Shown piece by piece: positions 1 to 64,000 of a stretch of 64,000 nucleotides of DNA. This DNA comes from Comamonadaceae bacterium OH2545_COT-014. GTDB lineage: Bacteria; Pseudomonadota; Gammaproteobacteria; Burkholderiales; Burkholderiaceae_C. The stretch is taken from the NCBI GenBank assembly GCA_003859965.1, contig RQYR01000013.1, positions 1 through 64,000 on the forward strand. The letters run 5' to 3'. Position numbers and translations under genes: made by a program. The first letter of the stretch is position 1. Each line of letters starts with the position of its first letter. Under the pieces are notes generated by a model. That model was not told the origin of the DNA and did no database searches. It saw only the letters and a list, made by a program, of their open reading frames with translations.

Positions 1-2
1 AG

Positions 3-71
3 CGCCTGCTCAATACCAGCTTGCAGTTCATCCACTTGGCTTTCCTGGCGCTCATCCTCAAAAGATTTTGA
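3..71 (+). mobile_element. 3' end of an IS transposase gene (cut by window edge)
   Basis: Frame 3 from the window start reads 22 codons to a TGA at 69-71 and ends NTSLQFIHLAFLALILKRF. A hydrophobic FxxLAFxxLILKRF ending is characteristic of IS5-family DDE transposases, and the palindrome that follows at once (67-95) fits an IS end. Only the C-terminus is visible, so the family is tentative and intactness cannot be judged. Confidence 0.6.
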
Positions 72-184
72 ACAGGTTCTAAGAACCTGTTCAAAGTCTC
101 TGGGCGAGTGGGCAGGCAGCGGTTGGAGCGGTCTGCGGCGCAATCCGCTGGCGTGCCCGCCGTGCAGGGGCTTTGAACAGGTTC
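67..184. repeat. IS-end/MITE-like inverted repeats
   Basis: The 14-mer GAACCTGTTCAAAG at 83-96 is exactly inverted as CTTTGAACAGGTTC at 171-184. A further inverted arm at 67-80 forms a near-perfect palindrome with 82-95. The resulting 102-bp unit has the shape of a MITE or the end of the adjacent transposase gene. Similar left ends recur at 42181 and 47874, so this is a small dispersed family. The stretch 72-248 holds no recognisable gene. Confidence 0.6.
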
Positions 185-248
185 CAAAGCCTGGCCGCTG
201 CGGGTGGCGGCGCTTTATCGCGTCTTGAAGCCGGCGTGAGCCAGAGCT

Positions 249-1277
249 TCAATCCCCCGCCACGGCCACACTGGCCGCGGCGGCCATGCGTTCATGCGCC
301 AGGCGCCACACCTCGGCGGGCGGCCGGGGTTTGAGGCGGTGGTCGCTCCACACCTGCCGCCATGCGCGCGCGCCGCGCTGGCCGTGGCGCAGGCCCAGCA
401 TGTGGCGGGCGATGGCCGACCACGGCGTGCCGTCTTCCAGCGCCTCGGCCTGCATGTAGGCCACCATTTTTTCTTCCACCTCGTCGCGGCTCAGGGGGCA
501 GGGCGCGCCGCCCAGGAAGTCGGCGTCCCAGGCGCTCATCTGCCAGGGGTGGTGGTAGGCCTCGCGGCCCAGCATCACGCCGTCCACATGGCGCAGGTGC
601 TCGGTGATTTGCGCCGCGCTGGTCACGCCGCCGTTGAGGCAGATGGTCAGGTGCGGAAAGTCGCGCTTGAGCTGGTACACCACGCCGTAGCGCAGCGGCG
701 GCACTTCGCGGTTTTCCTTGGGGCTCAGGCCTTGCAGCCAGGCGTTGCGCGCATGCACGATGAAAACGCGGCAGCCGGCCTCGGCCACGGCGCCGACGAA
801 GTCGCGCACGAAGGCGTAGCTTTCTTCGCGGTCGATGCCGATGCGGTGCTTGACCGTCACGGGCACGGCGCCTGCCACGGCGTCAACCATGGCCTTTACC
901 CCATCGGCCACCAGCCTGGGCGAGGCCATCAGGCAGGCGCCGAAAGCGCCGCGCTGCACGCGGTCGCTGGGGCAGCCGCAGTTGAGGTTGATTTCGTCAT
1001 AGCCCCAGGCCTGGCCCACGCGGGCGCAGTGCGCCAGCTCGTGCGGGTCGCTGCCGCCCAGTTGCAGGGCCACGGGGTGCTCGCAGGCGTCCATGCGCAG
1101 GTGGCGGCGGTGCGCGCCGTGCATGAGTGCGCCGGTGGTCACCATCTCGGTGTACAGCCGCGTGCGCTGCGTGAGCAGGCGGTGCAGGTAGCGGCAGTGC
1201 TTGTCGGTCCAGTCCAGCATGGGCGCGACCGACAGGCGCCAGGGGTTGGCGGTGTGTGTGTGTGCAGCGGGTTCCAC
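249..1277 (-). CDS. dusA: tRNA-dihydrouridine(20/20a) synthase DusA
   Basis: FMN-dependent enzyme that reduces U20/U20a in the tRNA D-loop using NADPH. The 342-aa protein has the Dus start VAPMLDWTDKHCR (18-29), the NLNCGCPSDRV motif with the expected catalytic Cys102, FGACLM, VTVKHRIGID (140-149) and the DusA-specific ARNAWLQGLSPKENR (176-190), followed by the phosphate-binding LNGGV and GREAYHHPW. Length matches the family. It is the last gene of a minus-strand group, 18 bp downstream of the bacterioferritin gene, with which it may be co-transcribed. The subgroup assignment rests on close resemblance to E. coli DusA. Confidence 0.95.
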   Translation of the reverse strand: MEPAAHTHTANPWRLSVAPMLDWTDKHCRYLHRLLTQRTRLYTEMVTTGALMHGAHRRHLRMDACEHPVALQLGGSDPHELAHCARVGQAWGYDEINLNCGCPSDRVQRGAFGACLMASPRLVADGVKAMVDAVAGAVPVTVKHRIGIDREESYAFVRDFVGAVAEAGCRVFIVHARNAWLQGLSPKENREVPPLRYGVVYQLKRDFPHLTICLNGGVTSAAQITEHLRHVDGVMLGREAYHHPWQMSAWDADFLGGAPCPLSRDEVEEKMVAYMQAEALEDGTPWSAIARHMLGLRHGQRGARAWRQVWSDHRLKPRPPAEVWRLAHERMAAAASVAVAGD

Positions 1278-1295
1278 GGTGGGCGCGCGCGGGGC

Positions 1296-1763
1296 TTAGC
1301 CCATCTGGCTTTGCAGGTAGTTGGGCAGGCCGATCTTGTCGATCAGCGCCAGCTGCTGGCTGATCCAGTGGGCGTGATCCTGCTCGGTGTCAGCCAGCTG
1401 GGCCAGCAGCATGTCGCGGGTCACGTAGTCGCCTTTTTGCTCGCACAGGTTCATGGCGGCTTTCAGCGCGTCGCGCACGTGCAGCTCCACGGCCAGGTCT
1501 TTTTGCAGCATGTCGGGCACGTCCTGGCCGATGTTCAGCGCGTCGGGCGTCATGCGGGGCGTGCCGCCGAGCATGAGGATGCGGTTGATGATGGCGCGGG
1601 CGTGGCCGGTTTCGTCCTCCATCTCGTGCGCGAAGCGGGCGTGCAGCTTGGTCAGGCCCCAGTCTTCGTACATGGCGGCGTGGATGAAATACTGGTCGCG
1701 CGCGGCCAGCTCGCCGGCCAGCAGGGTGTTGAGGGTGGCGAGGACTTCGGGGTCGCCTTGCAT
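1296..1763 (-). CDS. bfr: Bacterioferritin-type ferritin lacking the usual haem Met
   Basis: Iron-storage four-helix protein of 155 aa, co-linear with E. coli Bfr. Di-iron ferroxidase residues are kept: Glu18, Glu51, His54, Glu93 (Bfr Glu94), Glu127 and His130. The residue after Glu51, which is the haem-ligating Met52 in E. coli Bfr, is Thr52 here (motif EDETGHA). The subunit is therefore predicted not to bind haem by the canonical mode. Some bacteria combine a haem-free Bfr subunit with a second, Met-containing one; no second bfr is in this window. A short gap with a possible SD (AAGGAG) precedes the ATG. Function in iron storage is confident, haem status is inference. Confidence 0.92.
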
Positions 1764-1805
1764 GGTGTGTGCTCCTTGTGAGGTGAATGAAAGTGAAAGG
1801 AAAGG

Positions 1806-2906
1806 TCAGGCCCGCAGGGCGGCGGCCACTTCGCGGCCCAGCTCGATCACGGCCAGGGCGTAGTAGGCGCTCCAGTTGTAACGGGTGATGACGTAGAAGT
1901 TTTCGGTGCCGGCCACGTAAGTGGGGGCGTTGCCGGGCAGGGCGGGGTCGCCGTTTTGCAGTGCCACCAGCGCCAGCGGCCCGGCGTGCGCCTGCGCGGC
2001 GGCAGGCAGCTGCGCGCCGTGCGCGCTGAAGCGGGCCGGGCTGAAAGTGGGCAGGATGTCGTGCGCGAGCAAGGTGGCCAGGTCGGCGTCGGGCGCGAGC
2101 TGCACCGGGTAGTGCGTGGGCAGGCCGGGCCGCCAGCCGAAGGCGCGGAAGTAGTTGGCCACCGAGCCAATGGCATCCACCGGGCTGCCCCACAGGTCGA
2201 TGCGGCCATCGCCGTCGAAGTCGATGGCGTATTTGAGCCAGCTCGACGGCATGAACTGCGGCAGCCCCATGGCCCCGGCGTAACTGCCCAGCGGGGCGGC
2301 CGGGTCGAAGCCGCTTTGGCGGCACAGCTGCAGAAAGTGCGCCAGCTCGCTGGCGAAGAAGGCCTGGCGCTGCGCGGCGCGCGGGTGCGCGGCCGGAAAG
2401 TCGAAGGTGAGGGTGGCCAGCGCGTCGATGACGCGAAAGCGCCCGGTGTCGCGCCCGTAAATGGTTTCCACGCCGATGATGCCGACGATGGTTTGCGCCG
2501 GCACGCCAAAGCGGCTTTCCGCGCGCGCCAGCGCCGGGCGGTGCTGCGCCCAGAAGCGGGCGCCGGCCTGCACGCGCACGGGGTCGATGAAGCGGCTGCG
2601 GTAGGTGCGCCAGTTGCGGGCGCTGCCGCGCGCGGCGGGCAGGATCAGGCGCGCGATCTGCGGCACGAAGCGCGCGCCGCCCACGGCCTGGCGCGCCCAG
2701 GCGGCGTCCAGGCCCAGGCGGCGGGCGGTGTCGTCGGCCCAGCGCAGGGCGTCGTCGCGCCACTGGTACAGGTCGCCGTCGGCGCTGGCGGCGCCGTCAT
2801 CACGGCCGGGGCCGGGCTGGGCGGCCGCGCGCAGCGGCAGGGCGCCGCAGGCGGCCAGGGCGCCCGCGGCGAAAGCGCGGCGTGACAAAAAGGGATGGCA
2901 AGACAT
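1806..2906 (-). CDS. mltB: Lytic murein transglycosylase, MltB/SLT_2 family
   Basis: Predicted periplasmic muramidase-like lyase (GH103) that cleaves peptidoglycan to 1,6-anhydromuropeptides. From the chosen ATG the protein is 366 aa; the frame stays open 123 codons further upstream but that part overlaps the tgpA-like gene and looks non-coding. The N-terminus has a twin-arginine-like signal (SRRAFAAG, then a hydrophobic stretch and AAAQ). Family motifs are GIIGVETIYGR with predicted catalytic Glu147, SYAGAMGLPQFMPSS (208-222) and the Ca-loop-like DFDGDGRIDLW (229-239). It lies 17 bp downstream of the transglutaminase gene, so probably in one transcript. A lipobox is not obvious, so it may be soluble rather than a lipoprotein like E. 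coli MltB. Confidence 0.9.
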   Translation of the reverse strand: MSCHPFLSRRAFAAGALAACGALPLRAAAQPGPGRDDGAASADGDLYQWRDDALRWADDTARRLGLDAAWARQAVGGARFVPQIARLILPAARGSARNWRTYRSRFIDPVRVQAGARFWAQHRPALARAESRFGVPAQTIVGIIGVETIYGRDTGRFRVIDALATLTFDFPAAHPRAAQRQAFFASELAHFLQLCRQSGFDPAAPLGSYAGAMGLPQFMPSSWLKYAIDFDGDGRIDLWGSPVDAIGSVANYFRAFGWRPGLPTHYPVQLAPDADLATLLAHDILPTFSPARFSAHGAQLPAAAQAHAGPLALVALQNGDPALPGNAPTYVAGTENFYVITRYNWSAYYALAVIELGREVAAALRA

Positions 2907-2923
2907 GGATGGGAGCGCAGGCG

Positions 2924-5071
2924 TCAGGCCGAAGGAGCGGTCGGGGAGGTCGGGGAGGCCGGGGTGGCCGGGACGGTGGCGGCGCGCGCCAGCGGGGGCG
3001 CGGCCAGCTGCCGGGACTGGCGCCGCAGTGTAGCGAGGCGGCGCGGGCCATGCTGGCCGTGGCGCCCGGGCACGGCGGCATAGCGCCACTGCTCCAGCGC
3101 CAGCAGGTGTTGCTGCCAGGCGTGGCGCAGCGCGGGTGGCCAGGCGCTGGCCTGCACGGCGGCGGCCAGCGCGCGCGGCGTGGCGGCCGGGGGCACGGCC
3201 AGCCCGGCGCGCGACAGGCGCTGGCGTTCGCGCGCCAGCAGGCGCAGCCAGGGGTCGTGGCGCTGGCGTTCCCACCAGACCCAGGCGCTGCCCAGCAGGG
3301 CGGCCAGCGCCAGCAGGGCGGCCAGCACGCGGCCCAGGTCCTGCCAGCTGGGGGCGTCAAAACCCAGTTGCTTGAGCAGGTCGAGCTGGCGGCTTTGGGT
3401 GTAGTTCAGCACCCACTGGTTCCAGCGGTTGTTGACGGCCTCCCACACGGCGCGCAGCTGGGCCAGCGCGTTGGGGCTGAGGGTGGCGATGGCGCTGCCC
3501 ACCAGGCCGGGCGGGGGGCGCAGGCGCTGGAACTGCCCCACGCGGCCGGGCGAGACGGCGCCGGTGGGGTCCACGCGCGTCCAGCCGCGCCCGTCCAGCC
3601 AGACCTCGGCCCAGGCGTGGGCGTCGGCGTTGCGCACGGTCCAGTAGCCGTCCAGCGCGTTCAGCTCGCCGCCCTGGTAGCCGGTGACGACGCGCGCGGG
3701 CACGCCGGCGGCGCGCATGAGCACGACGAAGGCAGAGGCAATGTGTTCGCAGAAACCGGCCTTGGTGTCGAACCAGAATTCGTCGGCGCTGTGCGTGCCG
3801 GCCAGGCCCGGCTCCAGCGTGTAGGCGTAGCCGCCGTCGTGCAGGCGCTTGAGCGCGGCTTGCACCAGGGCGGCGGGTTCGGCGCCGGGCGTCGCTTGCC
3901 GCAGCTGCTCGGCCAGCGCCAGGGTGCGCGGGTTGAAGCCGGGGGGCAGGGCCAGCGCGTCGCGCAGGCGGGCGGTGTGAAAGCGGTCCAGCCCGTAGCG
4001 GAAGGCGGGGTGGCTTTCGGCGCGGTAGCGCAGGTTGTCGGTCACGGGGCGGCTTGCCAGCCATTGCAAATCGCGCGAGAGCATGGCGCGCCAGCCGGCG
4101 GGCAGCTGGGGGGCGTCCAGCGTGGCGTCCAGCGTGATGAGCCAGGGGCGGTGGCTGGGCTCCAGCGTTACTTCATAGCCGATGGCCGGGCCGTCGGTCT
4201 GCACGGCCTGGTGCGCGCCAGCCAGGCCGGGCATGAAATCCGGCTCGCCCAGCGGCAGCCATTCATGCCCGTCGAAGCGGGTGAGCACCGGGCCGCGAAA
4301 GTACTGCTGGGCTTGCGGGGGCGGCGCGCCGTCGAACTTGACGCGAAAGGCGATGCCTTCGTCGAGCACCAGCTCGGCAATGTCGCCCACGCGCATCTGC
4401 GGCGACAGGCCGGAGCGGCCCAGCGTGGCATCGCTGGGCAGGCCCCACAGCGGCGCGAAGCGCGGAAACAGCAGAAACAGCGCCAGCATCACCGGCGCGC
4501 CCGCCAGCGCCATGCCGCCCGCCAGCCGGGCCGAGGCCCACAGGCTGGGCTGGCCCACGGGCCGGTGGGCGTGGATGAGCGCGGTCAGCAGCCCCAGCAG
4601 CCCCAGCAGCACGGCGACAGCGGTGAGCAGCGATTGCGACTGGAAAAACGCCGTCAGCATCACGAAAAAGCCGAGAAAGAAAACCACGAACGCATCGCGC
4701 CGCGCGCGCAGCTCCAGCGTTTTCAGCGCCAGCAGCACCACCAGCAGCGTGACCCCGGCCTCGCGCCCCAGCAGCGTGCCGTGGGTGGCCAGCGTGGCGC
4801 CCAGGGTGAGGGCCAGCAGCCCCGCCAGCCACCAGCGCCCCGGCAGGGGCCGGCCGGTCAGCGCCAGCGCGCCGCGCCACAGCAGCACGCCCGCGGCCAG
4901 CGCGCTGCACCACAGCGGCAGGTGCGGCGCTTGCGGCAGCACGATCCAGCCGATGACGGCCAGCAGAAACAGCGTGTCGCGCGCCTCGCGCGGCAGATGC
5001 GCCAAAGGCGGCAGGCGAAACCGGCGCGGCGCGGACGGGCGCGGCGGTGGATGGGCGGTGGCGGGGGTCAT
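2924..5071 (-). CDS. Membrane transglutaminase-like protease, TgpA type (DUF3488)
   Basis: 715 aa. The first ~200 residues are a cluster of hydrophobic helices (DUF3488/TgpA N-domain), followed by a periplasmic transglutaminase-like core and a further TM helix near residue 575 before a basic and proline-rich tail. The expected Cys-His-Asp triad is present: Cys441 in KAGFCEHIASAF, His485 in ADAHAWAEVW and Asp501 in RVDPTGAV. The MoxR-DUF58-TgpA arrangement is a recurring operon. In Pseudomonas TgpA is an essential envelope protein, but its substrate is not settled. The tail contains SPTSPTAPS low complexity. The assignment to the family is sure; the in vivo role is not. Confidence 0.9.
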   Translation of the reverse strand: MTPATAHPPPRPSAPRRFRLPPLAHLPREARDTLFLLAVIGWIVLPQAPHLPLWCSALAAGVLLWRGALALTGRPLPGRWWLAGLLALTLGATLATHGTLLGREAGVTLLVVLLALKTLELRARRDAFVVFFLGFFVMLTAFFQSQSLLTAVAVLLGLLGLLTALIHAHRPVGQPSLWASARLAGGMALAGAPVMLALFLLFPRFAPLWGLPSDATLGRSGLSPQMRVGDIAELVLDEGIAFRVKFDGAPPPQAQQYFRGPVLTRFDGHEWLPLGEPDFMPGLAGAHQAVQTDGPAIGYEVTLEPSHRPWLITLDATLDAPQLPAGWRAMLSRDLQWLASRPVTDNLRYRAESHPAFRYGLDRFHTARLRDALALPPGFNPRTLALAEQLRQATPGAEPAALVQAALKRLHDGGYAYTLEPGLAGTHSADEFWFDTKAGFCEHIASAFVVLMRAAGVPARVVTGYQGGELNALDGYWTVRNADAHAWAEVWLDGRGWTRVDPTGAVSPGRVGQFQRLRPPPGLVGSAIATLSPNALAQLRAVWEAVNNRWNQWVLNYTQSRQLDLLKQLGFDAPSWQDLGRVLAALLALAALLGSAWVWWERQRHDPWLRLLARERQRLSRAGLAVPPAATPRALAAAVQASAWPPALRHAWQQHLLALEQWRYAAVPGRHGQHGPRRLATLRRQSRQLAAPPLARAATVPATPASPTSPTAPSA

Positions 5072-5315
5072 CGGTGCAAGGGGCGGGCAGGCGGGGCCGG
5101 GCGGCCGACTTGTGCGTCAAAAAAGGCCTCAGGGCAGATGGGGTATGCCAAGATTGCTATGAAAAATGAAGTCATGGGCAGGGCTGGCGGTTCGTGGCCC
5201 TCTCTGCGGCCGCATGCGCGACGAGCACGGCAGGCGCGGCATGCGCGGCTTGTGCCCGCCCGGCGGCTGTGAAATGGCGCCGGGCACTGGCAGAGGCCAA
5301 GGCGTGGCTTGCGCT
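5072..5315. other. Non-coding gap with degenerate ATAGC-type element
   Basis: Unusually long spacer inside the moxR-DUF58-tgpA gene run, whose other gap is only about 25 bp. No ORF resembles a protein. Around 5153-5205 an AT-rich GCTATGAAAAATGA box is followed by imperfect GC pairing (AGGGC..GCCCT), which looks like a decayed copy of the dispersed palindromic element found elsewhere in the window. It could separate transcription of tgpA from DUF58. Confidence 0.35.
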
Positions 5316-6299
5316 TCAGCACAGCGCCAGCGCCTCCAGGCAGCGCAGCCGGTGTGCGGCGCCGTTGTCCGGGGCGATTTCGCGCCCCGGCAGGCGCAGG
5401 CCGTAGTCCAGCCCGCGCGCGTCGGCGGCCAGCACCCAGGCTGTCAGGCGCGCCAGGCGGGCCTCGGCGTCCACCGGGCCGGCGCGGGCGAAGTCCAGCC
5501 ACAGCTCCTGGCGCTGGGCCTGCTGTGCGTCGCGGCTGACCAGCTCGCCCGTCTTGGCGAACTTCTTCCACACCACCTGGCGCAGCGAGTCGCCGCGCTG
5601 CCAGGGGCGCACGCCGTCGAATTCGCCCGGCACGCGGCTGCTGGCGGCGTGCCCGCTGCCCGCGCGCGGCTCGCCGGGCGGCAGCGGCGGCGGGTGCGCC
5701 TCGGGCGCGGGGTAGACCAGCACGGGCGTGGCCGGCCGCCACACCGTCCAGACGCGGAAAGTGCCCAGCGGAAAGCGCGTTTCGGCCGTAAGCAGCGGCA
5801 CCGGGTGCAGGCCGCGCCGCGCGGGCTGGAAGCTGACTTGCACCGCCGCCTGGCCGCCCGCGGGCACGTCGGCCCAGGCCCAGTGCTGCGCGCCGGGGCC
5901 ATCGAGCACGGCCAGGCCAATGGCGTGGCGCGGCGTGCGGCGGGCGTTGTCCAGACGCACCTCCAGCACGGCCAGGCCGCCAGCGAACAGCGGCTGCTGC
6001 GGCAGCAGGTGCAGCGCCAGCCCGCGCAGCGTGCCGTGGCCCACCCACATGCCGGCGGCCGCGCAGCCGGCCAGCAAGAAGGTGAGCAGATAGCCCAGGT
6101 TGAGCTGGTAGTTGATGGACGCCACCAGCAGCACGCCCAGCGTGGCCGCCAGCGCCAGCCCGGCGCGCGTGGGCAGGATGTAGATCTTGTTCTGCGTCAG
6201 CGTCAGCGCATCGGTGGCAGGCAGGCGGCCATGCCACCACTGCCGCAGGCGCGCGCGCCATTGCCACCAGCGGGGGGCGGGTGAAAGGAGGGCGGTCAT
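5316..6299 (-). CDS. DUF58 domain protein
   Basis: 327 aa. Two adjacent hydrophobic segments near residues 47-85 (ILPTRAGLALAATLGVLLVASINYQ region) anchor the protein. The cytoplasmic C-terminal DUF58 part carries the family hallmark GEFDGVRPWQRGDSLRQVVWKKFAKTG-type sequence around residues 222-250. DUF58 proteins have a von Willebrand-A-like fold and act with MoxR AAA+ ATPases. The gene follows moxR by 25 bp, as in many Gram-negative moxR operons. The molecular function is unknown; roles in envelope stress or complex assembly are proposed for relatives. Confidence 0.88.
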   Translation of the reverse strand: MTALLSPAPRWWQWRARLRQWWHGRLPATDALTLTQNKIYILPTRAGLALAATLGVLLVASINYQLNLGYLLTFLLAGCAAAGMWVGHGTLRGLALHLLPQQPLFAGGLAVLEVRLDNARRTPRHAIGLAVLDGPGAQHWAWADVPAGGQAAVQVSFQPARRGLHPVPLLTAETRFPLGTFRVWTVWRPATPVLVYPAPEAHPPPLPPGEPRAGSGHAASSRVPGEFDGVRPWQRGDSLRQVVWKKFAKTGELVSRDAQQAQRQELWLDFARAGPVDAEARLARLTAWVLAADARGLDYGLRLPGREIAPDNGAAHRLRCLEALALC

Positions 6300-6324
6300 G
6301 GGGCGGGTGGACGTGAAAGGCTCG

Positions 6325-7251
<927 letters not shown>

Positions 7252-7305
7252 GGCGCGAAGTTATCCGATATTTGAGGCGTGCCACGACACAACAAGGAGA
7301 CAAGC

Positions 7306-8259
7306 GTGGGCAAAACCGGCTATTTCACACACGCGGACTGCCGCAAACACGACATGGGCGCGGGCCACCCCGAATGCCCGGGGCGGCTGGACGCGATTGA
7401 GGACCGCCTGCTCATCACTGGCGTGGCTGACGCGCTGGAGCGGCGCGAGCCCAAGCCCGCCGGCATGAACGAGCTGCTGCTGGCGCATGGCCGCCGCCAC
7501 GTGGCGGCGCTGCGCGGCCTGCACGACATCCTGCTGGAGGACATGCAGGCAGGCGGGCCGGATCACTATTCGCTGGACACCGACACGGTGATGAACGCCC
7601 ACACCTACCGCGCCGCGCTGCTGTCGGCCGGCGCCGCCATTGACGCGGTGGACGCGGTGATGGCCGGCGAGCTGGAAAACGCCTTCTGCTGCACCCGCCC
7701 GCCCGGCCACCACGCCACGCGCAACCAGGCCATGGGCTTTTGCTTCTTCAGCAACGTGGCGGTGGCCGCCAAATACGCCTGCGAGCGCCACGGTCTGAAG
7801 CGCGTGGCCATCATCGACTTCGACGTGCACCACGGCAACGGCACCGAGGACATCGTGGCCGGTGACGAACGCATCCTGATGTGCAGCTTCTTCCAGCACC
7901 CCTTCTACCCCGAGGGCGGCGCGCAAAAGCAGGACGCCAACCTTGTCAACTGCCCCGTGCCCGCCTACACCAAGGGCATGGACGTGCGCGAGCTGGTCGA
8001 GATGATGTGGATGCCCCGGCTGGAGGAGCACCGGCCGGAGCTCATCTTCATCAGCGCCGGCTTCGACGCCCACCGCGAGGACGACATGGGCCAGCTCGGC
8101 CTGGTGGAAAACGACTACGCCTGGATGACCGAGCGCCTGAAAGACGTGGCCCGCCGCCACGCCCAGGGCCGCATCGTCAGCTGCCTGGAGGGCGGCTACA
8201 ACCTCAGCGCCCTGGCGCGCAGCGTGGAGGCGCACCTGCGCGTGCTGGCCGACGTGTGA
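7306..8259 (+). CDS. Histone-deacetylase-family amidohydrolase
   Basis: Zn-dependent deacetylase fold protein, 317 aa from a GTG start at 7306. That start is preferred to an in-frame GTG at 7279 because AAGGAG lies at 7294-7299 with ideal spacing. Motifs: HPECPGRL (21-28), RPPGHHA with the paired histidines His135/His136, DFDVHHGNGT with the likely zinc ligands Asp173 and His175, and AGFDAHREDD with Asp254. Bacterial relatives act on acetylpolyamines, acetoin-related or unknown acyl-amide substrates; which applies here cannot be told. It is followed by a separate enoyl-CoA hydratase gene. Confidence 0.9.
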   Translation: MGKTGYFTHADCRKHDMGAGHPECPGRLDAIEDRLLITGVADALERREPKPAGMNELLLAHGRRHVAALRGLHDILLEDMQAGGPDHYSLDTDTVMNAHTYRAALLSAGAAIDAVDAVMAGELENAFCCTRPPGHHATRNQAMGFCFFSNVAVAAKYACERHGLKRVAIIDFDVHHGNGTEDIVAGDERILMCSFFQHPFYPEGGAQKQDANLVNCPVPAYTKGMDVRELVEMMWMPRLEEHRPELIFISAGFDAHREDDMGQLGLVENDYAWMTERLKDVARRHAQGRIVSCLEGGYNLSALARSVEAHLRVLADV

Positions 8260-8323
8260 GCGCGCCAGCGCCTGCAACGCACAGCCAGACGCGCCTGGCT
8301 TCCACCCACTTGTGATGCATGGC

Positions 8324-8380
8324 AAAAAAGCCTTTACGGTCGGTGGTTGTAAGGTGATTAGCTCTTTTATTGATAGCAAA
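8324..8380 (-). repeat. Dispersed palindromic ATAGC element, copy
   Basis: Read on the minus strand it begins TTGCTATCAATAAAAGAGCT and ends AAAGGCTTTTTT, the same layout as the other copies (AT-rich TAGC box, mixed middle, GGC + T-run). It fills most of the gap between the deacetylase and the enoyl-CoA hydratase genes. The T-run end could give weak termination. Confidence 0.55.
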
Positions 8381-8406
8381 CAGGCCCGCGGCCTGCCCCT
8401 GAACGC

Positions 8407-9210
8407 ATGAATCCCCAAACCCTTCACCCGGCGCCTGACGCGCCGCTGCTGCACACGCGCGATGCGCGCGGCGTGCATCGCCTCACCCTCAACCGGCCCG
8501 CCGCCTTCAACGTGCTTGGCGAAGAGATGCTGGACGCACTGCACGCCGCGCTGGCGCGCGTGGCGGCCGACGACGCCTCGCGCGCGCTGGTCATCGGCGC
8601 CGAGGGCAAGGCCTTTTGTGCCGGGCACGACCTCAAGCAGATGAGCGCCAACCCCCGGCTTGATTACTACCGCCAGCTTTTCGCGCACTGCACCCGCGTC
8701 ATGCTGGCCGTGCAAAAGCTGCCTGTGCCCGTCATCGCCCGGGTGCAAGGCCTGGCCACGGCGGCAGGCTGCCAGCTGGTGGCCCAGTGCGACCTGGCCG
8801 TGGCGGCTGACACGGCGCGCTTTGGCGTCAACGGCATTGACGCCGGCCTGTTTTGCGCCACCCCCAGCGTGCCGCTGGTGCGCGCCATGCCCGCCAAGCC
8901 CGCGCTGGAGATGCTGATGACCGGCGCCTTCATCGGCGCCGCCGAGGCGCAGGCGCGCGGCCTGGTCAACCGCGTGGCCGCGCCCGAGGCGCTGGACGCC
9001 GCGCTGGACGAGCTGCTTGCGGCCATTCTTTCCAAGCCGCGCGAGGCGCTGGCCGCTGGCAAGCAGCTGTTTTACGCCCAGCGTGAACTGGGGCTGGAAG
9101 CCGCCTACCAGCTGGCCGGCGAAAGCATGGCCTGCAACATGATGCTGGACGTGGCGCAGGAAGGCGTGCGCGCCTTCATCGAGAAAAGGCAACCCGCATG
9201 GCGTCAGTGA
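8407..9210 (+). CDS. Enoyl-CoA hydratase/isomerase family protein
   Basis: Crotonase-fold protein, 267 aa. The oxyanion-hole motifs are visible: KAFCAGHDLKQM (first) and ATAAGCQLVAQCDLAVA (second), then RFGVNGIDAGLFCATPSVPL. The GLFCxTPxVPL signature resembles the ECHDC3-like subgroup, and in place of the paired catalytic glutamates of true hydratases the active-site loops carry other residues, so the reaction may not be a standard hydration. The 3' end overlaps the next gene by 13 bp, implying translational coupling with the mechanosensitive channel. The substrate is unknown. Confidence 0.88.
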   Translation: MNPQTLHPAPDAPLLHTRDARGVHRLTLNRPAAFNVLGEEMLDALHAALARVAADDASRALVIGAEGKAFCAGHDLKQMSANPRLDYYRQLFAHCTRVMLAVQKLPVPVIARVQGLATAAGCQLVAQCDLAVAADTARFGVNGIDAGLFCATPSVPLVRAMPAKPALEMLMTGAFIGAAEAQARGLVNRVAAPEALDAALDELLAAILSKPREALAAGKQLFYAQRELGLEAAYQLAGESMACNMMLDVAQEGVRAFIEKRQPAWRQ

Positions 9211-10670
9211 CTCCCCCCGCGCTGTACATTGAAGACTGGGCCGCCTGGTGGGCGGCCGTCAGCAAACAGGGCGTGCTGATGGATCTGGCCGTGCTGCTGG
9301 CCAGCGCCTTGCTGGCCTGGCTGGCCGTGCGTGCGCTCGGCCGCGCCGCGCAAAGCCGTGCGCTGCAAGCGGCTGAAGAAGCCAAAGCCCGGGCGCAGGC
9401 AGAACAGGAAGCGCTGGCCAGCCGCCGAGCGGAACCGGATGCGGAACCGGAGGCGCCTGAGACACCGGCTGTCCCGGTGGCGCATGCCACCGCCTTGCAT
9501 CCGCCCGCGGGCGCCTCGGTGCTGTTTGGCAAGCGCACGATCGATGGCGTGCTGTTTCCCCTCATCTGGCTGGTGCTGGCCGTGGCCGGGCGCACGGCGC
9601 TGTTGCACTGGTTCGGGCCCACGCCGCTGCTGCGCGTGGCCATTCCCGTGCTGGTGTCGCTGCTGGTCATCCGCAGCGGCGTGACGGTGCTGCGCGCCGC
9701 GTTCCCCGGCGTGGCCGTGGTGCGCCTGCTGGAGCGCACCATCTCCTGGGTGGCCTGGGTGACGATGGTGCTGTGGGTCACCGGTGTGTTGCCGCGCGTG
9801 CTGGCTTTTCTGGACACCATCACCTGGAAGGTGGGCGGCGCCACCATCAGCGTGCGCACCCTGATCGAAGGCGCGCTCACGGCGGGCGCGCTGATGCTGC
9901 TGGCGCTGTGGATCGCCTCGCTGGTGGAGGCGCGCCTGCTGCGCTCGGCCACCGGCACCTCGCTCTCGGTGCGCAAGGCCATTGCCAACGCCACGCGCGC
10001 GTTCATGCTGTTCATCGGCCTGCTGATGGGCCTGTCGGCGGTGGGTATCGACCTGACGGCCCTGTCGGTCATGGGCGGCGCGCTGGGCGTGGGCATTGGT
10101 CTGGGCCTGCAAAAGCTGGCGGCCAACTACGTCAGCGGCTTCGTGGTGTTGGCCGAGCGCAGCGTGCGCATTGGCGACATGGTGCGCGTGGGCGGTTTTG
10201 AAGGGCGCATCTCCGACATCCGCGCGCGTTACACCGTCATCCGCGCCACCAGCGGCGTGGAAGCCATCGTGCCCAACGAGACGCTGATGACCAGCACCGT
10301 CGAAAACCTGTCTTTTTCCGACCGGCGCATTCACCAGACCACCACCGTTTCAGTTGGCTACGACAGCGACGTGACGCAGGTGCAGCAACTGCTGGTGCAG
10401 GCCGCGCGCCAGTGCCCGCGCGTGCTGCCCGAACCTGCGCCGGTGGCGCATTTGTCGAACTTCGGCGCCGACGGGCTGGACTTCACGCTGGGCTACTGGA
10501 TCAAGGATCCTGAAAACGGCCTGGGCGGCCCGCGTTCGGAAATCAACGTGGCCATCCTGAATGCGCTGCGCGCGCACGATGTGGACATTCCTTACCCGCA
10601 GCGCGTCATGCACATGCTGCCCCCGCCGCCCGCTCTGCCAGCCCCTGGGGCCGGCGCGCCACCGGCCTGA
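9198..10670 (+). CDS. MscS-family mechanosensitive channel
   Basis: 490-aa inner-membrane protein. An N-terminal helix is followed by an Ala/Glu-rich charged linker (roughly 55-105), then several TM helices and the MscS core. The pore-lining helix and its downstream hallmark are clear: a Gly/Ala-rich VMGGALGVGIGLGLQKLAAN, then FVVLAERSVRIGDMVRVGGFEGRI and the beta domain (VPNETLM). The C-terminus ends in a Pro/Ala-rich tail. It is larger than E. coli MscS (286 aa) because of the extra N-terminal helices. It starts inside the end of the hydratase gene. Osmotic-shock release is the likely role. Confidence 0.92.
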   Translation: MASVTPPALYIEDWAAWWAAVSKQGVLMDLAVLLASALLAWLAVRALGRAAQSRALQAAEEAKARAQAEQEALASRRAEPDAEPEAPETPAVPVAHATALHPPAGASVLFGKRTIDGVLFPLIWLVLAVAGRTALLHWFGPTPLLRVAIPVLVSLLVIRSGVTVLRAAFPGVAVVRLLERTISWVAWVTMVLWVTGVLPRVLAFLDTITWKVGGATISVRTLIEGALTAGALMLLALWIASLVEARLLRSATGTSLSVRKAIANATRAFMLFIGLLMGLSAVGIDLTALSVMGGALGVGIGLGLQKLAANYVSGFVVLAERSVRIGDMVRVGGFEGRISDIRARYTVIRATSGVEAIVPNETLMTSTVENLSFSDRRIHQTTTVSVGYDSDVTQVQQLLVQAARQCPRVLPEPAPVAHLSNFGADGLDFTLGYWIKDPENGLGGPRSEINVAILNALRAHDVDIPYPQRVMHMLPPPPALPAPGAGAPPA

Positions 10671-10761
10671 AACATGACGTGCGCGTCAAGCGTGCCGATA
10701 CAATGAACCCGGCAAAAAGCACGACCGTTTTCCAATTTCAAAACCCTTGGAGAGACAAGCC

Positions 10762-11511
10762 ATGAAAGCACTCGTCGCCGTCAAGCGCGTGGTGGACTAC
10801 AACGTGAAGGTTCGCGTCAAGGCAGACCAGACCGGCGTGGACATCGCCAACGTCAAGATGAGCATGAACCCCTTTGACGAAATCGCCGTGGAAGAGGCCG
10901 TGCGCCTCAAGGAAAAGGGCGTGGTGAGCGAGATCATCGCCGTCTCCTGCGGCCCCGCCCAGTGCCAGGAAACGCTGCGCACGGCCATGGCCATCGGCGC
11001 CGACCGCGGCATCCTCGTGGAAACCGGCGAAGAGCTGCAGCCGCTGGCCGTGGCCAAACTGCTCAAGGCGCTGGTGGACAAGGAGCAGCCCCAGCTGGTG
11101 CTGCTGGGCAAGCAGGCCATCGACGACGACGCCAACCAGACCGGCCAGATGCTGGCCGCGCTGGCCGACCTGCCGCAAGCCACCTTCGCCAGCAAGGTGG
11201 AGCTGGCCGATGGCAAGGCCAGCGTCACGCGCGAGGTTGATGGCGGCCTGGAAACCGTGGCCCTGAGCCTGCCCGCCGTCGTCACCACCGACCTGCGCCT
11301 GAACGAGCCGCGTTACGTCACGCTGCCCAACATCATGAAGGCCAAGAAAAAGCCGCTGGAAACCGTCAAACCCGAAGACCTGGGCGTGGACGTGACCCCG
11401 CGCCTGAAAACCCTGAAAGTGACCGAGCCGCCCAAGCGCAGCGCCGGCGTCAAGGTGCCCGACGTGGCCACGCTGGTGGACAAGCTCAAGAACGAAGCCA
11501 AAGTCATCTGA
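10762..11511 (+). CDS. etfB: Electron transfer flavoprotein beta subunit
   Basis: 249-aa AMP-binding subunit of the heterodimeric ETF that carries electrons from acyl-CoA dehydrogenases to ETF-ubiquinone oxidoreductase. The start [17 protein letters not shown], the [20 protein letters not shown] stretch, the [16 protein letters not shown] loop and the [11 protein letters not shown] stretch are typical of EtfB. The ATG at 10762 follows TTGGAGAGA. It precedes etfA by 138 bp, an unusually long and structured gap, and both lie just upstream of an acyl-CoA dehydrogenase. Confidence 0.96.
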
Positions 11512-11616
11512 TGACGCAATGACCTCGCGGCTTCGCCGCTTCGATGACGGTCGCTGGCGCGACCATGAAAATAAAGCTCATCCGTCATTGAAGCGCAGCG
11601 AAGTCATTCGTCATCA
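11509..11616. other. Nested hairpins between etfB and etfA
   Basis: The outer arms TGATGACGCAATGAC (11509-11523) and GTCATTCGTCATCA (11603-11616) are complementary with one deletion. Inside are GCGGC-TTC-GCCGC (11527-11539), CTTCGATGACGG pairing with CCGTCATTGAAG at 11582-11593 (one mismatch), and GGTCG..CGACC (11549-11564). The whole can fold into a branched structure directly after the etfB stop. It could stabilise mRNA ends or adjust etfA expression, or be a decayed mobile palindrome. Confidence 0.6.
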
Positions 11617-11649
11617 GTCATCACACACAGATTTCAGGAGAACACACAC

Positions 11650-12582
11650 ATGACCGCACTCGTTATTGCCGAACACGACAATGCCTCCATCAAGGGCGCC
11701 ACGCTCAACGCCGTGACCGCAGCCAAGGCCTGCGGTGGCGACGTGCACGTGCTGGTGGCCGGCCACAACGCTGGCGCCGCCGCCCAGGCCGCCGCGCAGA
11801 TCGCCGGCGTGGCCAAGGTGCTGCATGCCGACGGCGAAGCCCTGGCCCACGGCCTGGCCGAAAACCTGGCCGCCCAGGTGCTGGCCGTGGCCAGCGGCTA
11901 CAGCCACATCCTCTTTCCCGCCACCGCCAGCGGCAAGAACGCTGCCCCGCGCGTGGCCGCCAAGCTGGACGTGGCGCAGATTTCCGACATCACCAAGGTC
12001 GAAAGTGCCGACACGTTCGAGCGCCCCATCTACGCCGGCAACGCCATTGCCACCGTGCAAAGCGCTGATGGCGTGAAAGTCATCACCGTGCGCACCACCG
12101 CCTTCGACCCCGCCGCCGCCAGCGGCGGCAGCGCCGCCGTGGACAGCGTGTCGGCCGTGGCCGACAGCGGCAAGAGCCGCTTCGAGGGTCAGGAAATCGC
12201 CAAGAGCGACCGCCCCGAGCTGACGGCCGCCAAGGTCATCGTCTCCGGTGGCCGCGCCCTGGGCTCCAGCGAGAAGTTCGAAGAAGTGCTGACTCCGTTG
12301 GCCGAAAAGCTGGGCGCTGCCATCGGCGCCAGCCGCGCGGCCGTGGACGCGGGTTACGCCCCTAACGACTTGCAGGTGGGCCAGACGGGCAAGATTGTCG
12401 CGCCGCAGCTGTACATCGCCGCCGGCATCTCCGGCGCCATCCAGCACCTGGCCGGCATGAAAGACAGCAAGGTCATCGTCGCCATCAACAAGGACCCCGA
12501 AGCGCCCATCTTCAGCGTGGCCGACTACGGCCTGGAGGCCGACCTGTTCGAGGCCGTGCCGGCGCTCGTGAACGCCCTGTAA
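11650..12582 (+). CDS. etfA: Electron transfer flavoprotein alpha subunit
   Basis: 310-aa FAD-binding subunit of ETF. The C-terminal FAD domain shows [33 protein letters not shown], the [24 protein letters not shown]-type region and the closing [22 protein letters not shown]. The start at ATG 11650 has AGGAG 12 bases before it (11636-11640). It is followed by an intrinsic terminator and then the acyl-CoA dehydrogenase gene. Assembly with EtfB is expected. Confidence 0.97.
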
Positions 12583-12618
12583 TGGCTTTGACGCTCTTTT
12601 TCTGAGAGCACGTTACGC

Positions 12619-12646
12619 AAGGGCATCGTGCGCGATGCCCTTTTTT
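12619..12646 (+). terminator. Intrinsic terminator after etfA
   Basis: GGGCATCG / CGATGCCC stem (12621-12628 and 12633-12640, TGCG loop) followed by six T residues. It separates the etf genes from the acyl-CoA dehydrogenase gene 43 bp downstream, which therefore probably has its own promoter or depends on read-through. Confidence 0.85.
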
Positions 12647-12682
12647 CTTCCCTCAAGATCAATGACAACCAGGAGATAGCAA

Positions 12683-14476
12683 ATGAGTTACCAAGCCCCC
12701 GTCAAGGACATGCTCTTCAACATCGAGCACCTGGCCCGCATCGATGAAGTGGCCAAACTGCCCGGTTTTGAAGAAGCCGGCCTTGAAACGGCCCAGGCCG
12801 TGCTGGAGGAGTGCGCCAAGTTCAACGAAGGCGTGGTGGCCCCGCTGAACGTGCCGGGCGATCTGGCGCCGTCGAGCTGGAAGGATGGCGTGGTGACCAC
12901 CACCGCCGGTTTCAAGGACGCCTTCAAGCAGTTCGCCGAAGGCGGCTGGCAGGGTTTGCAACACCCGGTGGACTTTGGCGGCCAGGGCCTGCCCAAGACC
13001 ATTGGCGCGGCCTGCGGCGAAATGCTCAACGCTGCCAACCTCAGCTTCGCGCTGTGCCCGCTGCTGACCGATGGCGCCATCGAGGCGCTGCTGACCGCCG
13101 GCGATGACGCGCTGAAGGCCACCTACCTGGAAAAGCTGGTGTCCGGCCAGTGGACCGGCACCATGAACCTGACCGAGCCGCAAGCCGGCTCCGACCTGGC
13201 GCTGGTGCGCACCCGCGCCGAGCCGCAGCCCGACGGCGCCTACAAGGTCTTTGGCACCAAGATATTCATCACCTACGGCGAGCACGACATGGTCGAGAAC
13301 ATCGTGCACCTGGTGCTGGCCCGCGTGGCCGGCGCGCCCGAGGGCGTCAAGGGCATCAGTCTGTTCGTCGTGCCCAAGTTCCTGGTCAATGCCGATGGCT
13401 CGCTGGGTGAGCGCAACGACGTGCACTGCGTGAGCATCGAGCACAAGCTGGGCATCAAGGCCAGCCCCACGGCCGTGCTGCAATTTGGCGATCACGGCGG
13501 GGCCATCGGCTACCTGGTGGGCGAGGAAAACCGCGGCCTGGAGTACATGTTCATCATGATGAACGCCGCCCGCTATGCCGTGGGCGTGCAGGGCATTGCC
13601 GTGGCCGACCGCGCCTACCAGAAGGCCGTGGAATATGCCCGCGAGCGCGTGCAGAGCCGACCGGTGGACGGCAGCGTGGCGGGCAGCGCCGCCATCATCC
13701 ATCACCCGGACGTGCGCCGCATGCTGATGACCATGCGCGCGCTCACCGAAGGCTGCCGCGCCATGGCCAGCGTGGCCGCCGCCGCCTACGACGCCGCCCA
13801 CAACCACCCCGACGCCGAGGCGCGCCAGCAAAACCGCACCTTCTATGAGTTCATGGTGCCGCTGGTCAAGGGCTACAGCACCGAGATGAGTCTGGAAGTG
13901 ACGAGCCTGGGCGTGCAGGTGCACGGCGGCATGGGCTTCATTGAGGAAACCGGCGCCGCCCAGTACTACCGCGATGCCCGCATCCTGCCCATTTACGAGG
14001 GCACCACCGCCATCCAGGCCAACGACTTGGTGGGCCGCAAGACCGCGCGCGACGGCGGCCAGACCGCCAAAGCCATCGCCAGCCAGATCGAAGCCACTGA
14101 AAAAGAACTGGCCGCCAGCGGCAGCGCCGACGCCAAGGCCGTGGCCGCCCGCCTGGGCACGGCGCGCCAGGCTTTCTTGGACGTGGTGGACTTCATCGCC
14201 GGCAACGCCAAGGCCAACCCCAATGCGGCCTACGCCGGCAGCGTGCCCTACCTGATGCTCACCGGCAACCTGGTGGCCGGCTGGCAGCTGGCGCGCGCCC
14301 TGCTGGTGGCTGAAAAGCAGCTGGCCAGCGGCAGCGGCGACACCGCCTTCATGAAGGCCAAGGTGGCCACCGCGCGCTTTTACGCCGACCACATCCTCAG
14401 CCGCGCCACGTCTGTGCGCGAGGCCATCGTGGGCGGCGCCGACAGCGTGATGGCGCTGGAGATGGACGCTTTCTGA
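12683..14476 (+). CDS. Acyl-CoA dehydrogenase, long-form (DmdC/AcdB-like)
   Basis: 597-aa FAD acyl-CoA dehydrogenase. This size and the start MSYQAPVKDMLFNIEHLA mark the long bacterial subgroup that includes 3-methylmercaptopropionyl-CoA dehydrogenase-like enzymes. FAD/substrate motifs are WTGTMNLTEPQAGSDL (about 156-171), ITYGEHDM, IEHKLGIKASPTAVLQFG, EENRGLEYMFIMMNAARYAVG, GVQVHGGMGF and YRDARILPIYEGTTAIQANDLVGRK-type sequence with the expected catalytic Glu in IYEGT. Its position right after etfBA suits electron hand-off to ETF. The true acyl substrate cannot be read from sequence. Confidence 0.93.
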   Translation: MSYQAPVKDMLFNIEHLARIDEVAKLPGFEEAGLETAQAVLEECAKFNEGVVAPLNVPGDLAPSSWKDGVVTTTAGFKDAFKQFAEGGWQGLQHPVDFGGQGLPKTIGAACGEMLNAANLSFALCPLLTDGAIEALLTAGDDALKATYLEKLVSGQWTGTMNLTEPQAGSDLALVRTRAEPQPDGAYKVFGTKIFITYGEHDMVENIVHLVLARVAGAPEGVKGISLFVVPKFLVNADGSLGERNDVHCVSIEHKLGIKASPTAVLQFGDHGGAIGYLVGEENRGLEYMFIMMNAARYAVGVQGIAVADRAYQKAVEYARERVQSRPVDGSVAGSAAIIHHPDVRRMLMTMRALTEGCRAMASVAAAAYDAAHNHPDAEARQQNRTFYEFMVPLVKGYSTEMSLEVTSLGVQVHGGMGFIEETGAAQYYRDARILPIYEGTTAIQANDLVGRKTARDGGQTAKAIASQIEATEKELAASGSADAKAVAARLGTARQAFLDVVDFIAGNAKANPNAAYAGSVPYLMLTGNLVAGWQLARALLVAEKQLASGSGDTAFMKAKVATARFYADHILSRATSVREAIVGGADSVMALEMDAF

Positions 14477-14891
14477 GGCGCAGCGCCGTAGCGCCAGCCA
14501 CACAACGCCGGGGGCGCTGGTGGGCTGTGCGCCCCGGCGCGTGCCTTGTGCGTCTTGTTTGGCGCGTGGCCGTGCGCTGTGGCGCATTGCCTTCCGCACT
14601 ATTCCATGAGGCGGGCGTTGCTGGCCTTGCGGCCCGCCGCGCGTGCCCCACGGCGTGAGGTGCGCAGGCTGCCGCAGGAGCCTGGCGTTCCGCCAGCAAA
14701 CGCACAGGAAGGCCACGCGGGGCGGCATGGCTTCAACCCATGGCACGGCGCATGGATGAGCCGCCCTTGCTGCCTCTGCGGGGGCGGTTGGCTCCCCCTA
14801 TTCTGTTTGCTCATAAAAACATAGCTGTCAGGGCTTGATGGTGTTGCCCTGAAGGCCGTTTTGATCTTCATTGCACGGAGAAGCTTTCACC
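14477..14891. other. Intergenic stretch with one palindromic element
   Basis: No credible gene. Its first 300 bases are GC-rich without a clear terminator. At 14813-14865 lies a well-preserved copy of the dispersed element: CATAGCTGTC, an AGGGC..GCCCT hairpin and GGCCGTTTTGAT. The SD region of the next gene follows (ACGGAG at 14875-14880). Confidence 0.5.
14813..14865 (+). repeat. Dispersed palindromic ATAGC element, copy
   Basis: AT-rich ATAAAAACATAGCTGTC followed by the stem AGGGC (14829-14833) / GCCCT and an AAGGCCGTTTTGAT end. One of the best-preserved copies in the window. Confidence 0.7.
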
Positions 14892-15851
14892 ATGTCCCGC
14901 TTACCGCCCGTTTTGCAGAAGCTGCCGCTGCCCATCATCGGCTCGCCGCTGTTCATCATCAGTAACCCCAAGCTGGTCATTGCGCAATGCACGGCCGGCG
15001 TGGTGGGCTCCATGCCGGCGCTCAATGCCCGGCCTGCCAGCCAGTTGGACGAATGGCTGCACGAAATCACCGAGGCGCTGGCGGCATGGAACCAGGCGCA
15101 CCCCGACCGGCCTGCCGCGCCGTTTGCCATCAACCAGATCGTTCACAAAAGCAACGACCGGCTGGCGCAGGACATGGAGCTGTGCGCCAAGTACAAGGCG
15201 CCCATCATCATCACCAGCCTCGGCGCGCGGGAGGACGTGAACCAGGCCGTTCACGCCTGGGGCGGCGTGGTGCTGCACGACGTGATCAGCAACGCCTTTG
15301 CGCACAAGGCCATTGAAAAAGGCGCCGACGGCCTGATTGCCGTGGCGGCGGGCGCGGGCGGCCATGCCAGCGTGAAAAGCCCGTTCGCGCTGGTGCAGGA
15401 AATCCGCCAGTGGTTCGACGGGCCGCTGGCGCTCGCGGGCAGCATTGCCTCCGGCGGCGCGGTGCTGGCCGCGCAAGCCTGCGGGGCGGACTTTGCCTAC
15501 ATCGGCTCGGCCTTCATCGCCACGCACGAAGCCCGCGCCGTGGAGGCCTACAAGCAAATGGTCTGCGACAGCAACTCAGACGACATCGTCTACAGCAACT
15601 TCTACACCGGCGTGCATGGCAACTATCTGAAAGGCAGCATCCGCAATGCCGGTATGGACCCGGACAACCTGCCCCAGAGCGACCCAAGCAAGATGAACTT
15701 TGGCGGTGGCGATGGCGCCAAGGCCTGGAAAGACATCTGGGGCTGCGGGCAAGGCATTGGCGCCATCACGCAGGTGGTGCCCGCGGCCGAGCTGGTGGCG
15801 CGCCTGGCGCGCGAGTACGAACAGGCCAAGGCGCGTTTGCTGGCGGGCTGA
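14892..15851 (+). CDS. NPD/nitronate monooxygenase-like FMN protein
   Basis: 320-aa TIM-barrel flavoprotein of the 2-nitropropane dioxygenase family, starting at ATG 14892 (MSRLPPVLQKLPLPIIGSP). Supporting motifs are the N-terminal IIGSPLFIISNPKLVIAQC, PFAINQIVHKSN, the glycine-rich AVAAGAGGHA, LAGSIASGGAVLAAQACGADFAYIGSAFIATHE (FMN phosphate site) and the GGGDGAKAWKDIWGCGQGIGA end. Relatives oxidise alkyl nitronates, or act as quinone/enoyl reductases; the substrate is undetermined. It stands alone, followed by a bidirectional terminator shared with the convergent small gene. Confidence 0.88.
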   Translation: MSRLPPVLQKLPLPIIGSPLFIISNPKLVIAQCTAGVVGSMPALNARPASQLDEWLHEITEALAAWNQAHPDRPAAPFAINQIVHKSNDRLAQDMELCAKYKAPIIITSLGAREDVNQAVHAWGGVVLHDVISNAFAHKAIEKGADGLIAVAAGAGGHASVKSPFALVQEIRQWFDGPLALAGSIASGGAVLAAQACGADFAYIGSAFIATHEARAVEAYKQMVCDSNSDDIVYSNFYTGVHGNYLKGSIRNAGMDPDNLPQSDPSKMNFGGGDGAKAWKDIWGCGQGIGAITQVVPAAELVARLAREYEQAKARLLAG

Positions 15852-15924
15852 ACCATCGAAAAAGGAGGGGCCGCCCATGTGTTCTCCTGCTTGCCTGATG
15901 CCTGTGCGATCAGACATGAATAGG

Positions 15925-15960
15925 CATGAAAAAAGCGCCTTGAAAGGCGCTTTTTTCATG
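15925..15960. terminator. Bidirectional intrinsic terminator
   Basis: Perfect inverted repeat: CATGAAAAAAGCGCC (15925-15939), TTGAAA loop, GGCGCTTTTTTCATG to 15960. A-run and T-run on both sides allow termination of the plus-strand NPD gene and of the minus-strand small gene at 16010. Confidence 0.9.
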
Positions 15961-16009
15961 GTGGCCGCCAACACGGGGCGGGCGGGCCGCCCCTGGCGTT
16001 ACATCCTGC

Positions 16010-16168
16010 TTAACCCTGGTGCGGACGCTTGCCGGGGTTTTTCTTGCTGCGGGTGTGCACGCCGCGTTCCTGGCTGCGCTTCTGGCCGGTGCCCTGGCGG
16101 ATGCTGGGGGCGCCGGGCAGCGGTTTGGTGGCTTTGCGGTCGGCTTCGGTAACGATCTTGTTGCCCAT
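16010..16168 (-). CDS. Small highly basic hypothetical protein, 52 aa
   Basis: A 52-codon frame starting MGNKIVTEADRKATKPLPG and ending SKKNPGKRPHQG. It has a good SD (GGAAG, 7-8 bases before the ATG), ends 50 bp before a strong terminator and has plausible codon use, so it is likely real. Rich in Lys, Arg, Pro and Gly (predicted very basic, probably disordered), without Cys or membrane segment. It could bind nucleic acid or ribosomes by composition, but no family is recognised and no function is claimed. Its neighbour upstream is the stress-type YeaQ protein. Confidence 0.7.
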   Translation of the reverse strand: MGNKIVTEADRKATKPLPGAPSIRQGTGQKRSQERGVHTRSKKNPGKRPHQG

Positions 16169-16247
16169 GACGGCTTCCTTTCAATAATGGTGCGGGTCGA
16201 AAAACCCGCTATTGTCGGCGATTCCGGGCAGTGGTTGGCAAAACTTC

Positions 16248-16499
16248 TCAGCCCTTGCGGGTGAGCAGACCGTAAATCCACAGCACGACGATGGCGCCGA
16301 TGACGGAGGCGATCCAGCCCACGGGCGAGCCCGTCGGGTACAGGCCAAGCGCGCCGCCGCCATAGCTGGCCACCAGTGCGCCCACGATGCCCAGCAGCGT
16401 GGTCATGATGAAGCCCAGGCTCTGGCGGCCCGGCATGATGGCGCGGGCGATCAGGCCCACGATGAAGCCGACGATGATGGTGGTGATGAGAGAAATCAT
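16248..16499 (-). CDS. GlsB/YeaQ/YmgE-family membrane protein
   Basis: 83 aa from ATG 16499 (MISLITTIIVGFIVGLIARA). Three hydrophobic segments and the family pattern PGRQSLGFIMTTLLGIVGALVA and GWIASVIGAIVVLW are visible. The length matches E. coli YeaQ (82 aa). A longer in-frame start at 16577 would add a non-hydrophobic leader and is unlikely. Relatives are small, stress-induced inner-membrane proteins of unknown mechanism. Confidence 0.9.
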   Translation of the reverse strand: MISLITTIIVGFIVGLIARAIMPGRQSLGFIMTTLLGIVGALVASYGGGALGLYPTGSPVGWIASVIGAIVVLWIYGLLTRKG

Positions 16500-16848
16500 T
16501 GTGAAAAGTGCTCCTGTCTGTTGCAAAAAGGCAAGGGGGAAAACAAGGGGGCCGACTGTAGCGCCCCCATGCGCCAAATGGGGCGCCGTGGAGTGAAAAA
16601 GCGGCCTTGGCCTACAGAAAACGCGCGGCGGCGCGTAGCCACTGCGCTTTCACCCGAAAGGCCGAAGCCTTCTCTCCTCGGGATCGCCGCCGTGGGGCAG
16701 GTCGGCAAGCGGCTGAAAACAAAGCGCCCATGAAAAACGCCCCGCGGCCAGCCAGTGGCTTGCGCGGGGCATTGCGGTGGGGAAAGGCGGCGGCTGGCAT
16801 GGTGACACGCTGCACGCCGCCTTGGCCGGGGGGGCCGACGGCGTGGTG
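16500..16848. other. Gap between YeaQ-like gene and permease
   Basis: No gene recognised. It contains the upstream region of the YeaQ-like gene and the terminator of the permease at 16733-16770. The rest (16550-16730) is unremarkable GC-rich sequence. Confidence 0.4.
16733..16770 (-). terminator. Intrinsic terminator of the permease gene
   Basis: On the minus strand GCCCCGCG pairs with CGCGGGGC (16763-16770 with 16739-16746) and is followed by a T5 run. Inner bases AGCCA/TGGCT extend the hairpin. It sits 79 bp beyond the permease stop. Confidence 0.75.
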
Positions 16849-18279
16849 TCAGCCCTGCGGCTTGCCGCTGCCGGCCACGCCTTTTTCGTCAGCCGCCTCG
16901 ATGGCCTCGGTCGTGTCCGAGATGATGGACAGCTCGCCCTTGTGGCGCTCGGCCGCGTTCTGGCGCTCGATCAGGAAGTACAGCACCAGGCCCACGACGA
17001 TGGCGTAAATGGTGGCCTTGGGGTCGGGCATGGCCAAGGTCACGGCCACGATGCCGGCCACGCCGCGCTCGGCCGAGTCCTTCAGCTCTTCCATGCCCAC
17101 CATGATGCAGATGTAGGCCGTCAGGATCAGCGTCAGCGACAGCGCCAGCGGCAGCACGGGCTTGAACATGGTCACCAGCGGCAGCACGAACAGCGCCAGA
17201 AAGCCCGAGATCCAGAACGTGCCCTGGCCGCTGTAGATGCTGTCCATGGCTTTGCGGCCCAGGGCGTAGCGCTCGGCGGTGGTGGCCTGGATGGGCGTCC
17301 ACAGCGGGCCGGCCAGGCCGGGCCAGGGCGCGAAGATGGCGTGCATGCCGTTGCGGATGGCCGTGACCAGGTGCACGCGCGTGACGTTGGTTTCAATCAC
17401 CTCGTCAGGGCGCTGGTGGTCGGCGCGCTTGACCAGCGTGAAGCCCACCAGAATGTCGCCGAAGGCGATCACATAGGCGATGACGGCTGTGGGCGCGGCC
17501 AGCAGGAACATGTCCCACGTGGGCCAGCCGATGTTGAAGGCCAAGTGGCTGAAGAGCAGGCCGAAGTCCGGGTTGGTGATGCCCCACTCGATGTTGGGCA
17601 GCGGGAATTCCTTGATGGCCCAGCCGATCAGCATGGCGATCACGATGCCGGGCACCATGCCGAAGTTGGAGATGATCTTGGCCAGCCGGTTGCGCAGCAC
17701 CACGCTCTTGAACGAGAGCGAGAACAGGATGTAGGCGGCGATCATGGCGCCAATCAGGATGGACACGGGCGCGTTGGAAACCCTGCCGCCGGCTTTGAGC
17801 TCGCCCATCATGGCGGCAATGCCGGCGCCGATGATGATGCCGCACTTGAGCGAGTTGGGGATCAGCGTCACCAGCTTGTTGCCCAGCCCGGTGATGCCCA
17901 GGATGAGGAAGATCAAAAACACCTCGATCTGCAGCGCCACCATGGCCTTGACGGCCTCTGGCCCCGGCTGGAAGTTCTGCAGATACAGCAGCACCACGGG
18001 AATGGCCGGCGTGATCCAGCCGGGCACCAGCGGCACGCCCAGCAGCGCTGGCAGCATGAAGCCGATGCCGCAAATCACCACGCCAGCCAGCGCCGCCTCG
18101 TAAGGCAGGCCCAGGTACTGCTGCAGCAGCGGGATCATGCCCAGGCTGACCACGAACATCAGGAAGGCCTGGATCATCTCCGGGAATTCCCAGCGGTAAT
18201 GAATGAAAGGCAACCGGACCTTGAACGGCCCTAAAGGCCAGTAAGGATGTTCTTTTCCGTATTCACGCTGAATAAGCAT
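16849..18279 (-). CDS. NCS2-like (SLC23/26 fold) permease, substrate unknown
   Basis: 476-aa polytopic membrane protein starting MLIQREYGKEHPYWPLGPF, preceded by AAAGGAG at good spacing. About 11-12 hydrophobic helices are evident, e.g. FVVSLGMIPLLQQYLGL, CGIIIGAGIAAMMGELKAGG and GTFWISGFLALFVLPLVTMF. Helix spacing and the GIIIGAGIAAM-type segment suggest the nucleobase/xanthine permease superfamily, but I do not see a diagnostic nucleobase motif, and there are no purine or pyrimidine genes beside it. The soluble C-terminus is short and charged. It stands alone with its own terminator. Confidence 0.75.
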   Translation of the reverse strand: MLIQREYGKEHPYWPLGPFKVRLPFIHYRWEFPEMIQAFLMFVVSLGMIPLLQQYLGLPYEAALAGVVICGIGFMLPALLGVPLVPGWITPAIPVVLLYLQNFQPGPEAVKAMVALQIEVFLIFLILGITGLGNKLVTLIPNSLKCGIIIGAGIAAMMGELKAGGRVSNAPVSILIGAMIAAYILFSLSFKSVVLRNRLAKIISNFGMVPGIVIAMLIGWAIKEFPLPNIEWGITNPDFGLLFSHLAFNIGWPTWDMFLLAAPTAVIAYVIAFGDILVGFTLVKRADHQRPDEVIETNVTRVHLVTAIRNGMHAIFAPWPGLAGPLWTPIQATTAERYALGRKAMDSIYSGQGTFWISGFLALFVLPLVTMFKPVLPLALSLTLILTAYICIMVGMEELKDSAERGVAGIVAVTLAMPDPKATIYAIVVGLVLYFLIERQNAAERHKGELSIISDTTEAIEAADEKGVAGSGKPQG

Positions 18280-18566
18280 GATGTCTCTGCTCCTTTGGGG
18301 TTGAGTGATTCGGTTTTTCCCGGAGAAACGCGCGGTGTCAGCCACGGCCTGGCCGGGTTTCCACTGTGTTCAGGACGGCCTGGCGTGCGCCCCGCGTGGC
18401 GGGCGCTGGCTTGGCAGGGGCTGCAATGTACACGTGCAGCGCCTAGGGTTTTCCCTTGGTGGGGCGAGTGATTTCATGCCCGCGTTTCCGCGCCTGGCGT
18501 GGGGGCAGGGCGGGCTTGGGCAGGGCGCTTGCGGGCTCTTTGCCGGGTTCTCGTGACGTGCGCGGT

Positions 18567-20570
18567 TCAGCCCGCTTCGGCTTCGATCTGTTCGATGCGC
18601 GTGGACAGATCCAGCCACTTTTCTTCCAGCGCCGCCAGTTCGTCGCCAAGGCTTTTCAGCTCGCGGCCGGCATCGGCAATGGCGGCGGGGGGCAGGGGGG
18701 TGGCCAGTTGGGCTTCCAGCGTGGCGCGGCGTTCGTTCAGCGCGGTCATGCGCGCTTCGGCCGCGCCCAGCTCGCGCTTGAGGGGCTTGGTTTTCTCGGC
18801 CAACTGGGCGCGGCGCTGGGCCTGCTGGCGCCGCTGCTCGGCGGGGTTGAGGCTGGGCGTTGCAGTGGTTTTTTGTGCCTCTTGGCTTACAGGTTCTTGG
18901 TTTTTTGCTATTGAATTGATAGTTGTGGCCGCCTCGCGCCGGCGCCGGGCTTCATCCAGCAGGTAGCGCTGGTAGTCGGTCAGGTCACCGTCGAAGGGTT
19001 GCACGCCGCCAGCGGCCACCAGCCAGAACTCGTCGCACACGCTGCGCAGCAGGGCGCGGTCGTGGCTGACGAGCATGAGCGTGCCCTCGAAGCCGTTGAG
19101 CGCCACGGCCAGCGCCTCGCGCGTGGCCAGGTCCAGGTGGTTGGTGGGTTCGTCCAGCAGCAGCAGGTTGGGGCGCTGCCACACCAGCATGGCCAGCACC
19201 AGGCGCGCCTTTTCGCCGCCGCTGAACTGGCCCACGGGCTGGCCCGCCATGTCGCCGGCGAAGTGAAAGCCGCCCAGAAAGTTGCGCAGCTGCTGCTCGC
19301 GCGCCTCCTCGGCGTTTTCGCGGCCCGTTTCGCGCGCCAGGCGCACCATGTGTTCCAGCGGCGTGCTGTGCGGGTGCAGCACGTCCAGCTCTTGCTGGGC
19401 GAAGTAGCCGATGGACAGGCCCTTGCCCTCCGTGACCTTGCCCGCCAGCAGCGGCAGCGTGCGCGCGATGGTCTTGACGAAGGTGGACTTGCCCTGCCCG
19501 TTGGCGCCCAGAATGCCGATGCGCTGGCCCGCCAGCACGCTGCGGTTGACGCCGCGCAGGATGACGGTTTCTTTCGCGCCTGTGCCTTCGGCCTCGCCCG
19601 TCCGGTAGCCAAAGCTGGCGTCGCTGATGGCCAGCATGGGGTTGGGCAGGCTGGGCGGCTCCCGGAACGCGAACTGGAACTCGGCCTCCGCCAGCACCGG
19701 GGCGATTTTTTCCATGCGCTCCAGCGCCTTCACGCGGCTTTGCGCCTGCCGCGCCTTGGTGGCCTTGGCCTTGAAGCGGTCGATGAACTTTTGCAGGTGC
19801 GCCCTCTTTTCCTGCTGCTTGGCGTAGGCGGCCTGCTGCAAGGCCAGCTGCTGCGCGCGCAGCTCTTCAAAGGCGCTGTAGTTGCCGCCGTAGCGGGTGA
19901 GCTTGAGGTGCTCGATGTGCAGCGTGACTTGCGTGACGGCGTCGAGAAAGTCGCGGTCGTGGCTGATGACGACGAGCGTGCCGGGGTAGCGGCCAAGCCA
20001 GCCTTCCAGCCAGACCAGCGCGTCCAGGTCCAGGTGGTTGGTGGGTTCGTCCAGCAGCAGCAAGTCGCTGGGGGCCATGAGCGCGCGCGCCAGTTGCAGG
20101 CGCATGCGCCAGCCGCCGGAAAAGCTGTTGACGGGCCGGCCCAGCTCGTGCGGCTGAAAGCCCAGGCCCAGAATCAGCGCCTCGGCCCGCGCGCGGGCGT
20201 CGTGCGCGCCCGCGTCGTGCAGGTCGCTGTGGGCCTGGGCCATGGCCATGCCATCGCCTAAATGCTCTGCTTTCGATAGCTGCTCGCGCAGGTGGGTCAG
20301 GCGCTCGTCGCCTGAAAGAACAAAGTCGGTGGCGCTGGCGCCGGTTTCCGGCATGTGCTGCGCCACTTGGGCGATGCGCCAGGCGGCGGGCAGAGCGAAG
20401 TCGCCGCCGTCCTCATGCAGCGTGCCGTTGAACAAGGCAAACAGTGTGGATTTGCCCGCGCCGTTGCGTCCCACCAGCGCCACTTTTTCACCGGGGGCGA
20501 TGGTGGCGCTGGCGCCGTCGAGCAGAACTTTGGCGCCGCGGCGAAGGATGATGTTTTGAAGCTGGATCAC
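18567..20570 (-). CDS. ABC-F ATPase, YheS type, with inserted palindromic element
   Basis: 667-aa twin-ATPase translation factor without membrane domains. First Walker A GRNGAGKST (34-42), signature NSFSGGWRMRLQLARAL and Walker B LLLLDEPTNHLDLDAL; the second half has GANGQGKST, FSGGEKARLVLAML and LLLLDEPTNHLDLATR. Sequence follows E. coli YheS throughout (KATKARQAQSRVKALERMEKIAP linker). The C-terminal coiled coil (about 575-667) is separated from domain 2 by a linker whose residues ~549-568 (INSIAKNQEPVSQEAQKT) are encoded by a dispersed palindromic element. ABC-F proteins act at the ribosomal E site; a specific role is unproven. Confidence 0.93.
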   Translation of the reverse strand: MIQLQNIILRRGAKVLLDGASATIAPGEKVALVGRNGAGKSTLFALFNGTLHEDGGDFALPAAWRIAQVAQHMPETGASATDFVLSGDERLTHLREQLSKAEHLGDGMAMAQAHSDLHDAGAHDARARAEALILGLGFQPHELGRPVNSFSGGWRMRLQLARALMAPSDLLLLDEPTNHLDLDALVWLEGWLGRYPGTLVVISHDRDFLDAVTQVTLHIEHLKLTRYGGNYSAFEELRAQQLALQQAAYAKQQEKRAHLQKFIDRFKAKATKARQAQSRVKALERMEKIAPVLAEAEFQFAFREPPSLPNPMLAISDASFGYRTGEAEGTGAKETVILRGVNRSVLAGQRIGILGANGQGKSTFVKTIARTLPLLAGKVTEGKGLSIGYFAQQELDVLHPHSTPLEHMVRLARETGRENAEEAREQQLRNFLGGFHFAGDMAGQPVGQFSGGEKARLVLAMLVWQRPNLLLLDEPTNHLDLATREALAVALNGFEGTLMLVSHDRALLRSVCDEFWLVAAGGVQPFDGDLTDYQRYLLDEARRRREAATTINSIAKNQEPVSQEAQKTTATPSLNPAEQRRQQAQRRAQLAEKTKPLKRELGAAEARMTALNERRATLEAQLATPLPPAAIADAGRELKSLGDELAALEEKWLDLSTRIEQIEAEAG
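18869..18924 (-). repeat. Palindromic element inside the ABC-F gene
   Basis: On the minus strand it reads AACTATCAATTCAATAGC followed by a middle with CCT..AGG pairing and a CACAAAAAA end. It keeps the frame and encodes a non-conserved linker (residues ~549-568) absent from E. coli YheS. Confidence 0.65.
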
Positions 20571-20700
20571 GATGGAGCGCGATTATCCGTGCGCTGCCTC
20601 CCCGTGCTGGCCTGCCACCGCCCACGCGCCGCGCCAGGGCCAAGGGTATTGGCGGCCTTGGGCGCGCGCGGGCGGGGGAGTCGGTTAGGGCCAGGGCGGT

Positions 20701-21051
20701 TCAATGGTTCGCCGCCACGGCCGGCGCGCGGCCCGCCACCCGGGCCAGCGGGCGCAGCCAGCGGGGCCGCCAGGCCAGCAGCAGCGCCACGGCCAGCGCA
20801 CTGGCGGCCAGGTTCATGGGCCACACCAGCGCGGCCAGGCCGGGCGTGTCGGCCCACAGGCAAAGCGCGAGCGAGGCTGCCAGCGCCGCCGCGCCCAGCA
20901 CACGCAGGCGGCGCGCGGCGGCGGGCTGGTGGCGGTCGGTGCGCACGTGTTCCCAGTGCGCCTCCATCGCCAGCGCCAGCCAGGCCATGCCGGCAAAGCC
21001 CAGCCACAGGCTGGCCGCGTGCAAGCTGGTGGCGAGCAGCGTTTCAGCCAT
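20701..21051 (-). CDS. DUF3325-like small membrane protein
   Basis: 116 aa with about three hydrophobic helices (SLWLGFAGMAWLALAMEAHW, LAASLALCLWADTPGLAALVW, AASALAVALLLAW). The AMExHWxxV pattern and the place at the end of a TonB-receptor/DUF3649/PepSY gene set match DUF3325 proteins found in siderophore uptake operons. Its ATG overlaps the stop of the PepSY gene, so it is translationally coupled. Likely a partner of the PepSY membrane protein; mechanism unknown. Confidence 0.75.
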   Translation of the reverse strand: MAETLLATSLHAASLWLGFAGMAWLALAMEAHWEHVRTDRHQPAAARRLRVLGAAALAASLALCLWADTPGLAALVWPMNLAASALAVALLLAWRPRWLRPLARVAGRAPAVAANH

Positions 21052-22762
21052 GGGCGGCCTCCGTGCGCTGGGTCGGGGTGGCCGCGCCCGCCGGGGTGGC
21101 GGGCGCGGCCTGCCGGGCTTCGCGCCGTCCCAGCCGGCGTGCGGCCACGGCGGCCAGGCAGGCGGTAGCCAGCAGGCCCAGGTCCACCCCGGCCACGGGC
21201 CAATAGGGGTGGGTGAACACGGTCTTGATCAGGTGGTCGCCGGTGGTCAGCCCGTTCAGCGCGGCGGCGGCCACGGCCAGCGCGGCCAGCGCCCAACACT
21301 GCTCGCGCCAGGCGGGGCTGATGCGCGCCTGCGCCACCGGCGCGCCGCGCCAGAAGGCGTGCGCCGCCGCCAGCGCCCACACGGCCCAGAACGCGGCCTT
21401 TTCCCAGCCGCCCTTGTCTGCCAGGGTTTCCGGCAGCAGGCGGTTGGCCACCAGCATGCCCGCAGCGGCCAGCGCCATGCCGGTGACTGTGCTCACCGCC
21501 AGCGCGTCCACCACGCGGCAGCCCTGGCGGCCGCTTTTGGCGTGCTGCTTCTTGCGCTTTTCCACGAAGAAGATGAAGCCCGTGGCAATGCATACGCAAC
21601 CCATCAGCCCGCCCAGCACGTACAGCCAGCGCAGCAGCCAGTGCCTGAACTGCGCCAGGTGCAGCCCGCTCAGATATTCGTGGGTGCTGGCCACGGCGCT
21701 GGGCGGCGGGTCTTCGCGCAGCACCTCGCCCGTGCTGGCCTTGAAGTGAATGGCCTGGCCCAGCAGCGCCACGCGGTCGCTGCCCGCGCGCGAGATGCTG
21801 ACGTAGCCATTGGCGTCGCCGGGGTGGTACAGGTCCAGAAAGCCCACCTCGCCCGGCATGCCGCGCGCGGCCCAGCGGCGCCGGGCCTCCTGCACCATGG
21901 CGTCTACCGAGGCCAGCGGCGCGGCCACGCCTGCGCGCTGGGGGGGCAGGGCCGTGGCGGCTTCTTGCGCGGCGTGCCGCTCGCCCAGGGGTTGCAGCAG
22001 CGTGGCCGACACGGGGAAATACAGCCAGCCGGCAAAGATCAGCACCCCGGTGAAGGCAAAAAACACGTGAAAGGGCAGCGCCAGCACCCCGGTCATGTTG
22101 TGCACGTCCAGCGTGCTGCGCTGCACGTGCTTGGCGGGGCGGAAGGTGAAGAACTCCCGGAACACCTTGCGGTGCATGACCACGCCCGTCACCAGCGCCA
22201 CCAGCATCACCACCCCGGCCAGGCCCACCAGCCAGTAGCCCAGGTTCAGCCACGGCCAGTTCAGGTGGTAATGCATGGGGTAGAACCAGTCGCTGCCAAT
22301 GGCCAGCGCGCCGCCGGGCAAAAGCGCGCCGCTGCGCGGATCCAGGCTGGCGCGCTCGGAGCGCGCCGGCTGCGTGGCCTCTGGCGCGGCGAAGACCGCC
22401 CCAATGGACAGCACCGGGTCGCGGTGGGTGGCATAGGCCCAAAGCCGCTGGGCCTGAAGCGTGCCCGCGCCCGTGCCCGAATTCAGTGAACCCGCATCCG
22501 CCTCGGCGCGGGCCTGCAACGCCTCATACGCCGGGCGCAGCACCGTGTCGAACGAAGGCATGGGCTGCGGCGCGAAGCGCGTGGCCGGCATGGCCCAGCG
22601 GTCGATCTCGCGGTCGAACACCGCCAGCGTGCCAAAGAAGAAGCAGGCCATCAGCACAAAGCCCAGCGTCAGCCCGAACCAGGTGTGCACCCAGGTCATG
22701 GCCTGGCGGAAGTTGGCGAACAGCAGCGCGTTCGCTTCGCGCGGGTGCGTGGCCGCCTTCAT
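21044..22762 (-). CDS. PepSY-associated TM protein of siderophore uptake
   Basis: 572 aa starting MKAATHPREANALLFANFRQ. The N-terminal TM helix WVHTWFGLTLGFVLMACFFFGTL-type and the FDREIDRW motif are standard for PepSY_TM proteins; further helices follow around YHLNWPWLNLGYWLVGLAG, VLALPFHVFFAFTGVLIFAGW and the C-terminal third (five or more helices). His residues in and near the helices (VHTW, MHYHLNWP, HNMTGV, FHVFF) suggest possible haem or metal binding. Relatives are thought to release iron from siderophores in the periplasm by reduction. It overlaps DUF3649 upstream (ATGA) and DUF3325 downstream, so the three form a tight operon. Confidence 0.85.
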   Translation of the reverse strand: MKAATHPREANALLFANFRQAMTWVHTWFGLTLGFVLMACFFFGTLAVFDREIDRWAMPATRFAPQPMPSFDTVLRPAYEALQARAEADAGSLNSGTGAGTLQAQRLWAYATHRDPVLSIGAVFAAPEATQPARSERASLDPRSGALLPGGALAIGSDWFYPMHYHLNWPWLNLGYWLVGLAGVVMLVALVTGVVMHRKVFREFFTFRPAKHVQRSTLDVHNMTGVLALPFHVFFAFTGVLIFAGWLYFPVSATLLQPLGERHAAQEAATALPPQRAGVAAPLASVDAMVQEARRRWAARGMPGEVGFLDLYHPGDANGYVSISRAGSDRVALLGQAIHFKASTGEVLREDPPPSAVASTHEYLSGLHLAQFRHWLLRWLYVLGGLMGCVCIATGFIFFVEKRKKQHAKSGRQGCRVVDALAVSTVTGMALAAAGMLVANRLLPETLADKGGWEKAAFWAVWALAAAHAFWRGAPVAQARISPAWREQCWALAALAVAAAALNGLTTGDHLIKTVFTHPYWPVAGVDLGLLATACLAAVAARRLGRREARQAAPATPAGAATPTQRTEAAHG

Positions 22763-23088
22763 GCCAGCGCCTGCCGCTGGATGAGCCAGGCCAGCCCCAG
22801 CATGGCCGCGCCGCCGCCCGCCAGCACGCCCCACACCATGCCCGCGCGGCGCGCGGCAAAGGCCCACAGAAACACCGCCACGTAGGCCAGCAGTCCCAGC
22901 ATGTGGGCCAGTTGCTCGGCATCCTTGAAAGCCATGCCCAGCGCGTGCCAGCCCGCCGTGCCCAGCGCCATCAGGCCCCAGCAAAAAACGTAGCCGCCCA
23001 GCACGGCGGCCAGCGTGCGCAGTGTGAGCGGCCCGCGCCGCGCGGCGGGCGGCGGGGGAGCGGAAGCAGGGTGCAGGGCATCAGACAT
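22759..23088 (-). CDS. DUF3649-like small membrane protein
   Basis: 109 aa from ATG 23088 (MSDALHPASAPPPP). A Pro-rich N-tail precedes three or so helices (LAAVLGGYVFCWGLMALG, LGLLAYVAVFLWAFAARRAG, WGVLAGGGAAMLGLAWLIQRQ). This is the DUF3649 pattern, usually encoded between a TonB receptor and a PepSY protein. Stop and next start overlap as ATGA. The upstream 240 bp holds a 14-bp tandem duplication and the relic receptor tail. Confidence 0.75.
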   Translation of the reverse strand: MSDALHPASAPPPPAARRGPLTLRTLAAVLGGYVFCWGLMALGTAGWHALGMAFKDAEQLAHMLGLLAYVAVFLWAFAARRAGMVWGVLAGGGAAMLGLAWLIQRQALA

Positions 23089-23121
23089 GGGGCGCGATAT
23101 TAATGGGATGGATTTGCATTT

Positions 23122-23149
23122 GTCTGGCGGCACTGGTCTGGCGGCACTG
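23122..23149. repeat. Perfect 14-bp tandem duplication
   Basis: GTCTGGCGGCACTG occurs twice head-to-tail (23122-23135, 23136-23149) between DUF3649 and the relic receptor tail. It looks like a recent slippage event in non-coding DNA. Confidence 0.8.
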
Positions 23150-23325
23150 CCCCGGCCGCTTCCGTCATGGCCGCAGCGGCGTGGCCCTGCGCCGCGCATG
23201 CCTGGCCAGCCGGGGCAAGGCCGGCCGGCCCGCCAAGCCGCGCCTGGCGCGGGCGAAAGGCAGAAGGGGAAAGCGGCCAACCCAGCGCCGGGCCGGGGCC
23301 GTGCATGCCACCGCCCGGCGGGCGC

Positions 23326-23442
23326 TCACCAGCGCCAGGTCACGCTGGCCGTCGCGGTGCGCGGCTCGCTGTAGAGGCAGCCGTAGGTGCAATGGGCGAC
23401 GTAGGTCTTGGCGGCCAGGCAGTTGCAGCTGCCGGGCTGCGT
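23326..23442 (-). pseudogene. Relic C-terminus of a second TonB-dependent receptor
   Basis: One minus-strand frame ending in TGA at 23326-23328 reads ...LAAKTYVAHCTYGC, LYSEPRTATASVTWRW, stop. This is a textbook TonB-receptor last-strand sequence (Cys-pair loop, E/D-PRTxTAS, terminal aromatic). It lies 143 bp beyond the stop of the intact receptor, which has its own different ending. No start or upstream body exists. Repeated CAGAAGC units at 23451, 23458 and 23472 mark the junction. Probably left by replacement or deletion in a former tandem receptor pair. Confidence 0.8.
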
Positions 23443-23470
23443 TGTCACAACAGAAGCCAGAAGCGGCACG

Positions 23471-26017
23471 TCAGAAGCGGTACTTCAGGCTGGCCGTCAC
23501 CGTGCGCGGCAGGCCGGGGTAGTAGCCCCAGCCGTAGCTCGATGCATAGCGCTTGTTGCTCAGGTTGCTGATGTTCAGCGCCGCCTGCCAGGGGCCGCGC
23601 TCGTAGCGCAGCGCGGCGTCCAGCAGGGTGTGGGCGGGCATGGCGATCTGGTTGTCGCTGTAGGCGTAGCGGCTGCCGGTGTGGCGCACCCCCAGGCCGG
23701 CGCTCAGGCCGGGCGCGGCGGCAAGGCGGTAGTCCAGCCAGGCGGAGGCCAGCACGCGCGGCACGTTGTCCACCCGGTTGCCCTGGTCGCCGTCCTCGCT
23801 GCGGGCGATCTTCACGTCCTGCACGGTGATCTGGGCGGTGAGCTTGAGCTGGCGGGTGAGCGCGCCCTTGGCTTCCAGCTCCAGCCCGCGCGAGCGCACT
23901 TCGCCGGTCTGGCGCCGGTGGCCGTAGTGCTCGGGATCATTGGTGGGCACGTTGGTCTTGCGCAGGTCGAACACGGCGGCGGTGAGCAGCAGCTCGCGCC
24001 CGCTGGGCTGCCATTTCAGGCCCAGCTCCCACTGCTGGCCGCGCGTGGGCTTGAACAGCGCGCCGTGGGCATCGGCGCCGCTTTCGGGCAGGAAGGAGGT
24101 GGCGTAGCTCAGGTACGGCGCCCAGCCGCTGGGCGATACATGGCCCAGCGCCACGCGGCCGGAGAAGGCGCCGTCTTTTTCGCGCGTTTGCGTGTCATCG
24201 AGCCGGTTGTCCAGGCGCGTGCGCACGCGGTCGTAGCGCCCGCCCAGCGTCAGCCGCCAGGGGCCGTGCTGCATCTGGTCTTGCACGTACAGGCCGATCT
24301 GGCGCTGGCGGGTTTGCTCATCGGTACTGAGCGTGGTGGGCGGCGACACAGGGCGGCGGTATTGCGGCGACTGTGGCAGGAAGATGTTCAAACTGTCTGC
24401 GGGATCCTCGCGGTTGACGCTGGCAAAGCGCGATGCATGCGCATCCAGCCCCAGGGCCAGCGTGTGGCGCACGCGGCCGCTGTGCCACTGGCCTTGCAGT
24501 TGCGTGTCCAGCGCGGTGTGGCGCATGTGGTTGTTGTTTTCGTAAGCGGATTGCGCCAGCTCGCCCGTTTGCGGGTCGGCCGGGCCTTCGCCATACAGCC
24601 AGCCGCCATGAAAGCGGTGGCTGCCATTGACGAAGCGCTGCTGGATCGTCCAGCCGGCATGCAGGCGGTGGCTGAACTGGTAGCCCCATTCCCCCTGCCG
24701 GGTGTTGCCGAAGTTGAAGCTCGGGTTGCTGTTGGACCAGCCGCTGGGCGACTGGCGGTCGGCGCCCAGAAACTCGGTTTCCTGGTCCGCCCCCTGCTTG
24801 CGGAACCAGCGGCCATGCAGGGTCAGCCTGGTGTCGGCGCTGGGCGTCCAGGTCAATGAAGGGGCCAGCACATGGCCCCGGTAGGTCTGGCGCCCGTGGC
24901 CGGGAATGGCGAAGAAATGCCGGTTGTGGTTGGCGGCTGCCACCACGCGCCAGTGCAGGCTGCGCTGCGCATCCAGCGCGCCGCCCACGTCCAAGCCCAG
25001 CGCCTTGCGGTGGCCGCCCAGCTCGGCCTGCACCTGCCGCTCGGCATCCGGCCCGGCCAGCTTGGTGATGACGTTGATGACGCCGCCCGCATCGCCCAGG
25101 CCATACAGCGCCGAGCTGGGGCCGCGCAGCGCCTCGAAGCGCTCCACCTCGAACGAGTCCGTCAGCCGCGAGACATAGCCCGACGAAGGCGCGCGCAGGC
25201 CGTTGACGTAGGTGGAGCCATTGGCATTGAAGCCGCGCAGATTTAGCTGGTTGAAATGCACACCATTGCCGTACGACTCCACCTGCACGCCGGCCGTATA
25301 GCGCCCGATTTCCGTCAGGTTGGTGGCGCCCCGGTCCTCGATTTCCTCGGCGCCCACCACGCTGACGGACTGTGGCGTTTCCAAGAGCGGCGTGTCCGTC
25401 TTGGTGGCCGTGGCGCTGCGGCGCGCGGCGTAGCCCGGCACGGGGCCGGTGGCGGTTTCGGGCGCGGCTTGCACGGTGACGGCGGGCAGGGTTTGCACGC
25501 TGGCATCCGCGGCGCGCGCGGGGGCCGGGGCGCGGCGCAGCGTGAAGCTGCCGTCGGCCTGCTGCACGGCTTGCAGGCCGCTGCCGGCCAGCAGCGCGGC
25601 CAGGCCGCTTTGCGGGCTGTGCTGGCCTTGCAGGGCGGGGGCTTGGCGGCCCTGGGTCAGCGCCGGGTCGAAGGACAGCAGCAGCCCGGCCTGCCCGGCA
25701 AAGGCCGCCAGCGAGGCGCCCAGCGGCCCGGCGGGCAGGTGGTAGTGGCGCGTGGCCGGGGCGGCGGCTTGGGTGGCGGTGGCGGCGGCGGCGGTCTGGG
25801 CCTGGGCGCTGCGGGCGGGCAGCAGCGCGCCGCCAGCGGCCAGGCTGGCGGTGGCGAATGCGGCCAATGCCAGCGCGCTGGGGCGCAGGCCATGCGGCCG
25901 CGCCCGTGCCTGTATGGCGGCCGGCGTGAGGCGGCGGGGGCGGGCGGCGGCAAGGGTGACGGGGATGGCGGTGGGAATGACAGGGGGAAAAGCGATGGAA
26001 ATGGCGCGGCGGGCCAT
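23471..26017 (-). CDS. TonB-dependent siderophore receptor with STN signalling domain
   Basis: 848-aa outer-membrane receptor. An unusually long signal region (about 75 residues, ending SAQAQ) is followed by an STN domain (about 91-162: YHLPAGPLGASLAAFAGQAG ... GSFTLRR), a plug starting near TPLLETPQSVSVVG with the LRGFNANGSTYVNGLR and LRGPSSALYGLGDAGGVINV motifs, and a beta-barrel ending NISNLSNKRYASSYG ... VTASLKYRF with terminal Phe. STN plus adjacent fecI/fecR genes indicates a transducer that signals its own occupancy. FhuE/FoxA/FpvA-like siderophore subclass; the ligand is unknown. Downstream come DUF3649, PepSY and DUF3325. Confidence 0.95.
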   Translation of the reverse strand: MARRAISIAFPPVIPTAIPVTLAAARPRRLTPAAIQARARPHGLRPSALALAAFATASLAAGGALLPARSAQAQTAAAATATQAAAPATRHYHLPAGPLGASLAAFAGQAGLLLSFDPALTQGRQAPALQGQHSPQSGLAALLAGSGLQAVQQADGSFTLRRAPAPARAADASVQTLPAVTVQAAPETATGPVPGYAARRSATATKTDTPLLETPQSVSVVGAEEIEDRGATNLTEIGRYTAGVQVESYGNGVHFNQLNLRGFNANGSTYVNGLRAPSSGYVSRLTDSFEVERFEALRGPSSALYGLGDAGGVINVITKLAGPDAERQVQAELGGHRKALGLDVGGALDAQRSLHWRVVAAANHNRHFFAIPGHGRQTYRGHVLAPSLTWTPSADTRLTLHGRWFRKQGADQETEFLGADRQSPSGWSNSNPSFNFGNTRQGEWGYQFSHRLHAGWTIQQRFVNGSHRFHGGWLYGEGPADPQTGELAQSAYENNNHMRHTALDTQLQGQWHSGRVRHTLALGLDAHASRFASVNREDPADSLNIFLPQSPQYRRPVSPPTTLSTDEQTRQRQIGLYVQDQMQHGPWRLTLGGRYDRVRTRLDNRLDDTQTREKDGAFSGRVALGHVSPSGWAPYLSYATSFLPESGADAHGALFKPTRGQQWELGLKWQPSGRELLLTAAVFDLRKTNVPTNDPEHYGHRRQTGEVRSRGLELEAKGALTRQLKLTAQITVQDVKIARSEDGDQGNRVDNVPRVLASAWLDYRLAAAPGLSAGLGVRHTGSRYAYSDNQIAMPAHTLLDAALRYERGPWQAALNISNLSNKRYASSYGWGYYPGLPRTVTASLKYRF

Positions 26018-26285
26018 GAGGGCGCTCCTTTCGTGGCGGCAGGGGGAGGGTCAATCGGGCTGTGGCCTGGCGCGCCCTGCCGCCCCCGCACCTGCATGCA
26101 CATGGGGCACACGCAGGGCCGGGGCGGCCACACGCCTGGCTACCCCCTATGCCGCACGAGCGCGAAAAAGGGATACGGGCGGGGTGAAATTTTTTTGTGA
26201 AGGCAGGTCCGCAGGGCTGGCGGGCAGGCGCGGGCCGGAATCAAGCGGCGAAAGCGGCGCTTTTCGGGCGCTGCGCCTGCTGCGC
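26018..26285. other. Upstream region of the receptor gene
   Basis: 268 bp between vapC and the receptor. An AT-rich patch (AAATTTTTTTGTG, 26190-26202) may combine the end of the vapC transcript with a promoter for the receptor, where a FecI-type sigma would be expected to act. I cannot identify a confident -35/-10 pair or Fur site. Confidence 0.3.
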
Positions 26286-26714
26286 CTATGGCGCTGGCGC
26301 CCACGGGTTGACGAGCGGGACGCCGGTGGGCGCGAAGTCGGCCAGGTTGCGCGTGGCCACGCGCATGCCATGCACCAGTGCCGTGGCGGCGATGAGGGCG
26401 TCGCGCTCGGCGCGCCGGTCCGGCACGTGCAGCTGGGCGCAGCGCTGGGCCACGGCGGTGTCGATGGGCAGGGTGCGGGTGGCGAATTCGGGCAGCACGC
26501 GCTGCTCCAGCCAGGCGCGCAGCAGGGCGCCCTGGGCGGCGTCCTTGCGCTCGATGGAGAGCACGCCCAGCTCCAGCTCCATGACGGTGATGGCGGAAAT
26601 GAACAAGTCGGCCGCGTCCACGCTGCGCGCCCAGGCGGCGACCTGGGGATCGGCCTTGCCGCTTTGCACTTTGCGCAGTTCGGACAGGACGTTGGTGTCG
26701 AGCAGGTACATCAT
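26286..26714 (-). CDS. vapC: VapC-type PIN-domain toxin
   Basis: 142-aa PIN RNase starting MMYLLDTNVLSELRK. Acidic Mg-binding residues fit: Asp6 in LLDTN, Glu in AITVMELELGV, Asp in AERDALIAATAL, and the C-terminal RNLADFAPTGVPLVNPW characteristic of this VapC group. Its start overlaps the antitoxin stop by four bases. Predicted to cleave specific RNA targets (often tRNA) when freed from the antitoxin. The pair is inserted between fecR and its receptor gene. Confidence 0.92.
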   Translation of the reverse strand: MMYLLDTNVLSELRKVQSGKADPQVAAWARSVDAADLFISAITVMELELGVLSIERKDAAQGALLRAWLEQRVLPEFATRTLPIDTAVAQRCAQLHVPDRRAERDALIAATALVHGMRVATRNLADFAPTGVPLVNPWAPAP

Positions 26715-26965
26715 GCGAGATCGGCGGGCTCGGCGCCCAGGCGCAGGCGCGGGGGCTCGAAGGCGATGTCCTCCACGCCGGGCATGGCCAGCGCATCGGC
26801 AATGCTGCGCTGCTGCCGGGTCAGGCGCTGGTAGTCCTCGAAGCTGAGCAGCACGTGCGCGGGCCGGCCACGGTCGGTGATGAACACGGGGCCGCGCTGG
26901 GTGGCTTTCTTGGCGCGCGTCACGTCCTGGTTCAGCTCCCGGCTGGATAGGGTGGTGATGGTCAT
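26711..26965 (-). CDS. Phd/YefM-family antitoxin
   Basis: 84 aa with the Phd/YefM N-terminal DNA-binding pattern: SSRELNQDVTRAKKATQRGPVFITDRGRPAHVLLS, then a helical linker and acidic, Pro-rich tail expected to wrap the toxin. It is the first gene of the pair and overlaps vapC (ATGA). Autoregulation of the pair by antitoxin-toxin complex is expected from the family. Confidence 0.9.
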   Translation of the reverse strand: MTITTLSSRELNQDVTRAKKATQRGPVFITDRGRPAHVLLSFEDYQRLTRQQRSIADALAMPGVEDIAFEPPRLRLGAEPADLA

Positions 26966-27069
26966 GGGCGGCCTCCTTTTGAACAGGCGCTTGAAACGTA
27001 GGTAAGTTACTACTTTCGTGGCGGCTCGGCAAGCAGGGTGTGGGCAAAGGCTTTTGCGCAGGCGGTGTT

Positions 27070-28146
27070 TCAGCCAATCTCCACCACTGCGCCTTCGCCC
27101 TGGCCCCGCTGGCGGATGCGCAGGCGCAAGGTGGCGGCGAGCATGCGCAGGGCGCGGTCGGGGTCGTTCAAGGGGAAGGTGCCGGAGATGCGCAGCGCCT
27201 GGGCGGCGGGCAGCACGCGGATGGCGCGGCCGCTGTGGCGGGCCAGGGCGGCGGCCCAGTCGGGCAGGGGCATGGCGTCGGCGATGAGCAGGCCCTGGCG
27301 CCAGGCGGTGTCGGCCTCGCGGGCGGCGGTGGCGGGGGCGATGGCCTTGCGCGTGAAGCGGGCCTGCTGGCCGGCGTGCAGGGTGCGGTGCGCGGCGCTC
27401 GGGGCGTCGGCCGGCTCGATGCGCACCGCGCCTTCGTAAACGGCGAGCAGGGTGCTGCCGCCATCGCTGCCGGGCGCTGCGTGCGGCTGCCCGTCCAGTT
27501 GCCCGTTCAGCTGCCGCACGGCAAAGCGTGTGCCCAGCGCCTGCATGCGCCCGTGCGCGGTGCTGACGATGAAGGGGCGCGGCGGCTGGGCGCTGTCGGC
27601 GGCGGTGTGCACGTACAGCTCGCCTTGGCGCAGGTGCAGCAGGCGCTGGCGCCGGCTGTAGTGCACGTCAAGCTGGCTGCCAGCGTGCAGGCTGAGCTGG
27701 CTGCCGTCGTCCAGTTGCAGATCCAGGTTCTGGCCGGGCAGGGCGGCGTAGTCGGCGTCCATCCAGTGGCGCCAGTGCTGCCAGGGCTGCCAGGGCTGGC
27801 GCTGCCACAGCAGCCAGCTGGCGGGGGCGATCAGCAGCGCCAGGGCCGTTCCTTTGGCAATGCGCGTCAGGCTGGCGCGGCGGCTGGCTTGCGCGCTGGC
27901 GTGCAGGGCGGGGCCGGCCAGCGGGGCGGGCAGGGCGTTGAGTTGGCCCAGCAGGCGCTCGGCGCGCTGCCAGGCGCGCTGGTGCTGCGGGCTTTGCTGG
28001 CGCCAGGCGGCCAGGCGGGCTTGTTCGGCGGGGGGCAGGGGGCCGTCTTGCAGCTGGGCCAGCCAGGCGGCGGCTTCGGCCAGGATGCGCTCGTCGATGG
28101 GCTCGGCGATGGGGGCGCTGGCAGGGTGGTTGAGCGGCTCGGCCAT
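27070..28146 (-). CDS. FecR-family anti-sigma/sigma regulator
   Basis: 358-aa single-pass inner-membrane regulator. The N-terminal cytoplasmic DUF4880-like part has AAAWLAQLQDGPLPPAEQARLAAWR and HQRAWQRAERL, followed by a TM helix (about 100-115, ALALLIAPASWLLW) and the periplasmic FecR domain (LDLQLDDGSQLSLHAGSQLDV, LHLRQGELYVHT, ALGTRFAVR). The C-terminal STN-like end (IRVLPAAQALRISGTFPL) should contact the receptor STN domain. It lies 11 bp downstream of the sigma gene. Normally followed directly by its receptor; here a toxin-antitoxin pair intervenes. Confidence 0.93.
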   Translation of the reverse strand: MAEPLNHPASAPIAEPIDERILAEAAAWLAQLQDGPLPPAEQARLAAWRQQSPQHQRAWQRAERLLGQLNALPAPLAGPALHASAQASRRASLTRIAKGTALALLIAPASWLLWQRQPWQPWQHWRHWMDADYAALPGQNLDLQLDDGSQLSLHAGSQLDVHYSRRQRLLHLRQGELYVHTAADSAQPPRPFIVSTAHGRMQALGTRFAVRQLNGQLDGQPHAAPGSDGGSTLLAVYEGAVRIEPADAPSAAHRTLHAGQQARFTRKAIAPATAAREADTAWRQGLLIADAMPLPDWAAALARHSGRAIRVLPAAQALRISGTFPLNDPDRALRMLAATLRLRIRQRGQGEGAVVEIG

Positions 28147-28157
28147 GGGGCGCGGCG

Positions 28158-28685
28158 TCAGTCCTCGGGCATGAGGTGCAGGCAGGCCAGCCAGGCGCGC
28201 TGCATGTATTTCTTGACGGTGGGCACGGACAGGCCCAGGGCGGCGGCGATGTCGCGCTGCTTCATGCCGTCGAACTGTGCCATCAGAAAGGCTTGGCGCA
28301 CGCGCGCGGGCAGGGTATGCAGGGCGTCGTCGAGCTGGTGCAGGGTTTGCAAGATGATGGCGCGCCGCTCGGGCGAAGGGGCGTGCGCCTCGGGCAGGGC
28401 GGCCAGGGTTTGCAGCCAGGCGGCTTCCAGCGCGCGGCGACGCAAATGGCTGGCGGCCAGGCCGTGGGCGATGGCGCCCAGGTAGGCGCGCGGCTCGCGC
28501 AGCGCGTGCAGCGCATGCGGGCGGCCCAGCAGGCGCACGAAGGTGTCGTGCGCCAGGTCGGCGGCGGCATCGCCATCGCCCAGGCGGCGGCGCAGCCAGC
28601 CGTGCAGCCAGCTGTGATGGCGCAGGTACAGGGCCTGGACTTGCTGGTGGTAGGCGGGCAGGCGGGTGGGGGAAGGAGCGGACAC
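28158..28685 (-). CDS. FecI-like ECF sigma factor
   Basis: 175 aa. Sigma region 2 is LYLRHHSWLHGWLRRRLGDGDAAADLAHDTFVRLL and region 4 is LPARVRQAFLMAQFDGMKQRDIAAALGLSVPTVKKYMQRAWLACL, with the FecI-type VKKYMxRA recognition helix. First gene of the iron-signalling set; a Fur-like site lies 44-62 bp upstream. Expected to direct transcription of the receptor operon once FecR is triggered. Confidence 0.94.
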   Translation of the reverse strand: MSAPSPTRLPAYHQQVQALYLRHHSWLHGWLRRRLGDGDAAADLAHDTFVRLLGRPHALHALREPRAYLGAIAHGLAASHLRRRALEAAWLQTLAALPEAHAPSPERRAIILQTLHQLDDALHTLPARVRQAFLMAQFDGMKQRDIAAALGLSVPTVKKYMQRAWLACLHLMPED

Positions 28686-28728
28686 TTCGGACGCGGCGGG
28701 CGAGCGGGCGGTGCGGCTATCCAGCCGT

Positions 28729-28747
28729 GGCGGGAATGGTTCGCATT
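28729..28747 (-). promoter_or_regulatory. Candidate Fur box upstream of fecI
   Basis: On the minus strand AATGCGAACCATTCCCGCC matches about 12 of 19 positions of the Fur consensus (strong in AATGnGAAnnATTCnC), and it is correctly placed before the sigma gene. Iron repression of fecI is standard in such systems. The right half is poor, so this is tentative. Confidence 0.35.
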
Positions 28748-28814
28748 TTATGTGGCCTGCCGATCCGGCCTGACAGGCCGTTGGGAGGGGAGCGGCGCTG
28801 AAAAGGCTGCTGGC

Positions 28815-29339
28815 TCAGCGCGGGAAAGCTGCGGCGTTTGGCGGGCGGGCGCGCCGGACGCAGCGTGCCGCCAGGCCGCAGGCGATCAACGCCCAGGCGG
28901 CGCTGCCAGTGGTGGCGATCCAGGAGCGGTTGGAAAACGCGGGGTAACGCATGGCGGTGTGCAGCACCGTGCCCAGCGTGCGTGCCTGGGGTGGCAGGTG
29001 CACGGATGCGCCGCCAGGCGCCGGGGCCAGCGCAATCCATGCCAGCAGGGCCGCGCAGACCACGCAGGCGCCTGCCGCCGTGCGCCAGGCCAGTTGGGCC
29101 AGGGCGGCATGGCGCGTGCGCCAGGCCAGCACGAGCGGGATCAGCAGCAGCGCGCCGGGGCAGGCCAGAGCGCGCAGGGGGCGGATGCCCGGCAGGTAGC
29201 GGTCGTCCAATGAGGCGGTGGCTGCTTGCAGGTAGAGCAGGGCGGCATAGGCCAGCCACAGCAGCGCTGCCAGCCACCCGCCGGTGCGTGGCGTGGTGCC
29301 CGGTGTGTTTCGAGGATGGGACGCATGCTGTGATGGCAT
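28815..29339 (-). CDS. Hypothetical membrane protein, four TM helices
   Basis: 174 aa, not recognised. Hydrophobic segments lie near 22-43 (LAALLWLAYAALLYLQAATA), 54-72 (LACPGALLLIPLVLAW), 84-105 (TAAGACVVCAALLAWIALAP) and 143-160 (GSAAWALIACGLAARC), with a basic C-terminus. It follows prmB by 11 bp on the same strand, suggesting co-transcription. Codon use matches the neighbours. No functional clue beyond membrane location. Confidence 0.65.
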   Translation of the reverse strand: MPSQHASHPRNTPGTTPRTGGWLAALLWLAYAALLYLQAATASLDDRYLPGIRPLRALACPGALLLIPLVLAWRTRHAALAQLAWRTAAGACVVCAALLAWIALAPAPGGASVHLPPQARTLGTVLHTAMRYPAFSNRSWIATTGSAAWALIACGLAARCVRRARPPNAAAFPR

Positions 29340-29350
29340 GGCGTTGGGCG

Positions 29351-30238
29351 TCAGGCCGCAGGGCCCGGCACGCCGGCCAGCATCTCGCGCGTGAGCAGCA
29401 GCACCTGGTCAGAGCCGGCGCTGGTGTCGAGCCAGACGGGGTTGAGGTGGGGAAAGGCGGCTTCGAAGTGCGGGCGCTCGTGGCCGATTTCGAGCACGAG
29501 CACGGCGTGGGCGCGCATGTGCGCGGGGGCGGCGGCGAGCAGGGGGCGGATGAAGTCCATGCCGTCGGCGCCGCCGCTGAGGGCCAGCGCGGGTTCGGCC
29601 CGGTATTCGGGGGGCAGGGCGGCCATGCCGTCGGCGCTGACGTAGGGCGGGTTGCACAGGATCAGGTCGTATGGGCCGGGGCAGCGGGCCAGGCCGTCGC
29701 TTTCGATCAGGGTGATGCGCTGGGCCAGGCCGTGCTGGTGCACGTTGAGGCGGGCCACGGCCAGGGCGTCGGGGCTGAGGTCGGCGGCGTCCACCTGCAC
29801 GTCGGGCCAGGCCAGGGCGGCCAGCACGGCCAGGCTGCCGCCGCCGGTGCACAGGTCGAGCACGCGGTGCGTCTGGTCGGACAGCCAGCAGTCGATGCTG
29901 CCGTCGGCCAGCACTTCGGCGATCAGGCTGCGGGGGACGATGCAGCGTTCGTCCACATGAAAGGGCACGCCTTGCAGCCAGGCCTGGCGGGTGAGGTAGG
30001 CCAGGGGCTGGCGGGTGTGGATGCGCTGGTGCAGCAGCGCGGCCACTTGTTGCTGCTGGGCGGGGGTAAGGGGCTGCTGGCCCGGCGCGCCGTGCAGGTC
30101 GGTGTCCAGCGGCAGGCCCAGGGCGTGCAGCGCGAGCCAGGCGGCCTCGTCCCGCGCGCAGGTGGTGCCGTGGCCGTAGCTGACGCCGGCCTGCTCAAGC
30201 TGCCGGGCGGTGTGGGTGACGAGTTCGGCAAGGGTCAT
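29351..30238 (-). CDS. prmB: 50S ribosomal protein L3 glutamine methyltransferase PrmB
   Basis: 295-aa SAM-dependent N5-glutamine methyltransferase. The N-terminal helical domain contains RIHTRQPLAYLTRQAWLQG and FHVDERCIVPRSLIAEVL typical of PrmB. SAM motif I is VLDLCTGGGSLAV; the catalytic LILCNPPYVSADGM bears the NPPY motif. PrmB rather than PrmC is suggested by the CTGGG variant, FHVDERCIVPRS and the position next to dapE, a common betaproteobacterial arrangement. Modifies Gln of ribosomal protein L3. Confidence 0.92.
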   Translation of the reverse strand: MTLAELVTHTARQLEQAGVSYGHGTTCARDEAAWLALHALGLPLDTDLHGAPGQQPLTPAQQQQVAALLHQRIHTRQPLAYLTRQAWLQGVPFHVDERCIVPRSLIAEVLADGSIDCWLSDQTHRVLDLCTGGGSLAVLAALAWPDVQVDAADLSPDALAVARLNVHQHGLAQRITLIESDGLARCPGPYDLILCNPPYVSADGMAALPPEYRAEPALALSGGADGMDFIRPLLAAAPAHMRAHAVLVLEIGHERPHFEAAFPHLNPVWLDTSAGSDQVLLLTREMLAGVPGPAA

Positions 30239-30266
30239 GGCGGCGGCGATGGGTGAGCAGGTTTGG

Positions 30267-30320
30267 TATGAAAATGATAGCTGCTCAGGCCGTGGCTACG
30301 GCCTGAACGGGCTTTTTCAT
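30267..30320 (+). repeat. Dispersed palindromic ATAGC element, copy
   Basis: ATGAAAATGATAGCTGCTC, then the perfect hairpin AGGCCGT-GGCT-ACGGCCT (30287-30304) and a GGGCTTTTTCAT end. It fills the gap between dapE and prmB. The hairpin is followed by T's on the plus strand only, opposite to the genes. Confidence 0.75.
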
Positions 30321-30340
30321 GTGTGGCGGAGGGCGCGGCT

Positions 30341-33204
<2,864 letters not shown>

Positions 33205-33325
33205 GGAAGAGCTCCTTTGCGTGAGGGGAAAAACGGGAAGCGGCCGCGGCAAGCACGCTCAGGCTACATCACAAAAAAGCCGTGCGCGGCAGGCGGAAAA
33301 CATGGCGGGCGGCCCATGCGGCGGT

Positions 33326-34159
33326 TCAGGGCCGCAGCAGCTCGTTCAGGCTGGTCTTGGCGCGCGTTTGCGCGTCCACCGTCTTGACGATGATGGCCGC
33401 GTAGGTGGCGTAGTCTTGCCCGCTGGCGGTTTTCTTGGGCAGGCTGCCGCTGATGACCACGCTGCCGGCGGGCACGCGGCCGTAACTGATCTCGCCCGTT
33501 TCACGGTTGAAGATGGGCGTGCTCTGGCCCAGGTACACGCCCATGCCGAGCACGGCGTTTTCCTCGACGATGACGCCTTCCACCACTTCGGAGCGCGCGC
33601 CGATGAAGCAGTTGTCCTCAATGATGGTGGGGTTGGCTTGCAGCGGCTCCAGCACGCCGCCCAGCCCCACGCCGCCGGACAGGTGCACGTTCTTGCCCAC
33701 CTGCGCGCAGCTGCCCACGGTGGCCCAGGTGTCCACCATGGCGCCTTCGTCCACGTAGGCGCCAATGTTCACGTAAGAGGGCATGAGCACCGCGCCCTTG
33801 GCGATGTAGCTGCCGTGGCGCGCCACGGCGGGCGGCACCACACGCACGCCGGTGGCGGCCAGCTCGTCGGCGGCCAGGCCGCCGAACTTGGTTTTCACCT
33901 TGTCGAAAAAGGCCAGCTCGCCCGCTTGCATCGGCGCGTTGTCGGCCAGGCGGAAGGACAGCAGCACGGCTTTCTTGATCCACTGGTGCACCGTCCACTG
34001 GCCCACGCCCTGGCGCGTGGCCACGCGCAGGCGGCCGGCGTTCAGGTCGGCCAGCACGTGTTCCACGGCTTCGCGCACTTCGGCGCTGGCCTTGGCGGGG
34101 GAGATGTCGGCGCGGTTTTCCCAGGCGGTGTCGATGATGGTTTGCAGCTGTTGGGTCAT
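33326..34159 (-). CDS. dapD: Tetrahydrodipicolinate N-succinyltransferase
   Basis: 277-aa left-handed beta-helix trimer transferring succinyl from succinyl-CoA to tetrahydrodipicolinate. Start [21 protein letters not shown], hexapeptide-repeat core [28 protein letters not shown] and [31 protein letters not shown] are diagnostic. It follows dapC by 11 bp, forming an operon for the second and third steps of the succinylase pathway. Length matches E. coli DapD (274 aa). Confidence 0.97.
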
Positions 34160-34170
34160 GGAACGGTGAT

Positions 34171-35403
34171 TCAGGGGTGACGGGGTGTGTTGTCGGTTTC
34201 TTCAATGAAGCGGGCGATGCGGCGGGCGGCCTCCAGGCATTCGGCGCTTTCGGCCACCAGCGCCATGCGCACGCGGCCCGAGCCGGGGTTGTGGCCGCTG
34301 GCGGCATCGTCGCGCGCCAGGTAACTGCCCGGCAGAACCGTAACATTGTATTGAGCGTATAGCGCGCGCGCGAAGGCGGTGTCGCTGCCTTCCCACACCG
34401 CGGGCACGCCGGCCCACAGGTAAAAGCCCGCGTCGGGCAGGCGCACGTCCAGCCACGGCGCCAGCAGCGGTAGCACCTGCGCGAATTTTTCGCGGTACAG
34501 GCGGCGGTTGTCTTGCACGTGCGCCTCGTCGCCCCACGCGGCTACGCTGGCGGCCTGCACCGCCGCGCCCATGGCGCTGCCGTGGTAGGTGCGGTAGCGC
34601 AGAAACTGCTGGATGAGCGCCGCATCACCGGCCACAAAGCCCGAGCGCAGGCCCGGCACGTTGCTGCGCTTGGACAGGCTGGTGAGCATGACGAGGTTCT
34701 TGAAATCCGCGCGCCCCAGTTGCGTGGCCGCCTGCAGGCCGCCCAGCGGCGGGGCGGCGTCGTCGAAATAGATTTCGCTGTAGCACTCGTCGGCGGCAAT
34801 GACGAAGCCGTGGCGGTCGCTCAGCTCGAACAGCATCCGCCATTCGGCCAGCGGCATCACCGCGCCCGTGGGGTTGCCGGGCGAGCACACGTACACCAGT
34901 TGCGTGCGCGCCCACACCTCGGGCGGCACCTGGTCCCAGCGCGGCGCGAAGTTGCGCGCCGGGTCGCTGGCCACGTAGTGCGGCGTGGCCCCGGCCAGCA
35001 GGGCCGCGCCTTCGTAGATTTGGTAGAAGGGATTGGGGCAGACCACGGTGGCGCCGGGCTGGCGCGCATCCACCACCGTCTGCGCCAGCGCGAACAGCGC
35101 CTCGCGCGTGCCCAGCGCCGGCAGCACCTGGGTGGCGGGGTCCACCGTCACGTCATAGCGGCGTTGCAGCCAGCCGGCGCAGGCGGCGCGCAGCGCGGGC
35201 GTGCCGGCGGTGGCGGGGTAGCCGGCCAGGCCGCCATCCAGCGCATCGGCCAGCGCCTGCCGGATGAAAGCGGGCGTGGCATGGCGCGGCTCGCCAATGC
35301 CCAGGCTGATGGGCGGCAGGTGGGCGGGCGGCGTGACGCCAGCGAAAAGCTGGCGCAGCCGCTCGAACGGGTAGGGCTGAAGACGGGAAAGCAGGGGGTT
35401 CAT
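34171..35403 (-). CDS. dapC: Succinyldiaminopimelate aminotransferase DapC
   Basis: 410-aa fold-type I PLP enzyme. Start [20 protein letters not shown]; motifs [41 protein letters not shown] and [18 protein letters not shown] with the Schiff-base Lys in SLSKRSN. Betaproteobacterial DapC proteins share this start and the context with dapD. It converts N-succinyl-2-amino-6-oxopimelate to N-succinyl-L,L-DAP. The open frame extends 115 codons upstream but without family similarity. Confidence 0.93.
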
Positions 35404-35647
35404 GGGGCGGCGATTATCGGGGCGCGCCGTTGTGGCATGACCAAGGCCATGGCGGGGCCGCCAGGCGCGCCCAAGCGCCTTGGGGTGATAAGCGTGATAC
35501 GTGTCTGGGGCGTCTGGTCCCCCACTCTCCGAACCAGGCCCCCCGCCAAGCCAGCCAGCCCGGCAGGGTGTTTGACGCCCCGGCCTGGCCTTGAAGAACC
35601 CAGGGCCAGGCCTGTTTTGGGTGATGGGCGGAGCCCTTACCGGCTCT

Positions 35648-37437
35648 TTACTCCCGGCGCAGCCGGCGCAAGCCCAGCGCCGCCGCGGCCACCCCCAGCA
35701 GGGCCAGCGCCCCGTGGCCCAGCGCCGGAACGGGCGTGACCGATGCATCCAAGGGGCTTGGCCACGATGGGCCCGTGCGGGTCCACGATCTCGCCTTTCA
35801 CGGCCCGATCGTTATCACCCAGCTGCCCGTCCCGCAGCACGACGGTTGTCGTGTGGTCCGAGACCTGGGCTTGTGCGTCCGGGAGCGTGAAATACGTATC
35901 GGCCGTGGCCGCTTTGCTGGCCTTGCCGTACTTGATCACGCCGGCCACCGGCTGCGGCCACGTCACCTTCATCGTGACCTCCGTGGCATCGCAGCCCTTC
36001 AGGACAAAGCGAAATATGCCTTGCGGCAGCGTTTGCCCGGGCGGCAGCGGGGCAGGGGCCGCGTCGAAGGCCGTCCGGGCTGGGTCGAAAGCGCACGTTG
36101 GCCCGCCGCCGGTGAATGTGGCCACCGCTGTGCCGGCCGCGCCGCCGGAAGGCACCGTCGTGCCCGTGAAGCCGGGCTTGAAGTGCGCCACCACGTTCCG
36201 GGGCGCGGTGACGTCGCTCAAGTCGCAGGTGTTGCCGTTGCAAGCGCCGTCAAAGCGGTCAAAGACATAGCCGGGGTTGGGGCTGGCCGTGCAGGAAGCG
36301 TTGTAGCCATGGGGCACCGGGTTGGGCGTGCAAGTTACCGCGCCGCTGCCTGTGGGGCTGACGCTGGTGTTGATGGAGTGCCAGACAGGCCCGACGGCGG
36401 CGAAATTGGCCGTGACCGTCATGGGGGCGGTGACGCTCGTCCTGGAGCAGGTGTCGCCGCTGCAACTGCCGCTGAAACCTTTGAAAACGTAGCCGGGATT
36501 GGCGACGGCCGTGCAAACCACCGGGTAACCATAGCTCACCTGCTTTGGCGAACATGAGACCGTTCCGCCGCCCGTGGGGTTGACGCTGGTGGTGACGACC
36601 GGATCGAAGTTGGCCGTGACCTGTTTGGCCGTGGTGACATTCGTCAGGTCGCAAGTCTTGTTGGCGCAGTCTTGAAAGAACCCGGTAAAGATGTAGCCCG
36701 GGTTGGCGCTGGCGGTGTAATGGGTACTGCCGCCGTGGGGCACGGGGTGGGGCGTGCAGCTGACGGCGCCGCTCGCATTGGGGCGGACCCAGGTCACGAT
36801 CTGGTGTGCGCTGGCGGGGCCATTGGGCGTGGCGACTACTTCGGGGGGGGGCATCGCCTTTGCCCACGGCGTTGGCGGCGCGCACGCGGAACTCGTAGGA
36901 CGTGCCATTGTCCAGCCCGCTGATGGTGCACTGGGTACTTTTGGTGGGTGAGCAGCCTGGGACGAGGTGACTCCCCCCGCACCCCATCATGTTGTACAGC
37001 ACGTAATAGCCGGTGATGGGGCTGCTGCCGGCGCTGGCGGGGGCATCCCAGTGGAGGGTGGTCTGACCGTCGCCCGGCGTGGCCGCAAAGTTTTGCGGCA
37101 CTGTAGGCAGGCGCTCGCCCGCTGGCGCAGCCACGGTGCTGTTGCTCACGATGCTGCCGCCAGCAGCGCAATTGCTGATGGTGGCGGTGGTGATGTGGCC
37201 CAGTGCTCCGGTTTTCCGATCGGCCGTGGTGATGATCACGGTAAAAGGCTTGCCCGAAAGAGTCTTGGCGCGCGAACTGGCTGCGAGTGGGCCCAAAGTG
37301 TTTGGATGTGGGCAAGGCGCACTCTCTGCATCCGCAGCGAGCCGGGCAAGCTGGGGACGTGGTTTTGTTTTATGAGATTCTTGATTTGGCCGGCATGCTT
37401 CTGACGCCGTGCCGTGCCCGCTGCTGCCGGTACTCAC
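35648..37437 (-). pseudogene. Frame-broken surface protein: FN3 domain, repeats, IPTL-CTERM tail
   Basis: Three minus-strand frames join into one protein. Frame A (to about 36850) has a fibronectin type III domain (PQNFAATPGDGQTTLHWDAP, PITGYYVLYN, GTSYEFRVRAANAVGKGD). At a C9 run (36843-36851 on the plus strand as G) frame B takes over with four roughly 80-residue repeats (PNPVPHGYNASCTASPNPGY-type, each with a Cys-rich loop) and a choice-of-anchor-U-like domain. Near 35760 frame C supplies SVTPVPALGHGALALLGVA plus LRRLRRE, an IPTL-CTERM-type sorting tail, stop at 35648. No signal peptide is visible in frame A, so the N-terminus may be lost. It may be a decayed gene, a phase-variable gene, or carry sequencing errors. 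Confidence 0.7.
36843..36851. repeat. Homopolymer tract of nine G (C9 in the gene)
   Basis: Nine consecutive G on the plus strand at the exact point where the FN3 frame and the downstream repeat frame part. Eight C would fuse both frames (reading DAPPEVVATPNGP). Tracts of this length are prone to slippage and to sequencing error alike. Confidence 0.85.
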
Positions 37438-37471
37438 CCGGGCGGCGGGTGCTTTGGTGGCAGGCGCATGA

Positions 37472-37497
37472 AAAAAGCTGGCAAGTGCCAGCTTTTT
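37472..37497. terminator. Bidirectional intrinsic terminator
   Basis: AAAAAGCTGGCA - AG - TGCCAGCTTTTT, a perfect 12-bp stem flanked by A and T runs. It lies 129 bp beyond the SLT transglycosylase stop (minus strand) and just upstream of the frame-broken gene. Confidence 0.85.
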
Positions 37498-37530
37498 GGG
37501 GGGGCGAATGGGGGCTGCGGGTGCGGGGGA

Positions 37531-37589
37531 TTGGTTGCTATTGAAAAAGCTGTTTTCAGCGCCTGATTTGCCTGCTCCCCAAGGGCGCC
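37531..37589 (+). repeat. Dispersed palindromic ATAGC element, copy
   Basis: TTGGTTGCTATTGAAAAAGC box followed by AGCGCC ... GGGCGC pairing (37558-37563 and 37583-37588). Intergenic, between the terminator and the SLT gene. Confidence 0.65.
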
Positions 37590-37625
37590 GGGCATGGGCA
37601 CGGCTGACCTGGGGTGAAGGCGGCG

Positions 37626-38468
37626 TTACAGCGCCGCGACCTTGATGCCTTCTGCCGATGGTGCAGCCTGCGGCGCGGCGGGAGGCGCGGGCTGCTGCGA
37701 GGCGGCGCGCAAGCCCGCGTCGGCCGGCAGGGGCAAGGGGCGGCCCTTGGCGGCCTGATAGAGGCGGGCGTGCTCGGCCATCACCTTGGCGGCATAGCCG
37801 CCGTCGGTGGGCAGATTGGCCGCGCCCACGTAATGCTTGAGACCGCCTTCAATGGAGCCGGCACGCGCGATGCATTCCTTGAGCACCTGCACGCCCACGC
37901 GCAGGTTGGTCACTGGGTCGAAAGCGGCGAAGTGGCCGCCAAAGCCCTGGTATTTGTCGGCGTGGATGTGCGTCATCACCTGCATCAGCCCTTGTGCGCC
38001 TACCGGGCTTTGGGCAAAGGGGTTGAAGCTGGACTCCACCGCCATCACGGCCAGGATGAGCGTGGGGTCGAGCTTGACGCGCTGGCCGACTTGATAGGCC
38101 TCGGCCACCAGGGCGGCCAGCGGCTCGGGAGCCACCTTGTATTTCTTGCTGATCCACAGCGCCACGTTGGCTTGCTCACGCGGCAGATCACGCGGGTTGG
38201 CGGCGGTGGCGCGGTCAATGGCGCCCAGGTCGGTTTCAAAGCCGTTCATGGCCACCTGCCGTGCCATAGCCCAGGCGGCCAGCTGCTCCTCGCCCTGCTG
38301 GCGCAGGTCGGGCCGGGCGGCCAGCATGGCGGCGGCGCACACCACCGTCAGCCCCACCAGGGCAAAGCCGTTGTGCGTGATTTCGAAAAAGCCCTCGGCC
38401 ACATCGCCCACAAAAGTGCGTGTGCCCCGCTGCAAGGCGGTGAGCTTGGCGGACACTGTCATTGCCAT
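37626..38468 (-). CDS. Membrane-anchored SLT-domain lytic transglycosylase
   Basis: 280 aa. One N-terminal TM segment (about 33-50, NGFALVGLTVVCAAAMLAARP), then an SLT/goose-lysozyme-like domain with ILAVMAVESSFNPFAQSPVGAQGLMQVM (catalytic Glu in AVESS), VGVQVLKECIAR and an IEGGLKHYVGAA segment that takes the place of the usual ALAAYNAG motif. A Pro/Ala-rich tail ends the protein. It probably trims peptidoglycan at the outer face of the inner membrane. Stand-alone gene with a long, structured upstream region. Confidence 0.88.
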   Translation of the reverse strand: MAMTVSAKLTALQRGTRTFVGDVAEGFFEITHNGFALVGLTVVCAAAMLAARPDLRQQGEEQLAAWAMARQVAMNGFETDLGAIDRATAANPRDLPREQANVALWISKKYKVAPEPLAALVAEAYQVGQRVKLDPTLILAVMAVESSFNPFAQSPVGAQGLMQVMTHIHADKYQGFGGHFAAFDPVTNLRVGVQVLKECIARAGSIEGGLKHYVGAANLPTDGGYAAKVMAEHARLYQAAKGRPLPLPADAGLRAASQQPAPPAAPQAAPSAEGIKVAAL

Positions 38469-38914
38469 TCCTTTTCAGCCGGGCGCGGGGCGTGTCCAAT
38501 GGCGGACAGGCGCCGCGCCCTCATCGTGAAAGGGCAGGGTGTGAGCCAGCGCGGCTAGCGCGGCAAGACCTCTGCCTGAGCGGGGGTGCCTAGACAGCAT
38601 GCACCCTTTGCAAAGCCGCTCTCCATTAAAAAAATGGCTACCAGGGAAAGGTAGCCATATCAGGGTTTCCCCCTAGAGGTTGCAATACGGCGCATTCTAG
38701 GGAGCTTGTAAATACCCAGTCAACACTAATGAATTTATTCTAAATAACTTTTTTGTTATGAAAGATGGGTTGTCGCCCGTGGCCGCCCATGCACACGGCA
38801 CATGGAAGCGCTGTGGCTGCCCCCCGGAAGCGGGGTGTGCAAAAGCGGGGACAATAGACGCTGTATTCCACTTTTTCTTTTTCCGTTTTTCCCGCCGCCA
38901 CGGCGGCCATTGCC
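38469..38914. promoter_or_regulatory. Divergent control region with hairpin and AT-rich tract
   Basis: 446 bp between the divergently transcribed SLT and DUF349 genes. ATGGCTACC-AGGGAAA-GGTAGCCAT (38634-38658) is a perfect 9-bp stem; AGGGTTTCCCCCT follows at 38663-38675. From 38705 to 38765 the DNA is markedly AT-rich for this genome and contains ATAAC-TTTTTT-GTTAT (38744-38759). These look like promoter and operator sequences, and the hairpin could also act in RNA. No gene is visible. Confidence 0.5.
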
Positions 38915-41900
38915 ATGTTCCCTTTTTTCCGCGAACGCAAAGATACGCCTGAAACTCCCGCGCCCGCCGCGCCCAAGGCCGCTGAAGCTCATCCGCTGGA
39001 CGCCCTGACCGGCGGCGCGTTTTCCGCCGCCACATCGGGCGAGCGTGCGGCGCGCATTCGTGCCTGGCTGGCTACGCAACCCACGCCCGAACAGATGCAG
39101 GAGGTTTACAAGGAGCTGGCCGCCAAGGACAAGGGCGCGGCCAAGGCCCTGCGTGAAAAGCTCGACGAACTCAAGCGCGCCCGCCACCAGGAGGCCCTGG
39201 CCGCCGACTGGGCCGCCAAGGCCGAGGCGCTGCTGCAAGCCGCCCGCCTGAACGTGGCCGATGCCCTGGCCTGGCAGCGCGACGCCGCCCGCGCCGGGGC
39301 GCCGCTGTCGCGCGAGCCGCTGGCCGGCCTGCGCAGCCAGCTGGCCGAGCGCATCAAGACCGTGGAAGACCTGCAGCAGCGCGTGATGGTGCAGCGCGAA
39401 GCCGCCGTGCTGCTGGCCCAGCGCATTGAGCTGCTGTCCACCAAGCCCTGGCGCGACGCCGATGCCGCCCAGGCCGGTCTGGAAACGGACGTGGCCCACT
39501 GGCGCGAACAATCCGCCGCCCTGCAGGCCGATGCCCAGTGGGGCAGCGTGGACATGCGCTACCCGCCCCAGATCGAAGCCGCCCAGGCGCAGCTGGCCGC
39601 CGTGTGGGACGCCTTTGGCGCCGCCCTGGCCCAAACCCGCGCCGCCGCGCAGGACGCCAACGCCCCCCTGCCTTCCGTGCCCGTGTGGGCTGACGAGCTG
39701 CGCGTGGCGCGCGGCCTGCCGCCTGAAACGGCCAGCCAGGCCGACGCGAACGAAAAAGCGGCGTCCGCCAAGCCCAAGGCCAGCGCCGAACAGCGCGCCG
39801 CCGCCACCCAGGCCGTGCAGGCCGGCGTGATGCTGCTGGAGCAGGCCGTCACCGCCGGCCACACCAAGAACACCCACAGCGCCGCCGCCGCGCTGCGCCA
39901 GGCACTCAAGACGCACGGCCGCCTGGTTGACGACGCGCTGGCCGCGCGCGTGCACGCCGCGCTGGTTTCCGCCGGCGAGCTGGAAGGCTGGCAGCGCTGG
40001 AGCGCCGACCAGCTGCGCGAACAGCTCGTGGCCAAGGCTGAAGCCCTGTTGGTCAAGCGCCGCGTCAAAGGCGCCTCGGCCAAAACAGCCAAAGCAGCCG
40101 AAGCGGCGCCAACAGCCGATGCGGCGGAAACTGCCGGGGCCGCCGGGGCCGCCGGGGCCGCCGGGGCGTCGCCCACCCCGGCCGCGCCAGGCACACCGCC
40201 AGCCGAAGTGCCTGCCGCCACCCCGGATGCTATTGAAAGCATAGCTTCTCAGGCCGAAAATACGGCCCAAACGGCTGAAAACACCGAAGAAACCGTAACA
40301 CCCCAGGCCGCCCCGCCTGCCGAAGACGAGGGCTGGGAAACCGTTCCTGCCGTCAGCGGCCGCAAGCTGCAAGACACCTTGCGCAAACTGCGCGAAGAAT
40401 GGAAAGCCGCCGACCAGGGCGGCGCCCCCAACCACGCGCTCTGGAAGCGCTTTGACCGCGCCTGCAACGAAGCGCACCGCTTCGTCGAACAATGGCTGGA
40501 CAAGGTGCGCACCGAAGCCGCCGCCCACAAGGCCGAACGCCAGGCCCTGATTGATGAAGTCAAAGCCTGGGGCGCCGCGCAGGCGCAAGCCATCGAGGCT
40601 GGCGGCGCCCAGGCCCGCACCGACTGGAAAGCCTTTGGCCGCCAGATCCACCAGTTCTCCGAACGCTGGCGCGCCGCAGGGCACCTGTCCGAGAAAGCCT
40701 TTGCCGAGCTGCAACCGCTGTGGAAAGAGGCCATCCACACCGCCGCCGCGCCGCTGGAAGCCGCGCAAAAACAAAGCATGGCGCGCCGCCAGGCGCTGAT
40801 CGAGGAAGCGCAGACCCTGGGCGCCGCGCCCAGCCTGCGCGTTGACGCCGTCAAAGCCCTGCAACAGCGCTGGCAGGCCGAAGCCCAGGCCGTGCCACTG
40901 GAGCGCAAGCACGAAACCAGGCTGTGGGACGCCTTCCGCAAACCCATTGACGACGCCTTCAACCGCAAGAGCGCCGAACGCGAAAAGCAGCAAGCCGCCA
41001 CCAGCGCCCATGACCAGGCCGTGCTGGCCGCCGCCCAGGCGCTGGAAGCCGCCAACGCCAGCGGCGATGCCGCGCAAATCCGCGCCGCCATGACCGCGCT
41101 GGAAGCCGCGCTGCGCGGCCAGCCAGCGGCCACGCCCGCATCGGCCCCGGCCACGGAAGCTGCGCCCGCTGACGCCGCTGCGTCATCGGGCCAGGCCGCA
41201 GCAGACGCCGCCCCCGCTCCCGCGGAAAGCGCGGCGGACGGTGCCGCTGGCGCCGACACCGCCCCCCCGGCGCCTGCTCCCCAACCTGCCGCCACCCCCG
41301 CCAAGCCCCTGATCGCCATGCGCGGCGACGACCGCCCCGGCATGAAAAAGGCGGAACCCGCCGCCCCCGCGCGCGGCGGCAAGGCCGGCGCAGGCCGTGG
41401 CGATGCCCGTGGCGCAGGCCGCGACCGCGCAGGTGAACGCGGCTCCCGCCCCGACCGGGGGGAGCGAAGTGAGCGGGGTCAGCGCCATGACCGCGCCCCC
41501 CGCCTGGGCGACACCGCCTTCCGCGCCCAGCGCCATGCGCTCGATCAGGCGCAGGCCACCCTCAAGAAGCTGGCCGCGCAAGCACACGGCGAGGCGCTGG
41601 CGCAACTGCTGGGCGCCTGGCAGCAGCGCGATGCGGCGCAACTGCCCAGCGCGCAGGAGCTGGGCCGTGGCGTGACGGGCGCCACCCGCAGCGCCTGGGC
41701 GCAGGCCATTGGCGCGGCCCCAGCGGGCAACCCGGCGGCCGAAGCCCTGCTGCGCCTGGAAATGGCGGCCGAAGTGCCCACGCCGGCCGAACACCTGGAT
41801 GCCCGCCGCGCCCTGCAATTGCAGTTGCTCACCCGCCGTAACGACCCGGCCCCCGCTGCCACCTGGGCGCAAGACACGGCCGCGGTGTTCGCCGCCGCGC

Positions 41901-41962
41901 ACGACGAGGCCAGCGCCCGCCGCCTGCAAAGCGCCCTCAAGGCGCTGCTGCGCAAGGGCTGA
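38915..41962 (+). CDS. Large DUF349 protein, low-complexity linkers
   Basis: 1015 aa, Ala-rich and mostly alpha-helical. DUF349-type helical repeats are recognisable around 467-700 (LQDTLRKLREEWKAADQGGAPNHALWKRFDRACNEAH; DWKAFGRQIHQFSERWRAAG; VKALQQRWQAEA). The N-terminal half (60-370) is also helical. Linkers at about 400-465 and 715-845 are Ala/Pro-rich; one contains a tandem AGA repeat and a palindromic element, and another is Arg/Gly/Asp-rich (RGDARGAGRDRAGERGSRPD). DUF349 proteins are widespread in proteobacteria, but their function is not established. The long antisense frame over this gene is a GC artefact. Confidence 0.85.
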   Translation: MFPFFRERKDTPETPAPAAPKAAEAHPLDALTGGAFSAATSGERAARIRAWLATQPTPEQMQEVYKELAAKDKGAAKALREKLDELKRARHQEALAADWAAKAEALLQAARLNVADALAWQRDAARAGAPLSREPLAGLRSQLAERIKTVEDLQQRVMVQREAAVLLAQRIELLSTKPWRDADAAQAGLETDVAHWREQSAALQADAQWGSVDMRYPPQIEAAQAQLAAVWDAFGAALAQTRAAAQDANAPLPSVPVWADELRVARGLPPETASQADANEKAASAKPKASAEQRAAATQAVQAGVMLLEQAVTAGHTKNTHSAAAALRQALKTHGRLVDDALAARVHAALVSAGELEGWQRWSADQLREQLVAKAEALLVKRRVKGASAKTAKAAEAAPTADAAETAGAAGAAGAAGASPTPAAPGTPPAEVPAATPDAIESIASQAENTAQTAENTEETVTPQAAPPAEDEGWETVPAVSGRKLQDTLRKLREEWKAADQGGAPNHALWKRFDRACNEAHRFVEQWLDKVRTEAAAHKAERQALIDEVKAWGAAQAQAIEAGGAQARTDWKAFGRQIHQFSERWRAAGHLSEKAFAELQPLWKEAIHTAAAPLEAAQKQSMARRQALIEEAQTLGAAPSLRVDAVKALQQRWQAEAQAVPLERKHETRLWDAFRKPIDDAFNRKSAEREKQQAATSAHDQAVLAAAQALEAANASGDAAQIRAAMTALEAALRGQPAATPASAPATEAAPADAAASSGQAAADAAPAPAESAADGAAGADTAPPAPAPQPAATPAKPLIAMRGDDRPGMKKAEPAAPARGGKAGAGRGDARGAGRDRAGERGSRPDRGERSERGQRHDRAPRLGDTAFRAQRHALDQAQATLKKLAAQAHGEALAQLLGAWQQRDAAQLPSAQELGRGVTGATRSAWAQAIGAAPAGNPAAEALLRLEMAAEVPTPAEHLDARRALQLQLLTRRNDPAPAATWAQDTAAVFAAAHDEASARRLQSALKALLRKG
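40134..40168 (+). repeat. 9-bp tandem repeat, GCCGGGGCC units
   Basis: About four copies encode AGAAGAAGA inside the first low-complexity linker of the DUF349 protein. In-frame slippage would only change linker length. Confidence 0.75.
40226..40274 (+). repeat. Palindromic element inside the DUF349 gene
   Basis: GATGCTATTGAAAGCATAGC box, then GGCC-GAAAATAC-GGCC. It encodes DAIESIASQAENTAQT (residues about 438-454) in a variable linker and keeps the frame. Confidence 0.7.
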
Positions 41963-42353
41963 CACGGGGCAGGCGGGGGGCCGCGGCGGCGCGGGCCTCC
42001 CGCCAACAAGCCCGGCAGGCCGCCGCCGCGCTGGCAGTACGGCGAACCAAGCCAGGCACAGGGCCCCGGCGCTGTACTGACGCCCTGGCGGCTGGTTGCC
42101 GGGTGCACCGCGGGCATGGATAGGCATCCGGTCGCGCCACCGTTCGGGCAGGGCGCGCCCGCAGCGCTTTGTTTCCTGAAAACCTGTTCAAAGTCCTTGC
42201 GCGGCGGGCACTCAAGCGGCTTGGGGTGTGCTGGCCAGGCGCCACTCCTTGCTCCCGCCATGCAGCCATGGCTTGTGCCATGGCGAGGCTTTGCAACAGA
42301 AGCAGACCGTCCCCATCCGCTTCATTACCCGCCGTGCAGGGGAAAACAGGCGC
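41963..42353. other. Gap before murI with a MITE-like copy
   Basis: No gene. From 42181 AACCTGTTCAAAGTC and the next ~25 bases match the element at 84-130, and at 42328-42350 CCCGCCGTGCAGGGG matches its right part (158-170). The copy is longer and partly decayed, and its right inverted arm is damaged. Confidence 0.5.
42181..42350 (+). repeat. Decayed MITE/IS-end copy
   Basis: Left end AACCTGTTCAAAGTC identical to 84-98; GCGGCGGGC and AAGCGG blocks follow as in the copy at 47874. The internal part differs from the unit at the window start. Confidence 0.5.
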
Positions 42354-43214
42354 TCAGGCCGCCAGGCCCAGCTGGCGCGCGGCGGCGTGAAGGGCGCTGG
42401 CGTCGCCGGTGGCGCGCAGCGCCAGATGGCCGGGGGCGGCGTCTGTTGGGGGGCGCAGCAGGCCGCGCTCGGCCAGCAGGCGCCGGGTCTGGCGGGCCAC
42501 CGGGGGGCCGGGTTCGAGCAAGGCGATGTGCGGCCCGGCGTGCTGGCGCCAGGCGGCTTCGGCCAGCGGGTAATGGGTGCAGCCGAGCACCAGGGTGTCA
42601 ATGGCGCCGGGCTGCATGCCCAGCGGCCCGAGCTGGCCCAAATACTGTTCAATCAGGTGGCTGGCGCTGGCGCCTGCGGGCGCCAGGCTGGACGCCTCGG
42701 CCTCGATCGCGTCAGCCAGCCCGTTGCAAGCCAGCGCGATGAACTGCACATGGGCCGGCTGGGCGGCCTGCAGCAGGCGGTAGCGCTGGCTTTGCAGCGT
42801 GCCCTGGGTGGCCAGCACGCCCACGCGGCCGGTGCGGGTGAGCGCGGCGGCGGGCTTGAGGGCCGGCTCCACGCCCACGATGGGCAGGTGCGGGTGCGCG
42901 GCGCGCAGCGCCTGCGCGGCGGCGGCGGTGGCGGTGTTGCAGGCGATGACCAGCGCCTTGATGCCGTCAGCCGCCAGCAGCGCCGAGCCAATGGCCAGGC
43001 TGCGCGCGGCCACGAAGGCATCGCCCCGCTGGCCGTAGGGGGCGTGGGCGCTGTCGGCCACGTAGATGAAATGTTCGCGCGGCAGCTCGGCGCGCAGGGC
43101 GCGCAGCACGGAGAGGCCGCCAATGCCGCTGTCGAACACGCCGATGGGCCGCGCCGCCGCCAGCGCGGCCAGGGCGGCGGGGCAGGGCGGCGGGGCGGTG
43201 GCGGGCAGCGTCAT
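42354..43214 (-). CDS. murI: Glutamate racemase
   Basis: 286-aa PLP-independent racemase supplying D-glutamate for peptidoglycan. Motifs: IGVFDSGIGGLSVLRAL (24-40), YVADSAHAPYG (51-61), VIACNTATAAA with Cys92 as one acid/base, and LVLGCTHYPL with Cys212 as the other. Length is typical. It lies 27 bp downstream of the class I fumarase gene on the same strand, so the two may be co-transcribed. Confidence 0.96.
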   Translation of the reverse strand: MTLPATAPPPCPAALAALAAARPIGVFDSGIGGLSVLRALRAELPREHFIYVADSAHAPYGQRGDAFVAARSLAIGSALLAADGIKALVIACNTATAAAAQALRAAHPHLPIVGVEPALKPAAALTRTGRVGVLATQGTLQSQRYRLLQAAQPAHVQFIALACNGLADAIEAEASSLAPAGASASHLIEQYLGQLGPLGMQPGAIDTLVLGCTHYPLAEAAWRQHAGPHIALLEPGPPVARQTRRLLAERGLLRPPTDAAPGHLALRATGDASALHAAARQLGLAA

Positions 43215-43241
43215 GTGGCGGTTGGCGGCGGGCGGGAGCGC

Positions 43242-44789
43242 TCAGGCGGTGATGGGCACGCCCTTGAACTCGCCGCTGGCGATGCGCTTTTGCCATTCGG
43301 CCGGGCCGGTGATGTGGGCGCTGGTGCCGCCGGCGTCCACGGCTACGGTGACGGGCATGTCCACTACGTCGAATTCGTAGATGGCTTCCATCCCTAAGTC
43401 TTCAAAGCCGACGACCTTGGCCGTCTTGATAGCCTTGCTGACCAGGTAGGCCGCGCCGCCCACGGCCATGAGGTAGGCGCTTTGGTGCTTTTTGATGGCC
43501 TCGATGGCGGCAGGGCCGCGCTCGGCCTTGCCGATCATGGCGATCAGGCCGGTATTGGCCAGCATCATGTCGGTGAACTTGTCCATGCGCGTGGCCGTCG
43601 TTGGGCCGGCGGGGCCGACGGCTTCATCGCCCACGGGATCGACCGGGCCGACGTAGTAGATGACGCGGTTGGTGAAGTCCACCGGCAGCTTTTCGCCCTT
43701 GGCCAGCATGTCCTGAATGCGCTTGTGCGCGGCGTCGCGGCCGGTGAGCATCTTGCCGCTGAGCAGCAGGGTCTGGCCGGGCTTCCAGCTGGCGACTTGC
43801 TCTTTGGTGAGGGTGTTGAGGTCCACGCGCTGGCTGGTTTCGGTGTTGGGCTGCCAGTCCAGCTTGGGCCACAGGTCGATGGAGGGCGGCTCCAGATGCA
43901 CGGGGCCGCTGCCGTCGAGCACGAAGTGCGCGTGGCGCGTGGCGGCGCAGTTGGGGATCATGGCCACGGGCTTGCTGGCCGCGTGCGTGGGGTACATGGC
44001 GATCTTCACGTCCAGCACGGTGGTCAGGCCGCCCAGGCCCTGCGCGCCTATCCCTAAGGCGTTGACTTTTTCATAAAGCTCCAGGCGCAGTTCCTCGACC
44101 TGGGTGAGCTTTTCGCCGCGCGCGGCCTTGGCCTGCAGCTCGTACATGTTCAGGTCTTCCATCAGGCTTTGCTTGGCCAGCAGCACGGCTTTTTCGGCCG
44201 TGCCGCCGATGCCGATGCCCAGCATGCCCGGCGGGCACCAGCCCGCGCCCATGGTGGGCACGGTCTTGAGCACCCAGTCCACCAGGCTGTCGCTGGGGTT
44301 GAGCATGACCATCTTGCTCTTGTTCTCGCTGCCGCCGCCCTTGGCGGCGACGGTCACATCGACGGTGTTGCCGGGCACGATCTCGGTGACGATGACGGCC
44401 GGGGTGTTGTCGCGCGTGTTCTTGCGCGCAAAGTGCGGGTCGGCCACGACGGAGGCGCGCAGGGTGTTGTCCGGGTGGTTGTAGCCACGGCGCACGCCTT
44501 CGTTGATGGCGTCTTCCAGGCTGCCGGTAAAGCCCTCCCAGCGCACGTCCATGCCCACTTTCAGGAAGACGTTGACGATGCCCGTGTCCTGGCAGATGGG
44601 GCGGTGGCCGAAGGCGGCCATCTTGCTGTTGGTGAGGATTTGCGCCATCGCATCCTTGGCGGCGGGCGAAGCCTCGCGCTCGTAGGCGCGCGCCAGGTGC
44701 TGGATGTAGTCGGCCGGGTGGTAGTAGCTGATGTATTGCAGCGCGGCGCTGATCGACTCGATCAGCGCGTCTTGGGTAATGGTGGTCAT
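43242..44789 (-). CDS. Class I fumarate hydratase ([4Fe-4S])
   Basis: 515-aa oxygen-sensitive fumarase. Start MTTITQDALIESISAALQYISYYHP. The three predicted cluster ligands are Cys66 (HRPICQDTG), Cys185 (GAGWCPPGM) and Cys281 (IPNCAATRHAH), with spacing close to that of characterised class I enzymes. KVVGFEDLGMEAIYEF and DAGGTSAHITGP at the C-terminus (beta domain) complete the fused alpha+beta layout. Divergent from fumC, so the organism encodes an iron-dependent and an iron-independent fumarase side by side. Confidence 0.94.
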   Translation of the reverse strand: MTTITQDALIESISAALQYISYYHPADYIQHLARAYEREASPAAKDAMAQILTNSKMAAFGHRPICQDTGIVNVFLKVGMDVRWEGFTGSLEDAINEGVRRGYNHPDNTLRASVVADPHFARKNTRDNTPAVIVTEIVPGNTVDVTVAAKGGGSENKSKMVMLNPSDSLVDWVLKTVPTMGAGWCPPGMLGIGIGGTAEKAVLLAKQSLMEDLNMYELQAKAARGEKLTQVEELRLELYEKVNALGIGAQGLGGLTTVLDVKIAMYPTHAASKPVAMIPNCAATRHAHFVLDGSGPVHLEPPSIDLWPKLDWQPNTETSQRVDLNTLTKEQVASWKPGQTLLLSGKMLTGRDAAHKRIQDMLAKGEKLPVDFTNRVIYYVGPVDPVGDEAVGPAGPTTATRMDKFTDMMLANTGLIAMIGKAERGPAAIEAIKKHQSAYLMAVGGAAYLVSKAIKTAKVVGFEDLGMEAIYEFDVVDMPVTVAVDAGGTSAHITGPAEWQKRIASGEFKGVPITA

Positions 44790-45006
44790 GGCGTGGGAGT
44801 CGTGGGGTGTTGTGATGATGAAAAGCCTGCGCCTGCCGGGGCGGCAGGGCGGCGGAATTATCGCCGTGCGCCAGGGCGCAACGGCGCATGCCAAGCATTG
44901 CAAATGCGAACCAGTTTCATCTGGTGGCTAGAATCTGCGCCCGCCGCGCCTGCTGCATCCTGTGGCACCGGCCTTGAATCCCAAACGCGACGAGGAGACC
45001 CGCTTC
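44790..45006. promoter_or_regulatory. Divergent fumarase promoter region
   Basis: 216 bp between the two fumarase starts. A TAGAAT (44929-44934) could be the fumC -10; CCAG-TTTCAT-CTGG and GCATT-GCA-AATGC lie just before it and may bind a regulator. SD of fumC is GAGGAG. No clear site of a known iron or redox regulator is seen. Confidence 0.4.
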
Positions 45007-46401
45007 ATGACCGCCACCCGCCAGGAAAAAGACACTTTCGGCCCCATCGACGTGCCCGCCGACAGGCTGTGGGGCGCGCAGACGCAGCGCTCGCTGCAGA
45101 ACTTCGACATCAGCGGCGAGCAGCAGCCGCGCGAGATCATTCATGCGCTGGCGCAGGTCAAGCGCGCCTCGGCCGCCGTCAACCAGCGCCTGGGCCTGCT
45201 GGATGAGAAGAAGGCCGCCGCCATCATCGCCGCCGCCGACGAAGTGATCGCCGGCCGGCACCCCGACGAATTTCCGCTGGTGGTGTGGCAAACCGGCTCG
45301 GGCACGCAAACCAACATGAACGTCAACGAAGTGCTGGCCAACCGCGCCAGCGAGCTGCTGGGCGGCGTGCGCGGCGAGGCCCGCCTGGTGCACCCCAACG
45401 ACGACGTGAACAAGAGCCAGTCCAGCAACGACGTGTATCCCACCGCCATGCACGTGGCCGCCGTCACCGCCATCGAAAGCCGCCTGCTGCCCGCCATTGC
45501 CCGGCTGCGCGCCACGCTGCAGGGCAAGAGCCAAGCCTTTGCCGACATCGTCAAGATCGGCCGCACCCACCTGCAAGATGCCACGCCGCTGACGCTGGGG
45601 CAGGAGTTTTCCGGCTGGGTGGCGCAGCTCGACCACGGCGAGAAGCACCTGCGCTCGGCCCTGCCGCACCTGCACGAGCTGGCCCTGGGCGGCACCGCCG
45701 TGGGCACCGGCCTGAACGCGCCCAAAGGCTATGCCGAGGGCGTGGCCGAGGAGCTGGCGCGGATCACGCAGTACCCCTTCGTCACCTCGCCCAACAAGTT
45801 CGAATCGCTGGCCAGCTGCGATGCGCTGGTGTTCGCCCATGGCGCGCTCAAGACCCTGGCCGCCAGCATGATGAAGATCGCCAACGACGTGCGCTGGCTG
45901 GCCAGCGGCCCGCGCAGCGGCATTGGCGAGATCAGCATCCCCGAGAACGAGCCCGGCTCGTCCATCATGCCCGGCAAGGTCAACCCCACGCAGAGCGAGG
46001 CCGTGACCATGCTGGCCGCGCAGGTGCTGGGCAACGACGTGGCCATCAACGTCGGCGGCGCCAGCGGCAACTTCGAACTGAACGTGTTCCGCCCGCTGGT
46101 GGCGCACAACTTCCTGCAAAGCGTGCGCCTGCTGGCCGATGGCATGAACAGCTTCAATGACCATTGCGCCGTGGGCATCGAGCCCAACCGCGAGCGCATC
46201 GCCGAGCTGGTGCAGCGCTCGCTCATGCTGGTGACCGCGCTCAACCCGCACATCGGCTACGACAAGGCCGCCTTCATCGCCAAGAAGGCGCACAAGGAAG
46301 GCAGCAGCCTGCGTGAAGCGGCGATTGCCAGCGGCCACCTCACGGCCGAGCAGTTCGACGCCTGGGTCGTGCCCGCCAACATGGTGGGCAACCTGCGCTG
46401 A
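45007..46401 (+). CDS. fumC: Class II fumarate hydratase
   Basis: 464-aa iron-independent fumarase of the aspartase/fumarase superfamily. Start ATG 45007 ([29 protein letters not shown]) with GAGGAG 9 bases before. Substrate motifs [48 protein letters not shown] and the signature [15 protein letters not shown] are all intact. Catalyses fumarate to L-malate under oxidative or iron-poor conditions. Confidence 0.96.
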
Positions 46402-46449
46402 GGCGGGGCGGCCGGGCACCCGTCCGGTTCGATGATCCAGTGCCGATAA

Positions 46450-46505
46450 TTCAAAAACAATAGCGCCTGGGGCAGTATCCATCTGCCTTGGTGCTTATTT
46501 TTTTA
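46450..46505 (+). repeat. Dispersed palindromic ATAGC element, copy
   Basis: TTCAAAAACAATAGCGCC box, GGCAG-TATCCAT-CTGCC hairpin, GCTTATTTTTTTAG end. Confidence 0.7.
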
Positions 46506-46569
46506 GGGCCAGCCGCCATGCGATCGGCCACGAGCCGGGCAGCGAAACTGTGCATAAAGTGCCGGGGTG

Positions 46570-46622
46570 CATCAAAAAACATAGCGACCTAGGCCGTATA
46601 AACAGCCTCAAAGGCCTGTTTG
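46570..46622 (+). repeat. Dispersed palindromic ATAGC element, copy
   Basis: CATCAAAAAACATAGCGACC box, AGGCC ... GGCCT pairing (46591-46595 and 46612-46616) and a TGTTT end. Confidence 0.7.
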
Positions 46623-46747
46623 GCTGAATGCGTAACGCCGGGGCAATCCACCTGGTCATGTGTGCAGGCGCATGCATGGTGAGTCAGTACCGTATCGCGG
46701 CGCACGCGGCCACGGCGTGGCGCGCAGGCTGCGGATAATCGCCCCCC

Positions 46748-47485
46748 ATGTCCAGCCATTCCAAGATTCTGTTCGGCTTTCACGCCGTAGGCGTGCGCCT
46801 GAAAACGGCGCCGGCTTCGGTGCAAGAGGTTTATGTGGATGCTTCCCGGCGTGACGCGCGCATGAAGCAGTTTCTGGCCCGTGCACAGGAGGCGCGGGTG
46901 CGCGTGATTGAGGCCGACGCCTTGCGGCTGACCCGGCTGGCGGGCAGTGCCGGCCACCAGGGCGTGGCCGCGCGCGTGCAGCCGGTGGCGCAGGCCCGGT
47001 CGCTGGACGATTTGCTGGACGCACTGGACGAGCCGCCGCTGCTGCTGGTGCTTGATGGCGTGACCGATCCGCACAACCTGGGCGCCTGCCTGCGTGTGGC
47101 CGATGGCGCAGGCGCGCATGCGGTGATTGCGCCCAAGGACCACGCGGCGGGCATCAATGCCACGGTGGCCAAGGTGGCCAGCGGCGCGGCGGAGACGGTG
47201 CCGTATTTCATGGTGACCAACCTGGCGCGCACGCTGAACGAGCTGAAGGAACGCCACATCTGGATCACCGGTACGGCAGGCGAGGCCGAGCGCACGCTGT
47301 ACGAGGTGGATTTGACGGGCCCGGCCGCGCTGGTGCTGGGGGCGGAAGGCCCGGGCATGCGCCAGCTGACGCGCAAGACGTGTGACCAGCTGGTGCGTAT
47401 TCCGATGCATGGCGCGGTGGAAAGCCTGAATGTCTCCGTGGCCAGCGGGGTGTGCCTGTACGAAGCGCGGCGGCAACGCGGCTGA
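46748..47485 (+). CDS. rlmB: 23S rRNA Gm2251 2'-O-methyltransferase RlmB
   Basis: 245-aa SPOUT (TrmH-type) methyltransferase. N-terminal [13 protein letters not shown] substrate-binding part, then motif 1 [28 protein letters not shown], motif 2 [27 protein letters not shown] and motif 3 [17 protein letters not shown]. Length and all motifs match RlmB. Stand-alone gene. Confidence 0.94.
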
Positions 47486-47873
47486 GCAGGGCCGACGCGG
47501 CGTGCAGGTGAAAGCGCCGGCCGGCCAATGCAAGGCCGGGGCTTGTGCTCTGTGCGGTATCAGGGGCACGCAAAATCAGAAGCAGTTGTTTGCTGGCTCT
47601 ATGGGGCGGCATCGGATTTGGCCGCTCGTTACCTCAACAGTGGCTCCCCGCTTGAGTTTGGGGCGAGTCGCTACCAAGGTTTAATAACAGCGGGCAAGCT
47701 GTGGGCTCCCATGCCTTGGGCTGTATAGCCGCGCACGGGGCCGCCAAAGGGCCGCCAAAGGGGCGCGCCTGGGCCTTGCGTGTTGGAGGGTGTTTGAGCG
47801 GGTAGCGCAGCGGAGTTTTTTGAGCGTGCTGCTTTAAGGGGAAACGCGGAGCAGCGACAGCCAAGCCCTCGGA

Positions 47874-47930
47874 GCCTGTTCAAACCCCCTGCGCGGCGGG
47901 CGATCAAGCGGACTTGGGCGCAGATTTGCG
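47874..47930 (+). repeat. MITE/IS-end-like copy
   Basis: GCCTGTTCAAAC followed by CCCTGCGCGGCGGGCGATCA and AAGCGGACTTGGGCGC, closely parallel to the copy at 42181 and more loosely to 84-130. No matching right end is found. Confidence 0.5.
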
Positions 47931-48041
47931 GCGCCAACCAAGCGTGATGTGTACCAAGGTAGCGCCTTGCAGCCTGTCTCAAGCCTTTTTTGCCCAATCG
48001 CGCCGACATCTTGAACGGGTTTCTCAAAAGAAGTGCAAGAA

Positions 48042-48082
48042 AAAAAGCGCCTGCCCCGAGAAGCCGGAGGCAGGCGCTTTTT
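48042..48082 (-). terminator. Intrinsic terminator of gltA
   Basis: AAAAAGCGCCTGCC (48042-48055) pairs with GGCAGGCGCTTTTT (48069-48082). Read on the minus strand it ends in a T-run, 64 bp beyond the gltA stop. Confidence 0.88.
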
Positions 48083-48145
48083 GCCGTTTGGTTCTTACCC
48101 GTACCCGCACGCCCGGAGCGTGAGCGGGTGATGGGCGGCGATTGA

Positions 48146-49453
48146 TTAGCCGGGCAGCTGGACGTCGCGGCGGGCGGGGCCGGTGTAAAGCTGGCGCGGG
48201 CGGCCGATCTTGTATTCGGGATCGGCAATCATCTCGTTGAGCTGGGCGATCCAGCCCACGGTGCGCGCCAGCGCGAAGATGCCGGTGAACAGGTTGACCG
48301 GGATGCCGATGGCGCGCTGCACGATGCCGGAGTAGAAGTCCACGTTCGGGTAGAGCTTGCGCTGCACGAAGTAGTCGTCCTCCAGCGCGATTTGCTCCAG
48401 CTTCTTGGCCAGGGCGAACAGCGGGTCGTTTTCCAGACCCAGTTCGGCCAGCACCTCGTTGCAGGTTTCCTGCATCAGCTTGGCGCGCGGATCGTAGTTC
48501 TTGTAGACGCGGTGGCCAAAGCCCATCAGGCGCACGCCGGAGTTCTTGTCCTTGACCTTTTCCATGAACTCGCCCACCTTGGCCACGCCGCCCATGCGCT
48601 GGATGTCTTCCAGCATGTTCAGGCAGGCCTCGTTGGCGCCGCCGTGGGCCGGGCCCCACAGGCAGGCCACGCCAGCGGCGATGGCGGCGAACGGGTTGGT
48701 GCCCGAGGAGCCGCACAGGCGCACGGTGGAGGTGGAGGCGTTCTGCTCGTGGTCGGCGTGCAGGATGAAGATACGGTCCAGCGCCTTTTCAATCACCGGG
48801 TTGACCTTGTATTCCTCGCACGGGGTGCCGAACATCATGCGCAGGAAGTTGCCGGCGTAGCTCAGGTGGTTTTGCGGGTACATGTACGGCTCGCCCTTGC
48901 CGTACTTGTAGGCCATGGCCACCAGCGTGGGCAGCTTGGCGATGAGCTGGATGGCGGCGCGGTCGCGGTGCTCGGGGTTATGGATGTCGGTGTTCTCGTG
49001 GTAGAAGGCCGACATGCCGCCCACCAGGCCGGTGAGCACGGCCATGGGATGCGCGTCGCGGCGGAAGCCGCGCAGGAAGAACTGCATCTGCTCGTTCACC
49101 ATGGTGTGCTTGAGCACGAGCTGGTGGAAGTCTTCACGTTGCTGGGCGTTGGGCAGCTCGCCCTTGAGCAGCAGGTAGCAGGTGTCGAGGTAATCGCACT
49201 TTTCGGCCAGCTGCTCGATGGGGTAGCCGCGGTAGAGCAGCTCGCCCTTGTCGCCGTCGATGTAGGTGATGGCGGACTGGCACGACGCGGTGGACAGAAA
49301 GCCCGGGTCGTACGTGAACATGCCGGTTTGCGCGTAGAGCTTGCGGATGTCGATCACGTCGGGGCCGATGGTGCCCTGGTAGATGGGAAGCTCGACGTTG
49401 CCGGGGGTGCCGCTGGCAAACGACAGCGTCGCCTTGTTGTCGGAAAGTTTCAT
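48146..49453 (-). CDS. gltA: Citrate synthase
   Basis: 435-aa type II (hexameric, NADH-sensitive type) citrate synthase. Start [15 protein letters not shown]; motifs [41 protein letters not shown] with a catalytic His, [15 protein letters not shown] and [14 protein letters not shown] with the second His. Ends the sdhCDAB-sdhE-gltA gene run on the minus strand, with 62 bp to sdhE. Confidence 0.97.
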
Positions 49454-49515
49454 GAATCGTCTCCTCGGAGGTGTCGATGGAAAAAGGCGGTGCGGAGGCA
49501 GGGCGGGGGCGCGCT

Positions 49516-49788
49516 TCAGGCGCGCAGCATGCCCAGTATTTGCCGCACCGGCGGCGTGTCTAGCGGGCCCGTCAACTCGGTGCGGGCCAGCAGCAGATCC
49601 AGCAGCTCGTTGTCGGGCAGATCCATCAGCTGCATCAGCGCCTGGGCCTGCGTGGCGGTGAGGGCGGCGCCGTGGCGGGTGAAGAAGCCCTCGATCAGCA
49701 AATCGTTTTCAAGCATGCCTCGGCGGCACCGCCACTGGAGCTTGCCGAGCTGGTGCGCGTCGAGGCGTTCTTCTTCGCTGTGCTGCAT
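49516..49788 (-). CDS. sdhE: Succinate dehydrogenase assembly factor 2 (FAD assembly)
   Basis: 90-aa SdhE/SDHAF2 protein promoting covalent FAD attachment to SdhA. The conserved motif [16 protein letters not shown] (RGxxE) and the acidic [15 protein letters not shown] helix are clear. It lies 18 bp downstream of sdhB, as in many betaproteobacteria. Confidence 0.94.
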
Positions 49789-49806
49789 GGCGATGGGGGC
49801 AGGACG

Positions 49807-50511
49807 TCAGACGGCGCGGCGCACCATCAACTCCTTGATTTTGCCGATGGCGCGCGTGGGGTTCAAACCCTTGGGGCACACGTCCACGCAGTTCATGATG
49901 GTGTGGCAGCGGAACAGGCGGTAGGGGTCTTCCAGGTTGTCAAGACGGGCGCCCGTGGCCTGGTCACGGCTGTCGGCGATGAAGCGGTAAGCCTGCAGCA
50001 AGCCGGCGGGGCCGACGAACTTGTCGGGGTTCCACCAGAAGCTGGGGCAGCTGGTGGAGCAGCTGGCGCACAGAATGCATTCGTACAGGCCGTTGAGCTC
50101 CTCGCGCTCCTCGGGTGACTGCAGGCGCTCTTTTTCGGGCGGCGGCGTGTCGTTGATGAGGTAGGGCTTGATGGAGTCGTACTGCGCGAAGAACTGCGTC
50201 ATGTCCACGATCAGGTCGCGCACCACGGGCAGGCCGGGCAGGGGTTTGAGGACGATGGGATCCTTCAGCGTGCGCAGGTTGGTCAGGCAGGCCAGGCCGT
50301 TCTTGCCGTTGATGTTCATGGCGTCGGAGCCGCACACGCCTTCGCGGCACGAGCGGCGAAACGACAGCGAGGGATCCTTGGCCTTGAGCTTGACCAGCGC
50401 GTCCAGCAGCATGCGCTCGTTGCCTTCGAGTTCGATCTCGATGGTTTCCATGCGCGGCTTGGCGTCCTTGTCCGGGTCGTAGCGGTAGATCTTGAAAGTG
50501 CGTTTTTGCAT
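49807..50511 (-). CDS. sdhB: Succinate dehydrogenase iron-sulfur subunit
   Basis: 234-aa electron-transfer subunit. [2Fe-2S] ligands lie in [21 protein letters not shown]; the [4Fe-4S] and [3Fe-4S] clusters use [12 protein letters not shown] and [14 protein letters not shown]. Passes electrons from SdhA flavin to quinone at SdhCD. 30 bp after sdhA. Confidence 0.97.
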
Positions 50512-50541
50512 CGTGTTTTTTCCTTGTGACCGGACGGGAGA

Positions 50542-52347
50542 TCAGAACGTGCGAACCTTGGGCGGCACGGTGTCCACGGTGAGCGGCTTGGTGCGCACGG
50601 GCTTGTAGCTCAGGCTGTTGCTGGCGCTGTGCCACAGTGTGTGCTTCATCCAGTTGGCGTCGTCACGGCCCAGGGGAGCCACGGGGTCGTCGGCCGGGCG
50701 CTCGTAGTCAAGCACGGTGTGGGCGCCGCGGCATTCGGTGCGGGCAGCGGCGGAGACCATGGTGGCCTGGGCCACTTCGATCAGGTTTTCCACCTCCAGC
50801 GCCTCAATGCGGGCGGTGTTGAATACCTTGGAATGGTCTTTCAGCCCGATGGCCATGGCGCGCTCGCGCAGGGCAGCGACCTTGGTCACGCCTTCGTTCA
50901 TGCTGGCCTGCGTGCGGAACACGCCCGCGTGCTGCTGCATGGTGTTGCGGATGTCGTTGGCCACGGTTTGCGAGTATTCGCCGCTGTCGTTGGATTCGAT
51001 CTTGTTCAGGCGGGCCAGCGAGAAGTCGGCCGCGTCGGCCGGCAGCGGCTTGTGCGCGCCTTTTTCGTGGAACTTGATGATGTGGTTGCCCGCCGCGCGG
51101 CCGAACACCAGCAGGTCCAGCAGCGAGTTGGTGCCCAGGCGGTTGGCGCCGTGCACGCTGACGCAGGAGCATTCGCCCACGGCGTACAGGCCATTGACAA
51201 CCTCGTTGTCGGCGCTGGCGGTCTGGATGGCGACCTGCCCGTTGATGTTGGTCGGGATGCCGCCCATCTGGTAATGGATGGTGGGCACCACGGGAATGGG
51301 TTCCTTGGTGATGTCCACGTTGGCGAAGTTGATGCCGATCTCGTACACCGAGGGCAGGCGCTTGTGGATGGTTTCGGCGCCCAGGTGGTCGAGCTTGAGC
51401 ACCACGTAGTCCTTGTTGGGGCCGCAGCCGCGCCCTTCCTTGATCTCCTGGTCCATGGAGCGCGAAACGAAGTCGCGCGGCGCCAGGTCTTTCAGGGTGG
51501 GGGCGTAGCGCTCCATAAAGCGCTCGCCATTGCTGTTGAGCAAGATGGCGCCTTCGCCACGGCAGCCCTCGGTCAGCAGCACGCCCGCGCCAGCCACGCC
51601 GGTGGGGTGGAACTGCCAGAACTCCATGTCCTGCAGCGGAATGCCGGCGCGCGCGGCCATGCCCAGGCCGTCGCCGGTGTTGATGAAGGCGTTGGTGCTG
51701 GCCGCGAAGATGCGGCCCGCGCCGCCGGTGGCCAGCAGCACGGTTTTTGCGTGCAGAATGTAGAGGTCGCCGGTTTCCATCTCGAGCGCGGTCACGCCCA
51801 CCACGTCGCCCTCGGCGTCGCGGATCAGGTCCAGCGCCATCCATTCGACGAAGAAGCTGGTGCGCGCCTTCACGTTCTGCTGGTACAGCGTGTGCAGCAT
51901 GGCGTGACCCGTGCGGTCGGCGGCGGCGCAGGCGCGCTGCACGGGCTTTTCGCCGTAGTTGGCGGTGTGCCCCCCGAAGGGGCGCTGGTAGATGGTGCCA
52001 TCGGGGTTGCGGTCGAACGGCATGCCCATGTGCTCCAGGTCATAGACCACGGCCGGCGCCTCGCGGCACATGAATTCGATGGCGTCCTGGTCACCCAGCC
52101 AGTCGCTGCCCTTGATGGTGTCGTAGAAGTGGTAGTGCCAGTTGTCCTCGCTCATGTTGCCCAGCGATGCGCCGACGCCGCCTTGCGCGGCCACGGTGTG
52201 CGAGCGGGTGGGAAAAACCTTGGAGAGCACGGCCACTTGCAGGCCCGCGCGCGCCAGTTGCAGCGAGGCGCGCATGCCGGAACCGCCAGCGCCGACGATG
52301 ACCACGTCAAACTTGCGGACGGTGATGTTGTCTTTGGTGTATGTCAT
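50542..52347 (-). CDS. sdhA: Succinate dehydrogenase flavoprotein subunit
   Basis: 601 aa from ATG 52347 (MTYTKDNITVRKFDVVIVGAGGSG). FAD-binding GAGGSGMRASLQLA, the covalent-FAD histidine in TRSHTVAAQGGVGASLGN, the active-site HPTGVAGAGVLLTEGCRGEGA and the R/H residues in MGGIPTNINGQV and GANRLGTNSLLDLLVFGR. A longer open frame to 52512 lacks family similarity. Oxidises succinate to fumarate; both fumarases downstream are in the same window. Confidence 0.97.
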   Translation of the reverse strand: MTYTKDNITVRKFDVVIVGAGGSGMRASLQLARAGLQVAVLSKVFPTRSHTVAAQGGVGASLGNMSEDNWHYHFYDTIKGSDWLGDQDAIEFMCREAPAVVYDLEHMGMPFDRNPDGTIYQRPFGGHTANYGEKPVQRACAAADRTGHAMLHTLYQQNVKARTSFFVEWMALDLIRDAEGDVVGVTALEMETGDLYILHAKTVLLATGGAGRIFAASTNAFINTGDGLGMAARAGIPLQDMEFWQFHPTGVAGAGVLLTEGCRGEGAILLNSNGERFMERYAPTLKDLAPRDFVSRSMDQEIKEGRGCGPNKDYVVLKLDHLGAETIHKRLPSVYEIGINFANVDITKEPIPVVPTIHYQMGGIPTNINGQVAIQTASADNEVVNGLYAVGECSCVSVHGANRLGTNSLLDLLVFGRAAGNHIIKFHEKGAHKPLPADAADFSLARLNKIESNDSGEYSQTVANDIRNTMQQHAGVFRTQASMNEGVTKVAALRERAMAIGLKDHSKVFNTARIEALEVENLIEVAQATMVSAAARTECRGAHTVLDYERPADDPVAPLGRDDANWMKHTLWHSASNSLSYKPVRTKPLTVDTVPPKVRTF

Positions 52348-52384
52348 GTTCGTGGGGACGATGCGATAAGTCGGGGCGCGGCGG

Positions 52385-52750
52385 TCACAGGCGCCACAGA
52401 ACCTGGATGGCCCAGCCGGCGCAGCCGACCAGCCAGACGATGGTGAAGACCTGGAGCGCCAGGCGCAGACCGACGGGCTTGACGTAGTCCATCCAGATGT
52501 CGCGCACGCCAACCCAGATGTGCCAGATCATCGCGACGATGACGGCGAAGGTCAGCACCTTCATCCACTGCGTGGAGAAGATGCCGGCCCAGGTGTCGTA
52601 GCCGATGGGGCCGCTGGCCAGCAGCACTTGTGCCAGCAGCACCAGGGTGAACAGCGCCATCAGGGCGCCGGTGATGCGTTGCACGAGCCAGTCGCGCAGG
52701 CCATAGTGCGCGCCGACGACCGTGCGCTTGGAGCCGTAGTTCACTGCCAT
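52385..52750 (-). CDS. sdhD: Succinate dehydrogenase membrane anchor SdhD
   Basis: 121 aa with three TM helices (ITGALMALFTLVLLAQVLL, LTFAVIVAMIWHIWVGV, ALQVFTIVWLVGCAGWAI). The GLRDWLVQRITG start and WHIWVGVRDIWMDYVKP loop with Asp-Tyr match SdhD and its quinone site. 37 bp upstream of sdhA. Confidence 0.94.
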   Translation of the reverse strand: MAVNYGSKRTVVGAHYGLRDWLVQRITGALMALFTLVLLAQVLLASGPIGYDTWAGIFSTQWMKVLTFAVIVAMIWHIWVGVRDIWMDYVKPVGLRLALQVFTIVWLVGCAGWAIQVLWRL

Positions 52751-52782
52751 TTTTCGATTTCCTCTTGTTGGTCCAATGCGTT

Positions 52783-53214
52783 TCAGTACAAGCCGAACAG
52801 CTTGGCGCCCAGTGCAACCGTCAGGACAATGCTGAGCACCAGGGTGGCAACCGCCGAGGTTTTGCCGAACTCCTTGCTGACGGCGTGGGAAGCGTCCATG
52901 TACAGGTGGCGCACACCAGCGATCAGGTGGTGCAGGTAGGCCCAGATGAGGCCCAGCGCCACCAGCTTGACGAACCAGCCGGGAAAGACCCAGATGCCGT
53001 GGTCGAATGCGGCAGTGAACTGCAGGAACGAGATTTCCGAGGAAACGGATTTGTCGAACAGCCAGATAATGAACGGCAGCAGAAAGAACATCAGCGCACC
53101 GCTGACGCGATGCAGAATCGACACGATGCCTGCCGGCGGGAGCCGGTAGGTGCGCACGTCGTTCAGGATGTTGATGTTGCGGAATTCAGGCCGTTTGCGG
53201 GCGGCTTCACTCAT
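52783..53214 (-). CDS. sdhC: Succinate dehydrogenase cytochrome b556 subunit SdhC
   Basis: 143 aa from ATG 53214 (MSEAARKRPEFRNINILNDV), SD AAGGAAG 9 bases before; a GTG three codons upstream is less likely. RPLxP-like YRLPPAGIVSILHRVSGALMF (quinone site) and YLHHLIAGVRHLYMD with the likely haem ligand His96 identify SdhC. First gene of sdhCDAB-sdhE-gltA. Confidence 0.95.
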   Translation of the reverse strand: MSEAARKRPEFRNINILNDVRTYRLPPAGIVSILHRVSGALMFFLLPFIIWLFDKSVSSEISFLQFTAAFDHGIWVFPGWFVKLVALGLIWAYLHHLIAGVRHLYMDASHAVSKEFGKTSAVATLVLSIVLTVALGAKLFGLY

Positions 53215-53264
53215 GGGCGTCACTTCCTTTTTCGTGGGCGGTGTATGCGCTGGGGCGGGGGCGT

Positions 53265-53282
53265 TTGTCCCGTGCGGGACAA
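53265..53282. promoter_or_regulatory. Palindromic operator candidate before sdhC
   Basis: TTGTCCCG-TG-CGGGACAA is a perfect 8+8 palindrome 51 bp upstream of sdhC. A possible -10 (TAGAAT, minus strand, 53290-53295) lies just upstream of it, so a bound protein would block transcription. The cognate factor is unknown. Confidence 0.55.
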
Positions 53283-53399
53283 TCTGTAAATTCTATTGCA
53301 ATGCTGCCAGCGGCTTGGCGGGCGGGTGGGGCACTGGGCGGAAAGGGGCTTTGTCCGGAGTCATCTTCGTGGGGCGCGCGAGGCGGCGGCAAGGGGCCT

Positions 53400-54176
53400 T
53401 CAGCTCAGGCGGTTGTGATAGTGGCGCGTATCGGTGCGGTAAAGCCCCCGGCGCAGTTCCATGGGCAGATCGTTGTAGGTGCAGGCGATGCGCTCAACAC
53501 TGAGCAGGGGGGTGGCCGGGGTTACTCCCAGTAGCTTGGCCTGGCCCGGATCTGGCAGCACGGCGCGGATTTTTTCATCGGCGCGCACCATGCGCACGCC
53601 AAACTCGGTTTCGAAAAAGGCATACATCGGCCCCTGGCAGGCTGACAGGCGCTCTGCCGTCAAGCCCTTGAAAGGGCCGCCCGGCAGCCACAGGTCTTCC
53701 AAAATGGTGGGCACGCCGCCGAATGCCAGCACGCGCCGGAGCTGAAAGACCGCATCGCCTGTGCGCAGTGCAAGGGCGCGGGCTACGTCGGCGCTGGCGC
53801 GCTGGCGCCGGCATTCGACCACGGTGCGCTGCGCGGGCTGGTCCGTGGGGCTGTCGCCGTCGGGCACCAGACGCAGAAAACGGTATTGGACATGCCGCTC
53901 GGCATGGGTGGCCACGAAAGTGCCACGCCCCTGGCGGCGCACCAGCAAATGCTCGGCGGCGAGCTCGTCAATGGCTTTGCGCACGGTGCCTTGGCTGACG
54001 CGAAAGCGCGCGGCCAGCTCCAGTTCGCTGGGGATGACTTCGCCGGGCTTCCACTCGCCTTGCTGCAGGCTGTGCAGTATGAGCTGCTTGATTTGCTGGT
54101 AAAGCGGGCTGAAGGCAGGCGTTCCCGCGCCGGTGGCCGCGTCGTTGTCAGTGGGGGAGGGGGGGGCGGTGGCCAT
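53400..54176 (-). CDS. GntR-family (HutC/UTRA) transcriptional regulator
   Basis: 258 aa from ATG 54176; the open frame starts 17 codons earlier without an SD. N-terminal wHTH: LYQQIKQLILHSLQQGEWKPGEVIPSELELAARFRVSQGTVRKAIDELAAEHLLVRRQGRGTFVA-type order (about 25-90). C-terminal UTRA ligand domain (about 110-250) ends ERIACTYNDLPMELRRGLYRTD. It sits between sdhC and mdh, divergent from mdh, the usual place of a TCA-cycle regulator in Burkholderiales. Codons 4-7 form a run of eight C. The ligand is not known from sequence. Confidence 0.9.
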   Translation of the reverse strand: MATAPPSPTDNDAATGAGTPAFSPLYQQIKQLILHSLQQGEWKPGEVIPSELELAARFRVSQGTVRKAIDELAAEHLLVRRQGRGTFVATHAERHVQYRFLRLVPDGDSPTDQPAQRTVVECRRQRASADVARALALRTGDAVFQLRRVLAFGGVPTILEDLWLPGGPFKGLTAERLSACQGPMYAFFETEFGVRMVRADEKIRAVLPDPGQAKLLGVTPATPLLSVERIACTYNDLPMELRRGLYRTDTRHYHNRLS

Positions 54177-54232
54177 GCGGGCTGGCGTGATTTGCGAATT
54201 GCTGGAGCGGCTTTGAAAACCGCGCAATCATA

Positions 54233-54244
54233 TCTTATATAAGA
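54233..54244. promoter_or_regulatory. Palindrome in the gntR-mdh divergent region
   Basis: TCTTATATAAGA, a perfect 12-bp palindrome, lies in the 277-bp region between gntR and mdh starts. GntR/HutC proteins bind short AT-rich palindromes of this kind, so autoregulation and control of mdh are plausible. The TATAAG could itself be part of a -10. Confidence 0.55.
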
Positions 54245-54453
54245 CACAAGACAAATTGACCGGCCCGGGGTTCGCGGATACACTTGCGGGCAGAATTCGG
54301 CTGTCCGCGCGTGGCTTGTGACTTGTGAGAACGCAAGAGCGTGCGCCAATCTGCCGGCGCTGGAGGCTGTCGTTGAACGACCCGGCCCGGCGTGCCGCCA
54401 CCAACCGGGTGGCATCTTTTCATGCACGATCATCAACTCAGGAGATTTCCCTT

Positions 54454-55440
54454 ATGAGCAAGAAACCCGTTCGCGTCGCCGTCACTGGCGCTGCTGGCCA
54501 GATCGGTTACGCCCTGCTGTTCCGCATTGCCTCCGGCGAAATGCTGGGCAAGGATCAGCCGGTGATCCTGCAGCTGCTGGAAATCCCCGACGAGAAAGCG
54601 CAAAAGGCGCTCAAGGGCGTGATGATGGAGCTGGAAGACTGCGCCTTCCCGCTGCTGGCCGGCATGGAGGCGCACAGCGACCCCATGACCGCCTTCAAGG
54701 ACACCGACTACGCGCTGCTCGTGGGCGCCCGCCCGCGCGGCCCCGGCATGGAGCGCGCCGACCTGCTGGCCGCCAACGCCCAGATCTTCACGGCCCAAGG
54801 CAAGGCGCTCAACGCCGTGGCCAGCCGCAACGTGAAGGTGCTGGTGGTGGGCAACCCGGCCAACACCAATGCCTACATCGCCATGAAGTCCGCGCCCGAC
54901 CTGCCGGCCAAGAACTTCACCGCCATGCTGCGTCTGGATCACAACCGCGCCGCCAGCCAGATTGCCGCCAAGACCGGCAAGCCCGTCAAGGACATCAAGA
55001 AGCTCGCCGTCTGGGGCAACCACAGCCCGACCATGTACGCCGACTACCGCTTCGCCACCATCGATGGCCAGAGCGTCAAGGACATGATCAACGACCAGGA
55101 ATGGAACAAGAACGTGTTCCTGCCCACCGTGGGCAAGCGCGGCGCCGCCATCATTGAGGCGCGCGGCCTGTCCTCTGCCGCCAGCGCGGCCAATGCCGCC
55201 ATCGACCACATGCGCGACTGGGCGCTGGGCACGAATGGCGAGTGGGTCACCATGGGCATTCCTTCGCAGGGCTGGTACGGCATTCCGAAGGACGTGATGT
55301 TCGGCTTCCCCGTCACTTGCGAAAACGGCGAGTACAAGGTGGTCGAGGGTCTGGAAATCGACGCTTTCAGCCAAGAGTGCATCGACAAGACGCTGGCCGA
55401 GCTGGAAGGCGAGAAGGACGGCGTCAAGCACCTGCTGTAA
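54454..55440 (+). CDS. mdh: Malate dehydrogenase
   Basis: 328-aa NAD-dependent enzyme. Start [22 protein letters not shown] with AGGAGATTT 7-12 bases before. TGAAGQIG Rossmann motif, [40 protein letters not shown] and the catalytic His in [10 protein letters not shown] match the group of MDH related to cytosolic/chloroplast-type enzymes common in betaproteobacteria. Oxidises malate to oxaloacetate for GltA. Confidence 0.97.
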
Positions 55441-55479
55441 ACCGGATATGCGCCCCCGCCGGCTCTTGGGTGGCAAGCT

Positions 55480-55542
55480 AAGTTGCTATGAATTAAGTAG
55501 CTTCTTGCGCCCGATTGGTGGGCGGTGGCGCCTGTTTGATTT
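55480..55542 (+). repeat. Dispersed palindromic ATAGC element, copy
   Basis: AGTTGCTATGAATTAAGTAGCTTCTT, shortened here as box GCTATGAATTAAGTAGC, then GCGCC (55507-55511) pairing with GGCGC (55527-55531) and a TGTTTGATTT end. Intergenic, directly upstream of the lyase gene. Confidence 0.75.
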
Positions 55543-55571
55543 GCTTTTTTGGGCGATTGATCTCTTCTGCC

Positions 55572-56546
55572 GTGACTCATCCACGCGATGTGCTGCTGGG
55601 GGCGCAAGCCAGTGCAGGCTTGCTGCCCGTTTGTGACCACTACAGTGGCGTTGAAGCGCGTATGCGCAAAAGTCTTCAGCTGCAGGCCGAAATGCGGCAG
55701 GAATTTGGCGCCTGCGTGTTCGACGTGACGCTGGACTGCGAAGACGGCGCGCCCGTGGGCGGCGAGGCCGAGCACGCGCTTCTTGTCAGCGAGTTGGCGC
55801 TTTCCGCGCCGGATGGCGCCCGCGTCGGGGTGCGCGTGCATCCGGTCGATCACCCCGCATTCGCGAATGACGTGGCCACCATCGCGGGAAGCGCTGGCCA
55901 TCGCCTGGCCTATTTGATGGTGCCCAAGGTCGAAACGGTGCATGAAGTGCAGCGCGCGGAGCAGGCCTTGCTGGACGCCTTTCCCGCAGGGCTGCCGTTG
56001 CATGTGCTGATCGAGTCGCCCGGCGCAGTGCACCGTGCGTTCGATATTGCGGCCCATGCGCGCGTGCAGTCGCTCAGCTTCGGGCTGATGGATTTCGTGT
56101 CGGCACATGCGGGCGCCATACCGGCGGAGGGCATGGGCATTCACGGCCAGTTCAGCCACCCGCTGGTGCGCCGGGCCAAGCTGGAAATTGCCTCTGCCGC
56201 CCATGCGTTCGGCAAGGTGCCTTCGCACGGCGTGGTGACCGAATTCAAGGACACGGCGGCCTTGCGCGATGCAGCGCGCCGTGCGGCGTGCGAATTCGGC
56301 TACACGCGCATGTGGAGCATTCACCCGGACCAGATTCGCCCCATTCTGCAAGCCTTTTCCCCTGGCGATCGGCAAGTGGATGAGGCGGTGGCCATTCTGC
56401 TGTCTGCACAGCGGGCAGGGTGGGCGCCCATCAGTTACCAGGGGCGCTTGCATGACCGGGCGAGCTACCGGCATTTCTGGCAATTGCTGGAGCGTGCCCA
56501 TGCCACCGGCCGCGCTTTGCCTGCGGAAGCGAAAGCGTGGTTCTAA
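55572..56546 (+). CDS. HpcH/HpaI or CitE-like CoA-ester lyase/aldolase
   Basis: 324 aa from GTG 55572 (reads [12 protein letters not shown]); the upstream part of the open frame overlaps the palindromic element and is rejected. TIM-barrel lyase motifs: [12 protein letters not shown] (metal-binding Glu/Asp), [42 protein letters not shown] and [12 protein letters not shown]. Close in pattern to citrate-lyase-beta/malyl-CoA-lyase-like proteins encoded beside mdh and acn in Burkholderiales. The exact CoA ester is unknown. Confidence 0.87.
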
Positions 56547-56643
56547 GCGCCTTTTTCACCACATGCCTTCGGGCGGGTTTCAGCAGAAAGTGGCGGCGCA
56601 TGCCATCATTGCCGCCCTTTCCCTTTTTGAAGGCTTTTGTCAT

Positions 56644-57222
56644 ATGAAACCGATGCTTCTTGCCGCTGCTCTCGCGCTGACCCTGCCCATGGGGGCTGCC
56701 CAGGCGCAGTCAGCCGGCGCTGCCAAGAAACCTGCTGCGGCCAGCGCGAAGAAGGCGCCTGCCAAAAAGGCCACCGCCAAGAAAAAGAGCGCTTCAGCCA
56801 AGCGGCGCGTGCCCGCCAAGACGGCCAAGGCAGTTGAAAAGGTCACGCCGGTGCAGTCGCTCACGCAGCGACTGACGCCTGCCGAGCTGGCCATCGCCCA
56901 GTACATTCATACAGGCCGCATCCAGTGCGCACTGGGCGCCAACGTCACGGTCACTGCGGATGAGAAGAATCCCGGCTTCTTCCACGTCAGCGCTGGCAAG
57001 CAGCGCTATTACATGCACCCGGTGGAAAGCCGCACGGGAGCCATCCGTCTTGAAGACAACCGCGCAGGCGCCATGTGGCTGCAGTTGGGCAACAAGTCCA
57101 TGCTGATGGATCAAAAGCGTGGCCAGCGCGTGGCAGACGAATGTGCCGCCCCGGCCCAGCGTGAATTTGCGGCCCAGCTGGGCAACCAGCCGAAAGAAGG
57201 CAGCTTGCTCGGCCAGCCCTGA
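56644..57222 (+). CDS. Secreted hypothetical protein with Lys/Ala-rich tract
   Basis: 192 aa starting MKPMLLAAALALTLPMGAAQAQ, a clear signal peptide. Residues ~24-68 are Lys/Ala-rich (KKAPAKKATAKKKSASAKRR), resembling histone-like tails; the rest (about 75-170) is a compact domain with RIQCALGANVTVTADEKNPG, YYMHPVESRTGAIRLE and VADEC, i.e. two Cys that may pair. Similar proteins occur between mdh and acn genes in related genera. Probably periplasmic; function unknown. Confidence 0.8.
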   Translation: MKPMLLAAALALTLPMGAAQAQSAGAAKKPAAASAKKAPAKKATAKKKSASAKRRVPAKTAKAVEKVTPVQSLTQRLTPAELAIAQYIHTGRIQCALGANVTVTADEKNPGFFHVSAGKQRYYMHPVESRTGAIRLEDNRAGAMWLQLGNKSMLMDQKRGQRVADECAAPAQREFAAQLGNQPKEGSLLGQP

Positions 57223-57338
57223 GCGGCTGCAACGCGCCTGCCAGTGCTGCTGGCAGGCAGCGCAACGTGGTCACGCATTCTTGAGCCAAAGAAAAAACAG
57301 ATACCAGGACATTTACCGTTATCCAGGAGAAAACCCAC

Positions 57339-59930
57339 ATGTTGAAAGCCTACCGTGACCACGCCGCCGAGCGCGCCGCGCTCGGCATCCCGCCGCTGCC
57401 GCTGGACGCCAAGCAGACCGCCGAGCTGATCGAGCTCATCAAGAACCCGCCCGCAGGTGAAGAAGAATTCCTGATGGAGCTGCTCACGCACCGCGTGCCG
57501 CCGGGCGTGGACGATGCGGCCAAGGTCAAGGCCAGCTTCCTGGCCGCCGTGGCGCATGGCGACATCCAGGTGGGCCTGATCTCCAAGGCCAAGGCCACCG
57601 AGCTGCTGGGCACCATGGTGGGCGGCTACAACGTGCACCCGCTGATCGAGCTGCTGGACGACGCCGAAGTGGCCAACGTGGCCGCCGAAGCGCTGAAGAA
57701 GACGCTCTTGATGTTCGACTTCTTCAACGACGTGGCCGAAAAAGCCAAGGCCGGCAACGCCAAGGCCAAGGAAGTGATGCAAAGCTGGGCCGATGCCGAG
57801 TGGTTCACCAGCCGCCCCAAGGTGGAGGAGAAGATCACCGTCACCGTGTTCAAGGTGCCCGGCGAGACCAACACCGACGACCTCTCGCCCGCGCCCGACG
57901 CCTGGAGCCGCCCGGACATCCCGCTGCACTACCTGGCCATGCTGAAGAACACCCGGCCTGACGCGGCCTTCAAGCCCGAGGAAGACGGCAAGCGCGGCCC
58001 CATCCAGTTCATCGAGAACCTGAAGAAGAAAGGCCACCTGGTCGCCTACGTGGGCGACGTGGTGGGCACCGGCTCGTCGCGCAAGTCGGCCACCAACAGC
58101 GTGATCTGGGCCACGGGTCAGGACATCCCCTTCGTGCCCAACAAGCGCTTCGGCGGTGTGACGCTGGGCGGCAAGATCGCGCCCATCTTCTTCAACACGC
58201 AGGAGGACTCCGGCGCGCTGCCCATCGAGGTGGATGTGAGCCAGATGGAAATGGGCGATGTGATCGACATCTTCCCCTACGAGGGCAAGATCGAGAAAAA
58301 CGGCCAGAAGATCGCCGACTTCCAGCTCAAGAGCGAAGTGCTGCTGGACGAAGTGCAGGCCGGCGGCCGCATCAACCTCATCATCGGCCGCTCGCTCACG
58401 GCCAAGGCGCGCGAGGCCCTGGGCCTGCCCGCCTCCACCGAATTCCGCCTGCCCAAGGCCCCGGTCGATACCGGCAAGGGCTTTACGCTGGCGCAGAAAA
58501 TGGTCGGCCGCGCCTGCGGCCTGCCCGAAGGCCAGGGCATCCGCCCCGGCACCTACTGCGAGCCGCGCATGACCACCGTGGGCAGCCAGGACACCACCGG
58601 CCCCATGACGCGCGACGAGCTCAAAGACCTGGCCTGCCTGGGCTTTTCCGCCGACATGGTGATGCAGTCCTTCTGCCACACCGCCGCCTATCCGAAGCCG
58701 GTTGACGTGAAGACGCACCGCGAGCTGCCCGCCTTCATCAGCAACCGCGGCGGCGTGGCCCTGCGCCCGGGCGATGGCGTGATCCACTCCTGGCTCAACC
58801 GCTTGCTGCTGCCCGACACCGTGGGCACGGGCGGCGACAGCCACACGCGCTTCCCGATCGGCATCAGCTTCCCCGCAGGCTCCGGCCTGGTCGCCTTTGG
58901 CGCAGCGACTGGCGTGATGCCGCTGGACATGCCCGAGAGCGTGCTGGTGCGCTTCAAGGGCGAGCTGCAACCGGGCGTCACCCTGCGTGACCTGGTGCAC
59001 GCCATCCCGCTGTACGCCATCAAGGCCGGGCTGCTGACGGTGGCCAAGGCTGGCAAGAAAAACATCTTCTCCGGCCGCATCCTGGAGATCGAGGGCCTGC
59101 CCGACCTGAAGGTCGAACAAGCCTTTGAGCTCTCCGACGCCAGCGCCGAGCGCTCGGCCGCCGGTTGCACCATCAAGCTCAACAAAGAGCCGATCATCGA
59201 GTACCTGACCTCCAACATCGTGCTCATGAAAAACATGATCGCCGATGGCTACGAGGACGCCAAAACCCTGGCGCGCCGCATCGAGAAAGTGGAGCAATGG
59301 CTGGCCAACCCGCAGCTGTTGGAAGCCGACGCCGACGCTGAGTACGCCGCCGTGATCGAGATCGACATGAACGAGATCAAGGAGCCCATCGTCTGCTGCC
59401 CCAACGACCCGGACGACGCCAAGTTCCTCTCCGAAGTGGCGGGCGAGAAGATCGACGAAGCCTTCATCGGCTCGTGCATGACCAACATCGGCCACTTCCG
59501 CGCTGCGGCCAAGCTGCTGGGCGGCCAGCGCGACATCCCCGTCAAGCTGTGGGTGGCCCCGCCCACCAAGATGGACCAGAACGAGCTCATCAAGGAAGGC
59601 CACTACGCCGCCTTCGGCACCGCTGGCGCGCGCACCGAAATGCCCGGCTGCTCGCTGTGCATGGGCAACCAGGCGCAGGTGCGCGAGGGCGCGACGGTGA
59701 TCTCCACCAGCACGCGCAACTTCCCCAACCGCCTGGGCAAGAACACCAACGTCTACCTGGGCAGCGCCGAGCTGGCGGCCATCGCCTCGCGCCTGGGCTA
59801 CCTGCCCACGCCCGAGGAATACCTCAAGGAAATGGGCGTGATCGACGCCGACAAGGCCAGCGTGTACCGCTACATGAACTTCGACCAGATCGAGGAATAC
59901 GTGGACAAGGCCAAGGAGGTTTCGGCCTGA
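57339..59930 (+). CDS. acnB: Aconitate hydratase B
   Basis: 863-aa bifunctional aconitase/2-methylisocitrate dehydratase. N-terminal HEAT-like AcnB domain ([22 protein letters not shown]), swivel domain ([20 protein letters not shown]), then the catalytic core with [19 protein letters not shown]. [4Fe-4S] ligands are predicted as Cys713 (GSCMTNIGH), Cys771 and Cys774 (GCSLCMGN). Length equals E. coli AcnB (865). Last gene of the TCA block on this strand, with its own SD (CAGGAGA) and terminator. Confidence 0.97.
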
Positions 59931-60001
59931 GCCATGTGCTTTTGCCGTTGAGCAAGCGGCAGCGCGCAGCTTGTTGAGTGCGTGCGCTGACCGTCCCCAT
60001 G

Positions 60002-60044
60002 ACCCCGTTTCGCCTGTTCAGGCGTGCGGGGTTTTTTGTTTTTC
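60002..60044. terminator. Intrinsic terminator after acnB
   Basis: ACCCCG (60002-60007) pairs with CGGGGT (60027-60032), enclosing CGCCTG-TT-CAGGCG, followed by TTTTTTGTTTTT. Serves acnB. The nnr gene converges from the other side, with nothing recognised in 60045-60212. Confidence 0.85.
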
Positions 60045-60212
60045 TGGCGCATTTCATTTGTTTGCCAGCGGGTTTGTTCAGGCGGCGATGCCGTTCACGG
60101 TTCAAAAGCTTGTTGTCCGGGCAAGCGCAGGGCTGTTCATGATGAGGGCCAGAAGATGCAAAGCCGCGATGAACTGATGGGTCCCAATGGCTGCGCCAGT
60201 CACCTTGGAGCT

Positions 60213-61751
60213 TCAAGGCGTCAGCCGCCTGGCCAGTGCGCCAGCGGTGAGCGCCTGATCTGACGGCCAGGTGTCGGCGGCGGCGCCGTGCTGAAAAGCA
60301 GCATGGCAAGCAGCTTCGAAGGCTGCAAGGCCTGCGGCCAGGCGGGCGCCCGTCAGGCCGGCCAGCACGTCCCCCGTGCCCGCCGTGGCCAGGCGGGCAT
60401 TGCCGGTGGGATTGAGGCGCGGCGTTTCACCTGGCCCGGCGATGACCGTGCCGCTGCCTTTGAGCACAACAGTGCAGCGGAAACGGTCGGCCAGAGCCTG
60501 CGCGGCGCCAAGGCGGTCGGCCTGCACCTGATGCACTTGAGCCGCCAGCAGGCGCGCGGCTTCCAGCGGATGGGGGGTCAGCACGGTGGCCTGTGCGCGG
60601 ACGTGGCGTGTAGCCAGCGCAGTTTGCAAGGTGGGGTCTTGTGCCACGGCGTTGAGGGCATCGGCATCCAGCACCAGGCGCGGAGCTTGTGCCAGCACGG
60701 CAGGAAGGACGGCTTGAACTGCCTGGCCTCCGCCGCAACCACAGACAACGGTAAGCGCCCCCAGCGCCAGTGCATCCACGTGGCGCTGCATCAGCTCGGG
60801 CAGGCCCGTGTCGAACGCGGGCCGGTCATGGCCCAGCAGGGCCAGGTACACGCGGCCAGCGCCGCCGTGCAGCGCGGCACTGGCGGCCAACAGGGCCGCG
60901 CCGGTCATGGCATGGCCGCGTGTGGCATTGCTTTCGCCGCCAATGATGGCCACATCGCCAAAACGGCCTTTGTGGCTGTCGTGTGGGCGACAGGCCAGTG
61001 GTGACGGGGCGTTCAGCCAGGCGGCCGGTGTTTCTTCTGCCGTGGGGCTCACCCCCAGATCGTCAAACCACAAGGTGCCGCAGGCATCCCGTCCGTGGGC
61101 AGTCAGCAGCCCAGGCTTGAGCGTAAGCAGGCTGAGGGTGTGGCGTGGCTGATGGTAAAAAAATGTGTTCAGGCAGGCTGGATCTTTGTTGATTGCTATT
61201 GATTTGGAAGCGTTTGGTTGGTGCAGTACGCCAGTGTCCGCATCCAGGCCGGTGGGCATGTCTACCGCCAGCAGGGGCGCGGCGCTGCTGTGCAGCCGGC
61301 TCAGCACGTCAAGCAGGCGGCCGGTGGGGGCGCGGGTTACGCCCAGTCCCAGCAGGGCATCGATGCACAAGTCTTGCGGGCCGAGGGGCGGCGCCCCATC
61401 GGCAAAGGCCACGCCAGCGGCGCGCGCGCGGCGGAGCGAGGCCAAGGCGTCTGGCGGCAGCCGGGCTTCATCGCCCAGCCAGGTCACCACGGGCTGCCCG
61501 CCCCACTGGCGCAGATGCATGGCGGCTTCCAGGCCATCGCCACCGTTGTTGCCCGGGCCGCAGGCCAGCCATACCGTGCGTGCATGCGGCGCCAGGGCCA
61601 GGGCCAGCCGTGCTACAGCCAGGCCAGCGCGCCGCATCAAGGTGTGCGGCGGCAGGCTGGCCGCGGCAGCCTGTTCGATGCGGCGCGTGGCGGCCGCGCT
61701 GAAAAGTGGGACAGGGCGACCAGGTGCATACAGGGGCAGCAGGTTGGGCAT
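60213..61751 (-). CDS. nnr: Bifunctional NAD(P)HX epimerase/dehydratase
   Basis: 512-aa metabolite-repair enzyme. The N-terminal epimerase domain (about 1-235) has CGPGNNGGDGLEAAMHLRQWG and DALLGLGVTR; the C-terminal ADP-dependent dehydratase (about 245-512) has GRFGDVAIIGGESNATRGHAMTGAALLAASAAL in several parts, LVLDADALNAVA, TVLTPHPLEAARL and NARLATAGTGDVLAGLTGA. Residues ~180-199 (ASKSIAINKDPACLNTFFY) in the epimerase domain, just before RHTLSLLTLKPGL, are encoded by a palindromic element and look foreign to the family. Probably still functional. Confidence 0.93.
   Translation of the reverse strand: MPNLLPLYAPGRPVPLFSAAATRRIEQAAAASLPPHTLMRRAGLAVARLALALAPHARTVWLACGPGNNGGDGLEAAMHLRQWGGQPVVTWLGDEARLPPDALASLRRARAAGVAFADGAPPLGPQDLCIDALLGLGVTRAPTGRLLDVLSRLHSSAAPLLAVDMPTGLDADTGVLHQPNASKSIAINKDPACLNTFFYHQPRHTLSLLTLKPGLLTAHGRDACGTLWFDDLGVSPTAEETPAAWLNAPSPLACRPHDSHKGRFGDVAIIGGESNATRGHAMTGAALLAASAALHGGAGRVYLALLGHDRPAFDTGLPELMQRHVDALALGALTVVCGCGGGQAVQAVLPAVLAQAPRLVLDADALNAVAQDPTLQTALATRHVRAQATVLTPHPLEAARLLAAQVHQVQADRLGAAQALADRFRCTVVLKGSGTVIAGPGETPRLNPTGNARLATAGTGDVLAGLTGARLAAGLAAFEAACHAAFQHGAAADTWPSDQALTAGALARRLTP
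61155..61212 (-). repeat. Palindromic element inside nnr
   Basis: On the plus strand TAAAAAAATGTGTTCAGG leads to GATTGCTATTGATTTGG; layout parallels the ABC-F copy (T/A run, GC middle, GCTATTGA box). The frame is kept. Hairpin arms are weak here. Confidence 0.55.
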
Positions 61752-62081
61752 GCGGCATTATGGGCAAGGGGGAGTGCACAGAGGGAGCCAGCCCAAAGCC
61801 AGAGCGGAATGGCGGGTCCGCGCACTGGAGCGCGGTTTTAGGGTTCTTGGCAAGCACTTGGACGCATCAGCCAAGGCCAAGCCGGATGTCTTGCACGCTA
61901 TAATCCGCAGGTTCTGCTTTGTGCAGCCGTGCCCGTGGCGTCATGGGCGGCTGGACTGGAGCAGGGCAAATCCCGAACCAGCCCTTGCGAGGTGTCCCGC
62001 TATAGGCCTGCACGTCAGGCACTCACGCGGCGATCTCGGGCTGGCTTCAAGAACCAACCTTGACTTGATAAGGCTTTATCC
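61752..62081 (+). promoter_or_regulatory. rpsB promoter and leader
   Basis: 330 bp upstream of rpsB. A perfect -10 TATAAT lies at 61899-61904; the -35 is poor, as often in ribosomal promoters with other elements. The resulting leader of about 170 nt is rich in potential pairing and could carry the S2-autoregulated structure known for rpsB-tsf leaders in other bacteria. No gene is present. Confidence 0.5.
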
Positions 62082-62837
62082 ATGTCCGTGACCATGCGTC
62101 AAATGCTGGAAGCCGGTGTCCACTTTGGTCACCAGACGCGCTTCTGGAACCCCAAGATGGCCCCTTTCATCTTCGGCCATCGCAACAAGATCCACATCAT
62201 CAACCTGGAAAAATCGTTGCCGATGTTCCAGGAGGCGCAGAAGTTCGCCAAGCAGCTGGCATCCAACCGCGGCACCATTTTGTTCGTGGGCACCAAGCGC
62301 CAGGCGCGCGAGATCGTGGCCGAGGAGGCCCGCCGCGCCGGCATGCCCTATGTTGAGCAGCGCTGGCTGGGTGGCATGCTGACCAACTTCAAGACCGTCA
62401 AGACCTCCATCAAGCGCCTGAAGGACATGAAGGCCCAGCTCGAAGCCGGCCTGGACAGCATGAGCAAGAAAGAGCAGCTCATGTTCAATCGGGAGCTGGA
62501 GAAGCTGGAAAAGGATATCGGCGGTATTCAAGACATGACCGCGTTGCCCGACGCCATCTTCGTGATCGACGTGGGCTACCACAAGATCGCCGTGGCCGAG
62601 GCCAAGAAACTGGGCATTCCGCTGATCGGCGTGGTGGACTCCAACCACAACCCCGATGGCATTGATTACGTGATTCCCGGCAATGACGACTCGGCCAAGG
62701 CCGTGACCCTGTATGCCCGTGGCATGGCCGATGCCATCTTGGAAGGCAAGGCCAACGCCGTCAATGACGTGCTGCAAGCCGTGGCGGCCGAAGGGGACGA
62801 CGAGTTCGTCGAAGTCAAGGACGAAAGCGCCGCCTGA
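62082..62837 (+). CDS. rpsB: 30S ribosomal protein S2
   Basis: 251 aa. [73 protein letters not shown] and [15 protein letters not shown] are canonical S2 blocks. Acidic end [11 protein letters not shown]. First gene of the rpsB-tsf pair, separated from tsf by an intercistronic terminator. Confidence 0.98.
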
Positions 62838-62887
62838 CGGCTCGCACCCTGCCTGGCCCGTTTTGGCGGCCGGGCGGGATGACAGCA

Positions 62888-62914
62888 AAGGGGCCTGAAA
62901 AGCCCCTTTTTTTT
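62888..62914 (+). terminator. Intercistronic terminator rpsB-tsf
   Basis: AAGGGGC-CTGAAAA-GCCCCTT with a run of eight T. Partial termination here would lower tsf relative to rpsB, as reported for this operon elsewhere. Confidence 0.85.
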
Positions 62915-62979
62915 AAGTTTCTTTTCCGGCAGGCCATGGCGCCTGTCTTTGAAAACCTGAACAAACGGAGTAACAGCAA

Positions 62980-63867
62980 ATGGCAGCAATCACTGCAAGC
63001 ATGGTCGCCGAACTGCGCGCCAAGACCGACGCCCCCATGATGGAATGCAAGAAAGCCCTGTCCGAGGCCGATGGCGACATGGCCAAGGCTGAGGAGTTGC
63101 TGCGCGTCAAGCTGGGCACCAAGGCCGGCAAGGCGGCCAGCCGCGTCACCGCCGAAGGCGTGGTGGCCGCGTTCATTGATGGCGACACAGGCGCCATGGT
63201 CGAGGTCAACTGCGAAACCGACTTCGTGACCAAGAACGACATGTTCATGGCCATGGCCAACGCCGCCGCCAAGCTGGCCGCTGAGCACAACCCCGCCGAC
63301 GTGGCCGCCCTGGGCGCGCTGCCTTACAGCCAGGACGGCTTTGGCCCCACGCTCGAAGACGTGCGCGTGGGCCTGATCGGCAAGATTGGCGAGAACATGA
63401 GCTTCCGCCGCCTGGTGCGCAAGTCTGGCGGCAAGGTGGCCAGTTACCTGCACGGCACGCGCATTGGCGTGCTGGTGGAGTACGAGGGTGACGCCGCTGC
63501 CGCCAAGGACGTGGCCATGCACGTGGCCGCCATGAAGCCGGTGGCGCTGACCAGCGCCGATGTGCCGGCCGAAATGATTGAGAAAGAGCGCAGCGTGGCC
63601 GCCGCCAAAGCGCAGGAATCGGGCAAGCCGGCCGACATCGCCGCCAAGATGGTGGAAGGCTCCGTGCAGAAGTATCTGAAGGAAGTGGCCCTGTTCAGCC
63701 AGCCCTTCGTCAAGAACGACAAGCAAACGGTCGAGCAGATGCTGAAAGAAAAGAACACCACCGTGAAAGGGTTTACCCTTTATGTGGTGGGCGAAGGTAT
63801 CGAGAAAAAAGCGGACGACTTTGCTGCTGAAGTGGCAGCCCAGGTGGCGGCTGCGCAAAAAGGGTGA
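62980..63867 (+). CDS. tsf: Elongation factor Ts
   Basis: 295-aa nucleotide-exchange factor for EF-Tu. [27 protein letters not shown] with the MMxCKKAL signature, the TDFV motif in [13 protein letters not shown], and core sequences [18 protein letters not shown] and [12 protein letters not shown]. Length is typical. A terminator-like hairpin follows. Confidence 0.98.
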
Positions 63868-63889
63868 GACTTCGGTGATCCCCCGCGGG

Positions 63890-63925
63890 GCGCCCTGTGA
63901 CGGGCGCTTCGTTTCTTTTCTTTGT
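63890..63925 (+). terminator. Probable terminator after tsf
   Basis: GCGCCC-TGTGAC-GGGCGC (63890-63907) followed by an interrupted T-rich stretch (TTCGTTTCTTTTC). Confidence 0.65.
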
Positions 63926-64000
63926 TTCCCTCTTTCAGGGGAGAGAAGCCGCTGGCGGCCAGTCATCGCAACGGTGCCAGCGGCGTTGTAATGGCCTGCT

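Follow-up and report, generated by a model that had tools for sequence, protein, structure and literature searches.

The short palindromes scattered through this locus, some of them inside genes, raise the question of whether they form a genuine repeat family and, if they do, what keeps the copies alike. We addressed this question in the window, the whole 64-kb stretch of DNA presented here, then in the genome to which it belongs, that of an Ottowia-like bacterium, and in related genomes.

A dispersed repeat family

A position-weight profile (PWM) was derived from 104 copies in the same genome, all located outside the window. Ten of the twelve positions listed in the original prediction scored 25 to 73 bits with this profile (5153, 8324, 14813, 30267, 31301, 40226, 46450, 46570, 55480 and 61155), as against a top score of 0.7 among 30 Markov-resampled windows, revealing that the dispersed family is real. 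Position 18869 retained its box with a weak score, and position 37531, which has the box only, failed the profile (-18.7). Two further positions were marked by the profile: 12590, which inspection showed to be an ordinary terminator, and 20261, a degenerate match within a gene. Covariance model R1 reported eight window copies at E<=1 and model R2 reported ten; the copies at 31301 and 61155, reported by neither, were detected by the profile alone. Coordinates are given in Table 1.

Table 1. Copies of the element in the window, and the gene that carries one of them.
Feature	Position	Strand	Evidence and context
Element copy, diverged arms	5113..5180	-	Intergenic, flanked by two minus-strand genes; PWM 55.7 bits at 5115; R1 E 0.016; R2 E 0.4
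Element copy, degenerate stem	8318..8385	-	Intergenic; PWM 36.7; R1 E 0.09; R2 E 0.047
Canonical element	14801..14868	+	Intergenic, tandem genes; R1 E 4e-8; PWM 59.2
Weak, degenerate candidate copy	18866..18930	-	PWM 2.4 (maximum of 30 Markov windows 0.7), box visible; sense and in frame, within the C-terminal region of the ABC transporter ATPase encoded at 18567-20570 (Pfam); R2 match on the opposite strand, 18899-18958, E 0.63
Canonical element	30257..30323	+	Intergenic; R1 E 9e-9; PWM 73.5
Degenerate in-gene copy	31296..31356	+	PWM 25.4; antisense in an M20 peptidase gene (Pfam); by translation, frame as in other in-gene copies, peptide ..GSAQGAIK..
DUF349 gene	38915..41962	+	Pfam PF03993, 4e-12; by translation, in-frame element in the first low-complexity linker
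Element in DUF349 gene, sense	40221..40287	+	R1 E 6e-6; PWM 51.7; in frame (DAIESIASQAENTAQTAE); tail A-rich in place of T-rich
Element downstream of fumC (44962-46401)	46440..46507	+	R1 E 6e-6; PWM 51.8
Second element, gap between fumC and SpoU-methylase gene	46561..46627	+	R1 E 2e-6; PWM 58.1
Element	55477..55543	+	Intergenic; R2 E 3e-5; PWM 47.7
Element copy, sense	61154..61214	-	PWM 35.2; in frame in a YjeF_N / Carb_kinase gene, 60213-61751 (Pfam, translation)

Genome-wide, the pattern ATAGCTGC-N20..45-GGCNNTTTT was matched 15 times and its reversed control 0 times. A scan of the same genome with R1, which scored 150 of 2123 candidates and yields rough E-values, found at least 135 matches at E<=1, of which at least 98 were at E<=0.01. 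We used 118 of the 135 matches; with 7 left out (contigs C79 and C86), this gave 111 copies, 109 of them full length and 4 at contig ends. Since 15 of the 20 seeds were chosen by a pattern containing a T-run, the frequency of the T-tract is biased upward. The expectation that relatives occur elsewhere in Comamonadaceae was borne out: among 119 genera of one bacterial family that were sampled, 32 contain the element, and the sampled genomes from outside it gave no matches above background. Copy number is patchy even within the same genus, ranging from 0 to 123.

Structure of the unit

The unit of approximately 60 bp consists of a GCTAT-N7-ATAGC box, a 13-pair imperfect hairpin and a T-tract, in agreement with the predicted AT-rich box ending in TAGC followed by a GC hairpin whose arms vary yet still pair. 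Its edges are sharp, with information falling to about 0 beyond columns 5-70, and the flanks are unrelated (~0.03-0.05 bits per column), so that it is a discrete unit in the manner of a MITE. By inspection, the unit ends (TTTGC../..AAA) are inverted only weakly.

Covariation of the arms, also predicted, was evident in an alignment of 42 sequences from several genera, where 49 both-side changes were counted against 23.9 +/- 5.2 after shuffling (0 of 500 shuffles). Paired cells amounted to 82% in the stem register and to 32 to 49% when the register was slid. Within this genome, MI reached z values of 17 at columns 35-45, 13 at 32-48 and 6 at 30-50; high-MI pairs also lie outside the stem (16-19, 42-45, 37-42 and 12-26). 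When G-U was compared with A-C among the pairing changes, no excess of G-U beyond column make-up was found, so strand-specific RNA selection acting through G-U pairs was rejected and nothing here favours RNA over DNA. For a second hairpin within the box (GCTAT/ATAGC) there was little sign of covariation, single pairs reaching z values of 2.2 to 4.7 at best, and extension of the stem by pairing of an A-tract with the T-tract was likewise discarded (correlations 0.09, -0.12 and 0.20). Rfam gave no gathering matches in the 64-kb window, and in six loci the element was without a match up to E 5. Weak, below-cut-off scores for the M23 RNA in two regions lay more than 1 kb from the element.

Copies inside genes

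Twenty of the fetched copies from this genome overlap genes; leaving out five overlaps at start or stop edges, 15 lie within genes, as had been claimed for some copies. Twelve of these are antisense. By inspection, a single reading frame, encoding a peptide like KMPSG...SAQxAIKKEAN, accounts for 11 of the 15, all antisense. One unit, read mostly in one frame in unrelated genes, argues for insertion and not for evolution in place. The box spacer is T-rich in 10 of the 12 antisense copies as against 22 of 86 intergenic copies (p 2e-4), so that there is no U-tract after the hairpin in the direction of the gene; such a tract was present in 3 of the 15 in-gene copies.

Shared positions and genome-specific spelling

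Comparison of orthologous gaps between this genome (G000) and the relative G023 revealed five with a copy in both, five in G000 only, two in G023 only and 44 in neither (Fisher p 0.001). When the seven one-sided gaps were read by eye, three more were found to hold a copy missed by the model or the gene call, one of them degenerate. Thus 8 of the 11 copies of this genome with a comparable G023 gap are shared, and orientation is the same in all eight. In the relative G010, three of three copies are shared in the same orientation, two of which were found because G010 has a copy; in Comamonas granuli, both comparable gaps are without one. Two in-gene copies are common to G023 (partner scores 55.7 and 39.3). 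Box and tract are also kept over a species distance at which proteins are 77% identical. Many copies are old residents.

Their spelling follows another rule. The pair at columns 32-48 is G-C in 85 of 109 copies of this genome and C-G in 53 of 54 copies of G023 and 28 of 29 of G010, and this genome has G-C at 9 of 11 shared sites where the relatives keep C-G (or C-A). Across the 11 shared sites (of 12, one truncated copy being dropped), identity in the core, columns 30-50, was 0.430 between orthologues and 0.423 between cross-genome copies, compared with 0.524 within this genome and 0.645 within G023 and G010. Over the whole element (columns 7-66) the values were 0.551 for orthologues, 0.513 for cross-genome copies and 0.562 for paralogues of this genome; since orthologues are here slightly more alike than cross-genome copies, the claim of genome dialects rests on the core. 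The pair counts, identities and genealogy tests exclude one G010 copy (L281), whose locus is cut by a contig end; its exclusion left the results unchanged. In seven genomes (n=92; 42-nt strings among the matches listed, at most 15 per genome), identity was 0.608 within and 0.539 between genomes, a difference reached in 0 of 2000 permutations. The core of the arms varies more by genome than by locus. Shared positions combined with per-species spelling mean that neither simple jumping nor simple inheritance explains the family. A tentative reading, which we hold to be possible but short of probable, is that about 100 dispersed hairpins, many fixed before the species split, have been rewritten in place toward the spelling of their genome, a form of concerted evolution without visible transposition that would be driven by conversion-like copying, so far undescribed, or by a co-evolving partner that reads the sequence. 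In this genome, most loci would then have exchanged C-G for G-C at the core pair.

The copies could instead be sites at which a trans-acting protein, such as a nucleoid protein or RNA chaperone, binds DNA or RNA, with dialects tracking changes in its specificity. The fetched copies resemble almost independent draws from the profile, as binding sites do (in this test and the G-U/A-C test, one of the 30 G010 rows, L281, is a wrong stretch); the palindrome changes by swaps on both arms, and the dialect shifts fall in the core. However, the unit is long for a site, with its box, stem and tract, a change from C-G to G-C would have taken two transversions per locus at some 85 loci, and the in-gene copies point to insertion. 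We therefore regard this explanation as doubtful.

Gene context

Among 87 intergenic copies, four lie between divergent genes, which make up 22% of the available space (p 8e-6), and the copies are oriented at random relative to genes (30 vs 36). For 66 copies in tandem gaps no preference for a location just after stop codons was found: the stop codon is no more than 20 nt away for 19 copies and the next start codon for 20, nine of the latter being that close to both genes. These features bear on the proposal that the copies are ordinary intrinsic terminators of separate origin, brought to one consensus across the family by convergence. The GC hairpin and U-tract of the consensus fit a terminator, often with an A-tract on the opposite side that would make it bidirectional, and few copies separate divergent genes, as for 4 of 107 intergenic motif copies in Acidovorax ebreus (PMC5217627). 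Inspection of one gap, whose flanking genes appear to converge, showed a canonical copy in G010 and, in G023, only the box with another terminator-like hairpin. Yet the upstream box is conserved in sequence, some copies lie in frame within genes, and those abutting start codons speak against the role because a strong terminator there would be polar. A strict terminator finder passed 26 of 111 copies in the forward and 12 in the reverse direction, as well as 53 of 1220 random segments. Substitution of the element for other terminators, suggested by the raw tandem counts (p 0.0007; convergent p 0.19), was non-significant once length was controlled (CMH z -1.5), leaving only a trend for copy-bearing gaps to be without other terminators. 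A terminator role is not established, and convergence without common origin is unlikely.

Mobility

Quasi-palindrome correction yields both-arm changes that keep pairing. The copies might accordingly be neutral fossils whose palindromes are preserved by template-switch repair, not by selection, and the both-arm changes observed are of this kind. Such repair would not bring 100 loci to one dialect, nor keep box and tract across species as diverged as those compared above, and half-switched arms do occur (left arm old and right arm new in 9 of 109 copies, the reverse in 2 of 109). This makes neutral persistence very unlikely.

Mobility by a palindromic mechanism had been suggested, with a RAYT-like helper. 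The corresponding domain, Y1_Tnp (PF01797), gave no match in this genome, nor in G016, G017 and G021, which are likewise copy-rich. Of 25 genomes of the same genus, 17 bear copies and 12 of these have the domain, as do 6 of the 8 that are copy-free (p 1.0); being as common in copy-free genomes, it shows no association with the element. The best pairs within this genome reached identities of 0.79 (68-nt class) and 0.885 (67-nt class), with no near-identical copies among those fetched. Target-site duplication gave no consistent signal in 1560 offset tests over 109 copies: dinucleotide matches at the best repeated offset numbered 18, where 7.7 were expected, which is not significant after so many tests, and old copies could have lost a duplication. 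With copies that are nearly independent, no clear target duplication found and positions shared between species, current mobility is not supported. Some recent duplication is possible, given a small excess of similar pairs among copies of this genome and of G010, two short matches in G016 that are identical and lie close to the starts of two contigs, and a near-identical pair in G322 whose members are separated by 173 bp. The hairpin foot carries neither a GTAG nor a CGTC consensus tag: it reads ATAG in 93 and GTAG in 9 of 109 copies here, and ATAG in 46 and GTAG in 5 of 54 in G023. That the repeat is a REP-like element still being mobilised in trans, by a RAYT or another HUH transposase, is mostly refuted for this genome and most improbable overall: dispersed imperfect palindromes of REP-like size, a patchy copy number, a foot one base off the tag of one REP superfamily and the Y1_Tnp matches in copy-bearing relatives would suit it, but PF01797, the one HUH family searched, occurs in copy-free genomes and not in the four copy-rich ones named above, and the copies show no near-identical pairs, no clear target duplication and positions common by descent.

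Interpretation

At roughly even odds (about 0.5), we favour an ancient, non-autonomous MITE/REP/ERIC-like repeat of Comamonadaceae-type bacteria that is kept as a hairpin and homogenised per genome. Copies would have spread long ago by insertion, as the alike units and mostly alike frame in unrelated genes suggest, and may be kept now because the hairpin, whichever way it points, acts on the transcript, most likely in the manner of a terminator or at mRNA ends and between cistrons. Homogenisation of the stem-loop within each genome would come about through copying akin to gene conversion or through selection imposed by a trans-acting partner that itself changes. That a hairpin, in transcript or DNA, is what is kept we infer, together with its function and the homogenising process. 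Short palindromic repeats are often taken for mobile debris; here many copies are conserved in place and not in spelling. How dispersed bacterial repeats stay alike, by transposition, conversion or a reading partner, thereby becomes directly testable, and the family would need annotation in the 32 of 119 sampled genera that carry it.

Comparison with known systems

ERIC, BOX and NEMIS-Correia repeats are non-autonomous hairpins of long standing that persist in many intergenic places, and the element resembles them by description, as distinct from sequence comparison. Genome-specific dialects at shared sites are not known from these families. They are named in a study of the Beta-proteobacterial repeat element, BRE (PMC3110155), which occurs in Bordetella and some Comamonadaceae, mostly intergenically with some copies in coding sequences, features that the present element shares. 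As described there, BRE copies in Bordetella are 75-91 bp long, 69% GC and often tandem; the element, at about 60 bp, AT-boxed and mostly single, is set apart by that description.

REP sequences associated with RAYTs form GTAG/CGTC-tagged families (PMC3733652; six Comamonadaceae names were not found in that text). The element resembles them as a short, dispersed, imperfect and mostly intergenic palindrome with a foot, ATAG, one base from GTAG, and differs in having no consensus tag, no RAYT in this genome, a greater length and an AT box. Rickettsia palindromic elements, as covered in a review (PMC10969869), are about 150 bp long and lie in frame in unrelated genes with a recurring peptide; in-frame copies with a recurring peptide are found here too, whereas the present element is about 60 bp long and mainly intergenic.

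In the literature covered, which includes few subscription journals, the element was found only as two unconnected, unexplained pairs of motifs, in one section of PMC5217627. That section treats the two motifs separately and assigns them no function; neither a unit nor its structure is described there, nor are residence in frame, common positions or dialects. The first, ATAGCT(N)22CAAAAG, has 125 copies in Polaromonas naphthalenivorans, 18 of them in genes, and by inspection fits the register of the element exactly (ATAGCT at columns 21-26, CAAAAG at 49-54). The second, GCTTAT(N)5AAGCG, has 114 copies in A. ebreus, in 44 convergent, 4 divergent and 59 co-oriented gaps, and corresponds to the complement of the stem-loop, CGCTT(N)5ATAAGC, again in exact register. 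Gene context is alike between these motifs and the element.

Detection and anatomy of the element

The window has a GC content of 68% and sits on contig C5 of a 3.1-Mb genome. Because its fumC is closest to that of Ottowia beijingensis (85% identity, the top value among 80 named loci; Polaromonas, 84%), the genome probably belongs to Ottowia or a genus near it. The original prediction was of a dispersed hairpin repeat at twelve positions. Using a profile trained on 104 copies from the same genome, all outside the window, we recovered ten of the twelve at 25 to 73 bits; the copy at 18869 was weak and the one at 37531 failed. The top score over 30 resampled windows was 0.7 bits. Dispersal was borne out genome-wide: scoring 150 of 2123 candidates gave 135 matches at E<=1, of which 98 also reached E<=0.01.

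The element, whose 67-nt class consensus is tTTGCTATtAAAAaaATAGCTgCTcAGGCCGTATcTACGGCCTGAAAGGCCTTTTTGActcaTaa, comprises a box (GCTAT-N7-ATAGC), an imperfect stem of 13 pairs in which alignment columns 24-36 pair with columns 44-56, and a T-tract at columns 57-61; information is at background level beyond columns 5-70. A T-G wobble is conserved at stem pair 26-54. Of the 109 own copies (those of the genome containing the window), 93 have ATAG at the hairpin foot and 9 have GTAG. The box spacer is A-rich in 65/109 copies and T-rich in 34/109. The tail is T-rich in 98/109, a statistic that is biased because most seeds were chosen via a pattern containing a T-run. The compensatory pairing proposed for the arms was upheld, since stem covariation is strong both between genera and inside the own genome, where certain column pairs outside the stem likewise score high. 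In the related genome G023 the internal covariation signal is small because most core columns are near-invariant.

Features located in the window
Position	Feature	Observation
61-220, 42160-42400, 47871-47924	Second family of dispersed inverted repeats, unrelated to the element	Termini resemble GAACCTGTTCAAAG and GCGGCGGGC
12590-12650	Ordinary intrinsic terminator, GGGCATC..GATGCCC + T6	Upstream GCTC..GAGC box resembles the element's box
18866	Weak copy of the element	Within an ABC transporter gene
20261-20321	Degenerate element-like match, 16.6 bits	Same ABC transporter gene, near the middle of its N-terminal half
38915-41962	DUF349 gene	Own copy in first low-complexity linker

The second inverted-repeat family has many further own-genome matches in the fetched DNA, several near contig ends, and may therefore be a MITE or a portion of longer repeats.

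Positions shared between species

Comparison of the own genome with G023 (177 reciprocal best proteins, 77% mean identity; 1.45 and 0.8 Mb fetched) yielded 56 comparable gaps, with model matches in both genomes at 5, in the own genome only at 5, in G023 only at 2 and in neither at 44 (p 0.001). Inspection of the one-sided gaps added three shared sites: C13_142254 and C46_21700:5000, at 54-55 bits under a relative-based profile, and C8_9690, where the shared copy is degenerate. After inspection, 8 of 11 own copies were shared with G023, all in the same orientation; C4_45925, C10_10644 and C34_1:1786 were unshared, and one further copy was confined to G023. With a second relative, G010, 3/3 comparable copies were shared, two of them ascertained from G010 copies. 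This comparison of orthologous sites, suggested with the original prediction, identifies the copies as old residents. Between G010 and G023, 30 loci gave three comparable sites, of which two are shared; at the third, G023 retains the box alongside a different hairpin. Two in-gene copies are common to the own genome and G023, and another is partly common with G010. The element is absent from Comamonas granuli in 2/2 comparable gaps. At one site occupied by the element in G010, G023 has a box-plus-terminator combination like that at 12590-12650.

Genome dialects of the core

The core stem-loop is spelled in genome-specific dialects. Pair 32-48 is G-C in 85, C-G in 11 and otherwise composed in 13 of the 109 own copies; it is C-G in 53/54 copies of G023 and 28/29 of G010. 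At 11 shared sites, nine own copies have G-C, and the partners have C-G (10) or C-A (1); the partners were located by a G023/G010-trained profile, which somewhat favours that dialect, although the own-genome model found five of them too. Nine of the 109 own copies combine an old-type left with a new-type right arm at this pair, against only two with the opposite combination, which would fit a right arm that changes first.

Identity at the 11 shared sites, between orthologues, across genomes and within genomes
Region	Orthologues	Cross-genome	Own	G023+G010	Shuffled-partner p
Box	0.677	0.630	0.628	0.645	0.08
Core (columns 30-50)	0.430	0.423	0.524	0.645	0.91
Columns 27-54	0.462	0.431	0.518	0.630	
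Whole element	0.551	0.513	0.562	0.612	0.09

Judged by orthologue against cross-genome identities and by shuffled partners, the box and the whole element retain a trace of descent and the core does not. With these partners, mean core identity to paralogues exceeded that to the orthologue at 9/11 sites on the own side and 11/11 on the relatives' side; for the whole element this held at 5/11 and 8/11. Loop spelling varies among seven genomes. Copies within a genome have almost no genealogy: column-shuffled sets give nearly the same pairwise spread, and the excess over these is slight in the own genome and G010 and almost nil in G023. Two pairs depart from this pattern: in G016, two identical 42-nt matches that each lie near a contig start, and in G322, two nearly identical ones spaced 173 bp apart.

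Distribution among genomes

Similar sequences had been considered possible in other Comamonadaceae genomes, and the own-dialect model at E<=0.01 found 3 to 123 matches in 16 of 24 same-genus genomes; the other 8, among which some assemblies are incomplete, had none under these strict filters, nor did any of 16 genomes from other families of the order match this model. A second covariance model, R2, matched 33/120 family genomes at E<=0.001, spanning 32/119 genera, with 42 candidates scored per genome. In a pattern search of 275 genomes of the class, the own genome had 15 matches and two genomes of the same family had 11 and 0; the remaining genomes had 0 to 2, a level similar to that of the reversed control. 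Among the 80 named fumC loci, each up to about 21 kb, matches at E<=0.5 were confined to Ottowia, Comamonas granuli and one Polaromonas; the fumC locus of a Rhodoferax MAG had none at this threshold. The RAYT transposase domain Y1_Tnp (PF01797) has twenty matches in genome G014, several equal-scoring, and none in the own genome.

Gene context and possible role

Based on gene calls from a purpose-built codon model, the 111 fetched copies fell into 66 tandem gaps, 17 convergent gaps, 4 divergent gaps, 20 gene overlaps and 4 contig ends; divergent gaps are avoided (p 8e-6). Tandem-gap copies showed neither an orientation preference (30 same, 36 opposite) nor crowding behind stop codons. Some copies do lie inside genes, as predicted: 15 of the 20 gene-overlapping copies are truly internal. 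Twelve of these 15 are antisense, and by inspection 11 have a single reading frame, with peptides like KMPSGQDGSAQAAIKKEAN. The spacer is T-rich in 10/12 antisense copies versus 22/86 intergenic ones (p 2e-4), so that transcription of the gene tends not to produce a U-tract there, except that 3/15 in-gene copies carry one. This bias could instead reflect better tolerance of a lysine-rich linker than of a phenylalanine-rich one. In the DUF349 orthologues of relatives G016 and G017 (loci L151, L152), weak element-like matches lie in the second low-complexity linker.

The element is a conserved hairpin, often kept by place, rare in divergent gaps and tolerated in frame within genes. We infer that the hairpin acts at the level of the transcript and that many copies resemble terminators in this role. 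Alternatively, it may act at the DNA level. A pure terminator role fits poorly, as 20 of the 66 tandem copies abut start codons (within 20 nt) and copies pass a terminator test at a modest rate.

Comparison with known repeats

In our literature searches, neither the unit nor its conserved positions or dialects turned up as described, and term searches of two REP papers, PMC3733652 among them, gave no mention of these genera. Two 'potential novel motifs' listed in PMC5217627 both fit the element in register. Going by its published size and GC, the Beta-proteobacterial repeat element (BRE) appears to be a different repeat.
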